A stretch of 64,000 nucleotides of DNA. Origin: Polytrichum commune (lineage: Eukaryota > Streptophyta > Polytrichopsida > Polytrichales > Polytrichaceae). Position numbers and translations under genes: made by a program. The notes under the pieces were generated by a model. That model made no database searches. It had not been told where the DNA came from and worked only from the letters and a program-made list of their open reading frames with translations. The stretch covers positions 58,304,758 through 58,368,757 of the forward strand of contig OX485805.1 in NCBI GenBank assembly GCA_950295325.1, in the 5' to 3' direction. Below, piece after piece: positions 1 to 64,000 of this stretch (positions are counted from its first letter, which is position 1; the number at the start of each line of letters is the position of its first letter).

Positions 1-620
1 TTTGGGTCGAGCGACCCAATCCTTGTCATGGTCAACTACAACCGCCGAAGCTGGGGAAGGGGTTTGGGTCGACCGACCCAAACTTTCACAGGGTAAACCC
101 ACCCACACTCAGAAGGGGTTTAGGTCGGTCGACCCAAACTTTCACAGGGTAAGTCCACCCACACCGGGAAAGGGTTTGGGTCGGTCGACCCAAACTTTCA
201 CAGTGTAAATCCACCCACACTGGGATGAGGTTTGGGTCGCTCGACCCAAACATTACATATGATGGGATAAGGTTCCTACTCTGTCCGTCCAAACCTTCTG
301 AGTACCTTGGGTAAGGGCCATTAACAATTCGTTCACGATGTGCGAAAAAGTTTGGGTCGACCGACCCAAATCTTCTAAAAGGTTTTACGATAAACGCCCA
401 CAGTGGGGTAGGGGTTTGGGTCGACCGACCCAAACCTCACAAGGGTCAGAGTAGACCCCCCCCCCCAACACTAGTGAAGGGGTTTGGGTCGACCGACCCA
501 AACCTCACAAGGGTCAGAGTAGACTCCCCCCAACACTAGTGAAGGGGTTTGGGTCGACCGACCCAAACCTCACAAGGGTGAGACTAGAACCCGCCCACAC
601 TAGTGTCGACCGACGTATAA
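1..620. repeat. Palindrome cluster (TTTGGGTCG-NN-CGACCCAAA type) of element A
   Basis: About nine copies of the 20-bp palindrome occur here at roughly 55-70 bp spacing (for example 63-82 and near 176, 231, 351, 416, 483 and 549). The two central bases vary (AG, AC, GT, CT). The spacers are themselves repeated (CACAAGGGT, CCCACACT). The cluster corresponds to 54470-54970 in B, which lies just upstream of B's transposase-like gene, so these probably sit in the 5' intron of A's off-window copy. Open frames here (VWVDRPK, FGSTDPN, LGRSTQT) are only the palindrome read in different frames. Confidence 0.85.
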
Positions 621-824
621 TGCGGCGTATAATGCAGCGGATATTGAGAGGTGTGTGGAATTTCAGCTCATTGCAAAGTTCACTGCGGACTTGCATGCTG
701 TGGATAGGTCCTCATGAACAGCAGCGTGAACGAACCTCGAAGTACAGCTCCGACTAAGAGTTCTCTCTACGAATTCAGGTGTGGGAGAAGAGCAAAAAGA
801 AACCAACTTTTGGGGGGTGCGCCC

Positions 825-831
825 CTTTATA
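825..831 (-). promoter_or_regulatory. Candidate TATA box for the off-window minus-strand gene
   Basis: TATAAAG on the minus strand lies in a block of roughly 200 bp (780-1000) that matches the inverted sequence 54100-54300 upstream of B's transposase-like gene, where TATAAAG is also present (54249-54255). Conservation in two copies supports a promoter. The transcription start is not visible. Confidence 0.45.
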
Positions 832-1241
832 CTATCCACCTCCACTTGCCCGACTTCCTCATTGGATGCCTTTCCCGCCTTGTTATTTCAAACGTCCTGA
901 CAGAATTCCCCGTTTTCTGTTTATTGTAGAAAATGCGCATCTTTCAATGCCCCTCTCATACCCCAGCCGTCATATGATTTAGTGTATGATATTTAATCTT
1001 TTTTTGGTTTTGTGTGTATATGACATACGACATTGGGAGGAAGGGTGGCGGCCACATTAATTTTTTCAAGTGTCACAACGGTATATTTTAACCAATATGT
1101 ATACCCAACCACAACTCCATTCAATGCTTTCAAGTGCAAACCTATTTCGGTGGGGTTGGGGCCATTTGGAGGCTGCAATTATGAGAGAGTTTCCAAGGCT
1201 TGAGGCCATTGTCATGATGAATAAAATTATTTATTTGTCTC

Positions 1242-1274
1242 CCCTAAACCCTAAACCCTAAACCCTAAACCCTA
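1242..1274 (+). repeat. Interstitial telomere-like tract (CCCTAAA)n
   Basis: There are about four tandem CCCTAAA units. Shorter tracts occur at about 1688-1705, 1884-1892, 2448-2478 and 4264-4275. All lie between the two divergent genes of the element, as do the tracts in B (32128-32172) and C (38877-38903). Confidence 0.9.
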
Positions 1275-1325
1275 GAACATTGCTCTATTATCTCGCATGG
1301 AAGTGTGGCAATGATAAACGTATGT

Positions 1326-1380
1326 AACACTATATTCGTTAAATTCAGACTTTCTCTAGTCTCAAATTAATATATGGATC
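1326..1380 (+). repeat. Terminal-inverted-repeat sequence inside element A
   Basis: AACACTATATTCGTTAA starts at 1326 and is followed by a short AGACT...AGTCT hairpin. The roughly 55 bp match the complement of B's right end (58707-58761) except near the hairpin start. Similarity fades after 1380, and no transposase-like gene follows where one would be expected. It is probably a remnant of a nested insertion or a rearranged end. The preceding 85 bp (telomere-like tract plus CTCGCATGGAAGTGTGGCAA) are repeated at 1685-1755. Confidence 0.7.
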
Positions 1381-1856
1381 AAACAAAAACTTCTACAATG
1401 TCACCCTAATGCATCATATACATATTAAATGATGATATTGATCTACTTTAATTCAAACATTACGGTATGGCATTAACCAATATGTAGACAAAAGAAGTCT
1501 AAACATTGTGTAACGCCTTATGGTAAGAGTCACTAAATACAATAGTTAAAGTGGTTATGAAGATCCTCGCAAGGGGAATTATTAATTTTGAAATCAAATT
1601 ATGTCATGACAAAGTTCATTTATTGTTCCAAATCTGAATTTGCAACAATGCAAGTGACAAGAGCTTTTATATATAATATGTTGTCATCCCTAAACCCTAA
1701 ACCCTACAATATTGTCCTCTTCTCTCGCATGCAAGTGTGGCAATGACGAATGTATGTGGACGTCGATAAGGGGATACTAACTACCAATGTCGCTTTTTAG
1801 TTCAATATTTCCATGCTAATTGAATCCATCCTCAAGTTCACTTCAAGCTTACTAAT

Positions 1857-2700
1857 GTGTGTGAACAAAACATCCAAAGTTGAACCCTAAACCCTTATAA
1901 CATCCACAACATGAAATTATACGTATTGACTAAACCATACACCAATTAGTATATCATGTTTAGACGTTCCAAATAACATATTCACATGATCAAGATTGTG
2001 GTCACTATAACCTTCCTATTAGACTCTTCTTAATATATAAACAACATTTCTTATATCTTTCTCCATTATCTAATATACGTGGAGGGAACAATGAACAACA
2101 ACACGATTGCTTGCATGGCTTCATTTGATGTTGTGCTTAACCGATTTACGTTTATATCACATTCCATATATTAAATACATCACGAACCATAGTTTATTGG
2201 CGACTATGTGATTCATCAAAGGGAGCAAAACATCCAAAGTTAGACCCCTAAGTCCTAATAACATCCACAACATGAAATGCTATTTGAATAAACACAAGAC
2301 CAATTAGTATATCACGTTTAAACGTCCCAAATAACAACTTAACATACTCAACATCATCTTTACTATAACCTTCCTATAAGACTCTTCTCACCAGTAAGTC
2401 AATGTTGTACGTTAATATTGGATAGATTAATATGTTATAACCATGACTCCTAAACCCTAAACCCTAAACCCTAAACCCCAAATCTTGTAGTTGTTCAGTG
2501 CTACCTCCATATACAAACAACATCAAGTTTGTCTTGCGCCATTATCTAATATACTTGGAGCGAACCTTCAATAACAACATGATTGCTTGAAGGGCTTCAT
2601 ATGATGTTGTGGTTCTCCGATTTGCTTTTATATCACATTCCAAGTACATATATCACGATCCATGGTTTATTGGCGACTATGTGATTCATCAAAGTGAATA
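1857..2700. repeat. Diverged direct duplication in the intergenic region of A
   Basis: Two units, about 1857-2220 and 2221-2700, share blocks such as AACATCCACAACATGAAAT, ACCAATTAGTATATCA and GGCGACTATGTGATTCATCA. Part of it (about 2060-2130) matches the complement of B at about 31400-31500, so this is element sequence. I see no coding capacity in 1381-3177. Confidence 0.7.
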
Positions 2701-3177
2701 TCTAGGGGATACCCTATAAAACTTGAGCATGTTAGCATTTTGAAATAAAGATCATGCAATTCCAAACCCTCACAATATGCACTTGGGGAAGGTATTCATT
2801 TAGGCTCCACATTCAAATATCCTCAATTTCCGAATTTCATGTTGGGGGGTGGGGATTGTCTTTTTTATTCATTGCATATTGTGTGAGTTGTTGGCATCAA
2901 TGGTAAAGTCTATTGTATTTGGCACGTAATTGTATTTTTTTTATAACGTGCTCAAACAAACGAGAAACCAATGACTTCAACTTGTTTGGAAAATTTAGTT
3001 AATGGTGTCATGTAAGTAGGAATTAAGTATTAGTGTTAGCATAAAGTTGCGTTGTAAAGATGTATTAGTTGTATAAATGGTTTAGTTTTTTAGAATACCT
3101 CATTTGATGTATACCTTAGGCTACTCCAAAGTCTATTCAAAATTGTACTACCCGCTAAGGGTTTACTCCTTAGAGGG

Positions 3178-4078
3178 ATGGGAGTTAGGGTTCCCCGTAA
3201 CCCTATTCCCGTTGCTGCCCTAATCACGTTGGCACCCTATTCGCGCGGTTCGGGGCCAATTCCCGAGGGTAACAAAACCCCAGCCGCCAAGCATTCTCCT
3301 CCTTTCTCTCTCTCTCTCCCGCCAACCTTTCGCTCCGCGCCTCTTGTGGAAGCGCCGCCTCTCCTGAAGCGCCGTGGCGATTCAGGGTGGCGTTTTTCTT
3401 TACATTCCTTCTCCACCCTTTTTTCTTCTCCTTCCCTCCCTTCTCTTGCTGTAGCGGGAGATTGCACTAGTGTTGCAATATATAGCATTGTTGAAGTGTT
3501 TTCCAGATTGTTGAAGGGTTTTCCAACATTCTGTGTGAGCTTTAGGCAGTGCTTGCGAGAGTTCGAAGTGTGGATGAGTGCATGTGAGTGCTTGTGAGTG
3601 CATGTGAGTGCTTGTGAGTGCATGTGAGGGCTTGTGAGTACATGTGAGTGCTTGTGAGTGCATGTGAGTGCTTGTGAGTGCATGTGAGGGCTTGTGAGTG
3701 CATGTGAGTGCTTATGAGTGCATGTGAGTGCTTGTGAGTGCTTGTCAGATTAGGAAGTTCTATAAGAGATACAAAAGTGATACAAAAGTGCTTTCAGAGA
3801 TTTAGTTATTGTTTTGAGAGATTCAGTTGTTGTTTTAACAGACTCAGTTGTTGTTTGAGAGTTACAATTGTTGTTTGAGTGATTCTGAAGAGACTCAGGA
3901 GTTCTGTGAGAGATTGTGGGTTTATTGAGAGATTCAAGAAAGGTTTAAAATCTTTGGTAGTTGTTTGCGAGTTTTAGCGTGTCTGCGAATAGGAATTCAC
4001 TGATTCTGTCTTAGTCGAAGAAGAGCACTTGTTCAAAAGCAACCATCTGCAACGACTACAACAGAAACCCTCAACAAA
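3178..4078 (+). promoter_or_regulatory. GC-rich promoter and 5' untranslated exon of gene 2, element A
   Basis: AT-rich DNA gives way to GC-rich DNA near 3180. It contains a GCGCCGCC / GAAGCGCC block resembling the inverted B sequence at 30240-30660. A pyrimidine-rich stretch and a minisatellite follow. AAG followed by GTATTG at about 4079 fits a splice donor, giving a 5'-UTR intron that ends at TTTGCAG directly before the ATG at 4590. The transcription start cannot be placed. Confidence 0.5.
3583..3745. repeat. 20-bp minisatellite GAGTGCATGTGAGTGCTTGT
   Basis: About eight tandem, slightly varied copies lie in the presumed 5'-UTR exon of gene 2. They create an artefactual minus-strand frame rich in CTHKHSHALT. 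No counterpart is obvious in B or C. Confidence 0.9.
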
Positions 4079-4128
4079 GGTATTGTTTTTCAAGGGGTTC
4101 CAATATGTGTTTCTTAATTGACAGTGTT

Positions 4129-4164
4129 GTAGCATACACAATGCATAAGCATTGTATATGCTAC
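4129..4164 (+). other. Conserved hairpin in the 5'-UTR intron, element A
   Basis: Arms GTAGCATACACAATGC and GCATTGTATATGCTAC flank an ATAA loop, with one G-U type mismatch. The matching intron of B has a hairpin at 29715-29752 with a compensated base change (GTAGC/GCTAC against GCAGC/GCTGC). C has a different hairpin at 43200-43228 at the same relative place. Confidence 0.75.
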
Positions 4165-4199
4165 ATGCCAAGTTTAAAAAACTATATTAAAATAGAACA

Positions 4200-4562
4200 G
4201 TTTGGGGAGACGACCCAAACACAGCCTATAGTTTGGGTCGATCGACCCAAACAGCACGATGTGCTTTGGGTCCCTAAACCCTAAACACAGCCTATAGTTT
4301 GGGTCGATCGACCCAAAGCACATCCTGCTGTTTGGGTCGGTCGACCCAAACGCAACCTCTACAGTATAAACTTTTCAAGAAATCCTTGATGACAATATAA
4401 AACGCAAATCCACCCAAGATAACGAAATACCATATAAACATATAAATGAAGTTCTAAAATAACAAGACACAATCCAAAAATAAATGCGTTGATGCATTAC
4501 ATTTCCCTTCCATCACGTGACATCTAATCTATTGTGAAGAAGTTTGGGTCGAACGACCGAAA
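4200..4562. repeat. Palindrome copies in the 5'-UTR intron of gene 2, element A
   Basis: Five copies or near-copies of TTTGGGTCG-NN-CGACCCAAA occur around 4201, 4232, 4297, 4331 and 4542. The first and last are imperfect. B has the equivalent set at 27986-29620 and C at 42600-43300. Confidence 0.85.
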
Positions 4563-4589
4563 CTAACATCCTTGCTTCTTTCTTTGCAG

Positions 4590-7500
4590 ATGGCCCCAAA
4601 GAAAAGACCAGGAGAAAGGTGGTTCATGCTTGCGCCAGACGTGTTATGGCAGGAGCACGAAACACCTCAGGATGACTCATATGTCCCTAAGGACGGGCTT
4701 GTCCTCGCCTGGTCAATTCAAGTAGTAAAAACCTCCATTTACAAACTGATATTCGTTGTCAAAGTAGGGACCGTGGAAAAACATACCTGGGCGACTCTTA
4801 CAGGATGGGAGGTGGCGTCGGTCCAGTCTTTTGGAGACTACGCAGACGTCATCCTTGAGAACAACGCTGTGCAGAATGCTCATATGTTTCTGCACCAGTT
4901 CGTCGAACCCTTTGACGCTACATATGCAAGGGAGTCATGTGTCGAACCTGATGTAATCAAACCCGAGACAATTTTCATCGATGCCAGTACATCGAATACA
5001 AAGGTCTCGAGCCGGTTTACGAAACTAAAGCATGCAATCAGCGTGCTCAACAAAGCCCTGCAGAGCAAAACGAAGTCTCAGCAAGCCGTCAGGCGGAAGG
5101 TACCCACTGAGGAAGGTGCAGGGTCGTCAAGGCCTCAATCAGTGAGGATGCCGCAACCAGTCCCGGCTAGCTCAAGACGAACCACTCCATCGGAGACACC
5201 GGCGGATAGCCAGACTCCTACGCCTTCTGGCAGCCGCCAAACAACTCCCTCCAAGAGGGCGAGAGAGTCATCTGTGATGACTGACGAGCCAGTCTCTCCA
5301 GAATTGCGCATGCCGAAGCCAGGGCAGGAAGTGGATGCAGGGGAGATCCAAAAAATCGTGAACAATTTCACGACCAAGTGCTCCCATTGCTTTTTCATGG
5401 GCAGGGATTTCAAATTCGACGTGAACATCAGTCAGTGTCATCTCGCGCCACCAGAAAAATGTGTCCGGGCAAAAGAAGACGCCTACGTCGATTGGATAAT
5501 CGCGCAGATCGTTAGCGAACAATTCAAAGACGACAGGCAAACCATTGTAGTGATGCCTCAGGGACTGAAGAAAATGCCTACCCCTGAAATGTGGGCGACA
5601 ATTCAAAAAGGCGATTTTTGGCTCATAGACGGCCAACACAGCGTTGAGGCTTCCAAGAAAATCCAACTAATGACTGAGTGGGACGATCCCAACCATCAGA
5701 AGGAGAAGTTGAAGGTGTGGAAGGCACTGGTGGTGTGGTCTGACGATGAGACCCGACTGAGCGACATCTCCCGTTACTTTAACATGGGGAATAAGAAAAG
5801 GGCCTACCAAGCTTCCTGGATAAGGAATATCATGGCCTCGCGGGAGGTGTGGGAGTTCTATGGTAGGCCTCCCAAGGAGAGGGAGAATGCAAAGGACAAG
5901 AATCCCAAGTGGGAGGTGAGTATTGTTTGGGTCGATCGACCCAAACTCCTTTTGCAGCTTTATTTGTGTACTTTGGGTCGCTCGACCCAAACTCTTGTTG
6001 CAGTCATGTTTTTTAGTTTGGGTCGCTCGACCCAAACTCTTGTTGCAGTCAGGTTTTTTTTAGTTTGGGTCGATCGACCCAAACTCTTGTTGCAGTCATA
6101 TTTTTTTTAGTTTGGGTCGATCGACCCAAACTCTTGTTGCAGTCATGTTTTTTTAGTTTGGGTCGATCGACCCAAACTCTTGGTGCAGACACTGGTCATG
6201 ATATGTTTTGGAAATCACATGTTCATATCTAACATGCATTCAAATGATTGTTTTGATCACATGCAGGACTTCAAATACCAAATGATAAATAAATTCTCCT
6301 CCATTGATAATGCTAGTCACAAACAGAAGAAATACAACGAGCTTAGAGGGGAGATTTATTTAATAACAGCATCCGACTCCGTTTGGATGAAGTGGAAGAG
6401 TGTATTTGAGAAGCATGAGACGGGTGAGCTCATCGACCCGGACACAGGAATTTTCTTCAACCAAACCACGCGCTTCAAACAAATGAAGCCTCTCGTGAGA
6501 GAGTTCTTTAGAACTCTTCAAGGCCTTTCCGAGACGGAGATGGAGAAGGCGGCGGCGCACATCTTGCATTTCACGCCCACGGCGAAAAGGTGCTGGGTGC
6601 ACCCGAAGATTGTCTTCTTAAAGCCCAAATCCTTCGTCCCTTCATGCTACACCATGAAGGAATGGACGGAGAATAGGAAAAAGAAGACAACTATAGTGCA
6701 GGAGCTGCATAAATTGCTGCCGGAGAGGAATATTGTCGTGGACGGCGAGGTTCATGAGGCTAACTGGAGAGCATTCAAAGCTGAATATAAGTTCACCAGT
6801 GCCTCCATGGCGGCTCTAATAAGGGAAGCGGGGGATGACTTCTTGCGGGCCAAGATGGTGAAGGGTGGGAAGAACCGGGCGCTTCCGGATCACACAGCGC
6901 GTGCGTTCTCGAACTTCATCAAGGAGAAGAAGATTGTCCAGTTTGAAGGGGACGCTTACTTCAACCTTGTCACCTTCGAGCCTTTGAAAATTCAGGGCTG
7001 GCCAGGTCAAGACGCCAGAATGGCGATAAGGACGAAAGCAGGGGGGCGTTTCCCATTCGGAATGATAGATTTCAGGAACATTCCTGGAAGCTCATTTGAG
7101 GGTACGATGAGCACACTGTTTTACGACCCCTTCCTATCTAAGTTCGTCGATTATGCGAGTCCTAAGTTCAGGGAGGTTGATGTCTGGCTATGGATAGTCG
7201 AGGATAGGAGGGCGGAGCAGGTGTACGACCTTGTCCGGAAATTGCAGCCGGAGTATGCAGTCTCCAAGTCTCACTACATCGCCGCACCGGTGGAGGGGGC
7301 CTACACGTCGTTGAAGGACAAGAAGACCAAGGTCGTCAACGTCCTGTGTTTGTACTTCGTGTACAAAGCGGAGTTGTTGAAGGTGCCGAACCACCCTATA
7401 TCCCGGATGGACAAGCTCTTCCAAGTTCCAGATGGGTTAGGTTCCAGCAAATGCCTATACGACGAGGCCAAATACGCAAACTATCCTGCAGATGAGCTGC

Positions 7501-10500
7501 GGATGGAATTCTACATGCGGATGCTGAGGACGCTGACTAGGAGAGGGGACTGTATCTTCAACGTGTTCGGGGGCTCGAAACCCCTCTATGCTGCCATGGT
7601 AAGTTACATTCTTTAGCTCTTGCGCAGTTTGGGTCGGTCGACCCAAACTAGTCTCTCTCTTGGTTTGGGTCGGTCGACCCAAACTAGATATTGTTTTTGG
7701 TCTTGTTTTTTGTCTTGCAATTTCTAATTTCTATATAACTTGGATTGTGTAGATGTTGGGGTTGAACATCTACTCGTACATAGAGGATAGCGATCTGCAA
7801 TTTTACAGGACGCAGAAATCGCTGGCAAAGAAGATGGATATCCTCGATTGGATCCCGGGAAGCTACGTGGACGAGGTTGTTGAGGGGGGTGAGAACCCTC
7901 TTGATTGGGCGAGGCGGATCAACCCGGAAGAAATTGCGATGAGGGCAACAACCCAATTACCCGAACCTCTAGTCGGGTTGCATCCGGGCAATCCGTCCCG
8001 TACAGGAGGTGGAGAGGTGGAAGAGGAGGAGGAAGAAGAAGAACACGGAGAGGAGGAAAAGGAGGGGGATGTGGAGGAAGGGGCAACGGGATTCACGCAA
8101 GAATCTGAAGCCCCTCAGAGGAAGAAGGCTATGCGTGTGGCAACCCCGCAGAGTAAGATGATGCCCGTCCTTACGGTGGACGATGCGAGGGATATGTACT
8201 CCAGGGACACGACTGCCACGTTCCGGGAGAGGAGGAAGTTAAAGGGAAAGAAGCTCTATGGCGATTACGCATTGGAGGAGACCATTGCCATTAGCAGCGA
8301 GGACGACGACGACATTGAGCTCGCCAAACGGCTCAGATCGGATCCCCCCTCCCCGACAGCGTTCGCAGGCATGGTTAGGGTGAAACCCGAAGTCCTCACT
8401 GTGGACGAAGCCAACGAGAAGATGCGTAGAGACGAGGAGCAGCGCGTCCGCCTGCAGAGGGCTGCCGCGGAAGAACCCTCCGTGCGGAACGAGGTCGCAG
8501 AGCTGAGGGCTCTCCTCTTGGAACAAGAAAGACTAAGGGCGATGGCCCAACCTCCATCCAGCGCCGACTTGATATCGCAAGTCATACAAGGGATGTGGGC
8601 GCAAGGATTGGTGGTGGCTCCATCCAGCTCGTTTCCGCACTTGCCCCCCGGTTTCCCAGCGCAGAGCATCCCTCAGCACCCAGTGTCGCAAGGGTCATTC
8701 AGCTTCCAGCACATGATGCGGCCGCCCCATGTTCCGTACGCGCCGGTCCAACAAGTGGACGATCCCAACATCTGGCGCGTATCTGGAGCCTCCTCCCTGT
8801 TGGGCCCTCCACCACTACGACCCCCCATAGTGATGGCGCCCCCTCACCAGCCGGACGATCCCAGGATGTTTGGGTCGACCGACCCAAACCCACCCTCGAC
8901 TGTAGTGCCCCAAGGCGCCTCCCCCGATGCAGGACAGTTTGGGTCGCCCGACCCAAACCCCGGAGCAGCTCAGTCCTCCCTTGACAAACTTGTGTCTCAA
9001 AGAGACACAACCATGTTAGATGTTGAAGGCCTCCAAGGGCCTGGTGATACCTCTAATCCTAACCAAATCGATGAACCCATGCATGATGCATATGCGGAGA
9101 TTGGTTTAGGACAAGGGCCTGATGCTCAACCTTTGCAGGACAAGGTCCCTAACGTAGGCGGAGAAGGCGGTGGCGAGAGAGGTGGGGCACCGGGGACGGT
9201 GGAGGCATCCACATCGTCGAGACATGACCAGGGCGAGGTAACACACTGAGCCCTCCCAGTTTGGGTCGACCGACCCAAACCTCCTTGGTCATTGTCTTGT
9301 TGGCGTGGTCTTGTCCCCCCTAGCTATGAGGAACTACACCCCCCCGACGCACCCAACAACGTGCTCCCCCCGCGATCCCCTTCGTCTCACCTCACTCGAC
9401 TACGCTCAACCTTGGCGGCGCGCAACCAATTTTGTAGATGTACAATTAGGATAGTGTGAATGCCCTCGTTCACCGCCCCCCCCCCCTCAAATTGTACATA
9501 GAGATTTGTAACAATAAAATTATTATTTTTGGCGCCCATATGTTAGCATCCGTGTCCCAATGTATGTTGTTCCCCTTGTATGTTTTTGTTGCCACCAATG
9601 GTCCAATTCTTCTTGTGTTTGCACAAAATTTCCGTTCTGCTTGAATTAAACATAGCATAACATAGTCCTCGCCGCCTTCTCTCGCTCGTCGCCGCAGGGA
9701 TCGGAGCATAGCGTCGTGGCTCCCCACCGGTCCTCCCCGAGGAGCGTGGAGGACAGCGCGGTGGTCCCCCCGATTTTGCCCTCCCCGTCTCCGCCGCCCA
9801 AGACACGGTTCCTGGTGCTAGACCTCAACGGGGTCCTCGTCCAGTGCGTGCACTGTCCCAAGGTCCCCACGGTGCCTTTCTGCAAGCCCGAGGACGCCAA
9901 CTACGATGGTCCCCCCGCGTACATCAAAAGCAAGCTAGTGTACCTCCGCCCGTGGCTTCGGCGCTTCCTGCAGGTCGCCCTATCCAAATGGTGGGTGATC
10001 GTGTGGAGCTCCATGAAGTCCGAGAACACCCAGGCCGTCGTGGAGTTCATCTTCAAGGGACTCCAACCCCCGTGCTTGGTCCTAGGACAGGATTCTTGTA
10101 AAACATTGTACACCCCCGAGGGCAGGGTTGTGAAGAAGCCCAACAACCCTGTCGTAAACCAATTTCTTAAGGTCTTGAAGCCAGTCGTATGGGACCAACG
10201 TCCGACCATGGTCGGCTGTCCCTACGACGTTCGCCCCACCCGTGACAACACGTTGATGGTGGACGACAGCGCTTCCAAGAACATTTTGAACCCGACCTCG
10301 AACTTCATAGTTTGCCCCACGTGGACGGTCGAGAAGGTCCGAGACTGCTTTTTGTTAGACCTACTTAAGAACATTCAAACGCTCGTGGGGAGCGGACTAC
10401 CCGTGCCCCGGTTCCTTAGTTGTAATCCGATAGGCGAAAGATACATGGATCCGAAGGACTATATGTACAGAGAGTTGTACGCTCACGCGAAATATAATAA

Positions 10501-10510
10501 ACTCATTTGA
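4590..10510 (+). CDS. Gene 2 of element A: ParB-like, methyltransferase-like and FCP1-like multidomain protein (intact)
   Basis: Exons 4590-5915, 6267-7598, 7753-9237 and 9698-10510 are all open and join in phase 0 at GT-AG sites, giving about 1651 residues. The start ATG directly follows a TTTGCAG acceptor, as in B and C. Residues 1-442 end in a ParB/sulfiredoxin-like domain with D347-G-Q-H350-S. Residues 443-890 resemble a beta-class or MT-A70 amino-methyltransferase: IDFRNIPG may stand where [DN]PP[YFW] is expected, VWLWIVED resembles the following strand, and VFGGSKPLYAAM (875-886) resembles motif I. Residues about 900-1380 are an acidic, coiled and proline-rich linker carrying two translated palindromes. 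Residues 1382-1651 are an FCP1/NIF-type HAD domain (DLNGV at 1423, DDS at 1570). Intron 3 retention would end the protein three codons later (VTH). Joining rests on sequence logic, not cDNA; the HAD exon could be a separate gene. Confidence 0.75.
5916..6266 (+). repeat. Intron 1 of gene 2 (A) with six palindromes
   Basis: The donor GAG|GTGAGT and acceptor ATGCAG|GAC bound the intron. Six copies of TTTGGGTCG-NN-CGACCCAAA are spaced about 45 bp apart with the spacer CTCTTGTTGCAGTCA repeated. B intron 1 (26313-26628) has five copies with a different spacer (TGTATGAAGAAAC). C intron 1 (44655-44802) has one copy of the C-type palindrome. Confidence 0.85.
7599..7752 (+). repeat. Intron 2 of gene 2 (A) with two palindromes
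   Basis: GTAAGT and TGTGTAG bound a 154-bp intron that splits the methyltransferase-like motif I from the following MLGLN strand. Two palindromes start near 7627 and 7664. B intron 2 (24795-24980) also has two, and C intron 2 (48992-49225) has three of its own type. Confidence 0.85.
9238..9697 (+). other. Intron 3 of gene 2 (A)
   Basis: The donor GAG|GTAACA lies just before an in-frame stop, and the acceptor GCCGCAG|GGATCGGAGCATAGCGTCG is identical in B. One palindrome (near 9259) follows the donor. The rest is pyrimidine-rich and AT-rich with no coding signal. The same donor (GAG|GTAA) is kept in all three elements. Confidence 0.7.
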
Positions 10511-10629
10511 GATACTACATGGTGTGCCATTGTGTGTGATATAGTATGCCTCAATTGTATATCGATTTTCTCATGCTCCCCCCCTGCCCCCCTCCCCTTG
10601 GGTTTTGTTTGTTTTAATTTTCCCATCAG

Positions 10630-11449
10630 CGTTTGGAGCCCTCGATTGACATCGTCAGCGAATCAAACTTGGGGAGCTTCTTCTACGAGACCGTCTACGA
10701 TGCCGCGTCCACCATCGACTACTCCAAGGAGCCTATTGACGCCGGCGTCGTCGATAGCCCCCCACCCAAGCAAATCTTCCGGCCATCTCCGTCCCCGTCG
10801 CCGCTCAAGGGCATAAATCGCAAATGCGTCCGGACGTCCCCGTCTCGGCCCGGCGGCAGTAGTACACCTCAACGGCGGCTGCGGATGGACGCTCGGCCTA
10901 CGAAGAGTGGCACCCTTCCTATTCCTTTGCGGGACGCATTGCCCCTCCTCGCCGACTCCGACGGGAACGCCCCCGGTGACAAGGTGAACCCCCCCCCCCC
11001 CCAAAACATGGTTAACCGCGCATTACAATCATCCGGCACTTAAAAAATGAACGTGTGACACGTTTGGGTCTTCCTCCCTAAACTAACACGTGTGTTCTTG
11101 CATTCACGCGTTGTAGGTTGCTCCCACCCGTAGACCTATGCGGGCTAGTGCGTCCGTCGAGTTGGAGCGTTTCTACTCCATGACCAGAAATGCAAGACAG
11201 TCCACTTCATCGTATTCGAATTCTTCGTCGTATAATTCGGGCGGCCGACGGAATCCAAAATGTGTTATTGATGGCGGTCACCCCAAGAATGGCTATAGTC
11301 GCGGGGCGGAGATTTTCAGGAATGTTGAAGCAATGCGAGCAAAAGAAGCCGCAGCAAAAGAAAAAGAGGCAAAAGAAAAAGAGGCAAAAGAAAAAAAAGC
11401 AAAAGAAAATGAAGCAAAAGAAAAAGAGGTAGTCTCCGAGGCTAGATAG
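10630..11449 (+). CDS. Downstream exons 5-6 of element A (alternative 3' end of gene 2, or separate cistron)
   Basis: Exon 5 (10630-10983) opens after TTTTCCCATCAG and reads RLEPSIDIVSESNLG; it has no ATG near its start. It holds YDAASTIDYSK, GVVDSPPPK and a PSPSPSPLK stretch rich in possible phosphorylation sites. Exon 6 (11117-11449) ends in about 45 residues of AKEKEAKEKE helix. The 5-6 splice is phase 0. Exon 5 is also entered in phase 0, so skipping the HAD exon 4 would keep frame and give about 1609 residues. B (21856-21051) and C (51840-52724) keep the same arrangement. The function is unknown. Confidence 0.6.
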
Positions 11450-11539
11450 GTCATAGTAGGCGTAGGGTTGTGAGCCATAGGCAAGAACATTTTGGGTCGC
11501 ACTATCCAATGGATGTGTGGTGTTAGCATGCTATGCATT

Positions 11540-11987
11540 TTACATGCCATAATTTGTATGTTTTTTTTGCAATAATATAAGTGTCACATGATTTCCCCTT
11601 CAATATGGTCTAAGGTTTGGATTGCCCTACCTAAACCATCACAAATATGAGTTTGGAATATTTTGTATGTTATATTATATTGGTTCACATATTTCCCCTT
11701 CAATATGATCTATGGTTTGGATTGCGCTACCTAAACCATATTCATACAAGTTTTTGTGCGATAATATAAATGTTTTAAGATTTCCCCTTCAACTTGGCCT
11801 AAGGTTTGGATTGCCCACACTAAACAATCCCAAATATGAGTTATTAATGGGGTTCTTGTTCTAAACACCCGCTTCAAAGTGTTCGCATCTTACAACTTTC
11901 TCCAATATGTGTTCCATTTATCCTTGTTCTTATTTATGTGATTGTCTCAAAATGCCCAAAAAGTCTCAATTTAACGAATATAGTGTT
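11540..11987. repeat. Right terminal region of element A: subterminal repeats and inverted repeat
   Basis: Three diverged units of about 85-110 bp carry TTTCCCCTTCAA and GGTTTGGATTGCCC with the inverted TAAACCAT. The terminal repeat occupies about 11950-11987 and holds GTCTCAAAATGCCCAAAAAG before the conserved 17 bp. The inverted sequence at 20503-20940 in B is nearly the same. A half palindrome (TTTGGGTCGCAC) lies at about 11491. Confidence 0.8.
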
Positions 11988-13262
11988 ATCATCTCAGGAT
12001 TCTCATCGTGAGTTTCATAATGAGACTTCACCTGCTTTAAGAACATAGGAGAATGTATAGGATCTGCAATGGAAAGTTGTTTCTTTAGTTCCAAATGGGA
12101 AGTCAATCCTACCCTCTCCACAACTTTGGAAACAAATTCACCCACTGCACTTGAAGTCCAATGTGTAGAATCAGGGTATTTCTCATAAAATTTCCTTTGA
12201 GCAGTAGCAGTAACATCTCCCAACTCTTGCTATACCAAGGAAAAAACATATAAGAGTATGATAAATCACACATAATAAAAATAAGATGTAATAAAACATA
12301 TTGTTATAGAATTCAAAATTTTAAAAATATATATATACAAGAAAAAAAAAACGTGAAAAACTAATACTTTAGAAAAATAACCTAATATAGAAATCCATTA
12401 AGAGCCTCAACAGTAAAAGGGAACCATGTTTTATATTTGGATTTTTATTTGGCATCAGCTGCAGTAAGATCTTCTTTAGAGACAATTTTTTTTAAATATG
12501 AAAGTGGTTGTCCAACAATGCTTTGAATGCGGCAAAACTTATGAACAAGATTCGTACAAACATGGAATTTTTAGTTCCTCATGACAAAATAAAACAACCA
12601 ATGATAAGCCACGGAAAAGAAATATACAATAAAAAAATAAACTTAAAAGAAAACCAAATGAACCGAACAAATAAAAAGAGAAGAATGAAGGAATTACCAT
12701 TTCATGTAAAGCTGCCAACATGGTTGCAATATCTCCCTTGACGTCCAAAAAAATACTTTCAACAACATAATGTCAAGCATGATCATGTATATGATCTCGA
12801 TTAATAATGGGTAACCATGTTTGCATACGGTGGTTTCCATCCCACATCATAAACATTTTGCGAGAAAAAACTTTGAGATCCTCATCTGTTTGCAATATTT
12901 TTTCAAAGGCATCATTTGTCCATACCCAATTTTCACTCCATGATTCAATGATATTATCGGTAACATCAATTGTTTTCTCCTCATTGTTTTCCAAGGCTAC
13001 GTAAAAAACCCCGTTGCCCTCTATATAACCACAAGCAACAAAATGTGTAGCCAGGTTCATAACGTTATTTTTCAAAAAAGACCTAACAACAGGCAATGCA
13101 ACCAATCGACATAATGGAATGTTGAATTTCAATTTTGCCCTTGGTTGATACCTCAACCGTTCAAGACGGGAAGATGTGTTGATAGTTTCTTTCTTAAAAA
13201 TGCATGCAATTGCAATTCCAATTGATCTTCAAAAAAATGTACAACTTCCATATCTAAATCAC
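11988..13262 (-). pseudogene. Decayed ParB/DGNHR-type gene truncated by element A
   Basis: Minus-strand exons read from right to left. The first runs about 13245-12774 with a frameshift near 13170; it contains LKFNIPLCRLVALP and WDGNHRMQTWLP. A short part after a second shift reads DVKGDIATMLAALHEM (about 12750-12690). Another at about 12540-12380 (VSKEDLTAADA) has one in-frame TAA. The last, 12219-11988 (GDVTATAQRKFYEKYPDSTHW), is cut at 11988 by element A. The pattern (F-[DN]-[VI] strand, then D-G-[QN]-H-[SR]) parallels exon 1 of gene 2, so I read it as a distant relative of the ParB-like domain. It is an inactive remnant. Confidence 0.55.
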
Positions 13263-13424
13263 AAAAATATCATCCATATGAAAGATAAAATTAAATTAAA
13301 AGAAATATAAACATATGAAAGAAATCACATATGCAAACTAAAATAATATACAAAAATATTTATGAAAGTGAGAGTATACATAAGGAAAAATCACGTATAG
13401 AATAGAATCTCAAATTTCAATATG

Positions 13425-14100
13425 GATGGCCGTTAACGGCCACCCTTGTTGGAGGAAAAAAAATGAAGGAAATGAATGTATACATGCAGAAAGATACATA
13501 TATAGAAAATAATATAAAATTTTAATAAAGGTTGAAATAAGTTTATAAATGAAAAAAAAAACATATATAGAAAAAAAATATGAAATTTTAATAAGGGTGG
13601 AAATGAGTGTACACATGAAAAAATAAACTTATATACCAATAAATTTGAGATGCAACCAAGGGTGGCCGTTAACAGCCACACTTTTAGATGGAACAGACAT
13701 AAGAAATATATGTATATATGTGATTTTATTTCAAAGAAATTATGTTGTTAAATGAAGACTGAAACCCAAGAACGGGTACCTTAAACTAGAAAATAGAAGT
13801 TAGCATCATACAAAGGGTGGCCGTTGACGGCCACCCTAAACTAGAACACAGAAGTTGGCATCATAAAAAGGGTGGTCGTTAACGGCCACACTTTTGGATG
13901 GAACATACATAAGAAATATATGTATATATGTGATTTTATTTCAAAGAAATTATGTTGTTAAATGAAGACTGAAACACAAGAACGGATACCTTAAACTAGA
14001 AAATAGAAGTTAGCATCATACAAAGGGTGGCCGTTGACGGCCACCCTAAACTGGAACACAGAAGTTGGCATCATAAAAAAGGTGGCCGTTAACGGCTACC
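13425..14100. repeat. Third palindrome family: arms GGGTGGCCGT / ACGGCCACCC
   Basis: Six copies occur at about 13425, 13660, 13818, 13871, 14023 and 14081, with centres TA or TG and some decayed arms. Two spacer blocks of about 200 bp are duplicated (13700-13860 and 13900-14060). The arm length and 2-bp variable centre match the palindromes of A/B and C, and the cluster is immediately upstream of the DGNHR-type pseudogene. Confidence 0.85.
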
Positions 14101-14945
14101 CATTTGGAAGAGAAATACACTTTGATTTGAGTCACTTTCCAGAGTTGCTATAACGTTTTCAAATATTCTAATTTATTTCCGAAAAAAATCAAGTGCATAG
14201 ATTATAGCCTTACCATTCACACTAATTTTTTTCAGAATTTTTGGAGATGATATCAATTTTACATAAATCGCCAAAGTCTACTGAAATTAATATGATTAGA
14301 TTTCCTGCATAAAATCTTCATTTTTTGAAGATTTTAGAAGAATCTAAGATGCTCTAATTGTTTTTTTGGCTCTAAAACATGCAAAACAAAATCATTTTGT
14401 TCATGCTATATACCGTTGGAATCGTATTCTCAGCGTGCACAATATAGTATACATTACATACCTCCAAATTTATTTTGATTTTAAAGTTATTTTCTTACGA
14501 TTTCTTTCGTACAACCTACCTCCATCTCCGCCTCAGAAGATTGTTCTTCTTTTTCGTATTGTGTGGCATATTTCTCCATGGTTGCACGTGAGCGTACATG
14601 TCTTTTCCATTGGTCTACGAGCTTGGATAAGATGACCCAAAAATATATCAAACCATCCTTGCAGTTTCAACACAAGTAATTATCCAAGGATTACAAAGAC
14701 GCGAAAACAATGGACGACGCCGAGACTAAGTATCATGTGATTCGTTCTTGGTGGTTGTCATCCAGATCTGCCTCGGAAGAAGGCATCCTTGGCATTTCAG
14801 AGTGGTTGGGTTTTTAGCACTTTCGTTATAGACAATGGGGTGGTCATATGTTATTTGTAAGTACATATCAAAATTCAATATTCAATGTCATTCATTTTTC
14901 TTCCATTATTAAATATATCTTATATTTTTATTATCCTCATATTTG
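14101..14945. other. Intergenic, no supported gene
   Basis: AT-rich sequence. A frame at 14366-14635 shows no recognisable motif and I do not support it as a gene. Confidence 0.5.
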
Positions 14946-14958
14946 TGTGTTGTTCATA

Positions 14959-16325
14959 GGATATGACAATAGAACAACATGCGGAAATGCCAACATGCAA
15001 CCTTGCAGAGACTGTACACAAAAAATGGCTCCAACAGTCCGGCAACAAGATGACTTGTTTATATGAAGCTACAGTGGATGACATGATCCGTGCCTTCATG
15101 TAAATTGCAAATTACCGGACATGGTTGAAAGGGGGTCTGATGGTAAAGGTCTTGATTCGGCATCCTTGAAACTCAAAGCGGCTGCCAGGTGTGGAGATCC
15201 AAAAATGTTGGCTGATGCCATGAAGTCTTATCTAAGGGCAGAATACGTCAACACTAGAGATTGTGCATTGGAAGGGTCAAAGCTCTTTGGTTCCACCAAA
15301 CGCAAATTCAACCTATCACCGGGTGTTGATTGTGACTCTCATCGACCCGACAAAGTGAACTATTTCATTCCTCATCCCAACACCCGAGCAACTCGTCAAC
15401 GCATAGAGGAATCGTTGAATTTTGCAATTCATGGTGTGGCTCATACCACATTTGTGTTAGAGACTGATTGTCTTGCTTCTAAGTGGCACATTGCAAGATT
15501 GCCACCCAACTCAGCCAAACGATGTTGGGTACTGCAGGCCATTACAGGAACTATGTACAATACCAAAGTTGGGATTGGGAAACATGTCACACCTGCTCCA
15601 ACATACAAAGGGCTCAGGAAGGAATTTTGCTCTCCCAACAATGTGGAGTATGAATTTTGGTTTTGCCTTGACGATATTAAGCATTGTGTGAGTGGCAGTA
15701 TGAAGAAATATGTGTTGGTTTGGCCTATAGTACCCAACATGTGGCCGGTGAAGATAGGTACCAATCTATCGAGAGAGGAGGTTCTGGCACTTGAAGATGC
15801 TGAATTTCAACTACAGCAGAGGGAGGCATTGTCCCCTCGTCGTAGGCTTTCAACAATCGCAACTCTTCCCAACCCTCGCTCGCATTTTTGTATGCCACCA
15901 AACCCGGACGTCCACCCTACATTCAGGTTTGGAAAGACAGTGCGTCGTAATCCAACAGCACCGCTGGCGGATCACAAAAACAAATGGGAAAGCACCGGAC
16001 TTATGGAAGATTACTATGTGGTTGGGGTCACTGCCATTCCATATCCGGGCTTTGGAGTGATAATCAACATTGTCTCCAAGCAGGATATCACCTACCATGT
16101 CACAATTGGCGACATCCCGCATTGCATATGCCCGGATTTCACGAAAATGTCATCTCATGCATCGGGAAAAAAAGGAAAATGGAGTATTGTAAACATCTTT
16201 ATTATGTGTTTAGATTTTTGTGCAAGGTGGATTACGAGAGTGACAAGTTCATTCATGTACCTACATATACATATAATGAGGTCATGCAACTACTTGAACT
16301 TGCTGATATTGTAAAATGTGAGTAG
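14959..16325 (+). pseudogene. SWIM-zinc-finger repeat-family pseudogene
   Basis: After an acceptor-like TTCATAG the frame reads MTIEQHAEMPTCNLAETVHK and hits an in-frame TAA at about 15102 (probably CAA originally). It shifts frame in a G-run near 15132 and continues to about 16170 (KLKAAARCGDPKMLADAMK, PPNSAKRCW, WPVKIGTNL). A CICPDF SWIM half-site is separated from its YCKHLYYV half by a frameshift in an A-run near 16170. The last exon-like segment (TYTYNEVMQLLELADIVK) is repeated at about 16834-16895. The family looks like the expanded SWIM-type repeat proteins of plant genomes, possibly MULE-derived; that assignment is from memory. Confidence 0.6.
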
Positions 16326-16499
16326 TATTGCAAATGTTCTATTAAGCAACATATATTTGAATGTTAATAAATGGCATGTTTTGGTTTGGATTATTATAAC
16401 AAAAATTAGTTATGGACTGAAAGTCTTTCAAATGATTCAGTAACTTCAATTCTATTTAGACTACGAGCCAACCGTGAGCGGTTTGATTGAATCACACAG

Positions 16500-16790
16500 A
16501 TAAATAATAACAAGTTTCTAAAAATAAAAAATAATCGACAAGATTCTACGCACATTTGCGTAGTAACATTTTCTTGGTATCCGCCTATAGATTATTCCTA
16601 CTTTATCATTAGCTCAATTTGGGATAGCACCAGTCAATGTAACCAACCGGATTCGAACCTGGGTTGATCCAGACCTAATACCGGTCTCTTACACAACTCG
16701 CATCTACAGGCGGATGTCTCAAAATCTAGTAGCTACCTACATATTGACTATTTCTAATATCTAATTTCCTTGCTTTTGCAGATTGTGGGC
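16500..16790 (-). repeat. SINE-like, tRNA-derived sequence
   Basis: On the minus strand a GGTTCGAAT box B (16651-16659) sits in CCCAGGTTCGAATCCGG, preceded by GTAAGAGACCGGTATTAGG. That is the layout of plant tRNA-derived SINE heads. A good A box and a full cloverleaf are not visible, so this is not called as a tRNA gene. It interrupts a duplicated stretch of the SWIM pseudogene. Confidence 0.5.
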
Positions 16791-17019
16791 CTTAACTGAG
16801 CCCGTGAGTGGTTTGAGTGGTTCACAATTATGACACCTACATATACGTATAATGAGGTTATACACCTACTTGAACTTGTTGGTGTTGTGAAATGTGAGTA
16901 GTTGTACAAGTGTGGGTTGTAACTACATGTATAAGGATGTCAATAAATTACATGTATTGGTTTGGATTATTATAATAAAAATCAGCAATGGATGAAAGTG
17001 TTTAAAATGATCCATGGTA

Positions 17020-18960
17020 ATAGGGTCCTTTCACGTGTGCTTCATTTAAAATACTGGCAATTTACAATTGAAAATATGCAATTAATTTGTCAAAATTATG
17101 GTTATGTACCCTAAACCCGTATGTCTTTACTAAATTTGGAGTCATTGCTCATATGTTACTGCTCATTGCTCATGTGTTACTGCTCACCGCTCACCGCTCA
17201 CTGCTCATCGCTCATAAGATAGCTTCCCTCGGTATGAGAGGGCAATTTTTTTCTCTTCTAGTGATCACAAAAGTGCTACCAATTCGTGCTCATTATTGGT
17301 CCCATAATGGTGTACGGTCTTTTAGCAGATCGTCCAATCCCATTGACATTAGGGATTTCATATCCAAGCTAGTCATGTCATGTCATGTCTTGTCATGTTG
17401 ATGTGACGCCAAACCCAAAATACTCACATTGGTAGGGGGTAAGTCTGAAATTTACCTAGGTATAAACTCATAATGTCAATCACCTGGTTAACATTCTGAT
17501 TGATTGCTTTTGCAATCAACATGGTAGTTGATTGCAAAAAAATAAAAAAAAATAAAAAAAATCAATCAATCAATCAATCAATCAATTTTTTTTGAGCTGC
17601 TAGACTTTGTTGGCTACAAAATCTAATAGTTCATATTTTTTTGGAATTTTGGAATTTTTATTATGTTGAACCATCAACTAGCTGGTTGACTGTAAAAGTC
17701 GACTGGAGTAGTTGACCAAAACAATTGACTAGCTAGTTGACTACTCCAAATTGATTGTTATAGTCAACTAGGAGCAATTGACTACTTGGTCCACTACTAC
17801 TAATAGTTAATTTATACAAAAATCAATTAAAAAAAACTAAAACATCTTCCCAAAAATTTGGATGATAAGATCTTGCATCCTACAAGATGTAATGGTCCAC
17901 ATTCATTTTTGGGTTTTTAGAATTTTTATTTTTTTTAGAAGTTTATTTTTTGATATTAGTTGACTATTTTTGTATATTTAAATTTAATTAATTTTTTTTA
18001 CAAAAACATTGTTGGTGTAAAAACAATTATCACATTAGTAGGCATCACATTCCAACATAACATGGGGTGATGGCCAAGGGTACCTTTGCATATCCCTGAT
18101 TATAATACATGTGTTTGCAGTGTCCATTCTTAACTAAAGGCTTTGTCATATACTATTCAAATATTGGTAGCCAATTAGGAATAACAACCCGAGAAATTTT
18201 TTGTTGTCCAATGCAACCTTATCAACAAAAAATAAAACAACATTGGGTCATTTGCAAGAAAATAAATCTGAAGATCATTTCAAAGTTTATGGTGGTACAC
18301 AAGGTCGACATTAACTCTGAAGCATTGTTTTCAAGTTTTAAATTAGAGCTATAAGGTTGAACTGAAGAACCATCCAATTTAGAGCACTTATCATAGGTAA
18401 ACTTGTAGTAAGGCAGAAAAAAACAATAAAATGAAGAAGATGAAGAATTTGAAAGTCGACAAAGCAAATTAGACACATCTATTGAATAGCGACAAACGAC
18501 CAAATGATCTTCAAGACTAAATTGATGAATATCTCAAGAGCGATAAGACGAAGAAGGGCAACAAGAGAAAGAAGACACAAGGTGGTGGTAAATGATGCTA
18601 AAAGGGGCCACTTTGGGCCCCTTTGCAGCAACAACTGCCACTCTGGCTACAGTTTCCACGGGGCTTGAGGCTGCAGAGCCCAACTTTATGGTAGGCACCG
18701 CCTAGGCAGCATTTGTTGCCGCGGTGGGGCCTAAGGTCATTTTTGAAACATATTGGTTAAAAAATAAGGCTTATTTATATTTATAACATGTTAATATTTA
18801 TTGCCACGTACAGACGTGAGCTCTGCACGTGTAGAGCAACCAACACATAATTGCTTGATTTGCATGCATAATTCTTAGAATTTTAGAATTTTAGAATTTT
18901 AGAATTGTGTTTAATAGCAGTTTTTGGTGAATCTAATTAGAATTGGATACATGATCATCT
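17020..18960. other. Intergenic, simple repeats only
   Basis: AT-rich sequence without a supported gene. It contains GCTCA-type tandem repeats (about 17148-17215), a (TCAA)n microsatellite (17561-17585) and repeated GTTGACT/AGTTGAC words at 17660-17800. Confidence 0.6.
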
Positions 18961-18969
18961 AGTTGGATT

Positions 18970-20258
18970 TGTAGCAATGATTCTTATAATGAGCTCAAAG
19001 AAACTGGGCGTTTAGAAATTATTGAAGGTAGAATTAATATCTCAAATGTTAGTCCGACATTCATTGGTGGTACGTCTTTTCATATCGTTGTTTTCAAACC
19101 CCTGTCAACAATAAATTTACAACCGATCACTGCTTCTAAATCGAAGGGGAGGAAGAGAAAAACTTCTTCATCTATGAATGTACCAGTGAAGGGTGGATGG
19201 TTGAATGCCGCTTTTGCCAAAATGGTCGGTTTATACGAAGAAGAATGAAGTCGCTGCAACCAAATATTTGTGGTAAAGAAATATTAGACTTATATTCACA
19301 CTAAGCATGAGCGACAAATATCCAATGAACTTAGGAGGTTAGCGGCTTGTATGAAAGATAAATTATAAAAATTAAAGGCTGAATATTGAAGTCAAAGTTT
19401 TTGCCTAAAGAACAAACGGGTAGTATAAGTCTCACATAGCCGTAATTCAATTGTATATATAATATTTGCCAAATGAGATACTTTTAAAAGTGATATGGAC
19501 TAATGTCCATCGACTTAGGAGGGGACATCGGTGCCAATGATCGAGTGTTGGAGACACACTCTGACCACATTCCGAGTTTTTCGCCAATTCATGTGGACAA
19601 TGATGACAGTGATGTGGGTGATTTGGAGTATGTAATCACACCACTGGTAACTGCTTATAATTTTTCTCGGGGGGTTCACTCCCTCTTATATTTTGCATAT
19701 ACGTGCGTTCGGGACCTATTTATTGGGGGGTTTATTTACCTTGCAGAAAAGATTATAAGGTGATGGTATTTTACATGTCAAAAGCCTGAAAATATTATAT
19801 GTGATGGTATTTTACATGTAAACATGTTTCACTATTTTAAAATCCCCTATTTTACATGTACATTTTTTACAAAATTTATCTACAATGAATATATTGGACC
19901 TTATTTTTTATCGCACGTTGTTCTACGATTTTTGCCAATGAACCCCCCGAGTAATTTCCGACACACCGATGGTGGTGAAGGTTCAATATATGTTGGCGAT
20001 TCACCTTGTACTGCTTCCTACAAGAAAGAAAGAATTTTTGGCAAATCTAATATGTTAAAAATATCATTGACAAATATAGTGTATTTCGCTAATGCAACTG
20101 CGAATTTCGCGGAGGATTTTACATGTGTTAAGGAGTACAAGACATCACCTTCCAAGGAAATGCCAACATCATTAATTAACATCAATGAGACAATTAATAA
20201 AGGTAATGATGACATCAAGTTCAACCTTGCACAACTTGAGATTGAGTCTCAACAATAG
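18970..20258 (+). pseudogene. Coding remnants of unknown origin
   Basis: Three stretches look protein-like. One is 18970-19246 (SYNELKETGRLEIIEG, TFIGGTSFHIVVFKPL, GRKRKTSSS). One starts at 19503 (SIDLGGDIGANDRVLE, DNDDSDVGDLEYV), possibly followed by a GTAACT donor near 19648. The last is about 20020-20258 (KERIFGKSNMLKISLTN...). They do not join into one open gene. I do not recognise them. Their position next to the decayed DGNHR gene and the third palindrome cluster allows that they are parts of the same dead element. Confidence 0.3.
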
Positions 20259-20408
20259 GCTACAACTTTACAAGCGTGGAAGGTAGCCATATTTTTTTCT
20301 CTATTTTGGCCAATAAAATTTTTCTGCACGAGATTTATTTGTAAATGTTAGTTAGTTTTTTTGAAAACTTGAAATAATATTTTAATATTTTAAATTTATT
20401 TATTTCGT

Positions 20409-20432
20409 TATATATATATATATATATATATA
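20409..20432. repeat. (TA)n microsatellite
   Basis: About twelve TA units lie some 70 bp left of the insertion site of element B. Confidence 0.95.
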
Positions 20433-20498
20433 AAGACTTTGATTGTTATAATTTACAAAATTTCTTTGTACAAAGGAGTTTTTGTGAAAAATTAGAGC

Positions 20499-20502
20499 AC
20501 AT
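20499..20502. repeat. Target-site duplication ACAT, left copy (element B)
   Basis: ACAT directly precedes the terminal repeat at 20503 and recurs directly after the other terminal repeat at 58762-58765. Confidence 0.85.
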
Positions 20503-20940
20503 AACACTATATTCGTTAAATTGAGACTTTTTGGGCATTTTGAGACATTCACATAAATAAGAACAAGGATAAATGGAACACATATTGGAGAAAGTTGTAA
20601 GATGCGAACACTTTGTGTTGGGTATTTAGAACAAGAACCCCATTAATAACTCATATTTGGGATTGTTTAGGATGAGCAATCCAAACCTTAGGCCAAATTG
20701 AAGGGGAAATCTTAAAACATTCATATTATCGCACACAAAATATGAGATCTTGTATGAATATGTTTTAGGTAGGGCACTCCAAACCCTTAGACCATATTGA
20801 AGGGGAACTATGTGAACCAATATAATATAACATACAAAATATTCCAAACTCATATTTGTGATGGTTTAGTTAGGGCAATCCAAACCTTGGACCATATTGA
20901 AGGGGAAATCATGTGACACTTATATTATTGCAAAAAAAAC
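20503..20940. repeat. Left terminal repeat and subterminal repeats of element B
   Basis: The 17-bp terminal core is followed by GAGACTTTTTGGGCATTTTGAGAC, which holds inverted GAGAC/GTCTC words, and by three TTTGG/TAAACC subterminal units. It is the inverted equivalent of 11540-11987. Confidence 0.85.
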
Positions 20941-21050
20941 ATACAAAGTATGGCATGTAAAATGCATAGCATGCTAACACCACACATACATTGGATAGTG
21001 CGACCCAAAATGATGTTGCCTATGGCCCAAAACCCTACGCCTACTATGGC

Positions 21051-21856
21051 CTATCTAGCCTCGGAGATTGCCTCTTTTTCTTTTGCTTTTTTTTCTTTTG
21101 CCTCTTTTTCTTTTGCCTCTTTTTCTTTTGCTGCGGCTTCTTTTGCTCGCATTGCTTCAACATTCCTGAAAATCTCCGCCCCGCGACTATAGCCATTCTT
21201 GGGGTGACCGCCATCCATAAGACATTTTGGAGTCCGTCGGCCGCCCGAAATATACGTCGAAGAATTCGAATACGATGAAGTGGATTGTCTCGCATTTCTG
21301 GTCATGGCGTACATACGCTCGAACTCGATGGACGCACTAGACCGCATAGGTTTACGGGTGGGAGCAACCTGCAACGCGTCATTGCAAGACCACATGTGTT
21401 AGTTTAGGGAGGAAGACCCAAACGTGTCACACGATCATTTTTTAAGTGCAAAATGATTGTAATGCGCGGTTAACCATGTTTTAGAGAAGGGGGGGGGTTC
21501 ACCTTGTCACCGGGGGCGTTCCCGTCGGAGTTGGCAAGGAGGGGCAAGGCGTCCCGCAAAGGAATAGGAAGGGTTTCACTCTTCGTTGGCCGTGCGTCCA
21601 TCCGCAGCCGCCGTTGAGGTGTAATACTTCCGCCGGGCCGAGAGGGGGATGTCCGGACGCATTTGCGATTTATGCCCTTGAGCGGCGACGGGGACGGAGA
21701 TCGCCGTAAGATTTGCTTGGGTGGGGGGCTATCGACGACGCCGGCGTCAATAGGCTCCTTGGAGTAGTCAATGGTTGACGCGGCGTCGTAAACGGTCTCG
21801 TAGAAGAAGCTCCCCAAGTCTGACTCGCTGACGATGTCAATCGAGGGCTCCAAACG
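21051..21856 (-). CDS. Downstream exons 5-6 of element B
   Basis: Exon 5 (21856-21503) and exon 6 (21368-21051) are open and join in phase 0 (GACAAG|GTGAAC, TTGCAG|GTTGCT). The protein is nearly the same as in A: GVVDSPPPKQI, SPSPSPLK, SRGAEIFRNVEAMRAKE, and a shorter AKEKEAKEKE tail. As in A there is no ATG at its start and it is entered in phase 0 after CGCCAG, so it needs an upstream exon. The function is unknown. Confidence 0.6.
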
Positions 21857-24800
21857 CTGGCGCAAAAAAGGAAACGAAACAAAACCCAAAGGAAGAGGGT
21901 TTGCTAGAGCGCGTGAAAATCAAGATACATATGAAGCATATATTACACAAAGTGGGCGGGCGCATACACACACACACACACACGTGCTGCCTCAAATGAG
22001 CTTGTTAAATTTCGCGTGAGAGAACAACTCTCTGTACAAATGGTCTCGTGGATCCAAGTATCTCTCGCCTATCGGATTATTCCTAACAAAATTGTTTACA
22101 GGTAGTCCGCTTCCCCTGAGCGCCTGGAGGTATTTACTAAGGTCTAACAAAAATCGGTCCCGGACCTTCTCGACCGTCCACGTAGGGCAAACTATTAAGT
22201 TGGCCGTCGGGTTCAACATGTTCTTTGCGGCGCTGTCGTCCACCATGAGCGTGTTCTCCCGGGTGGGACGGACGTCGTAGGGGACACCTATCAATGACGG
22301 ACGCTGGTCCCAAAAAATGGGCTTCAAGACCTTGAGGTATTGGGGGGAAGCGGGGTTGTTTGGTTTTTTGACGACTTTGCCGTCCGGTGTGTACAATATT
22401 CTACAGGCTTCCTGTGCTAGGACCATGCAGGGGGGCTCGATGCCCTTGAAGATGAACTCCACGACTGCATTGGTGTTCTCGGCCTTCATGGAGCTCCACA
22501 CGACCACCCACCATCGTTGTTGGGCGATCTGGAGGAAGGTCCGAAGCCACGGGCGGAGGTGAACTAGCTTGCTCTTTATGAACGTGGGCGGCCCGTCGTA
22601 ATTCGCGTCCTCGGGCTTGCAAAAGGCCACCGTGGGGGTCCTCGGGCAATGAACGCATTGGACGAGGACCCCGTTGAGGTCTAACACCAGGAACCGGGTC
22701 TTAGGCGGCAAAGGTGGAACGGGTAAAATGGGGGGGACCATCGCGCTACCTTCCTCGCTTCTTGGAGAGGCCCGGCGGGGAGCCGCGACGCTATGCTCCG
22801 ATCCCTGTGGAGACGAGCGACATAAGGCGGGGGAAGACTATGTCATGCTATGTCCACTTAAAGTGAATACAATATTTTTTGTGAAAAATACAAGAACCAC
22901 TATGCATAGGCGGCCATACAAATGCAAGAGGGGGCAAGAGGAAAAAATATACATTTGAACACGAAAACAAACATAAGGGCACAAAATAATAATTTTATTG
23001 TTTGCAATGCTCTATGTACAAAATGCCTAGGGGTGCGAAGCCGCGTTGAACGATCCGTTCAAACTATCCTAATTCAACATCTACAAAATTGTGTGCACGC
23101 CTCCAAGTTCGAGTAAAATCGTGGGACGGGCAACGTTAGTGATCGTCGGGGGGGGGGGGGGGCTGAAGGGATGCGAGAGCGGATGGACGGGGTGGGGGCA
23201 GTTCCTCCTAGCTAGGGGGGACACGACCACGGCAACAAGACAATAGACCATGAGTTTGGGTCGAGCGACCCAAACTGAGGAGGTCTCAGTGTATTACCTC
23301 TCCCTGGTCATGCCTGGACGCCATGGAAGCCTCCACCGCCTCCGCCGCCTCCGCTTGTCGTTCTCTCTCGCCACCGCCTTCTCCGACGATGTCAGCACCC
23401 CTCTCCTGCAAGCGCTCAGTGTCAGGACCTTCTCCTAACCCAACCTCCGCATGTGCATCATGCATAGGTTCATCGATTGGGATAGGAGTAGAGGTATCAC
23501 CAGGCCCTCGAGGACCTTCAACATCAGGCATGGGTGTGTCTCTTTCAGACCCATGCTGGTCCATTGAAGACTGAGCGGTCACGGGGTTTGGGTCGGCCGA
23601 CCCAAACTCTCGTGCATCATGAGATTGGCCTTGTTGCACTGTAAGGGGGGGCGGGTTTGGGTCGGACGACCCAAACATGTGGGGGTCGTCCTGCTGATGG
23701 GGCGGGGGGATCACCAGGGGCGGCCGAAGTGGTGGGGGGGTCACAGGTCTAGAAGACCCGGGAAGGCGCCATATATTGGGGTCATCCGCTTGTTGAACCG
23801 GCGGATACGGACGGACGTGGGGGGGAACCATGTGCTGAAAGCTGAAGGAGGATTGCGGCACGGGCTGCGGAGGAATGTTCTGGGGAGGGAAGCCGGGGGG
23901 CAAGTGTGGAAATGAGCCCGGGGGAGCCACCACCGAACCCTGCACCCACATGCCTCGAATCACTTGCGTGATCAAGTCCGCACTAGTTGGAGGTTGCGCC
24001 AATGCCCGTAGTCGCTCTTGCTCCAATAAGAGAGCCCTTAGCTCTGCCACTTCGTTCCGCACTGAGGGTTCTTCAGCAGCGGCCTTTTGCAAGCGGACGC
24101 GTTGTTCTTCGTCCCTTAACATCTTCTCGTTGGCTTCTTGCACGGTGAGGACTTCCGGCTTCACCTTCACCATCCATGCGAAGGCACCTGGAGAGGGAGG
24201 GTCCGACCTGAGCCGTTTCGCGAGCTCCATGTCGTCCTCGTCTTCGCTGCTAATGGCAATTGTCTCCTCGATGGCATAGTCGCCATAGAGTTTCTTGCCT
24301 TTTAGTTTCCTCCTCTCCCTGAACGCGGCAGTCGCATCCCTGGAGTACATGTCGCGGGCATCATCAACCGTCAGGACGGGCACCAACTTACTTTGTGGAG
24401 TTGCTACCCGCATTGCCTTCTTTCGTTGAGGGGCTTCAGATTCCTGAGTGAAACCTGTTCCCCCTTCTTCGACCTCGCCCTCCACTTTAGCCTCTTCTTC
24501 CTCCTCTTCCACCTCCTCATCCTCCCCCTCCTCGTCACGCGGTCGCCGAGAGGATGTGCCTGGATGCACTTGGACCAGAGGCTCTGGTACAGCAACTGGA
24601 ACCCTTATGGCCAACTCTTCAGGGTTGACACGCCTCGCCTTATCCAGCGGGCTCTCACCCCCTTCAACAGTCTCCTCGGCGTAGCTCCCAGGGATCCAGT
24701 CTAGTATATCCATCTTCTTCGCCAATGATTTTTGGGCCTTGTAGAATTGGATGTCATTAAGGTCTACATAGCTGTACACGTTCAGCCCCAGCATCTGCAG

Positions 24801-24894
24801 AAATCCCACCAGATGTTATTATATGGCATAACATGTGATTCCACCGAAAAGGGGAAGTACATACAAGACCTAATATCAATTGCAAAGGTTATAG

Positions 24895-24955
24895 TTTGGG
24901 TCGAGCGACCCAAACTAGCATCGGTGTTAGTTTGGGTCGCTCGACCCAAACTATG
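24895..24955. repeat. Intron 2 palindromes of element B
   Basis: Two copies, centres AG and CT, lie in the 186-bp intron 24795-24980. This is the same location and number as in A, but the spacers differ. Confidence 0.85.
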
Positions 24956-26419
24956 AAAACAATTATGGTAAGGAGCTTACCATGCCAGCGAAGACGGGCT
25001 TGGTGCCGCCGAAGACGTTGAATATACAGTCCCCTCTTCTCGTCAAGGCCCTCATTATTCGGAGATAGAATTCCATCCGCAACTCGTCCGAATGGTATAT
25101 GGCATATTTTGCCTCGTCGTAGAGGGACTTACTTGCGCCCAGGCCTTCTGGAACTTGGAATAGTTTCTGCATCCGGGTTATGGGGTGGTTCTCCACCTTC
25201 AGCAAGGTTGCTTTGAACACAAAGTACAAGCACAACAAATTCATGACTTTGGTTTTCTTGTCCTTTAGTGTCGTGTACACCCCCTCCGCCGGTGCAGCAA
25301 TGTAGTGAGACTTAGACACCGCATACTCAGGCTGCAATTTCCTCACAATTTCATACACCTGCTCTGCTCTCCTATCCTCTACTATCCACAGCCACATATC
25401 GACCTCCCTAAGCTTAGGGCTTGCATACTCCACGAACTTCGACATGAAGGGCTCGTAGAAGGGTGTACCCATTGTGCCCTCAAACGTACTCCCAGGAATG
25501 CTCCGGAAGTCTACTATACCAAAGGGGAACCGGTCCGCTGCTCTTACTCGTATTTCTTTCCTGGAATCAAGGCCGGGCCATCCCTGGATTTTAATAGGGT
25601 CAAAAGCGACAAGGTTGAAATGCGCATCCCCCTCAAAACTTACAATCTTCTTCTCCTTTATAAAGTTTGAGAAGGCACGCGTCGAGTGTTCTGGAAGAGC
25701 CAGGTTCTTCCCACCCTTCACCAGTTTTGACTTTAGGAAGTCTTCTCCTGCCTCCCTGATCAGAGCTGCCATGGATGCACTGGTGAAGTTGTATTCAGCC
25801 TTGAACGCTCTCCAGTTCACCTCGTTCACCTCGTCATCGACAAAAATGTTCTTTTCCGGGATTAGCTTCTGCAGCTCCTAGACGATCGTTGTTTTCTTCT
25901 TCCTATTCTCCGCCCATTCCTTCATTGTGTAGCATGAAGGAACAAAGGATTTCGGCTTGGTGAAGACTATTTTGGGATACACCCAAAATCTCTTAGGGGT
26001 CGGGTTGTTGTGCAAGATGTGCGTTGCCGCCTTCCCCATTTCCGCCTCCGAAAGACCCTGCAGACTTCTAAAGAATTCTCTCATGAGAGGCTTCATCGCT
26101 TTGAATCGAGAGGACGAGTTGAAGAGGTTGTATGTGTCAGGATCCATGAGATCCCCTGTCTCGTGTTTCTCAAACACTGTCTTCCACTTCTGCCAAACCA
26201 TGTCGGATGATGTAATCAAGTAGATCTCTCCTCTTAGCTCATTATACTTCTTTTGTTTGTGACTTGAATTGTCAATTGAGGAGAACTTGTTTATCATTTG
26301 GTATTTGAAAAGCTGCACAAGAGCATAGAATGCGTGTTAATTATTCTCAATATGTTGTTTCCAAACAAAGAAGAAAAATGATGAACAACAAACTGCGTAG
26401 ACAAACACAAACTAAAACA

Positions 26420-26610
26420 CAAGGTTTGGGTCGAGCGACCCAAACTGTATGAAGAAACACAAGGTTTGGGTCGAGCGACCCAAACTGTATGAAGAAACGC
26501 AAAGTTTGGGTCGAGCGACCCAAACTGTATGAAGAAACCCAAAGTTTGGGTCGAGCGACCCAAACTGTATGAAGAAACACAAAATTTGGGTCGAGCGACC
26601 CAAACTCTGT
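26420..26610. repeat. Intron 1 palindromes of element B
   Basis: Five copies occur about 40 bp apart, all with centre AG/CT, separated by a repeated TGTATGAAGAAAC spacer. The uniform spacer suggests recent local amplification, independent of the six copies in A. Confidence 0.9.
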
Positions 26611-28021
26611 TTGAGAAACAATGCTCACCTCCCACTTTGAATTCTTGTCTTTTGCATTCTCCCTTTCCTTGGGAGGCCGGCCGTAGAACTCCCACACATC
26701 CCGCGATGCCATGATGTTCCTAATCCAAGAAGCTTGATATGCCCGCTTCTTGTTATTCATGTTGAAATAGCGGGAGATATCGCTCAGCCGGGTTTCGTCG
26801 TCCGACCACACGACCAATGCCTTCCATACCTTCAATTTTTCCTTTAGACCATTAGGATCATTCCACTCCGTCATCAGTTGAAGTTTCTTTGAAGCTTCAA
26901 CACTGTGCTGACCGTCAATCAGCCAAAAATCGCCTTTCTCTATAGAAGGCCACATATCCGGTGTAGGCATTCTTTTGTGTCCCTGAGGCATGACAACAAT
27001 AGTCTGCCTATCATGTTTAAACTGGTCGCTCACCATCTGGGCGATTAACCAATCAACATACGCATCTTCCTTTGCCCGAACGCACTTCTCTGGTGGCGCT
27101 AGGTGGCATTGTGCGATGTTGACATCAAACTTGAATTCTCTGCCCATGAAAAAACAATGTAAACACTTGGTGTCGAAATTGTTGAGTATTTTCTGGATCT
27201 CCGATGGCTCCACTCCTTCCCCGGGCTTGGGCATACGTAGCTCCGGTGAAACAAGCTCATCTGTCATGGCAGATACTGACTCTCTCGGCCTCTTAGATGG
27301 TGTCGTCTGCCGGCTTTGTGATGGCGTCGGTGTTTCACTATCAGCAGGAGTTGCCGTAGGTGTTGTTCTCCTCGAGTCAGCTGGAACCGGTCGGGGCTTC
27401 CTCACTGTTTGAGGTCTTGACGACCCTGCGCCCTCTTCAGCAGTCGCCTTGCGCCTCACAGCTTGTTGAGATTTTGACTTGTTTTGCTGGGTCTTGTTTA
27501 TTGCGTTGATTGCCTGCTTAAGTTTAGTGAACCTGGTTGCAACCTTCGTGTTTGAAATGATCGCATCTATGAAGATTGTATCCGGTTTAACAATGTCTGG
27601 CTCGGCGCAGGATTCCTTCACGTATACCGGATCGAATGGCTCGGCTTGCTCATGCATGAACATGTGCACATTTTCCAGAGAAGAGTTTTCCAGGATGACG
27701 TCAACGTGCTCTCCTAGAGCATGAACTGATGCCACCTAGCCTCCCATCCCGTCAAAGCATCCCATGTGTGTTGCTCCTCCGTGCCAACCTTCAAAACAAG
27801 AAGGATTTTGAATTGAGTTGCCTTTACTACAAGAAAGGACCATGCAATTACAAGGTCTTCTTTTGCTACGTAGGATTGGTTTTTAGGAGTTTCGTGCTCC
27901 TGCCAGATCGCGTCTGGTGCCGGCTTGAACCATCGTTCTCCAGGTCTTTTCTTGGGGGGCATCTGCAAGTAGAAATACATATGTTAGTTTCGGTCGGGCG
28001 ACCCAAACTCTTTCAAATCAT

Positions 28022-28892
28022 CAGGGTTGTCTATTGTATCGTGACGGAGGGTAATCCCGGCATAATGTTGTGCCGTCACGACACGTATCCGTCACGACAT
28101 TATGCCGGATGCTGTCTTTATCCTGACGGACTTGAATTTTACCGATTTTTTTGTATAATTACATTAACCCAATTCAGACACGTAGGATTTACAATGTCCA
28201 CGTGTGATGACATGTCAGCAAAGTAAAGATAAAGTGGGGAAAAATTTACTAGAGCCCGTCCGCCCCCCCGTCCGCCCCTGTTCCCGACCCCGTCCGCTCC
28301 GTTCCCAACCCCGTACGCCCCGTTCCCCCTCCGTCCGCCCCTCCGTCCGCTCCCCCGTTCGCCCCAGTTTTTTTTTTTTTTTTTTTTTCCCCCCCCCCCT
28401 TCCCCGTCCGCCCCATTTTTTTAAAAAAAAATTTCCCCCCCCTCCGTCCGCTCCCGTTCCCCCCCGTCCGCCCCCGTTCCCGACTCCGTCCGCCCCGTTC
28501 CCCCCCGTCCGCCCCCGTTCCCGACTCCGTCCGCTCCGTTCCCCCCCCCCCCCCGTCCGCTCCGTTCCCCCCCCCCACCCCCGTCCGCCCCACCCTCGTC
28601 CCCCGTCCGCCCCACACCCTCCTTAGTCGTTTTTTACTACTTTGATTTTAACAAAATGGTAAACAAAATGGCAAAATGATTTACCTGGCGCTAGGCATAT
28701 CCACGACCACGTCGGCGTTTTCTGCCACATAGGACGCCACCTTGGCAAGAAGGTAAGTATTTTACCCACCCTAGTCCGTTCCCCCTATGTTGACCCTACG
28801 TGGACCCTATTGTCTCGTGACGGAGGGGTCCGTCACGACACGACACGACATGACAGCACGACACCGTCATGACGTCGCGATAGACAACCCTG
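28022..28892. mobile_element. Non-autonomous hAT-like transposon in the 5' intron of element B
   Basis: Terminal inverted repeats CAGGGTTGTCTAT and its complement are flanked by an exact 8-bp duplication CAAATCAT (28014-28021 and 28893-28900). The 8-bp duplication and the CAGGG start fit the hAT superfamily. Subterminal CGTGACGGA / TCCGTCACGA words repeat at both ends. The interior (28249-28625) is low-complexity CCGTCCGCCCC sequence with no transposase. It inserted after B had formed. Confidence 0.85.
28249..28625. repeat. C-rich low-complexity tract
   Basis: Degenerate repeats of CCGTCCGCCCC with T- and C-homopolymers. Open frames here (poly-Pro/Arg, or Gly-rich on the other strand) are compositional artefacts. 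Confidence 0.9.
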
Positions 28893-28949
28893 CAAATCAT
28901 ATAGGCTTATGTCTGGGTTTAGTAACATTTATATATGGGGTTACTTTTC

Positions 28950-29625
28950 ACAGGTTTGGGTCGAACGATCCAAACCTGTGCCTACAATGGCTAATGAATA
29001 ATATATTATTTGGCTACGAAAACCAATCTTTAAGTTCATGGATACAACAATCATCACGAGCTACTGTTCTAGTTGTTGGTCATTTCATTATTGCTTGGGT
29101 GTTTGAGTTGTTTTTTATAAGTGTAAGTATTGTTCGTAAGCAGTAAAAATTTACGCAGAGTTTGGGTCGTTCGACCCAAACTTTGTAGCGGTATGGAATG
29201 ATCGGCTATGGCCTTAGATCATACCCAAGATGATGATTACCTAAATTATGAATTACCATTTCATGCGATGTTTGGGTCGAACGACCCAAACTCTGCAGAT
29301 GGATTGGGTCGAGCGACCCAAAGCAGGTGCTAGTTTGGGTCGAGCGACCCAAACTCTGCAGATGGATTGGGTCGATAGGGTTAGATATTCACCCAAGATG
29401 ATGATTAAATTAATTATAAATGAACATTTGATGCGGAGTTTGGCTAAACCCTAGACCCAAACAATGCTTATGGTTTGGGTCGAGCGACCCAAACTCTGCA
29501 GATGGATTGGCGCCCACGACCCAAAGCATCTGCTAGTTTGGGTCGAACGACCCAAACCATCTTCAGAGTTTGGGTCGAACGATCCAAACCAGCTGGAGAG
29601 TTTGGGTCGCTCTACCCAAACCAGC
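28950..29625. repeat. 5'-intron palindrome cluster of gene 2, element B
   Basis: About nine TTTGGGTCG-NN-CGACCCAAA copies, some imperfect, with centres AA, TT, AG and CT. An isolated imperfect copy is at about 27986. Repeated spacer words include CTCTGCAGATGGATTGG and ACCCAAGATGATGATTA. Confidence 0.85.
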
Positions 29626-29714
29626 TGCAGAGTTTAGTGTTTTAGGGTTTCAAACTGAAGTTTGGGTCGTCTCTCGAAACACTTTTGATTCCAGAGACCT
29701 TTATAATGTGTTTA

Positions 29715-29752
29715 CGCAGCATATACAATGCTTATGCATTGTAGATGCTGCG
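29715..29752 (-). other. Conserved hairpin in the 5'-UTR intron, element B
   Basis: Arms CGCAGCATATACAATGC and GCATTGTAGATGCTGCG flank a four-base loop. It is the counterpart of 4129-4164 in A, at a similar distance inside the presumed donor of the 5'-UTR intron, with paired base changes that keep the stem. Confidence 0.75.
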
Positions 29753-30239
29753 AAACTCTAAAGAAATTGACACACATAAAGAAGTTGAAGAAATCACCTT
29801 GCTTTGCAAACTACACAACAAGCTGCTGTTGGAAGCAGTTCTAACAAGCTAGTCTTGGAAGCTGATTCTAGAAAGGATTGGATATCAGAAAACTAAGAAC
29901 GCCTCACAAACATTCACTCTGAATTGAAGAAGCTTTCACAAACATTCACTCAGAATTAAACAATCCCTCACAAACATTCACTCTGAATGTAACAAGTGTT
30001 TACAAACATGAACAAAGAAGCTATCTGAAGGCCACACATGCACCCTGATTTTCGAACAATCATTCTAATTCCGAAATCACTCTACACTCACACATGAATG
30101 TTTCTAAGACCAGGAGGAACTGACACAACCACTTTGAAACAACACTCACACTCCAAAACAACAAAGACGTTCTGAAATGGCTAAAATGTATAGACTTTAA
30201 TACAAAAACAAACCCTAAAACTCATACTACACTCAGAAC

Positions 30240-30660
30240 TCGCTCAATGCGCACTCAATGAACAACAAAATAGATCAAAAGAAGAGGAGGAGTGAAAGAG
30301 AGAATGAGATAATGATGAAGAGGGAAGGAGAGAGGGAATGCGAGTTCGACAAGGAGAGAGAGAATGCAAGGGAGGAGGCGGCGCTTTCAAGAGCAGCGGC
30401 GCCTCCAGAAAGTATGAGGAACGTACAAAGGAGGAGGAGCTTGGAGCGGAGGAGAGAGAAGGAGAAAGTGCGGAGGGGAGAGTGAAAGGGGGAAGGTCAC
30501 TCAAGGGCGGGACCCATTCGGGCCGGCGCCTTTCGTGTCCGTTCGGCTCATGGCCGCCACGTGTCACGGGGCGCTCCATGGCCCAAACGAATACACAATC
30601 TGAGCCATTGGAGAGCCCCAGGCCCATCGACGGTCGATAGGCCTCGCAGGTGGGTATCCT
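30240..30660 (-). promoter_or_regulatory. GC-rich promoter/5'-UTR region of gene 2, element B
   Basis: On the minus strand it shares the GCGCCGCC / AAAGCGCC block and the pyrimidine-rich TCTCTCTCC leader with A (3178-3480). A CACGTG G-box is present at about 30557. Positions 29760-30240 are probably 5'-UTR exon (repeated CACAAACATTCACTC words). Open frames on either strand are low-complexity. Confidence 0.45.
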
Positions 30661-32609
30661 TTAGCCACCTATCCCATACCATCCTTGAGGATACTAAAAA
30701 ACCTTTATAGCCTAAGGTTTTTAATTTAATGGTCCCCCGATGGATTTGCTAATATCAAATAATGAAACTGTATTGGTTTTGTAATTTTAGTAATCTACAC
30801 ATATGCATGAATCGAGAATGATAGATACTAGACTAAGAGGAGTATTTAATAATTATATTGCAATCCTCGTAGGCAATTACATAATGGAATAATATAACTA
30901 TGGTAACCATTTACACAATGAATGGTTTCGAGTTATATATTGTAATTATCTATGAAGGTTGTTGGTAAAGGACAATGCTATAGCCTACGATGGATCCGTT
31001 AACACATACCATTGAACTAAATCTAATTATACAAGTTTATGTAATGTCATTCATTATAATATGGAATTATGCAATATTAAGTGTTGACAACTTAATATCA
31101 TTGTTGTTTGCGAAAAGCAACAAAGATGTTGTTTGATTTATAGCATGATGGAACATTAACATACTTATTTACAAGTTTACATATTTATGAGATACAAATA
31201 TATTGAAGCGGGTGTTTTTGCTGAAGAACCCAATTAAGAACTCATATGAAGATGGTTTAGGTAGGACGACCCAAACATTAGACAATGTTGTTGTTGTTCA
31301 TATATTTAGTTGAGACAAGATAAAGTCTACAAATATTGAATATAGTGATAGTAAATGAGAGAAGCACCATGTATACAAATATGAAGCTATCAAATACTAA
31401 TATGTGGAGTTCAACATTATATGAAGCCATTTAAGCAATCACTTTGTTGTTGGATGATCCCTCCACATATATTAAACAACATATCTTATTAGGAAATGAG
31501 GCACAAATTACAGCAGATGGTGTTCTATATGGAAGCCACACGGGTAGGTCACTCTAAGGCATTTTTGTGCACCACGTGCGGCTCGGGGTTTTTTGTTTTG
31601 GGGCTATTTACCTTCAAGGGTTGAATTAAAGCCTCCCTATAATTACTTGAATTTCAAAAATGGCCCATTTGTTTGCACCCTTCCATTACTTATATTGTCC
31701 AAGTCACTGCAATTTTTTGTACTCTATATTCCTTTTAAGTAATAAAAGCTAATCTACTTCCTAACGCATTGACTTCCTGTTAAGGGAAACCATGGAAACA
31801 AAGAAGGGTGCAAACAATAATATCATTGCAAACAAAGTTATGAAGAAAACACATAGGAGACCATAGCAAACATTATACTAAACATACCTTCTAGGAACCT
31901 TATCTTCAGCCCCTATATTAATTTTACAAAAAAATAATGGCCCACATTTTATGTCCATCTAACTTACTTATAATGGGATTGTCTACATTTAATGGCCCCT
32001 TCATTATTTGGAATTCCTTTATAATTTGTATTTCAAATGATTTCAATCCTCTCTATATTATGCCGCACGTCGTTTTTAAAATGCACTAAGTGACCTACCC
32101 GTGGGAAGCAACCCTGAACAACTACGAGGGTGTAGGGTGTAGGGTGTAGGGTTTAGGGTTTAGGGTTTAGGGTATATAAATGTGTCTTGTTGCACTCGAA
32201 GCCATAAATGAATGGCGCATAGGTCAAATGAGGGGGCCAAGTCGCTTGTGGTTCTAAAAACAAATGTATATAGATATCACAATAGTCTAATTCATGAACA
32301 TGAACGTTGGTTACATTTCATGTTATGTTTGTTATGTATGTTATGTTACGTCGTAGATGCGTTCATATTTAGTGTATAAATCTCTAAATATCTTATTTAG
32401 TGTAGTGACACTAGAACACACCAACATGTATTTAAGGACATGTTCTGCTCAACTTGCATTGAATAGATACAACTATATATGTTTAGATTTTTCATCAAAC
32501 ATTTGTTAAAACAAATAAAGTTGACTACATTTTTTTTGGCAAGCCAAATCAATAAAAACTATAGGTACAAAACACAACTACAATAAGTATGATATTTAGT
32601 GTTTGATAC
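30661..32609. other. Intergenic part of element B with telomere-like tract
   Basis: AT-rich element DNA between the two divergent genes. Positions 31400-31500 match the inverse of 2060-2130 in A. A telomere-like tract GGGTTTAGGGTTTAGGG lies at 32128-32172. An imperfect palindrome (TTTAGGTAGGACGACCCAAA) lies near 31255. No gene is supported. Confidence 0.7.
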
Positions 32610-32613
32610 ACTA
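32610..32613. repeat. Target-site duplication ACTA, left copy (element C)
   Basis: ACTA precedes the terminal repeat at 32614 and recurs at 53034-53037 after the other terminal repeat. Confidence 0.8.
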
Positions 32614-32660
32614 AACACTATATTCGTTAATTGGAGACTTTGGAAAGTCTCAAAATAAAT
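32614..32660 (+). repeat. Left terminal inverted repeat of element C
   Basis: The 17-bp core is followed by GAGACTTTGGAAAGTCTC, a perfect hairpin. The same core-plus-hairpin plan is seen at 1326 and at the right end of B (GAGACTAGAGAAAGTCTC). Confidence 0.85.
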
Positions 32661-33270
32661 TGGACCCGTAGTTTCGGATGCGAATATTGTGAACGTAGGG
32701 AACATGGGGAACAATGGCAACATAATGTTCGAAAGATCCATATGTGATGAATATATATGTTTCTAAATATAGTAAGTATTTGGGGTATAATCAAAATTAC
32801 GCCAACACAATATTCCAATGTCACAAATTCACAAATATTTTTTATTTTTTATTTTGTATTGAACAAAATTAACGAATCTATAAATAGCCATCTGATTTTA
32901 TATCTAGGGACTCTTGGATGCGTATCCCAAACATAACATCTTAGCCAATTGTGGGTGAATTGAACGGCACATCCCAAACGCAACAATATTAAAATAATTT
33001 GACAATGTGTATAAGAAAATGCAAATTAACATCTGCAATATAATTATATAGTTTGGACTCCACATCCGTAAACACAAACATATAAAAAACATTTGATAGC
33101 GCATGTGAAGTTGGATTCCACATCCGTAAATCAATACAATCATGATATATAATTGTAATCTATAAAATTGCTATAAAATGTGTCTAATATAGTATTCGAC
33201 CCCAATATCATATATTTCATGAAAAACCAAGACACATTTCAAATAGTTGTGGTCCAACCCTACGTCAATA

Positions 33271-36200
33271 TCATTCTCCCTCTTCATCTTCAGCTTCATC
33301 TTCAGCTTCATTTCCATTCTCGACATCGTTTTCTGCAGCAGCAATACGTGCCAAATTGTCTTTGGCAAAATCTATATGTTTTTGGGGAATGGTCATTGTC
33401 TCTGATTTGGAACCTTTGCGTGGTTTCCAAGCACAAAGTATGGTATCTGTGTTTATCCATATTGGTTCGTATGCTGAGTCCATTGTCCATTTGAAACCTT
33501 TTTTGGTGTCCCACCCTAAATATGTGCGGAGCACATTTTGATCTTTGGTGCTGGGACGGCAATATTCCACCTCAATTTGATGAAAATTTGGGCTAGTTGG
33601 AACAAAATTTGGTGATGACAATGCTTTTACCAACCAAATCGGTTTAGGGTGCTCCTCATCTCCAAGACGTACGAGGATCATATACCCTTCGTAGCAATCA
33701 ACAGCCACACGAAATGATGGAGCCGGACGATTACGAGCTGGGCCAACATAATGGTCGTCCACTACGAACTCTTCACGGATGTCCCCATTGTCGAAGAACA
33801 TGGCCTCAGATTCCACGATTGTCACTCGGCTTTGTGGCCAAAAACCTTGTGTCAAACATGAATGTGTTTCGACATCGGGTGCTAGCAATGCTGAGCGAAT
33901 GCGATCCCAGTACGTAATCAATGGTTCGTGGGTATCCCGAACACGCCTTGTGATGTCTTCCTCGCACAATTTTTTCCAATATTGGATGAATCCGGATATA
34001 CCTTTGATGATTTCTGGTCCATTCCTCATGGGGTTGGGTTTGCAAGGCTTCGGCTCCCCATCAGGTAGCATACATTTGCCCTCTTCGTTTTGGCGCCAGA
34101 CGAGTATCCCTTCTTCTAGACCCCAATCCGGGGAAGTGCACAAAACTTTGAATTGCAGGGCCGGCAGACCATCGTCACGCATATAGAATCGGAATTGTTG
34201 AGCCTTGGTATGGCCCACTAAGCGGTCACCTCCCTTAAGAATGAATGGTTCGATAAACGCTTTGAAATCGGGCACTTCTTCAATCAAATGCGGGATGACT
34301 GGCACATTATCCAAATCCATGTATGATTTCATGAGAAGAGGAATCGTCGGAAAATCCTCCTCGTGCAACTTCATACTCCAACGTCCAAATGAAGCGTCAA
34401 TGTCATCATGTGTGTGGCCAACCATAAAAAAAGACACAAACACTTCTTTGAAAATGCCCTTGGCTACGAGCAATGACCAAAAACAAAACACGTATCGACA
34501 TTTGTTGTCTTTGGCACAATTGTCCAGTTGCACATGTAGAGTTGGAGGCAAAGGTTTAGCAAGAACGGTTTGTTCAGGCGGTTCTTGCAGTGACGATAGA
34601 CAAACTTCTTTCCCCTCTAGCACAACCTCATAAATCGGTGTTGTTCCACATCCAACAAAAAGAGCGCGGGAGGATGATGTTGGCGGACTCTCAAGATCTC
34701 GTAGAAGTTTTGCAAAAGACCCTACGGTATGATTGGCGTCGCCTGGATAGAAATCCAAGCCATAATGTGCATACTTGACGTCCACATGGCCATGTGCAAT
34801 CATACCTGAATTAAGACATACAAATGAGAAGTACATTCTAATATCATATATGATAAGGAAATTCAATTTTTTCGCAAGCAGGCCAAGAAAATGAACAAAC
34901 ATTTACGGACGTACATCCGTAACTCTTCATAATGAGTATGTGGGTGCGCAAAAAAAATGTGAAAACCAACGAACCTGTGACAGATATTGGGAGCTTGAAA
35001 TATCCATCTGTAGCCTTTATTTTCCATGCATAACAAGGGCACGCAGTCTTCGCATGGTCCATTTTGTCATGAATGATTGTCAAAACCTCATTCGGCCTCA
35101 TTATCGATAATGCGCGATTCTTGTAGTAGTCTTGACGGTGTGCCTCCTGGTTGTTGATATGCTCAATGTATTTTCGTTGATGTCTATTGTGCGACTCAGT
35201 CCCTATTGGATGTGCATCTCGAAGGCCCTTATATTTCTCACAAGCAGAACACCTAGCAAACTTATCCCCAGGCCTCTTCGTAATGTACTCTGCAAATTGT
35301 TGATTCTTGATCACACTCAATTTTGACAACGAAATCGGCCCACATCCAGCCTTTTCGCCAACCTCATTAACATCCATAAGTATGTTCTTCCATTTTGTCC
35401 CTGTAGGCAAAACCATCTGGACAACCTTTTCCCCCGACGGCAGAGTCCGTGTCTTGTGTGGCATCGCATCCGCTAATGGCATAATGATGGTTGATAGTGT
35501 TGCAGCCGCTTGGAGTGTTGCCTCCCTGGGCTTCTTTGTACCAGAGTTGCCATGGAACCGAGAACGCCGTCCTTGCAGCGAGTAGTTCCGGAACCTATAA
35601 AAATCTGCCTTTGAAATAGCATGTATAATGTACCATGCCGTGCAACATACCTCAATATTTTCCAAGGTCACAACCTTACGACCTTCGGCATCAAAGTGCA
35701 TGTTGCGATGGACTTCAAGTTTCTTTGCAGATCGCATACGAAAGTCCGCAAGCCACATCTCTTGTCTCAAATATTTGATTTTGTCACGGGGAAATAGTTG
35801 GCAACACCTCTTTGCACAACAATCCTTTGTTGCTACAGACCTAATAGATGTGTCTCCCAATGTTAGATCTCGACGACGTTGCGTGGGTTCACGGGGCACG
35901 CGAACGGAATCATATTTACGCCGACCTTGTCTAGGACGCATTGTGGCGAACAAATCCTTTTGTATTTCCTCAAAACGACGGGCATGATTCCACAAGTTCA
36001 CACCATCGTGAAGAACACTTCGCAACGGCCATCGACGAAGAGAGAATCTCCAACCAGGAGGTACTTCTAAAGGATTCAAGGAGTTCAAAATGCACACCCC
36101 AACATCTTCCTCCCCAAGGGGATTTGCATCAATACAATCCGTAGGATTCGAGTTCCGACAAACACCATCGGCCACGGGGACGCCACATCCATTGACTAGG

Positions 36201-36379
36201 ACAACATCAAGATCAATCCACTGTTCCCGCGAATAACCCTCACATGGTGGTATAAAATCATCCTCTGCATTTGCGACATCAATTGTAGTTTCCCGTTCCA
36301 TGACACCTTCAAATTCGCTACCATAGCTTGACAATTCCGAAGAGAACTCAAATGCACTATCACCGACGTTGGAATCCAT
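33271..36379 (-). CDS. Gene 1 of element C: putative DDE/RNase-H-like transposase (DUF7869-like), intact
   Basis: Exon a 36379-34975 and exon b 34805-33271 join through a 170-bp GT-AG intron, restoring a Gly codon, for about 979 residues. The ATG follows an acceptor-like TTGTAG, as in B. The N-terminal third holds clustered cysteines (KDCCAKRCCQLFPRDK, EVCCTAWY) and a later CSACEKYKGLRDAH, likely zinc-binding. The C-terminal half has IIHDKMDHAK, QLDNCAKDNKCRYVF and VGHTHDDIDASFGRWS, a spacing of acidic residues like DDE/RNase-H enzymes and like the DUF7869 pattern as I recall it. It ends in an acidic EDEAEDEEGE tail. Being the best-kept protein shared by B and C, it is the likely mobilising enzyme. 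It is transcribed away from gene 2. Confidence 0.75.
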
Positions 36380-36514
36380 GGCCACTACAAGTGATCCAAA
36401 TGAAGAGTATGTCAAAATATCCCATTCAATAAATGTCATGGATAGTCATAATGCTTATTGTCAATGAAACACAATGTGAACAATAGTGGATTTCATGGCC
36501 TGGAAACAAAGACA

Positions 36515-36760
36515 CATTGGTATACGAACGCGCGTTCGTATACCTCCATGTAACAACATTATTAGTGCAAGCACACGCGTATACAAATTCCTTTATTTGT
36601 TCATAGTCGGCGGACAGGTCCAGACAACAAAAACATGACATGTTTATGGACGCGCACCCGTAAAATTCTTCGTGCTCAAAGAGGTCAGTAACATGCGCAA
36701 ATGGTTTCGCAAACTATACAAAATAGGTATACGGACGCGCGTCCGCAAACATCCCAATGT
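36515..36760. repeat. Palindromes upstream of gene 1, element C
   Basis: C-type copies, some decayed, occur at about 36524 (TACGAACGCGCGTTCGTA), 36648 and 36729. They lie just upstream of the coding start, as the B-type palindromes do at 54470-54970. Confidence 0.75.
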
Positions 36761-37029
36761 CAAAAGTCAGTGGTGTCCAAGACACACAGAGGTTTAGGGA
36801 ACCAAGATGTCCATGTGCCACGGACACGTATACCCAGGCCTGACGACTATGCATTTGAAGAGGTTAACATACGCGCTTCCTACTGTGTTTTATCAATGTC
36901 AAAATATTATACTATGACACATAGGGTGATGTAAGTTTAGGATTTAAGGATCTTATACCTCCATTGACCGTACAGTCTCAATGTAATATTCTACATGGCA
37001 CATGGTCGAAATTATGGCACAAGAGGTTT

Positions 37030-37675
37030 GCAGGTTTACGGACGCGCGTCCGTAAATCTCTCTGGACGTCATTATTACCACTAAACCCGTAAACGATCAA
37101 GGCAAGAAAGGATTAATGCGCCCGGAGGTTTAAGGTTTATGGACGCGCGTCCGTAAATTTTCAGGACAATACAGTCTCGTTGGCAGACTCACATAGCAAG
37201 TGGTCATGATGTCAGTTCAGGTGCAATGCCGAACTATGGTTCCATAAGGTATGTAGGCTTACGGACGCGCGTCCGTAAACCTCATTGTACATGAGTAATA
37301 CCTAAAGTACAATTCTCAAAGCAATAGATATCCAATTAACCAACAGGTTTAAGGTTTACGGACGCGCGTCCGTAAACCTCAGTGTACATGAGTAATACCT
37401 CAAGTACAATTCTCAAAACAATAGATATCCAATTAACCAACAGGTTTAAGGTTTACGGACACGCGTCCGTAAACCTCAGTGTACATGAGTAATACCTCAA
37501 GTACAATTCTCAAAGCAATAGATATCCAATTAACCAACAGGTTTAAGGTTTACGGACGCGCGTCCGTAAACCTCAGTGTATATGAGTAATACCTCAAGTA
37601 CAATTCTCAAAGAAATAGATATCAAATTAACCAACAGGTTTAAGGTTTACGGACGCGCGTCCGTAAACCTCCGCG
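37030..37675. repeat. Tandem repeats each carrying a C-type palindrome
   Basis: Palindromes near 37040 and 37140 are followed by five more about 97 bp apart (from about 37261 to 37651). The unit also contains CCTCAGTGTACATGAG and AATAGATATCCAATTAACC. Units are nearly identical, which points to recent amplification. Confidence 0.9.
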
Positions 37676-38876
37676 ATTTGCGGCGCCATAATAGGAACCT
37701 TGCACCAGGAACGATACCTGCCATAAACAAAAAAAATCAATCATACTAAGTGCAATCCACATAAAAATTGGCTCCACTAATGGGTTTAGAGCTTGGAATT
37801 TAGTATTTGGGGTATAAAAGGTCCATTGCAATAGGATCTGTACCTGCACAAAATAAACATCCAGCACGCTACAAGGGTCCAAGCAGCGCAACCCACATCT
37901 GAGATGCAAAAAGAGTCCCTTGGTGGGGGGGATGTCCCCTTAAGTACTCATCGTTTTCCCTTGGATCCGTTTTCCAACATAGGATACTAGCCACCAACTA
38001 CGTCCTATAAATAAAAACCTAACATTACTACATTCCGTGTGCCAGCCTTACAATGGAATGTGTATTCATAGTAGACAACATGCATAGACCATGAGTCCAC
38101 ATAATGACAAAGCAAAAGGCATCTACATATTTATGGTGGACAACAAAGAAAATTGGCTAATAAGATATGAACATTGAACATTGTTGAGGGGGGGTTTTAA
38201 TATTGAAGTACCTAATATTGAAAGTTCATTGTAGAATTAGTAGACAAAAAATTATAGTATCGTGTAAAACATTAACCACAACAACAACAATAGTACATGG
38301 AGAATAAAAATACATGTCATTCAAAATTAAACTAGCCTCTATTTTATTGTTTTGCATACGATGTAATGATATTCACTCCAATATCATGTTATCTCCTCTC
38401 ATCTTGCATTTAATATCGTAATTACATTGGCCACCACCCTACCATCCAACCCGTTTAATTTACCCACCTTTACACACCTATATATTATTGTATTAATACG
38501 TACACAAATTTTGAGCGCCTAGAGGCCATGAAAGTAGCACATCTATTGTCATAGATACTATGGGTTGCATTAAAATCAATATTGTCAATTACCTCTCTTA
38601 ACCTTAGGGCCCCCTTCAATACATCAACATTTATTTCAAAAAAACTAATACTAGCCTTCTTCATGTACTATACGTGAGAAAAAAACCAATTTTCGTACCC
38701 CATGTACATTATCTACAATAATGACTCAAACAATAGCAATTGTTGTTCCAAGTACCATTATGAGCCCAACAAAGCATAATGGAAAGAAGGGGAGGGTGGG
38801 GTATCCAAATATTATTAAGGCAAGCAATATTAAGTAGGTGACAGAAGGGGGATACTCTCAGTAGTTCATACGTGGT

Positions 38877-38903
38877 ACCCTAAACCCTAAACCCTAAACC
38901 CTA
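38877..38903 (+). repeat. Interstitial telomere-like tract in element C
   Basis: About four CCCTAAA units at the position equivalent to the tracts in A and B. Confidence 0.9.
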
Positions 38904-39804
38904 TAATCGCCCAACCCTAAACAAACACGAGGACATAGTGCAAGCATGGTTAACTGAATAACTCCCAATACATGTCAAGGCTTAAGTGGAAGTAATTCAA
39001 AACTAATATATAACTACCTTTAAATTTTGTAAAATAAAATCATAAACATTTCAAAAGTGAAGCAAATTTATGGGTAACCTTACCTTTCATTTTTTTAAAT
39101 CTTTCTTTGGCTGGGTAAAATCTACCCCTTAGAGGCAAGTACAAGATTTGGCTGATACTTGTTATCCTTTGATGTGAGCTTAAGATAGCATTATTCAAAT
39201 CCATAACAATGTTTTGTGGGATTGATAGTATTTTATAAAATATTCCTTTATATTCCCATATTAAGAGTGAATGTGGGAATATGAAGGAATATTTTGTGGG
39301 ATACTATGAATCCCAGAAAACAATCATGTTATGGACTTCAATAATGTTATGAATGGAAAAATCCACCTACATTATTAATATGATGTCGTTGTTAAATTGT
39401 CCAAACATTACATCACATAGATGGATTTATGTTGTAAGCCATATTTTACCATTTGCTTTAAACCTTTACTTTTGATTAAAGGTTTTCAAGATCATATATT
39501 GGTATTCTATAATCGAGTACTTAACACAACTTACCACTGAAACAAAAACTCCAGTATAAACAAGTTTGCTACTACTTATAAGCGATAATACAAGCTCAGG
39601 CCTCGGTGTGGAAAGATTGGATGAATCCCGAAGGTTGTGTAATGTGCAAGAGGGATGCAAATTCAACACATACCCATTCGTTTTGTTTTAAAACAAGCAC
39701 CTAGTATGTGTGGAGATACAGAATTAATCCGTAATGTTGTTTAAGATATTATAAACATATGAATTCAACCCATATCTCGATGTTTCGGTTTTGTTAATTG
39801 CGTT

Positions 39805-40050
39805 TCAACTATGCTTAAATTTAAATATCATGGATAATGATACTCGCATCAAAGCATCCAAAGTGTCCAACTTCAATGAAGTTTGCAAGTGGCTCTTGAT
39901 AGCATAATTTAGGTTTGAAAATCCCCTTTCACAACTTATTGCGATAATTGAGGGAGTCACAAGTATGACATGGCAAAGTTTCATGAGAATTTGTGGCCAA
40001 TTGGTATATTGTCCCAATTGCATTTGAATCCCACCTTTGAGAAGAAACAA
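39805..40050 (-). pseudogene. hAT transposase C-terminal remnant
   Basis: The minus-strand frame contains SCERGFSNLNYAIKSHL and LDTLDALMRVSL, the pattern of the hAT dimerisation domain (ERxFS...L..LM). No zinc finger or catalytic part is nearby, so this is a fragment of an old hAT insertion. Confidence 0.7.
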
Positions 40051-41259
40051 ATCTTATACAGAAGTTAATCAACAAGAAATATATAGTCCCCTCCATACAT
40101 GCTACAGTACAAATGGTATTTAGTTTCTCTCATTGTTTGGAGTTACAAAATGCTTTCTTTTTATTATTATTGAAGGGTTTTAATTGTTGACAATGACATA
40201 ATATACAATGAATAGTTATAGCATTCCAAACAACTAAATATTAAGCGATACTACTTACAATATTTAGTGTACTAGTAATTTAAAGCCCGCTTACGCTTAT
40301 GGTCATATAGGTCCATGCAATTATGTTGACTATTGAACCTACATGGTTATCATACTTTGAGCATTGAAATTCAATATTTTTTGGTTTGCAAGTGTTTTTG
40401 GTATCCGTTCTTGGAGTCAAACCACATACCACTCAAACGAATAATGTTGGTCCTATTTGCCAAAGCTACAAATGAGATGTCTCTTTTTATATTTGGGTGC
40501 AAGCATGGTAAAGTGGACCAAAATAGTGCTTTGCTATACTAAAACCATAATTTTTTTGGTCAAAGGCCTAAAAGTAGTAGCAAAGAGTTATTTAAATTGG
40601 ATTTTTTTTTATGATGACCTCTATTGTTGTGTTAAATACACAAATGTAGAATATCAAGTTGAGATCTTCAATACTTAGCATCAAAAGTGATGCTCAAAAA
40701 CAAATGGTTGAGTCTGGTTTTGGATGTAGATTTCATGACCTTAACCAATTTGGAGTTAGAATTTTTTTTATATTCCTTGAAATCATTATCTACTTGAGGG
40801 CATCACCACAAAACTTTGTAAAAAACCATCAATTTAATGTAATTTTATCATATTTTAAACAAATTTTAGACAGTCACTTATTCAATATCACCTACTTGCA
40901 CGCCACTTGCACCGTCTTCTAAAATAGGTAGACTTTTCTTGGAATTCTTTTTGTCATCATAAATTGCTTGGCTTTGTAGATCAAGATGTTTTAAAAATGT
41001 CTATGGTTTATTTCTTCACAAAATTCAAAGTTAGTACATAAAATTGAATCACTTTCACTTAACACTAGGCATGGATCAGGAGTTGTCCACTTTACCGTGA
41101 TTGCACCCATTTAGAGATGGATTTAGTGTGACTTTTAACTTGCCTTAGCATAAACATAAGATGTTATTATGACATATGATAATAACATCAACGAACTAAG
41201 TATAAATCACACAAATAGACTAGTTTATTGAGAAAGATGAGAGTCTATACCACTTGTTG

Positions 41260-42540
41260 TACCAGTAGGGTTATGCCACGTAAGGGTTTAAGGTGGCGTT
41301 TGGGCGCGGGGTTGATGTGATGTTTGGGGTCGGGACACCTGGAGGCCCTCTTTTGTTTTAGGGTTTCATACTAGCCAGCTCCTCTTCGCCCTCCTCTTCG
41401 CGTTTTTGTTTCGTGCTGTTGTTGCTCTTCGTGTTGTTGTTGCTCTTCGTGCTGTTGTTGCTCTTCTCTTGCTACTATCTTGCTTCTCTTCACACATTGC
41501 TACTATCTTGCTTCTCTTCCACACATTGCTACTATCTTGCTTCTCTTCCACACATTGCTCTTCGTGCTCTTGCTGCTCTTCTTCCACACATTGCTCTTCG
41601 TGCTCTTGCTGCTCTTCTCTTAGTTCTCTTACCTCACACACTTAGTTCTCTTAGTTCTCTTGCCTCACACACTTAGTTCTATTAGTTCTCTTACCTCACA
41701 GACTTAGTTCTCTTACCTCCTACTTCTCTTACTGCTCTTCATGCTCTTGCTGCTCTTCTCTTCCTTCTCTTCCTTCTCTTGATGCTCTTCCTTCCCATTA
41801 TTGCTCCTCCCATTCTTGCTGCTCTTCTCATTCTTGTTGCAAAACCCATTCTTGCTGGTCAATTGCGGAGGCGCCTCAGAGCGTGAGTAAGTTTCTTGCA
41901 TGCTGCTGCCCATTAGGATGCTCTAGGAGTACTTTCAGTTGTTGCAAGGTTTTAGGGTTGGAGTAGTTTTCCCCCCCTTTCATCTTGAAGCATGTGTTTT
42001 TGACAATTCAAAATGAGTAGCTTCAATTTGTAGTTCATTGTTTTTTTTGCATACATATCAAAATGTTTCAATCTGATTTATGAGCAACTTGTTGTAGACT
42101 GTATTGGAGTACTTCTAAATGTTGTTCTTCCATAGATGATTTCCTTAGAGAGCATTGAAAGAGTATGCAACAACAGTTTCATTGAATCATGCATGTGTAC
42201 ATTGAATTACTAGAGGTTTGTAACCTGAATTATATTGTAAATTTGCAGTTGGTCCTACCTGCAGCACGAGGAAGAGGTGTGGTTTAGGAGCAAACATTCT
42301 ACAAAGGTAAGAATTTCTATAACATTGCAATTGCATTTTGTATGATTGCGTTGTTGTGGTTTAGGGCTTAAGGTTTGCTTGAAAACATATGAGCTACAAC
42401 AACACTGAGAGCAAGTGAGATTCCAATTTCAATACTTTCTTAATTCCTTTGGCACTTTTGATTGTAGAGTCTGGTATTGCAGTGCAGAGCCATATTGCAT
42501 TCGCATTTGCTGATCAAAACCATATTGGAAGACAAGGTAA
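41260..42540 (+). promoter_or_regulatory. Promoter/5'-UTR region of gene 2, element C
   Basis: A G-rich stretch (41270-41360) leads into a long CT-rich tract of TTGCTCTTC and TCTTACCTCACACACTTAG repeats (41390-41800), resembling the pyrimidine-rich leaders of A and B. AAGG|TAAG junctions at about 42305 and 42536 may be 5'-UTR donors. Open frames in the tract (poly-Leu/Ser/Cys) are artefacts. Confidence 0.4.
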
Positions 42541-42599
42541 GCCTCCGCAAAATACGGAATCACCCCAAATATTTAAATTTAGAATAATAAGAAATTCCT

Positions 42600-43300
42600 T
42601 AAAGTTTACGGACGCGCGTCCGTAAATTTTAGGGACATTTGTGCGAGTGAGAAACAAGACACTCACACAATGTGTGCAGAGGTTACGGACGCGCGTTCGT
42701 AACTTCCAGAGATTTAAGTAGGATGATCTTCTCCAGCATAAAATATTTGCAAAGTTTACGGGCGCGCGTCCGTAAACTAGGCAAACCAAAGTGAGAATCC
42801 ATCATATAATATATGTGAAGAGGTTACGGACGCGCGTCCGTAACTTCTAGAAAGAAAATTCACCTCTTAATATATTAAAAAGTTTACGAACGCGCGTCCG
42901 TAAACTAGGGAAAGCAAATATAAGTAAGAAAATGCTTTTCTGAGAAAGCAGATCCCTTTCTAAGAAACTACATCCCTTTCTATTAGACCAAATCCCTTTC
43001 TATCATATATGTGTAGAGGTTACGGACGCGCGTCTGTAACTTCTAGAGATATTATATACACAATGTCATATAAAATATTTAAGAAAGTTTACGGACGCGC
43101 GTCCGTAACCTATGCATATATAAGTAAGCAAATTATTTTCTATCTTATATGTGCAGAGTTACGGACGCGCGTCCGTAACCTCTTCATATATTTGAGTATG
43201 TAGTGTACGCGCTATGCGTATTCACTACAACTGGATGTTTTCATTTGAATATATAATACCTAGATGACAGAATACGCAATCTTTACGAACGCGCGTTCGT
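42600..43300. repeat. 5'-intron palindrome cluster of gene 2, element C
   Basis: About nine copies with arms TTTACGGACG / CGTCCGTAAA or trimmed versions occur at about 42605, 42683, 42755, 42824, 42884, 43019, 43085, 43159 and 43283. Some have TTCG in place of TCCG. Spacers repeat AATCCCTTTCTAT-like words. Confidence 0.9.
43200..43228 (+). other. Hairpin in the 5' intron of element C
   Basis: GTAGTGTACGC and GCGTATTCACTAC can pair with a two-base bulge around a GCTAT loop. Its location before gene 2 parallels the hairpins of A and B, but the sequence is unrelated. Confidence 0.45.
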
Positions 43301-45841
43301 ATATTAGTATCTTTATCCATTGACCACAATACTAACTTGTTGTCTATCTTATTTTTGCAGATGGCATCTAAAAAGAGACCCGCAATTGAGATGTTCGCAG
43401 AGGCTCTCATTCCTCCGCTGCCAGAAGCTATTTAAAGACATCAGCCCCAACGACCACTACAAGCCACAAGATGACATTGTAGATAATTGGACAGTACTGG
43501 TAGAGAAAGACGAAAAAAATATATTTGTGCTTAGATTTGCCTACCAAATTAAGACGGACATAGATGATGCGGAGAAGTGGCTAAAACTTAAATCGTGGAC
43601 AGTAGAGTGTGCAGTGGCCCAAGGGGATTATGTAGTAATTGACCTTGAGAAGAAAGAAGATTGAGTCACATTCATTTTGCACGAATCTTACCATCCCTTT
43701 AACAAAAATGAGTGTGAAAATGGTAGTCCCGATGCGGCTTGCTTCAATCTCCAGACGGAGTTCCAAGACTATGCATGCAATGCACCTTGGACGGGTAAGC
43801 GGCTTGGACGACTCTTGAACAATGTTACAAGAGTGAATAGGGCCTTGCTAGAGGCCAGAAAGGGGAAGGAGAAAAAGAAACAAGTCGTTCCTGAACGGCC
43901 CAAGCGTGTCCCTAAACCTGTGCCGGAATCCTCAAGGCCCTCGCAGAGTGGTGCATCAAGGGGGAGCATACAGACGAGTAAACGCTCTCACTCGCAGATG
44001 GAGTCATCAGGGCTAACAGAGGGCCCGGATGTCAGCTCAACACTCACTGTCGCTCCTCTCCTTAAAAAAGGTCAACGTCTTGACGCCGAACTCTCCACAA
44101 AGATATTCCAAGAGTTCGATGAGAAGACAAAGGGTTGCTGGCCGCTTGGCAGGTATTTCACTTTCGACGTAGACGTCTACAAATGCCACAAGGGCACCGA
44201 AAGTATGAATACCAGAGCGAAAGAAGAGAGCGGGGTATGGTGGCAAATGAACAACATCATGAACAACCCCAAATTTGACAGGCAGACGATTTGCGTCACA
44301 CCTAAGGATCCTATCGTTGAAGTGAACGAAAAAAATTGGCCCATTCTCAAGAATGGAGAGTTCTACATAGTCGACGGCCAACATAGTGTGATGGCTGCAA
44401 AAGCTCTCCTTGAAGATGACGAGTGGAAAAACCCATTGAAAGAAACGATACGATATTGGAAGGCATTCGTCGTGCATTCCAAGGACTCGAACCAACTAAT
44501 TGCAATTTCTGCTTTCATGAACCAAGGGAATAAAGTCAGGCAGTTCGAGGCTTCATGGGCAGCTAACATCGTGGCTGGGAGGACCTTGTGGGTGGAGCAC
44601 GAATGTCCCCCAAAAGAAAGAGACAATGCAGTCGTCAAGAACCCCAAATGGCAGGTATGTCACTCATATATATTTACGGACGCACGTCCGTAAACCTGGC
44701 CATTCTCCTCCCACTGCTTCAATTCTTTGAATTTAATGTCTGCTAATTTCGATGTACTGATTTCTTGCAATTCATGCCTCTTGCAATTCATGCCTCTTGC
44801 AGACATTCAGCAATGCCATCTTGACAAAGTTCTCGAGTATAGACATGAAGACAAGCGGCATGAAGACAGTGCATGAATTAAAGGGTGAACTCAAGCTCAT
44901 CACTGCAACAGAGGAGACGTGGGCAATATGGTTGCGACTCTTCGATGCCCACAACAACGGGGACCTTGTGAATCCAGATACGGAAAACACGTACAAGAAC
45001 GATTCAAAGATTAAGGTACCACCAATCCTGCGAGAGTTCTTTCGTCCCCTCCAAGGATTGATGGACTCGGAGCTGTACAGGGCAGCATAACACATTCTTC
45101 TAGAAACTCCTAGAAGAACTCTGCCCTATCCCAAAATCTTTCTGAAGCGGCCGAAGCATATGAAGCCATCCACGTACCATATAAAGGAATGGTGCGATTA
45201 CAGAAAGAAGAAGACCATGGCTGTAAGGGAGATTAGCAAATTGCTACCCACCCACAACCTCATTAATAGTGATGGTGAGATCGTGTGGGAGAATTGGAGG
45301 AAGCTGAAGAGTGAATACCACATCAATGGCGTCTCCATGCGAGCTTTGATAAGAGGGGCATCATCCTTCCTAGCCCAACGATCCAGGAGGAACGAAAAGA
45401 AGGGATCTATCGACGAGAGGGAGGCAGGGTTGTACGTGAACTTTCTCGATAGGAAATAAAAAGCGAAATTCGGAGGGTTTGCAAGATTCTGCACGGTCAC
45501 AAAGGGCATGAAGTTCGGCACATGGGACACCCATGCTTCAAGAGCCTCTGTGAAAGATGACCCCCGGGGTTGCCCTTTCGCCATTTTTGATTTTCGTGCA
45601 ATTCCCGGAGCTTGGAAACAAGACGTTGCGGGATCACCCTTCTACGACCCCTTCTTAAAAGCCTTCAAGAGCTATCGCTCGCCTGCCCTCTTTGAGCCTC
45701 ATGTGTGGTTATGGATTGTAGAGCAAGAGAGGTCCACATCCATTGTCCATCTATACACATCAACGATGGACCTCGAATACGATCTGTACCACAGCACCTA
45801 CATCCCGGCGAAGACAGAAGGGATCACTGTTATTCAAGAGG

Positions 45842-48703
45842 TGTGAACCCTTTGAGTGGTCCACCACTCTGCGGGATCACTTTTAGTTAGAATGTTAGCA
45901 TTAAAAGTTAGAATTGATAGGGAATTTAGGAAAAATTAGTTCATTTAGCATTTAGCCTAGAAGAAGGAAGGTCAAAATGAAACTAAGTAGTGCTAGAAGA
46001 TAGCAAAGTAGAAAAAATGTGCTAGCTAGTAAAAACAACTAGCTAAGCAAATATTAGTAGATGCTAGTTATTAAGCAAATGTTAGTAGATGCTAGCTAAG
46101 CAAGTGTTAGTTTATTAGTTAGTGTGAGGCACACAAGACTATTGGAGGTGTTTTACGTAAGAAGATAAAATCGGCGTGAAGAATTTTGAAGAAAAAAAGA
46201 AAGAGAGCAAGGGGGATACTTGCCCACTTGCCCCCTTGCCAACTCGATGGCGGAAAAATTAGAAAGATTTCTAAAGATTTTTTGTCGGAGCCACCTCGGC
46301 GAGAGGGTGGCAACCTCAACCGGGAAAACCCCCGAGCCAAAATTTCGGGAAAGGGTTTGAAAAATGGATCCGGTGGAGGAGGGGTCCAACCCTTTTGTGA
46401 GAGGGTTTAAAAACCCCTCCTTCCACCTTGTAGCTCTCTCTCTTTCTCTAGTTTTTGGGCGAAGCCCTGCTTCAATGTAGTTAGGAAAAAATCCTTTAGC
46501 ATGTATTCTCAATGGTCTAGAAGAAAGGCTTGAGAACCTCCTCTACTCTCTCTCTCCTAGTTAGGTTGTGTGTTTATTAACACACCAACAAAATTATTCC
46601 TTCTTTTGTAGAGGTAGGTTGGATGGTAGAGTTTTGAGTAGAGGTTGGATGGTAGAGTTTTGAGTAGAGGCATTATAGACCTCATCTGCCAATGCCCTGA
46701 AGGCTTAGTTCAAAAGCTAGAACAAGATACTTATCATTTTTCTCTTAGAGAGATTTCATATAGCTATCCATAGCCGTTTCCCATTTGTGATTTGGTTGAG
46801 ATGACAATTAGTTATGGATTTTCAAAGATGGAGTAGAAAAACTGGGTGGTCTTGTGGGTAGCGGCTGCTGGATCAGACCTGCGAGCCCAATAGGAATTTT
46901 AATTCCAAGAAATTATATTTTTCCCAAGTAGAACTTTTGTGTAGCTTTCCAAAATGGCTTAGAGCATTTGATTTGAGCATGATTTGAATTAGATATGAAT
47001 TGTGCAAGATGGGACACATAGTTTGAGAACTTTTGGTTGACTGCTGCATTACAGAGGACCTGCTGGGTTCACTTCGGCTTACCTTTCTAATCACATATTT
47101 TTATCAAATACATATTTTTAATATCTCTCCAGGGTCATATAGAACGTTTGATTTGACTAAGATTTGAATTAGATATGAATTGTTGAAGGCGAGATACATA
47201 GTTTAAGCCTTCTTGATTGACTGCTATGTTACAAGGAGTCTGCTGAATTTCTATTAGCTTAACCTGCTGATGTCATAATTTTTCTAGTTAGAACATATTC
47301 ATAGCTTTCCAACGGTATAAGGAAAGCCTAGACCCAAGTAGTAAGGAATGTGCTATGAATTTTTGAAGTTAGAAGGTAGATAGGTGGGTTGGAAGGGTCG
47401 GTTGAATCGACCTCACACTTCCAACCCTCATAACTTTTGCATTTCTTATCCGATTAGAGTGATTTTTAGATCATTGGAAAGATAATTTGGTGCACTAAGT
47501 ATAAATATTATGCTTAGGATTAAATTACAGGGCAGAATAACACTTTATATTTTAATTGTTAACTAAGGTACGCTTACTACCAAACTAGTTACAAAGAAGG
47601 AGGCAAGGTCGACGCTCGGAAAGTGGAGCAAGGAAGGAGGTAGCGGCTCGGCCTACATCAAGCCCAAATCAACCGAGGAAAATTGAGGTAAATTAACTAA
47701 CCTTAAGCCTTCCATTTAGGATTGGAGGGAGCACGGCTAAGGTACGCATCTCTAAACCCACTCACCTATCTCGTAAGGTCAAGTGGCTTGACCACTTGAC
47801 CGCCAAGGGAGTACCCAATTCCATTGTTTTCGGGGCCCTTGGTATGTTTTGTGGTAGTAGCTTCATTTATTAGCAAGTTTCGTATGTGGTAAGTCGGATT
47901 AATCACCGACACGACCACTCTGAATGTTGTTGGTGGAAAGGTGGGGTTAATGACCCGCGAATCCACTATTATGTTGTTGGCCCCATAGATTGGGAGTAAT
48001 GGCCCCAATTTATGAAGATTGCGCAACAGGTTGAACCTACAGGTCGCCCGTCACCCTGGTCCCATTGAGTTGCATTTCGTGGTCTATCCAGTGTAAACAC
48101 ATTTAACAATCAAAACATACCAAATAAATCGTAAACCCTTGTTGGCAAGAGACCCGAGGTAAGGGGTGATGCCTAATATGTTAATGTAGTAAGTTAGGAC
48201 GTGCAAACAAAAGTAAGTAATTAAGAAGGAATTTGTGTGAAGGGTGGGACTTAGGCCAAGTTCCCCCGCTTAGAAAACTAAATAGAACTAAATAAAGAAA
48301 TAGGAAGAATTGAATGGTCCATCAAATTGTCGTTATTCCATTCGTTGAGTTAGGGTGGTATGAGTCACACCCGGTTGGGTGTATCAGAACCATCCCAATT
48401 CACAAATTAGGATTGCCTTGGTTTCAAGGCTGGTGCGTCTGCGCGTAGAATAGGTTGTAGGTTAAGGTTAGAACTAGATATGAAATTGGTTAGTGGAGTT
48501 TAAAGCCACACTAGTAAAAAACGAAGGCCTAACCTCCGGAGGTACTACGACGCATATTTAATCTCCCTTAAAAATCTAACTACTCACGTTATACACCTAT
48601 CATCCGGGTTCGGCTTGGGCGCCTGCAAATGCAGGCCACCTTCACCGAAGGGCTTGTGTGATACTTTTAGGCTCCCTCGAAAGGGGGTGGCCCAAAAGTA
48701 CCA
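45842..48703. mobile_element. 2.86-kb insertion in exon 2 of element C, LTR-like ends
   Basis: The duplication CAAGAGG occurs at 45835-45841 and 48704-48710. The inserted sequence starts TGTGAACCC and ends GTACCA, the TG...CA ends of LTR retrotransposons. Removing it with one duplication restores the reading frame (VIQEARGVKQVG) and alignment with A. I see no protein, primer-binding site or pair of LTRs. Internal direct repeats occur (GATTTGAATTAGATATGAATTG twice, in shorter words). It may be a long solo LTR or a LARD/TRIM-like element. Confidence 0.7.
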
Positions 48704-48991
48704 CAAGAGGCAAGAGGGGTGAAGCAAGTGGGAGCCGTGCAACTTTATTTCTTGACACGCAAGTCCTCACCAACTGGGCGATTGCCTATTAAACCACACG
48801 AGGTGTTCAGGAAAGTCTACTCGTTGCCCCCACCGCACCCCAAGGAGCTTGTGGAGGAGACAATGCATGCCGTCTACCCGGCGTTCGAGCTCCGGATGGA
48901 CTTTTATATAGGAGCCTTGAAGGCTTTAACTGCCATGAGTGAGACAGTTTACAACGTCTTCGGAGGCACGAAGTTTATGTATGCAGCATTG

Positions 48992-49225
48992 GTGAGTAGT
49001 TGTTTGTCTTTCAACCCACCTATCTTTGCATAGTTATTTTACGGACGCACGTCCGTAAAAACCCAGTATCAGGTGCATGTGAATTTTACGGCCGGGCGTC
49101 CGTAACATTGTCCAACTTTTGAGTGGTGGTTTTACGAACGCGCGTCCGTAGAATGTGTTGGCATCTGGCCTCATTTATATGTCATCACCACAATTGTTCC
49201 TATCTAATTTTCTTGTTTGGTGCAG
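48992..49225 (+). repeat. Intron 2 palindromes of element C
   Basis: Three C-type copies start near 49040 (centre CA), 49088 (decayed) and 49130. The intron splits the same codons as intron 2 of A and B. Confidence 0.85.
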
Positions 49226-50638
49226 ATGCTTGGATTGCAGGTGAATTCTTTTGTGGAGGATTCCGACTACGATGACGCCCATACTCACAGGGTTATTGCC
49301 TCCAAAATGGATATACAGGACATCATGGACGTCCTTACACCCCATCCTGCGGTGCCTCTTGCTTCTAGAGAAGAGGCAATGCCCGGAATGGAGACAGACC
49401 CTGAAGAGGACCAGGATCCCAGTTCCCCAAGAGCGCAGCCCTCCACACAGGAGCCTTTACACGGCCTTGTTCGGGACCCAATTAATCCAAGTGTGTTCCT
49501 GCTGGGAACAGACGACACGGATGCGCAAGAGGCACGCGTTAACTTCACTCCGATATGGGTCCCACATACCCCTGTTCTCTCACCTTTTGGGACTCCCACC
49601 TCTCGAGTTGGGTTTCCTTCAACTGCGGGTCCATCTCGTGCTGCAGGTGTTATTGCGGAGAAGGATGTGGACCTTGCGGCAGAAGGCGGATGCACGGCTT
49701 CATCTGGAGGGGGGTCTCAACATTCAGATCTACCCCCTATGGAGGGGAGGGATGTGCTGGAGTTGATATTGAGGCCTAATATCTCTCTATATCGTGAGAG
49801 TCGACGAAAGAGGAACAAGACACCATACAACGAATACCCTGAAGGCGCGGTCTTGGAGCTCTCCGATGAAGACGAGGATGAGATTAGGATCCACAATGCC
49901 ATCTCTGCCTTGCCTACCGAACCTGGCAAGGTGAAGAAAGAGCCGATGTCAGTGTCCGAATTGGACGAGAAGATGGAGAAGCGAATGAAGGAAGAGCTTG
50001 ACCAACGGCTTCGAGAAGCTAACGAGGAGCACGCCAAAAAGATGGCCGCCATCCAAGCTGAGATGGAGCAAGCTAGATTGGAGTCTGCTCGAAGGCACGC
50101 TGATCTCATGGCTCAAAATCAGCAGTTTTTGGCCCAGAGCCAACAATTCATGAGCTTGATGCAGAGCTTGCAGGCAAGGCCCCAAGTTGTATATGCAGCT
50201 CCCGAGGCGGGCATGTCGATGCCCACCACTCTCATGCGGCCTCCATCTAGTAGCCATGCTGTTTATATTCCCGAGCATGCTTATCCAGCTCCCACGTTGA
50301 TTGTCCCGCCCTCTCCCATTGTTGTCGCCACTCCAGAGCCCCCCTCTCTTCCAACAGGAGTGGAGGAGATACCGGCACGTGACACGGCGGGTGCCGCCGA
50401 GAGAGATGTCAATGAAGGCAACGCCCCCATCGGCGATGAAGATGTACATATGCGGGGCAGCCAAGACTCCACTGATGAGGATCAGCCTTACGTGGATACT
50501 CAAGGATCGCAAGCGGCTGGAGACACTTTGTTGGTGGTCGAAGATCTGGACAATTTTGCGGACGCGCGTCCGCATCCTGTGCCCATGACGGGGCCAGGTG
50601 AGGGAGGCACTGCTGGCGCGGACCTCGCCCCTGAAGAG

Positions 50639-50979
50639 GTAATCAACCTTTGAGCATGCCTCCCACGTTACGGACGCGCGTCCGAAACTTCCTTGTCTGC
50701 CTCCTTCGTGGCGTGTGTATATTATCGAGTTCAATCCTCGACTTCGCCCGGCGGGTGGATACAATTTTGTTAGCATAGATTCCATTAACTTCAACAGATA
50801 TTTTTTGCGACAATGTATATTATTCACCAAATGTGTATCACCAATTACATTAATACCAATTTTTCAACTGGATGGTTCGGATTATTTTTGGCCTTATAAT
50901 TCTTTTTTGAGTTCATCCATGCTTGTCAATTGGTTTTCTTGAGTAATACCATTTACCTAGATAGAATGTTCCATCACAG
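50639..50979 (+). other. Intron 3 of gene 2, element C
   Basis: The donor GAG|GTAATC and acceptor CATCACAG|GGTCCG bound it. One C-type palindrome (about 50668) follows the donor, as one B-type copy does in A and B. Retention gives a stop after four codons (VINL). Confidence 0.7.
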
Positions 50980-51839
50980 GGTCCGTCGGAGATATGTCGC
51001 AACCCCGCGGGAAAACCAAGCGCGCCCATGAGGAAACCGTTCATAATATTTGACCTCAATGGGGTGCTTTGTCATTCCAAACATATCTCGAATAGTGCGT
51101 CCAAGGGGCCCTTCCGTAGTCCACAAGACATGGATTACGGCGGACAATTCGATACTCTCATAAATAAGAAGGTTGTACGTGCCCGCCCCGGCTTGAGGAG
51201 CTTCCTTCGTGAGGTCCTTGGCTTCGCACATGTCATCATCTGGAGCTCTATGCTCATGGACAACACGAAGGCCATCGTCGGTTTCCTTTTCCGAGAACTC
51301 GCAATGCCATGCTTGCTTCTCGGTCAAGAACACTGCGATGACCTCTATGACCGTAGTGGCAATATTGTACCCAAGGTCGGAGGAGGTCGTGGGCCTCAAT
51401 TCTTAAAGGTCCTGAGGAAGAACCTCTGGGTGGGCGTCCCTATGTTGGAGGGGGTTCCCCACGGTTGTTGGCCCACCCCGGATAACACACTCCTCATTGA
51501 CGACAGCCCGGCAAAGAGTATTCTCAATCCCCCGGGCAATTGCATATTCCCGGATCCTTGGGAAAGCGATAGAAATGACAACCTTCTAGAGAGTGAACTA
51601 GGACCCTACATTAGGAGGCTTGCCTATCACCCCGGAAGTGTCCCGGATTTTGTGCTCTCCAACCCAATTGGCAATAGGCCTCTAGGCCCACAAGATGAGG
51701 AATTTAGGAGATTGTACGGCTACGCTAGACTCAATAAATTAATATGAAAACTTTGACAATTTTGGGTTTGTACTTGGACTCTCCGTGTAAATATCTAACC
51801 TTTCTCCCCTTATTTTTGTAATGTATTCTTGTGTCTTAG

Positions 51840-52724
51840 TTGCCTCACCAAGCACCCCAAAGTGTCGTCAATGGCATGTCTGCATCACGGTCAGGCCCCA
51901 CATCTCCTTCCCTTGGTATGAGCGACGTTGCAATGCCTTCACTATTCCAATATTCGGCCGTCGATGCTGCCTCTGCTGTTGATTACTCCAAAGACTCCGG
52001 GTTTGAAGACGGAGTCGTGGATAGCCCTCCTGCAAAGGTTGCAAAACTCAATTACGCTCCAAGTCCATCTCCATCTCCCCTCCGCAGTGAGAAGCACGTC
52101 CGTAACCCACGGTCGACCAGACGCCTTTGCATGGATGAACCCCAAATTGATGTCCCGGCGTTTACGAGCGTCCCTGTTGTGCTTGTGGCCCCCCTCGATG
52201 TCCCAGAAGCTCAAACCATCGCCCCGCAGGCCAAGGTGCCCAATTATTGGCATTCTCAAGTTTTTCCTTCATGATTTCCGTGTATTAGTGCATTTCATAT
52301 TCTTGGGTTTTTCGGACTTCCATCCGTAACTTATACTAACCCACGTCATTATATGTATTTATGGTCATTGTTTCAGACCCCAATACACATGAATGTGGGC
52401 CGTTCATCCTCGACTTCGTCATTGGATAGGCGAACACTGAAGACTGCTTCTTGCGAGTCTGATCGTTGTTTGGCCCTACGGAAGAGTGAAAGACGTTCGT
52501 TTTCCCAATCGCATTCGTATTCCACTTATTCGGTAGGGGGTCGGCAAATATGGGCAAATGGCACATATTCGGGGTCGACAAATACACAAGGTTTTAGCCG
52601 CGGACCCGAGATCTTTAGAGCCATGGAGGCCATGAAAGCAAAAGAACGTGAAACGGCCATAAATGCTAATAATAGTATTGCAAAAGCAAAAGTAGTGAGT
52701 CGTAATCATGATCCGAACGTATAG
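51840..52724 (+). CDS. Downstream exons 5-6 of element C
   Basis: Exon 5 (51840-52235) starts after GTGTCTTAG in phase 0 and contains YSAVDAASAVDYSKDS, GVVDSPPAK and PSPSPSPLRS. Exon 6 (52377-52724) contains SRGPEIFRAMEAMKAKE and a shorter charged tail. Overall identity to A is low but the key motifs and the phase-0 splices are kept. An in-frame ATG lies at about 51873. The function is unknown; the Ser-Pro-rich part could be a phosphorylated docking region. Confidence 0.6.
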
Positions 52725-53000
52725 GCTATATTAACATACAGGTAGTTGTGGAATTATGTTTCTAGGGCTTTCGCCTAATATTGGATATTCCACTTGCATT
52801 TTGTACTTCAACCCCTATTCAATAAATATGATATTGATTTTCCATATGCAAATGTTTTCATATATCCCATTTTCTTATTTTTATGTGTAGTTCCATGCAT
52901 TTGAGTCTCTTATTTGTTTCCAAAATTGGGAACATACCATATTTTTAGTGTTTTCCTTCCTACAAATGTGAAAGCCACGTCCTTAAATAGTCTCAAAATC

Positions 53001-53033
53001 AACAAAAAGTCTCCAATTACCGAATATAGTGTT
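53001..53033 (+). repeat. Right terminal inverted repeat of element C
   Basis: AAAAAGTCTCCAATTACCGAATATAGTGTT ends at 53033. It differs from the left end by one extra or changed base in the core. ACTA follows at 53034-53037. Confidence 0.85.
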
Positions 53034-53037
53034 ACTA

Positions 53038-54240
53038 AATACAAGTGAATACACAATATATCAATAACCATATGAAAGTAATAAACATTAAATATAAGCT
53101 ATAGTAATATGTGGCATTGACATGTTTGAATTTAGTGTTAGTAAGGATGTGAAAAGAAGAAATATACGTGAGAGTAGAAGGTAGCAACACATTTACTTCT
53201 AACACTAACTGTCATAGGATTGAAAATTAATGTTGAGCATGTAAGGGTGGTAACCATAGTCCGCCAAGAGCCTAAGGCTAGTGTAAATGCAACCTACAAA
53301 ATTTGTGACTTAGCCTATAAAATTTTGAAAGTGTAGGACAAAGAGCCTATGGACAATTTTAAAACATAGGATATCAACCTATGTGGTAAAAAACATGTAG
53401 GAAATTTTGCCTACAAAGTTTTTAAAAGAGTGGATTTTAGCCATTCATCCTTCTTCAAATTGGGAAATTAGTTGGCCTAAGTACATATCTTTAGGCTAAT
53501 ACTGGGGGCTCTTGAGTGGCACATAGGCGGATATCAATAATAGCCCTGACTCCCTCCCCGTCGATCTTTACAAATACCACAGCCCAAGCCCCATCACCGC
53601 ATAGAGGTTGAATCAGAAGATGGTGAGGACTTTCACCCTTAAACTCATTTGAATTTTAGCAACCTTTCATAACTTATAATCAACTCTTTAAAAAGGAGTT
53701 GGTTAATCCTTGGCCTTCAAACGTGGTGAAGGGCTTAGCCAGGTTCAATTCCTGCCAAGGATACCACTTAGTACTCAAATTTTCAATTTAAAACCTACAA
53801 CATTAAAAGATATGAAGGATTTTAACCTACTAAAAATTAGTTTTAAAGGCAATTGGCAGGTAACTTAAAAACTCAAAAGGTTTTCAACTTACAAAAATTT
53901 GATATTGTAGGATGCAACCTATGCCATGAGGGAAATAACCTATGCCCTTTTAAAGAGGTAGGCAATTAACCTCAATAACTTCAAAAACTTTTCGGACACT
54001 GGTGGTAACAACACTACATATAATCAAATCCACACATCATATTTTGTGTAGTTATTTAATAGCAAAATTAGGAGGTTAGTTGTCCAAGGTCATTTGATGG
54101 TTGGCGCCACGAAGAGGCAAGCTAAATATGGATGCTCTATTACCAACAAGAAGCGGGAAATTCTGTCAGAAGGTTTGAACTTAGGTTTAGGGTTTACGTT
54201 CGGGCGGGAAAGGGATCCAAAGAGGAAGGCCAAGGCGGAG
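53038..54240. other. Intergenic part of element B, no gene
   Basis: AT-rich sequence continuing element B after the nested insertion. Repeated words (AACCTAC, TTTTAACCTA) suggest old duplications. No coding sequence is supported. Confidence 0.6.
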
Positions 54241-54248
54241 GCGGGTAG

Positions 54249-54255
54249 TATAAAG
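54249..54255 (+). promoter_or_regulatory. Candidate TATA box of gene 1, element B
   Basis: TATAAAG lies in GGGTAGTATAAAGTACC. It is conserved with the inverted block at 780-1000. The coding start is about 900 bp downstream, with an apparent 5'-UTR intron between. Confidence 0.5.
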
Positions 54256-54464
54256 TACCAAACCCCCCAAACTTTGCTCCTTTTTTCTCATCTCTCCATT
54301 CTGAAATGGTTGCAAGCTCTCTCAAGTAGTGGTGGAGTGCAAGGTTCGTGTATGCATCCGTTGATGAGTAGCTAATTACAACAGCCATGCACGGCCTGAA
54401 TTCTTCCAATTAGTATCCACGTAGCTGAATATGGAAGATTACCGCAATTTAAGGCGGAATTTGC

Positions 54465-54975
54465 GGAATGTTTGGGTCGCTCGACCCAAACCCACCCCCT
54501 CTCACGGGCTGGGCCTGGATTAGCAGGCCCATCCTGTAACGAGGTTTGGGTCGCTCGACCCAAACACACCTCCATTGTGAGGTTTGGGGCGAGCGACCCA
54601 AACCCACCCCTGTCACGGGTTGGGCCTGGATTAGCAGGCCCATCCTGTCACGAGGTTTGGGTCGAGCGACCCAAACCCACCCCTATCAAGGGCTGGGTCT
54701 GGATTACCAGGCCCATCCTGTCACGAGGTTTGGGTCGAGCGACCCAAACCCACCCCTATCAAGGGCTGGGTCTGGATTACCAGGCCCATCCTGTCACGAG
54801 GTTTGGGTCGCTCGACCCAAACACACCTCCATTGTGAGGTTTGGGTCGAGCGACCCAAACCCACCTCCATTGTGAGGTTTGGGTCGAGCGACCCAAACCC
54901 ACCCCTATCACGGGTTGGGCCTGGATTAGCAGGCCCATCCTATCACGAGGTTTGGGTTGCTCGACCCAAACCCAC
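54465..54975. repeat. Palindrome cluster upstream of gene 1, element B
   Basis: Nine copies of TTTGGGTCG-NN-CGACCCAAA occur, with centres CT and AG and two with a changed arm base (TTTGGGGCG, TTTGGGTTG). Spacers alternate between a short CACCTCCATTGTGAGG and a longer GGCTGGG..GGCCCATCCTGTCACGAGG. This is a higher-order repeat. Confidence 0.9.
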
Positions 54976-55163
54976 CCTCATGCACACAATGGGGATGTGC
55001 ATAGATGGATCCTGAATAAACTGTTGTGCGCTCCATCTTTTTGGAACCCATCGATATAATATTCATACAACATGTGTTATGATAAGGTTTCTGTGTTTTT
55101 CTATTGGACCCTATAGCTTTTGTCAATTCTTTACAAGGTTCCATGTTCATGTGTGTAGGCAAA

Positions 55164-58100
55164 ATGGATGGGTATACTGGAAGAGGGTATTCGTCTGGAG
55201 AAGACATGGCCACTTGGCCATCTACATCTAAGGAAGAGCTAGACATTGTCGGGGAGGCTACTATGGATGAGAGTTCAGATGAAGAGCATTTCGATATACC
55301 TTCGCGTTCCGTACCGGACTGTCCCATTCCAGAGTGTGCCGTGCTTTCAAGAGCTTCATGGGTGAATTTGGATGTGTTACTTCTTAATGACAATGGGGTT
55401 GTTGTGGCGGAGGGTATCTGTCGTAACACCCATCCACAAGATTGCATTGATCAAAATCCGCTTGGCACCGAGGACGTTGGGATTGTCATATTGGAGTCAC
55501 TCGTTCCTTCTGAGGTGGATCCCACTCATAGGTTCTCCCTCCGCAGGTGGCCATTGAGGAATGTCATGACTGATGGAGTTAGCTTGCGTGAACATGAGCA
55601 ACGACACATGCAACTCGAAAAGGAAATGCAATCAAACATGCGGCCACGCAAGGGTCAAAGAAAGTACGGTACTGTGGCACGTCCTTCTCCATCTGCAACT
55701 GATTGTAAACGTCAAAGGCTGCTTGGGGAGGAGTCCATAAGAGAAGTTGCCACAAAGGATTGTTGTGTGCATTGTTGTTGCCAATTGTTTCCAAGGGATA
55801 AATTGAAGGCCATCCGTGAAGAAATGTGGCTTGGAGATTTTCGTCTAAGATCCACAAAAAAACTTGATGTCCATAGGGCAATACATGTGAATGGGACGGG
55901 TCGCAAGGTAATCACCATTGAAAGCATAGACGTGTGTTGTAAGGCATGGTACACCATTCACGGTGTGTCGAAGGCGGACTTCTATAGACAAGCTGCTTAT
56001 GCCAAGGAAGGCCGCCGGTCCCATCACCATGGGAACGTGGGTTTAAAGAAACCTAGGGAAACAACAAGGCAAGCAACGGCAACTCTAGCAACCATCATTG
56101 CCCCCCTTGTTGATGCAATGCCGCACAAAACACGCACACTCACAACCGGTGAAAAGGTTGTGGAGAAAGTTCTTCCCACAGGCACAAAATGGAAAGACAT
56201 ATTGTTGGACGTTAATGCAGTTGGCGAGAAGATTGGGTTGGAGCCAATTTCATTGTCAAAATTAAGTGCAATCAAGAAACAAAACTTTAGCGAATACATT
56301 ACAAAAATACGAGGGGACAAATTTGCCAGGTGCTCTAATTGCGAGAAGTTGAAGCGCCTCCGGGATGCACACACGATGGGTACCGAGTCATATGCAGCGC
56401 ATCAATTGAACTATTTCAAGCACGTAAACATGCAAGAGGCACACCGTAATGATTACTACACAAATAGAGCTTTGTCCATCTCCAGGCCCTTGGAGGTTCT
56501 TACGGTCATCCATGACAAAATGGACCATGCCAAAACAGCCTCCCCATGTTTTGCAAATCGAATCAAGGCCACGGATGGGTTTTTTAAGTTGCCTGTATCG
56601 GTTACAGGTGAACTTCGAAACAATGTCATGACATACCCTAAATGTTGTGGTTTTTTATTCCGTGATGTACTGGAGAACATGGATTCCTTCATAATGGTTT
56701 ATTCATACATAGATGCTAATCACGTTGGATTGGCATTGCAAGAATGATTGCACATGGACACGGTGATGTCAAGTTTGCTTATTATGCTCTTGATTTGTAT
56801 CCAGCGGATTCAAACCACACGATAGGATCATTTGCAAGGCTTTTACGTGATTTAGAGAAACCACCAGCCTATTCTTCAGGATTGTTATTTGAGAACACGG
56901 GTTCAACACCTTTATATGAAGCGGTGTTGGATGGAAAAGATGTATGCTTGCATTCGTTGCCCGAGCCACCCAATGAACCCGTGATTGCCAAGAAGTTGCC
57001 TCCAACTTTGCGTGTCCAATTGGACAATTGTGCCAAGGACAATAAAAACAGATATGTATTTGCATATTGGTCGTTGTTGGTTGCGAAAGGCATTTTCAAG
57101 GAGGTTTTTGTGTCCTTCCTATTGGTAGGCCACACGCACGATGATATTGATGCATCTTTTGGGCGGTGGAGCATGAAGTTGCGGGAGGAGGATTTTCCTA
57201 CAATCCCATTATTGATGAAGTCGTACATGGATTTGGAGAACGTTCCCGTCACCCCCCATATGATTGAGGAGGTGCCAGACTTCAAGGCATTTATAGAACC
57301 TTATATTCGAAGTGGAGCTCACCGATTGATCGGGCATACGAAGGCACAACAATTCCGGTTCTACATGCGTGACGATGGTGTCCCGGCCATGCAATACAAG
57401 TTGTTGTGCACGACACAAGACTGGAGCCCGCCGGAGGGTCTTCTTGTGTGGCGCGTGGATGCGGATGGGAAGACCATGTTACCGGATGGGGAGCCTAGCC
57501 CTTGTAAGCCAATAGCCATGAAGAATTTGGAGGATATTTTGAAAGGTATATCAGGCTTCATACAATATTGGGAGAGTTTGAAGATAGCGGATGTTGGCGG
57601 ATCATGTTGGCATCGTTATGGGAGTTGGATACATTATTGGACACGTGTTCGTGCCGCCTTGGTAGACCTCCACCAAGATAGCCCTCATACTTTGAGGCAT
57701 GGATTTTGGCCACAAACACGAGTCGATGTACAAGCTTCAGAGGCTAGTCTTTTGGGAAATGGAGAGGTTCGAGAGGAGTTTGATGTGGACGACCATTACG
57801 TGGGGCCTGCTAGTAGTCGTCCGCCACCATCTTTCCGCATTGCAGTGGATTGTCATGAAGGATATATGCTCATTTTGCGTCCTGGAGACGAGACATATGT
57901 GAAGCCAGTGTGGGTGGCAAGAGCTTTGTCCAAACCCAATTTTGTAACTTCCAGCCCTCATTTTCGACAAATACAAGTGGAGTACTACCGACCGACAGCA
58001 CGGAATGAAGATGTGATTCGGCATTATACAGGCTGGGATACAAACCCTAACTTTCGGTGGAAGGTGGATTCTGAGCACGGTCCATCTTGGGTAGATACAG

Positions 58101-58228
58101 ATTCCATATTCATAGCATGGAAACCACGGAAAAATCATAGTGGATCAGTGTCCATCCCTCAAAAGTACATAACTTTTGCAAAAGACAACCTTGCTCGGAT
58201 CGCAGAAGAAGCAACCCACGTTGAATGA
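55164..58228 (+). CDS. Gene 1 of element B: putative DDE/RNase-H-like transposase (DUF7869-like), frame uncertain at the exon junction
   Basis: Exon a 55164-56607 and exon b from about 56743 to 58228 match C closely (RFSLRRWPLRNVMTDG, KDCCVHCCCQLFPRDK, CSNCEKLKRLRDAH, QLDNCAKDNKNRYVF, VGHTHDDIDASFGRWS). The ATG follows TGTGTAG, an acceptor as in C. With donor ACAG|GTGAAC and acceptor TTGCAAG|AATG the junction is one base short compared with C, so either a base has been lost or splicing differs. An ATG at 56744 could start the second half alone. The protein would be about 975 residues. It is the likely mobilising enzyme of the A/B subfamily. Confidence 0.65.
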
Positions 58229-58761
58229 GAAGTTGGTAGGATTGTGTTAGCATGATTATAGTGTAAACAGTAATTCTACGAACATATATTACTCATATGT
58301 GTGCTCTTCAAAATTGGGGCAGAGTTTGGGTAGAACTTACGAATACTATATTGTTTTGGAGTTGGATGAATATCCATTTACTATATTTCAATACAAATGT
58401 GAAGTTCATTTTTTTATTAAGTTTGGGACTAAATTGTCCATTGAAAAAATATGCATTTATTACATGCACTTTGTATGTTGCAATGTCTATATTCTATGGA
58501 GCATGCTAATAATAGAAATCATTATATATATATTTTTGGGTGAAACTTGTTTGGAGTGCTCTACCCAATGTGTTTTTGTTGATGAAATTGGTGTTGAGTG
58601 CTCTACCATATGTGCTTATGTCCGCACATCATAGGTGTGGGATATTAGAACATTTAATATATTTGAGATTGTTGACAATATAGTTTCAGGCATCTTCATG
58701 TTGTTTGATCCATATATTAATTTGAGACTAGAGAAAGTCTCAATTTAACGAATATAGTGTT
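58229..58761 (+). repeat. Right terminal region of element B
   Basis: AT-rich 3' flank of gene 1 with a duplicated GAGTGCTCTACC word, ending in GAGACTAGAGAAAGTCTC and the core TTAACGAATATAGTGTT at 58761. ACAT follows. Confidence 0.85.
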
Positions 58762-58765
58762 ACAT
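58762..58765. repeat. Target-site duplication ACAT, right copy (element B)
   Basis: It matches 20499-20502 exactly. Confidence 0.85.
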
Positions 58766-60628
58766 ATGCTTTAGTATTGTTCCATATTCAAGTATTCTGT
58801 TTTGAATTATGGTTCAGAGTCACGTTATCCCGCAAAATTTTGTAAGTTTTGAACGATGTTAAAAATTGTGCATCTCTCTTTAATTTTTCAATTATTTTCA
58901 GTTATTTTTTCAATTATTTAATAAAGTCATACATAGATGTTCGGCAATTTTGCGGTTGTGAACACAATATATTTTAATTTGTTGTTTTTTAGTTTGTTTC
59001 CTTGAATGATAACATCTTCACAACTGTAATTTTTGTGTTCGAATCTATGAAAGGAAAAAACCGGGATCTAGTTATTGATCAACCCGTTCATTTTCCCAAA
59101 TTGAAAGGTTCAAAATCAAAATTACAGGAAACTAACTTAACTATATTATTTTAAGTTAAAATACAACAAATAACCAAAGCAATTCAATAAACAACCGATT
59201 GATAATTAAAAACCAAGGATCTTGACCAAGGTACCTCAAATTTTTTCTCCCTTCACATGTTCGAAGTCTATTGCTGTGACTTGTATATTTAGTTTTTCTT
59301 TGAGCTATTGAGTGAATTAGTACATTATTAAAAAATTATAAGTCGGCAAAAAAACATCACTAAGCATTTGTTTCCATATTTCAACATCAAAACATCCATG
59401 ACAATATTTCATCACATAAATGTCTTCATGCCAATGCTACTAGATTATATTGCATTGCTCGGTATTTAAACAAATCACAGATAAATGTAGCCACATGACA
59501 ACCAAATATCTTTTCATTTATAATAAGCAAATCAAAACAGTAAGTGCTAAACATATTCGGGTATCAAATCTAATCTTATCAACGTCACCATTTGGTGGTT
59601 TAGATTTTCTCAATATATTTTCTCAAAAAGGGTACCTTAAGCCAACAAGCAAATGAGGACGCACTTCATGGCCCTTAATGCGGACAAGCCAGTCTTTCAA
59701 GATTTCACACATGCAATCTTCTACTACTTCTGTCACTAGCATTTATTTCTCAACATAATTCCCAACAATTTCACAATTGGAACCAAACGGAAATTTTGAT
59801 GTGATCAAGGCAATGAGGGGCTCATAACACCCACCACTTCTGACACCATCTGTTGGCTTCTCTGGTTATAATAGTGTGAAAAATGGTGCACCAACATCTA
59901 TTTCTCAACATAGTCCCTAGCCATTTCACGACCAGAAATGGACAGAAACATTGGTGTGATGGGGGCATGAATCTTCAAAGTTCAGAATCCAGGTGCGTCG
60001 AGGTTCCTTTCGAGGTCCCCAGCCATGTCCTGTTCTGTAGTCCAGATCCTGGTCAACGAACTTTGTACATGAGGAGGTTGGAGAATATTGACTATGACTA
60101 AACAGGGAACCAATGTTGAATTCTCCTTGTTTCTTGAATTAATCTTCTTTGCCACAGTGCCTCAACTCAGGTGTTCCATGCAATGGATGGGGAGAACCGA
60201 CCTACTGGTTGTAGATGGACTACTGTAGTTGAGTTTGAGAAACAACCGGTCGAGATTCAAGACTTAAGGATAATTACCGATCATTCTAGAGGAATCTACA
60301 AAACATACCTCAAATTCATAAAGAAAAAGCTGGAAGATGTCAGCATGTAATTGGTTGGACTTAGAATCACTCGGATCTTGACTGATGATGCCCACAAAAC
60401 TCCCCAGACACTGCTTCAATGTCCGTCTTTATATTGGCCAAACTTCTATAATGAATTTTGGACACTCCCAAACATTTCATAGCCCCTTCCCCCCCCCCCC
60501 TATTAATGACAAGTAGTGACATAGAACTTGTGGACAAGTTTCCTTTTTAAATGATTCATTTACGGGTTTAGGGTAGGAAACAAGGAAAAAACACATTAAT
60601 ATCTCTGTGACAAGGAACATGGTAATAT

Positions 60629-60668
<40 letters not shown>

Positions 60669-61237
60669 GTGGTATATAATGTAATCATAGAATCTAAATT
60701 ATATGTATTATTAAAGGATACATAAATATTTATTTACAATAGTAGTATAATGCAACACATAATATGAAAATAAAGCAGTCGTGTAGTTAGCACAACATAA
60801 TTGATTCATAATTAAGGAAATTTGGACATATTCCCACAATCTGGATTTTTTTGGTAGTTTTAATTTTAATATGGGAAAATTTGTGGATACAATACTATTA
60901 CACCTAAATTCAAGGGAGATGTGTGAAAGGTCCTCAATGATTACTTGAATGTTATGCTACTAAAATATGATGGAAAATTCATATATATATATATGTATAG
61001 ATAATTAGAAGTTCAAGATAAATTATAATATAAATTATCAAATTTGTGTATTCTATTGATGGATCTTATGATACAATCCTATCAAAGGATCTTATGATAA
61101 AAATTTAACATGTTATTATTGTGGACTTGGACTTAGTCCAGTTTAACTTAATTAATAGTCATTTTATCGTCATATAATGTTTACATGATAATTTTCCTCT
61201 AAACATTTGTGGTGCACTAAAAATTACTTCTTCTTCC

Positions 61238-61278
<41 letters not shown>

Positions 61279-62290
61279 ATATTATTCTTATTGTGAGGAA
61301 AATAGTCTTATAAAATTACAAGGGTTTTTCTGTTGCTTTTATGGGCCTTTTATCTTAAGGGAATTCCAAGTTTGAAGTTTTTCATCATTCAATGCTCCAA
61401 TTTTGATTTAGAGTGCATGCCTTAAAAGTCTACGTTTGATTGATGTCCAGCATGTGATGGTTGCGATTGACTCATCGAAGATAACTAAAATGTCCTTTTT
61501 TGCAATTTAGAAAAACCTATTGGTGAAAAGTGACAGATTTCATGAAGAAATTGCACTGATTCCTAGACTTAAATTAGGAGTACTTTAACTTTGTGATAGT
61601 TGATGAAAATTTCAGAGGTGCCATTGCAATTAATCAAAATCTCTCATTTTAGTCACTCAGTGGCCATTCAGAATGGTGCAAATGAGGCCAAAAACTTGAA
61701 TACACAAGAGCTTATACACAAGCTTTTGAGGCCAAAAACTGCCTTTCAAATTATTAGCTTTACAGTCTCCCAAGTGCGCAATATATGTAGTGCCGCAGAA
61801 CTTGAGCTTCAACTACCAAGTTACTTGATTATCTATAATACCAATCTGCAAATGGCTGATTGAAAAAATGTGGTAATGAAAAGGCCTGTAAAAGAATGGG
61901 TCTTAGACCTACATGAATGTGGATGTAAAGTAATAATGCAATGGCCTGTAAAAGAATGGATGTCTTAGACCTACATGGATGTGCAGCTAGCTAGGTTTAG
62001 TAATCCTGAACCAAAAAACATACTCAAACGGGTCTAAAACCTAAGCGGGGTTCACATATCAAACCTGGAGAACCGCTAGGTAAATTGGGATCCTATGCAT
62101 AAATGAAATTATTGAGGAACAAAGCGTATTGAAAATACGCGGGAGCCATGGCCATGACCACCATCATCAAAGTCCAAATCAGTCAAGATAAAATTTCTGG
62201 TGTAAGATTTCTTCAAGTAGGGGGCAGTCTCCAGCATTAGGTTAGTTTTGTACTTCTCAAATGACTATGGTCTAAAATAGGATCAGCGAA
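58766..62290. other. Host flank, no supported gene; microsatellites
   Basis: AT-rich sequence. (CT)n(TA)n lies at 60630-60669 and (CAA)n at 61238-61278. A short duplicated block (TATTTCTCAACATA, about 59745 and 59897) and some GC-richer stretches (59940-60250) could be remnants of exons, but I find no joinable frame. A frame at 61600-61863 has no recognisable motif. Confidence 0.5.
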
Positions 62291-62291
62291 G

Positions 62292-63410
62292 TTAATTAAC
62301 CAATCGAGCCTTTTGGTCATACTGCCGAAAAGCACTGAGGAGGCTTGTTCCGTAGAGCACTTGGGGTTCATAACCGGATACGTTAATGGCGTTGTTTTGC
62401 GTTCGTGTAAAGGTGAAGTCTGCACACCAATTTATGCCACTTCCATTGCATGAGGAACCATTTGTTTTGTAAATTGAGTGTCTGTAATCTCTTGCATATG
62501 AAGCACTTGATAAACTAATGAAACATTATGCCCTAATTATAACGCACAAGTGCACAACACATCGCATAGCAGTCAATTTGTAATATGTAAGTCTCGTGAT
62601 TTTTTCTCTTCCTAAATTTTCTGCCTGATATGTAACTTGTGCAATTAATATTTGTTTAATTTTACCATGGATATGGCACAGAAGTAATTTACCTGTAAAT
62701 GCCATCTTGATACTCTCCAACTGCTTGTCAGTGATTGTTGTGGAAATTGTAACTTCAGTCTGCACTCAAAATATTTTAGCACAGTTTCAGTATGAATCTT
62801 ACCACCAGGAACAGATCAAATTCCAAATTTCCTCACAGCCACGGTCTGCCCAAAATTAAGGCTCAGTAAACTCTTATACACAACTGGTGACTGGAATTTA
62901 ATATGGAAACTAAGACTTTAAATCTAGGATTTTGAGTATGGAACTTATAGATGGAGTCTAAAGCTTGAGTCAAGATTTTACCAGAGTGCAGTCGTACTCC
63001 TCTGTAGCTTGAGCCATATAGCTTGGGGGAGGATCATTCGCCCACCACTGTTCGCAACAAGCCACAAATTGTGAGATGCTCTGTTTTGATAATCCACTGG
63101 GAGTCATACTTTTGTATAATGAGTCTACATACTACTAGCGAGCACCTTTCAATCGGCACAACCTCATCTAGGCATAAAACAGGATCTACTAAATTGATGC
63201 AGGAGCTGCATGGGATATATGTTGCATGAATTTGATCCCATGGCTCACTGGAGCAATTAGAGCTTAAAAGCTTATGACATTCAATCGAGAAGGTAGAAAC
63301 GTTCCTCATGAATACATTAAGCAGAAGTCTAAGCATCAACTAATTATTTGTCTAGAATTCATGTGGACATGCATGGACATCGGACCTACCGCTTGCAAGG
63401 ACTGAGCCAT
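62292..63410 (-). CDS. Possible small four-exon host gene, function unknown
   Basis: Coding exons 63410-63390, 63047-62982, 62759-62693 and 62419-62292 join at GT-AG sites with matching phases (0, 0, 1) to give about 93 residues starting MAQSLQAWWANDPPP, containing TEVTISTTITDKQLESIK and ending QYDQKARLVN. The first coding exon is only seven codons, so a longer upstream protein in another frame is possible; an upstream frame (SQGGCYLEAVEIFIHHL) does not join in phase. I do not recognise the family. Confidence rests only on splice and phase agreement over three introns. Confidence 0.4.
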
Positions 63411-64000
63411 GATGTATCTCTTGGAAAGTCACGTCGAATTTACTGAACGTGCGTCCAACAAGTCTAATGTCGTGAAGATGATGTATAAATATTTCCACCG
63501 CTTCTAGATAACAACCTCCCTGAGAATGAGTGTTCCTGCATAAAAAAAACAACAGATCATCAACTGAACTGGCGATCCCTCACCATGAAAATTATATTTT
63601 CCCACGCAGCATGCGTTTCTTGTTTCATTTTCAATGCACCATCTTGAGTGAAACTAACTATACAGAAATTCAAATCACTCTCTGAGCCAGCAGGTTATGA
63701 TACTAGGCCTGGTGAGCGGACATGACCCATACATTCATGTCAAGCTCAAATGACCGGCTTCACTATTCCAATTCAAAACATTTCAAATATAAGTTCCCTG
63801 ACTACTAGCTCAGACTTAATTATTCAAGCATATATATGTCCTCCATCGACCACACATTAATATTCTTGCGAGATCACTAACACCATTTGCTTACAAACTA
63901 TTGATCAGAATGAGTACTCTCATCCAGTCCCGCCATAAATGCTCTTCAAACTGACCCAACCAATCTAAGTAGACTCTTATCTTAACTGATCCATGGGTCC

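Follow-up and report, generated by a model that had tools for sequence, protein, structure and literature searches.

VANC, an accessory protein encoded by the VANDAL transposons of Arabidopsis, whose transposase is of the MULE type, causes methylation loss at the copies that bear its motifs. As described for this system, related elements have diverged in both the accessory protein and the short motifs that it targets, the targets (motifs of 8-9 bases, arrayed in one orientation) lie in introns and other noncoding parts and often form tandem repeats, and the transposase is more conserved than VANC (PMC5735166; PMC10398659). Sola1-1_Ec32 of Ectocarpus is described as a giant DNA transposon in which an accessory gene with ParB-like and methyltransferase domains lies opposite in strand to the transposase; its product has been proposed to bind its own transposon, and green and red algal ParB-methyltransferase cases are cited in the same paper (PMC12477816). 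Additionally, fungal DNA transposons with a TET/JBP dioxygenase are reported to bear an accessory gene presumed to act against silencing (PMC12730594).

Here we describe three DUF7869 DNA transposons in a stretch of 64,000 nucleotides from Polytrichum commune (the window), each of which carries many copies of an internal palindrome. We propose, with a probability of roughly 0.6, that these palindromes are class-specific binding sites of the protein encoded by the second gene of each element (gene 2), which by analogy with VANC may protect or activate its own element. The features of the three elements are collected in Table 1. A scan for the terminal-repeat core showed that segments B and D are one element (B/D), interrupted by C. 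A, B/D and C have inverted terminal repeats with AACACTATATTCG cores and 4-base flanking target-site duplications (ATCA on both sides of A), and the core is exact at the right end of A and at the ends of B/D and C as well as in L001, a stretch of class F. Gene 1 of element A lies to the left of the window, in stretch L003. In a genome scan for PF25273, the profile matched by gene 1 of C, 150 of 1,490 candidates were scored and every listed row was above the cut-off. Gene order and predicted folds place a ParB-like domain and a methyltransferase-type domain in gene 2, which is divergent from the transposase and whose exons probably encode one protein.

Table 1. Elements, genes and palindromes, with positions in the window unless stated otherwise.
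Feature	Position	Strand	Remarks
Element A (DUF7869 DNA transposon), part in window	1..11987	+	terminal-repeat core scan; runs off left edge
Element B/D (DUF7869 DNA transposon), class A palindromes	20503..58761	- (strand of gene 2)	ACAT at both flanks
Element C (DUF7869 DNA transposon), TTTACGGACG palindromes	32614..53033	+	ACTA at both flanks; nested in B/D
A left terminal repeat	L003:6045 (outside window, to left)		one mismatch in core
A right terminal repeat, exact core	11975-11987
B/D left terminal repeat, exact core	20503-20515
B/D right terminal repeat	58735..58761
C terminal repeats, exact cores	32614-32626 and 53021-53033
B/D gene 1, DUF7869 transposase-like	55173..58228 (start approximate)	+	profile match at 56987-57412
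C gene 1, DUF7869 transposase-like	33271..36445, two overlapping frames	-	PF25273, E 5.9e-39, above cut-off
A gene 2 exon 1	4590..5915	+	N-terminal beta domain, charged linker, ParB-like domain with DGQHS
A gene 2 exon 2	6267..7598 (start inferred from comparison with F)	+	helical and DNA-methyltransferase-like parts, without D/NPPY
A gene 2 exon 3	7753..9237	+	acidic, low complexity
A gene 2 NIF phosphatase-like frame, stop-terminated	9656..10510	+	PF03031, E 2.3e-12
C gene 2 exon 1, with ParB-like domain	43361..44651	+	stop just before 43665
A palindrome array upstream of gene 1	1..567		9 sites, 7 exact
A palindromes, gene-2 5' intron	4232..4562		3 exact, 1 with one mismatch
A palindromes, gene-2 intron 1	5926..6176		six exact
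A palindromes, gene-2 intron 2	7628..7683		two exact
A palindromes within coding exon 3	8869..8957		two exact; peptides FGSTDPN, FGSPDPN
A palindrome, gene-2 intron 3	9260..9279		exact; donor GAG/GTAACA inferred
B/D palindromes	23255..23675		intron 3 (23255), coding exon 3 (23587, 23656)
B/D palindromes, intron 2	24895..24950		two
B/D palindromes, intron 1	26425..26604		five, 40-base period
B/D palindromes, gene-2 5' region	27988..29620		ten, 5 exact
B/D palindrome array upstream of gene 1	54471..54970		7 exact, 2 with one mismatch
C palindrome array upstream of gene 1	36643..37667
C palindromes, gene-2 5' intron	42605..43303
C palindrome, intron 1	44673..44694		exact
C palindromes, intron 2	49038..49152		one exact, two with 2 mismatches
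C imperfect palindromes	50555..50688		exon 3 (50555, 4 mismatches); 50667, 3 mismatches, just past exon-3 reading frame (intron 3)

A first-pass annotation of this DNA had reported that A and B carry dozens of one palindrome and C another, and exact counts bear this out: the window holds 43 copies of TTTGGGTCG-NN-CGACCCAAA (class A; 21 in A, 15 in B and 7 in D) and 7 of TTTACGGACG-NN-CGTCCGTAAA (class C), all of the latter in C, while 100 dinucleotide shuffles of the window yielded 0 for both. Allowing up to 2 mismatches raised the numbers to 54 A-type and 19 C-type sites, and genome-wide the 20-base forms occurred 9,731 (A) and 1,310 (C) times, with 0 for a reversed-pattern control. Palindrome length across classes is 18-24 bases, and tandem spacings include 38-111, 40, 45-47 and 97 bases. 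The centre is variable in class A (7 strand-merged dinucleotide types in 43 exact sites) and constrained in C, where it is CG or CA in 22 of the 22 exact sites counted (element C of the window, L002, L036 and L037), as it is in E and E', where it is mostly AA. The sites lie upstream of gene 1, in the 5' intron and introns 1, 2 and 3 of gene 2, and in coding exon 3. The claim that this placement is conserved in all copies held for the introns and exon 3, with the same gene-2 introns bearing palindromes in A, C and F (GT..AG borders compared for introns 1 and 2); it is qualified by the imperfect exon-3 and intron-3 sites of C and by the position of gene 1 of A off the window.

Nine palindrome classes were found among other loci of this genome, whose LEAFY gene is of moss type. 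Exact sites were present in 38 of 41 stretches, with one class per stretch, in a scan that left out L039-L046 and in which the class consensus sequences derived from the same loci that were later counted. On a tree of the ParB exon, many of whose inner branches have low support (2/25 starred), the nine classes need 8 changes, which is the minimum; the mean after shuffling was 18.4, and a value as low was reached in 0 of 200 shuffles. Palindrome class therefore tracks the ParB-like subfamily in the examined loci, the pattern that had been put forward as a check on co-divergence of protein and site. Any other gene of the element, being inherited together with the sites, would match them on its tree just as well. 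The further claim that arms are replaced in concert at kept positions agrees with the rarity of mixed-arm sites in genome counts (60 vs 5,047 pure C or F sites, 1,310 and 3,737 respectively); a second count gave 36 vs 208 and 819. Class purity is not absolute. In element C, the sites at 42883, 43282 and 36521 are mixed or F-like; at C1:28.02M and again at C1:47.96M, two E sites have a single E' site some 3 kb away; and 8 of the 29 E' sites in the C1 list stand alone, lacking a listed ParB exon in their vicinity. When coordinate lists, which cover some of the copies, were inspected by eye, no listed element was noticed whose two genes belong to different classes.

The two genes differ in how far they have diverged between classes. 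Identity between A and C is 62-65% for gene 1 vs 35-40% for exons 1 and 2 of gene 2, and between E and E' it is 91% for part b of gene 1 vs 62-74% for the same gene-2 exons, in a comparison from which the NIF frames of A and B/D, part a of E' gene 1 and exon 1 of B/D were left out, tblastn values being used instead. As gene 2 is less conserved between classes than the transposase and the terminal-repeat core, it is favoured as the reader. CACTA-type elements have subterminal repeats, and the palindromes might be internal counterparts of these, that is, sites of the gene-1 transposase in which gene 2 is uninvolved. Gene 1 does diverge by class (74-82% identity between C and F, in addition to the A-C values above), and palindromes are present upstream of gene 1 in all six classes in which gene 1 was sampled (A, C, F, E, E' and X). 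We nevertheless consider transposase sites unlikely, since A, C and F have the same terminal-repeat core, and the palindromes are internal, stopping 2.7 kb (A) and 2.3 kb (C) short of the right end, and occupy gene-2 introns.

The suggestion that the ParB-like/methyltransferase-like protein is the candidate reader gained from structure prediction, in that both folds were predicted, from models weak overall (mean pLDDT 55 for exon 1 and 61.5 for exon 2). The predicted ParB fold of exon 1 best matched Noc (7ng0; Z 10.1, 97 residues, 2.2 A), and the top 21 rows of its structure matches comprised ParB, Noc, KorB, PadC, sulfiredoxin and SbnI. The proposed likeness to ParB-parS stands for the fold only: GERR, the CTP-binding motif of ParB, is replaced in alignment A1 by (D/N)GQH(S/T), with VGQHS in 1 of 15 rows. 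ParB proteins read their palindromes through a helix-turn-helix; in the exon-2 model a helical part, with no fold listed, follows the ParB domain, and the predicted methyltransferase fold matched M.BceJIV (8urk; Z 9.5, 169 residues, 3.8 A, 8% identity), residues 250-472 resembling beta-class N6-adenine and N4-cytosine methyltransferases (best Foldseek E 2.3e-3). Pfam scans gave no convincing match for exon 1 or exon 2 and no methyltransferase for exon 2 up to E 1, and a PDB sequence search of gene 2 likewise gave no convincing match; GHBP, Nckap1, DUF6551 and other weak rows were too weak to use. For the N-terminal beta domain of exon 1, PH-like folds alone matched, with Z of about 3, and the domain was left unnamed. 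Columns separating E' from E reached their highest density in the exon-2 helical part (18/193, vs 4/187 in the ParB domain), a comparison too weak to use.

The catalytic motif of beta-class DNA methyltransferases is D/NPPY (D/N-P-P-Y/W). At its expected place, alignment A3 shows D-x-R-x-x-P in each of its 11 rows (D292, R294 and P297 invariant), and the analogy to a methylase target site that had been drawn is weakened because the catalytic motif is replaced. Were the gene-2 protein an active site-specific methyltransferase, depositing 6mA or 4mC at the palindromes, this would suit the fold of residues 250-472, and such activity has been proposed for related algal transposon proteins (PMC12477816), but the replaced motif and the Pfam result leave it little probability here.

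Comparison of A with B/D revealed that the arms of the palindromes are conserved beyond their surroundings. Noncoding arm bases are identical at 180 of 215 positions (84%) vs 635 of 1,105 (57%) for other noncoding bases, and noncoding centre bases at 10 of 24; in exon 3, all 36 arm bases are identical, vs 3,793 of 4,964 other exon bases. For 10 of 14 sites the corresponding position in B/D also holds a palindrome, and these 10 have no arm differences. Palindromes in coding exon 3 translate as FGSTDPN in A, FADARPH in C and HGRSPVG in E', and the differing peptides indicate that it is the DNA that is kept, not the peptide. Selfish or neutral satellites, spreading by tandem duplication and conversion in each lineage, could produce the many tandem arrays, carry variants through them in concert and leave the solitary sites found outside gene-bearing copies. 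We regard this explanation as quite improbable, since the arms of sites standing alone or in pairs (introns 2 and 3, exon 3) are preserved from A to B/D next to diverging neighbours, mixed-arm sites are rare and the same introns are occupied in A, C and F. Mirrored (compensated) arm mismatches number 0 in A, F, E', G1 and X, 2 in E, 5 in G2 and 11 in C, vs uncompensated mismatch bases of 16 in A, 45 in F, 22 in E', 10 in G1, 107 in X, 25 in E, 84 in G2 and 35 in C. Although many sites are intronic and each would form a hairpin, an action in RNA, by affecting splicing or feeding small RNAs, is very unlikely given that the mismatches are mostly uncompensated and the exact sequence is conserved beyond pairing.

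In the reading that we propose, each lineage encodes a DUF7869 transposase (gene 1) and an accessory protein (gene 2) in which a ParB-like domain is followed by a helical part and by methyltransferase-like and phosphatase-like domains. We infer that this protein is the reader and that it binds as a dimer, each lineage having a private palindrome of 18-24 bases, dozens of which flank the divergent promoters and sit in introns. Binding would mark the protein's own element and keep it transcribed or unsilenced, other elements being left untouched, as with VANC on VANDAL, and a change in the specificity of the reader would be followed by replacement of the entire site set. The anti-silencing or activating effect is a tentative part of this proposal, drawn by analogy. 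It is doubtful, though conceivable, that the gene-2 protein acts as a clamp, a eukaryotic counterpart of ParB, which would load at its private palindromes in the way ParB does at parS, spread along the transposon and shield kilobases from silencing, with the dead methyltransferase domain reading the sequence; if true, at least nine such systems, orthogonal to one another, would coexist in one genome. If the main proposal is right, it supplies target sites for transposon accessory proteins whose function is so far a proposal in print, a second case of the VANC principle in an unrelated system, a set of orthogonal DNA-binding modules whose sites are 18-24 bases long, and nine related protein-site pairs in one genome whose co-evolution is directly testable by swaps.

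Our literature search found no report of class-specific palindromes in transposons and no paper on DUF7869 transposons, on the Polytrichum genome or on transposon-encoded anti-silencing in moss. For giant palindromic moss transposons nothing relevant was among the matches listed, and for ParB in transposons the Ectocarpus paper was found, with nothing else relevant among the matches listed. The word 'palindrome' is absent from the main text of that paper (PMC12477816); the main text of the fungal TET/JBP paper, which a search on Zisupton brought up, has no ParB, and its sole mention of palindromes concerns their absence at the ends of a shared segment (PMC12730594). ParB-methyltransferase genes are already in print for algal transposons. 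Of the VANC domains DUF1985 and DUF287, neither was listed when the gene-2 exons were scanned against Pfam (limits E 1, 0.5 and 1).

By their described domains, the moss elements resemble Sola1-1_Ec32 in being giant DNA transposons with a divergent accessory gene for ParB-like and methyltransferase domains, and differ from it, as described, in their DUF7869 gene 1, replaced methyltransferase motif, acidic and NIF phosphatase-like parts and class-specific palindromes. With bacterial ParB-parS and Noc-NBS they share the predicted N-terminal fold and long palindromic sites in many copies, whereas (D/N)GQH stands for GERR, a methyltransferase-like domain follows and the host is a plant transposon. 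The fungal TET/JBP transposons as reported are similar in bearing an accessory gene thought to counter silencing, although its enzyme family is another. To VANC/VANDAL, as that system is described, the likeness lies in an accessory protein that diverges together with its targets, in intronic and tandem sites and in a more conserved transposase, while the moss protein belongs to another family and its sites are long palindromes in place of motifs of 8-9 bases in one orientation.

A consensus-free palindrome finder was applied to the window and to stretches L001-L038 of the same genome; in total 46 stretches were sampled, drawn from the match lists for ParB exons and DUF7869 or adjoining such loci, together with the left neighbour of the window (L003). 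The palindromes fell into nine classes, each of two arms around two bases (see table), so that the class-specific palindromes of the first-pass annotation are confirmed and now extend to nine classes. Exact sites occurred in 38 of 41 stretches (A, B, C and D from the window plus 37 loci; about 33 elements, as some stretches share one), always of a single class per stretch, with the qualification that class consensus was drawn from the loci later counted, so that the lack of a second class is alone an independent result. Scans of L006, L007 and L016 found no exact palindromes. L006 has imperfect X-like arrays, asymmetric sites are frequent in G2 and X, and long arrays of ~59-base units with imperfect X-type palindromes lie by more distant DUF7869 genes (L004 2801-3394, L006 3062-5063). 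The palindromes of sister classes are set apart by a transition in each arm (GCG/GTG for E'/E, GGACG/GAACG for C/F); substituting T for a methylated C would still leave the methyl group in the groove.

Palindrome classes, elements and mixed-class loci
Feature	Coordinates	Sequence	Remark
Class A palindrome		TTTGGGTCG	
Class C palindrome		TTTACGGACG	
Class F palindrome		TTTACGAACG	
Class E palindrome		CCCACGGGTG	
Class E' palindrome		CCCACGGGCG	
Class G1 palindrome		AACTTCCTCTCG	
Class G2 palindrome		AGGTTCCTCTCG	
Class G3 palindrome		AACTTCCACTCG	one locus
Class X palindrome		GGGTGAGGCA	
Element A	L003:6045 (left of window) to 11,987		left core: one mismatch
Element B/D	20,503-58,761		earlier B and D combined
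Element C	32,614-53,033		nested within B/D
One E' and two E palindromes	C1:28021842-28024655 of G000 (genome)		no ParB exon near among matches listed
One E' and two E palindromes	C1:47962457-47965410 of G000		no ParB exon near among matches listed

The genome comprises 408 Mb in 64 contigs, window included. It contains LEAFY-family matches, and the DNA-binding part in L047, NGLDYLFDLYEQ, has an aspartate that we take to be of the moss type; the host was therefore taken as a moss. Three related DNA transposons with 4-base flanking duplications overlap the window, B and D having proved to be one element and not two. Their terminal-repeat core, AACACTATATTCG, occurs without mismatch at A's right end, at both ends of B/D and of C, and in the class F stretch L001 and the class C stretch L002. 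Each carries two divergent genes: gene 1, transposase-like, with DUF7869 (PF25273; E 5.9e-39 for C), and gene 2, whose predicted exon structure runs from a ParB-like exon through a methyltransferase-like and an acidic exon to a part resembling NIF phosphatase (E 2.3e-12 for A). This last part has DLNGV or DVNGI (window 9821-9835, also B/D, C, L017 and L018; elements A, B/D, C, E and E') where a DxDxT/V motif would have its second aspartate, and may be another enzyme-like domain whose catalytic motif is altered. Downstream of gene 2 (window 10587-11989 and 20501-21899) A and B/D are 91-95% identical, the rest of gene 2 being ~77-82% identical, and a recent conversion or exchange between them is possible there; a lysine- and glutamate-rich coding-like part lies within this near-identical stretch. 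Inside A are a solitary left-type terminal repeat and telomere-like CCCTAAACCC runs (window 1326-1386, 1256-2470), and window 1316-1386 (71 bases) is 96% like the B/D right end; the solitary repeat may be left over from a different insertion. Between A and B/D, window 15082-16314 holds a 410-residue frame whose end resembles the CxC..H of a SWIM-type finger; a Pfam scan of it up to E 1 returned no match.

Within the window there are 43 exact class A and 7 exact class C sites, or 54 and 19 when up to two mismatches are allowed, for which 100 shuffles give 0. The claim that palindromes keep their places while their sequence is swapped holds upstream of gene 1, within the gene-2 introns (the 5' intron and introns 1-3) and within coding exon 3. 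C has imperfect sites in exon 3 and intron 3. Intron borders agree among A, C and F, with a tryptophan codon plus one codon preceding intron 1 and M-L-G-L directly 3' of intron 2, and the gene-2 5' intron ends CAG/ATG in A and C. The exon-3 palindromes translate into different peptides (FGSTDPN in A, FADARPH in C, HGRSPVG in E'), which argues that the DNA itself is kept. Sites flank the divergent promoters on both sides and run along gene 2, away from the element ends.

In an IQ-TREE analysis of 28 rows covering the ParB-like region (of 25 inner branches, 2 starred and 15 open; X occupying 25% of columns), palindrome class followed ParB-like subfamily with 8 changes for nine classes, the least possible; shuffled labels gave a mean of 18.4 changes and in 0 of 200 shuffles as few as 8, a test inflated by near-copies among the rows. 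C neighbours F, E neighbours E', and G1, G2 and G3 group together, as do their palindromes. E' splits into more than one clade (L018, L021), and would fit as the older state of E. Since genes and sites travel together, the tree match fails to single out gene 2, and the transposase might instead read the palindromes. The ends that it must read might then be expected to change too, yet the terminal-repeat core is common to A, B/D, C and F. Furthermore, conservation between classes is higher for gene 1 than for exons 1 and 2 of gene 2, with identities of 62-65% versus 35% and 40% (A-C), 74-82% versus 46% and 54% (C-F) and, for part b only of gene 1, 91% versus 74% and 62% (E-E'). Taken together, these sequence comparisons suggest that gene 2 is the better candidate reader.

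Models of gene-2 exon 1 (438 residues, 15-row alignment A1, mean pLDDT 55) and exon 2 (473 residues, 11-row alignment A3, mean pLDDT 61.5) are of modest confidence. Residues 271-400 of exon 1 (pLDDT 57-83 in ten-residue blocks) resemble ParB and Noc, with 7ng0 as the best match (Z 10.1, 97 residues, 2.2 A), and residues 250-472 of exon 2 match beta-class DNA methyltransferases (8urk, Z 9.5, 169 residues, 3.8 A; best Foldseek E 2.3e-3). The first-pass interpretation is partly supported: class tracks the ParB-like subfamily in the loci examined, and the methylase-target reading is weakened. D-x-R-x-x-P replaces the catalytic D/NPPY motif in 11 of 11 rows of A3, and class X has DCRNGP at what looks like the same place. 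The density of columns separating E' from E peaks in the exon-2 helical part (18/193; methyltransferase-like part 12/203, ParB 4/187, N-terminal part 5/147, linker 5/111), a hint only that this part may be implicated in site reading.

The aligned gene-2 regions of A and B/D, diverged and of the same class, provided a footprint test. Noncoding bases were identical at 180/215 arm positions, 10/24 centre positions and 635/1,105 positions outside palindromes; the corresponding exon-3 figures were 36/36 for arms, 2/4 for centres and 3,793/4,964 for exon bases elsewhere. Ten of 14 A sites (8 noncoding, 2 in exon 3) lie opposite a B/D palindrome with zero arm-base differences, a figure conditional on a B/D palindrome at the aligned place; the other four, three 5'-intron sites and one of the six intron-1 sites, lie opposite none. 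That the sites act as an RNA hairpin is disfavoured by infrequent mirror compensation, 18 pairs in eight classes (11 in C) versus 344 uncompensated mismatched bases.

Genome-wide, exact sites numbered 9,731 (A), 1,310 (C), 3,737 (F), 819 (E) and 208 (E'), with 0 in every reversed-pattern control. Sites mixing C and F arms (60; 34 + 26) or E' and E arms (36; 15 + 21), set against these pure-site counts, indicate that both arms usually change together. The 50 class C sites listed, all on contig C1, form six clusters, five within about 10 kb of a listed ParB exon; among the matches listed (122 of 989 candidates scored), no ParB exon accompanies the sixth cluster, at about 25.98 Mb. Of 29 E' sites listed on C1, 12 surround the ParB exon at 33.09 Mb, 9 are no more than about 35 kb from ParB matches around 57.30 Mb, and 8 are solitary, with no ParB nearby among the matches listed. 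Two of these 8 (28.02 and 47.96 Mb) have two E sites about 3 kb off. Solitary and mixed-class sites thus exist and perhaps belong to small non-autonomous copies; the loci at 28.02 and 47.96 Mb may be a small non-autonomous family carrying both classes.

The best-supported reading is a candidate role in which the gene-2 protein would recognise its own lineage via the palindromes and act there on chromatin or transcription, and this interpretation is directly testable. The protein kind of gene 2 is already known; in the Ectocarpus giant-transposon paper (PMC12477816) the word palindrome is absent from the main text, and our search of open papers listed none describing class-specific palindromes for elements of this kind. 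Judged against those papers, the palindromes and their class swap seem to be new, as does the DUF7869 setting in a moss. By analogy, binding might lead to an anti-silencing step. Arabidopsis VANC21 binds motif clusters within introns and other noncoding parts, and a related VANC protein recognises other motifs, the transposase being much more conserved (PMC5735166; PMC10398659). The moss elements are VANC-like in the same respects, with clustered sites in introns and noncoding parts that differ between relatives, and with a more conserved transposase.

Follow-up and report, generated by a model that had tools for sequence, protein, structure and literature searches.

The gene at 4590–10510 of this DNA raises the question of what a transposon would do with a protein that joins ParB-like, DNA-methyltransferase-like and FCP1-like parts, a combination in which the first-pass annotation saw an element that marks or reads its own DNA. 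The window, by which we mean the whole stretch of 64,000 nucleotides that was analysed, contains this gene (gene A) and two related ones (B and C). The answer depends on whether the gene is real, which folds and motifs it encodes, in what kind of element it resides and what lies around it.

Gene Structure and Copies

Gene A is confirmed as a real gene of four phase-0 exons and 1651 codons. The exons, all on the + strand, lie at 4590–5915, 6267–7598, 7753–9237 and 9698–10510; every length is a multiple of three, the borders are GT..AG, there are no stops inside, and the joined frame gives 1651 amino acids followed by TGA, so that the claim of open, phase-0 junctions holds. Exon 1 encodes an N-terminal part, a linker and the ParB/Srx-like domain (residues about 272–403, with a DGQHS motif), and exon 2 a helical part followed by the amino-methyltransferase-like fold (exon-2 residues about 228–444). 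The end of this fold (MLGLNIYSYIEDSD) is in exon 3, followed by an acidic, proline-rich region with two in-frame palindromes, and exon 4 carries the NIF (FCP1/SCP-like HAD) domain, in which DLNGV replaces DxDx(T/V). In numbers of the whole protein, the ParB part covers residues ~272–403, the methyltransferase-like part runs from ~670 to beyond 900 (into exon 3) and the NIF part covers ~1420–1610, and the borders first proposed (230–442, 443–900 and 1380–1651) are roughly correct. Since the ATG comes after an AG stretch resembling a splice acceptor in A, B, C and five other copies, the transcript of gene A may begin with a further exon upstream.

Homologues of every exon, with their order kept, are present in both gene B (21995–27962, − strand) and gene C (43361–51744, + strand), as expected if the four-exon plan recurs. 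Both genes are decayed. In gene B, exon 1 is frame-broken and exon 2 contains one stop, and gene C, which is ~33–41% identical to A outside exon 3 and 25% in exon 3, has three stops, an insert of ~2.9 kb in exon 2 (45822–48713, not present in copy L036) and an ATG that is out of frame with the remaining exon 1. The end of exon 1, the borders of exon 2 and the AG before the ATG were seen again in four copies of other clades (L032, L034, L035 and L036), and in L033 exon 2 is frame-broken. Among the five copies for which the four exons were joined, A and J2 are fully open, and J1, J3 and J5 are broken. Exon 2 is present in at least 95 copies of 90–100% identity across the genome (407.8 Mb), 76 of the 95 being stop-free by row count, and at least 85 copies of the DUF7869 gene described below were scored. 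At least 150 matches to the ParB part of C were scored, most of which group near 87–100, 81–85 and 51–54% identity; ParB identity is 84–99% inside clades and 42–55% across them.

Between A and B, the differences per site are 0.41–0.77 at synonymous and 0.07–0.19 at non-synonymous positions in all seven segments tested (0.76 and 0.07 in the ParB part). As synonymous change greatly exceeds non-synonymous change in each segment, purifying selection seems to have acted on all three domains. The synonymous divergence drops from the 5' to the 3' side, down to 0.41 in the NIF exon, and the 3' flank is 91–95% identical, a trend that points to A and B being mosaics.

Three Folds with Altered Motifs

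The annotation had proposed three folds in one gene, and ParB/Srx, amino-methyltransferase and NIF folds were all found, the first two on weak models. The best solved-structure matches to the AlphaFold2 model of exon 1 were ParB/sulfiredoxin folds and those to the model of exon 2 were amino-methyltransferases; both models, with mean pLDDT values of 42 and 50, are poor, and neither has a Foldseek match at E ≤ 0.001. Structure prediction thus returned the ParB/Srx fold and the Rossmann methyltransferase fold that had been looked for, in each case at low confidence.

For exon 1, the Foldseek list opens with two KorB rows and continues mostly with unrelated flavoproteins. In the PHROGs profile search an unnamed family, PHROG 21482 (one member, E 0.0033), scored equal to the ParB PHROG, and the search of PDB sequences with the exon 1 profile gave a single match, with an E of 0.39, taken as chance. 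A Pfam match to GHBP at residues 98–293 (E 0.001) is below the cut-off and was likewise rejected as chance. The usual nucleotide motif of ParB proteins is GxxR, which contains an Arg; at its position we find DGQHS(V/L).A, with the Arg absent. Proteins of the ParB, KorB and Noc family are binders of palindromes.

The folds nearest to the methyltransferase-like part are those of MTA1, CcrM, M1.HpyAVI and MboIIA. The order of motifs fits the beta-class/MT-A70 arrangement, since in the low-confidence model the strand 264–268 (by IDFR) precedes the strand 430–434 (NVFGG). Motif I, NVFGG(S/T)K, is found in six of seven aligned copies, with an acidic residue after it in four of five. The catalytic motif IV of amino-methyltransferases is (D/N/S)PP(Y/F/W); all seven aligned copies have DFR..P instead. 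Searches with this part against Pfam, PHROGs and PDB sequences gave no matches.

The NIF domain is recognised by Pfam in exon 4 of A, B and C (E 1.9e-12, 1.2e-15 and 3.2e-14, respectively), each time above the curated gathering cut-off, and a PDB sequence search with the NIF exon gave no match at E ≤ 1. The catalytic motif of FCP1/SCP phosphatases is DxDx(T/V). DLNGV was read in A, B and C and in all ten copies from a pattern scan of the window and nine further stretches; L019 and L027 were without match. Consequently, of the claim of an FCP1-like phosphatase, the fold stands and the phosphatase motif does not. As read from their sequences, the altered motifs speak against a plain description of the protein as a methylase plus a phosphatase.

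The Transposons

Genes A, B and C all sit in DNA transposons of ~16–20 kb with 28-bp inverted repeats and a divergent DUF7869 gene. The terminal inverted repeat (TIR) is AACACTATATTCGTTAAATTGAGACTTT and the target duplications are of 4 bp. The elements examined were A, B, C, J1–J7 and a C-like neighbour on the left of A. Both ends were located in eight of them, and in all eight the 4-bp flanks are identical (A ATCA, B ACAT, C ACTA, J1 AAAT, J2 ACAT, J3 ATGT, J5 AACA and J6 TAAT); a single end was located in J4, J7 and the C-like neighbour. The same eight elements have a DUF7869 gene, detected by Pfam or tblastn, that diverges from the three-domain gene. An exact 12-mer of the TIR occurs six times in the window, at five element ends and in an internal copy at 1326, and allowing up to one mismatch gives seven matches against 0.26 expected. 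The TIRs, the duplications and the high copy number bear out the claim that this is a transposon gene.

Element A is 15,943 bp long, flanked by ATCA on both sides, and occupies positions 1–11987 (+) of the window; its left TIR, with one mismatch, is found 3,956 bases to the left of the window (C3:58300802) and its right TIR, at 11960–11987 (−), is exact. A shorter element at 1326–11987 was rejected because its flanks differ (ATGT/ATCA) and because other elements contain the TIR-like copy of position 1326 internally. This copy (1326–1353) is internal, with its flank unchanged, to J1, J4, J5 and J7, ~5.3–6.5 kb from the end on the DUF7869 side, and is likely a fossil end. Element B (20503–58761, with TIRs at 20503–20530 and 58734–58761 and ACAT on both sides) is interrupted by element C, which is nested in it at 32614–53033 (TIRs at 32614–32641 and 53006–53033 with two and three mismatches, ACTA on both sides). 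The DUF7869 genes of B and C are at 55086–58228 (+; PF25273, E 6.9e-43) and 33271–36445 (−; PF25273, E 5.9e-39), and the DUF7869 protein is likely the transposase of these elements.

Some further features of the region may be recorded here. The C-like element that adjoins element A on the left has a NIF exon (L019:836–1540, L027). A degenerate TIR with six differences is found at 31322–31349 (−), inside element B beside the insertion of C. Short telomere-like tracts of CCCTAAA occur in the elements at 1242–1274, 2449–2482 and 38877–38903. Of three contig ends examined, two carry TTTAGGG telomere repeats, which would suit a plant genome. Between elements A and B there is an ORF of 410 codons (15082–16314, +) without Pfam matches.

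Family-Specific Palindromes

Each family has its own palindrome of 18–20 bp before both genes and in introns: a TTTGGGTCG type in A and B, a TACGGACG type in C and a TACGAACG type in a third clade. An unbiased scan of the window gave 62 palindromes without AT-richness, compared with one or two in five block shuffles. In the window, the A-type, TTTGGGTCG-NN-CGACCCAAA, is confined to elements A and B (22 and 23 sites by the core pattern), and the C-type, TACGGACG-NN-CGTCCGTA, to element C (11 sites, plus two TACGAACG variants). Two single palindromes, at 8990 and 28816, belong to no class, and a GGTGGCCGT type has two sites between A and B, beside an ORF with a DGNHR motif. This ORF (12773–13228, −), with a ParB-like WDGNHR, adjoins an array with a 210-bp unit (13658–14108) of the palindrome GGTGGCCGTTNACGGCCACC, outside elements A–C, and the two are perhaps a fourth pair of reader and site.

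In element A the sites lie before both divergent genes, in introns 1–3 and in exon 3. One array (54–605) precedes the DUF7869 gene left of the window and another (4199–4358) precedes gene A; intron 1 has an array with a 47-bp unit in 5.7 copies (5925–6188), intron 2 two palindromes (7628–7683) and intron 3 one (9260–9279). The two in the coding part of exon 3 (8869–8957) are read as FGSTDPN and FGSPDPN, and gene B likewise has exon 3 palindromes in frame, as FGSxDPN, at 23587–23675. Element B has arrays of the TTTGGGTCG type before its DUF7869 gene (54470–54977) and before gene B (29161–29635). Element C has its sites ahead of both genes, in the first two introns of gene C and within exon 3; those of the TACGGACG type before the DUF7869 gene are at 37037–37671, with an array of a 97-bp unit from 37255, and those before gene C at 42607–43301, with one of the two TACGAACG variants at 43284.

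Five other elements of the A family have 17–31 A-type sites each and none of other types. A copy of C has seven C-type sites and one TACGAACG variant, a relative at 84% identity has ten C-type sites, and three relatives at 52% have 10–11 sites of the TACGAACG type and no other. In all 13 element regions compared, the type of site agrees with the clade of the ParB part. An exact A-type site is present 9,731 times in the whole genome, inside or outside elements, and the reversed pattern not once. When up to two mismatches were allowed and 199 A-type sites compared, each fixed position was kept in at least 188 of them and the two centre bases varied; the choice of near matches itself favours such conservation. 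CpGs are depleted in the measured intergenic stretches, with an observed/expected ratio of 0.39–0.64, and undepleted in the 3' part of A, where the ratio is 1.0.

Proposed Function and Alternatives

The family-specific palindromes around and inside both genes suggest that the protein recognises the DNA of its own transposon. We think that self-recognition is the best reading because clade-specific sites at matching places come together with a domain of a palindrome-binding family and with the transposon context. Of the earlier idea of an element that marks or reads its own DNA, reading thus gains strong, if indirect, backing from the clade-specific palindromes, and marking is left unsupported because it needs an active methylase and motif IV reads DFR..P. 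We are evenly poised on the fuller proposal, in which the protein is a palindrome-binding, sequence-specific factor of self-recognition and anti-silencing, encoded by an accessory gene of large DNA transposons that also carry the divergent, transposase-like DUF7869 gene. A protein joining ParB/Srx, amino-methyltransferase and NIF folds would, most likely as a dimer, bind the palindromes of its own family before both genes and within introns, and from there would keep the genes of the element expressed, as VANC does for VANDAL transposons. For the other two domains, the changed catalytic motifs point to roles other than the usual ones: the methyltransferase-like one may sense or hold DNA or S-adenosylmethionine rather than carry out the usual methylation, and the NIF domain may bind, without cleaving, a (phospho)peptide of the transcription machinery. 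ParB proteins act as clamps that spread along DNA. A more ambitious and distinctly less probable version is a system of the ParB-parS kind, in which the protein would load at its own palindromes, spread along the element and shield or activate it through the methyltransferase-like and NIF domains; site and protein would switch together between families, giving separate self-identities in one genome.

Other explanations have to be weighed against self-recognition. The reader of the palindromes might be the DUF7869 protein or a host factor, with the sites serving, for instance, as origins or as enhancers of transposition, while the ParB-methyltransferase-NIF protein acts otherwise, perhaps as an aid to transposition. 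Arrays of the matching type do stand before the DUF7869 genes too, and DUF7869 likewise differs between elements B and C; yet the palindromes are also in the introns and exon 3 of the ParB gene, its ParB domain is of a family known for binding palindromes, and no exact sites are found in the TIRs, which leaves this explanation rather unlikely. We would give still less credence to a protein that writes a mark, in this case a working N6-adenine or N4-cytosine methylase with the palindromes as its target. The nearest folds, the well-kept motif I with its acidic residue, a site core CGNNCG that is sometimes CGATCG, and the conserved adenine and cytosines of the A-type half-sites are all in its favour, but the motif IV common to the seven aligned copies is not that of an amino-methyltransferase.

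The arrays could also be a selfish tandem repeat spread with the transposons and read by nothing, as many sites in tandem arrays with units of 32–111 bp would allow. We regard this as very improbable, given that units of unlike length have the palindrome in common, that 18 positions are fixed while the two centre bases vary, and that another clade has a different palindrome at corresponding places. A doubt of another kind is whether exon 4 is its own gene or an alternative end, the fusion then being partial. A stop follows the exon 3 donor closely in the read-through frame of A, B and C, an AATAAA lies inside intron 3 of A, and the exon 3 donor is changed in J3; against this, A and C share the donor GAG|GTAA and the acceptor CAG|GG, both in phase 0, in spite of ~40% protein identity, and NIF is downstream of exons 1–3 on the same strand in all ten copies (A, B, C and J1–J7), so we hold a separate exon 4 to be improbable.

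Comparison with Known Systems

By analogy, the closest working model for the preferred reading, self-recognition, would be VANDAL21 and its VANC protein in Arabidopsis. VANDALs are described as MuDR-type (PMC12730594), and VANC, which carries DUF1985/DUF287, as binding tandem-repeat motifs in noncoding regions, among them VANC21 introns and the sequence upstream of VANA21 (PMC5735166). Related VANCs are reported to target different elements, where methylation is lost (PMC5735166, PMC10398659). As far as these accounts go, in both cases a DNA transposon carries an accessory gene, motifs specific to the family lie in the introns of this gene and in upstream regions (for our elements, as site positions only), and related proteins pair with different targets. 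They differ in that here we find ParB, methyltransferase-like and NIF domains together with a DUF7869 gene, and sites that are long palindromes; DUF1985 has no Pfam match in exons 1–4 of A.

The ParB-parS, KorB and Noc systems of bacteria and plasmids share with ours the ParB/Srx fold and palindromic sites clustered on the encoding element, whereas here the element is a eukaryotic transposon, other domains are fused, GQHS replaces the Arg motif, no ParA came to notice and the role of reader is predicted. DNA transposons with DNA-modifying genes are already known: fungal KDZ, EnSpm and others are described with TET/JBP dioxygenase genes (PMC12730594), which sit beside the transposase, but the fold here differs, and no TET/JBP domain was matched by Pfam at E ≤ 1 in exons 1–4 of A. 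Retrotransposons with C5 cytosine methyltransferases are also described in eukaryotes (PMC5890265); like ours, they are mobile elements with a methyltransferase fold, whereas here we have a DNA transposon, an amino-methyltransferase-like fold and an altered catalytic motif.

Relatives were not found in viral contigs scanned with exon 2 and with the NIF and ParB alignments, nor in phages by tblastn with the ParB part, and Rfam gave no matches at gathering score. The ParB-methyltransferase-NIF fusion was not found in the open-access literature searched. We think that the system is a variant of self-regulating transposons, which a mechanism of ParB type could turn into more than a variant.

Significance

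To our knowledge, very few systems of sequence-specific anti-silencing by transposons are known. If the proposal is true, this would be a second such system, built from ParB, methylase-like and NIF folds. Moreover, the co-evolution of reader and site would become directly testable, since a single genome would offer thousands of natural sites and at least three candidate pairs of site and protein, and DNA binding in the style of ParB would enter eukaryotic chromatin.
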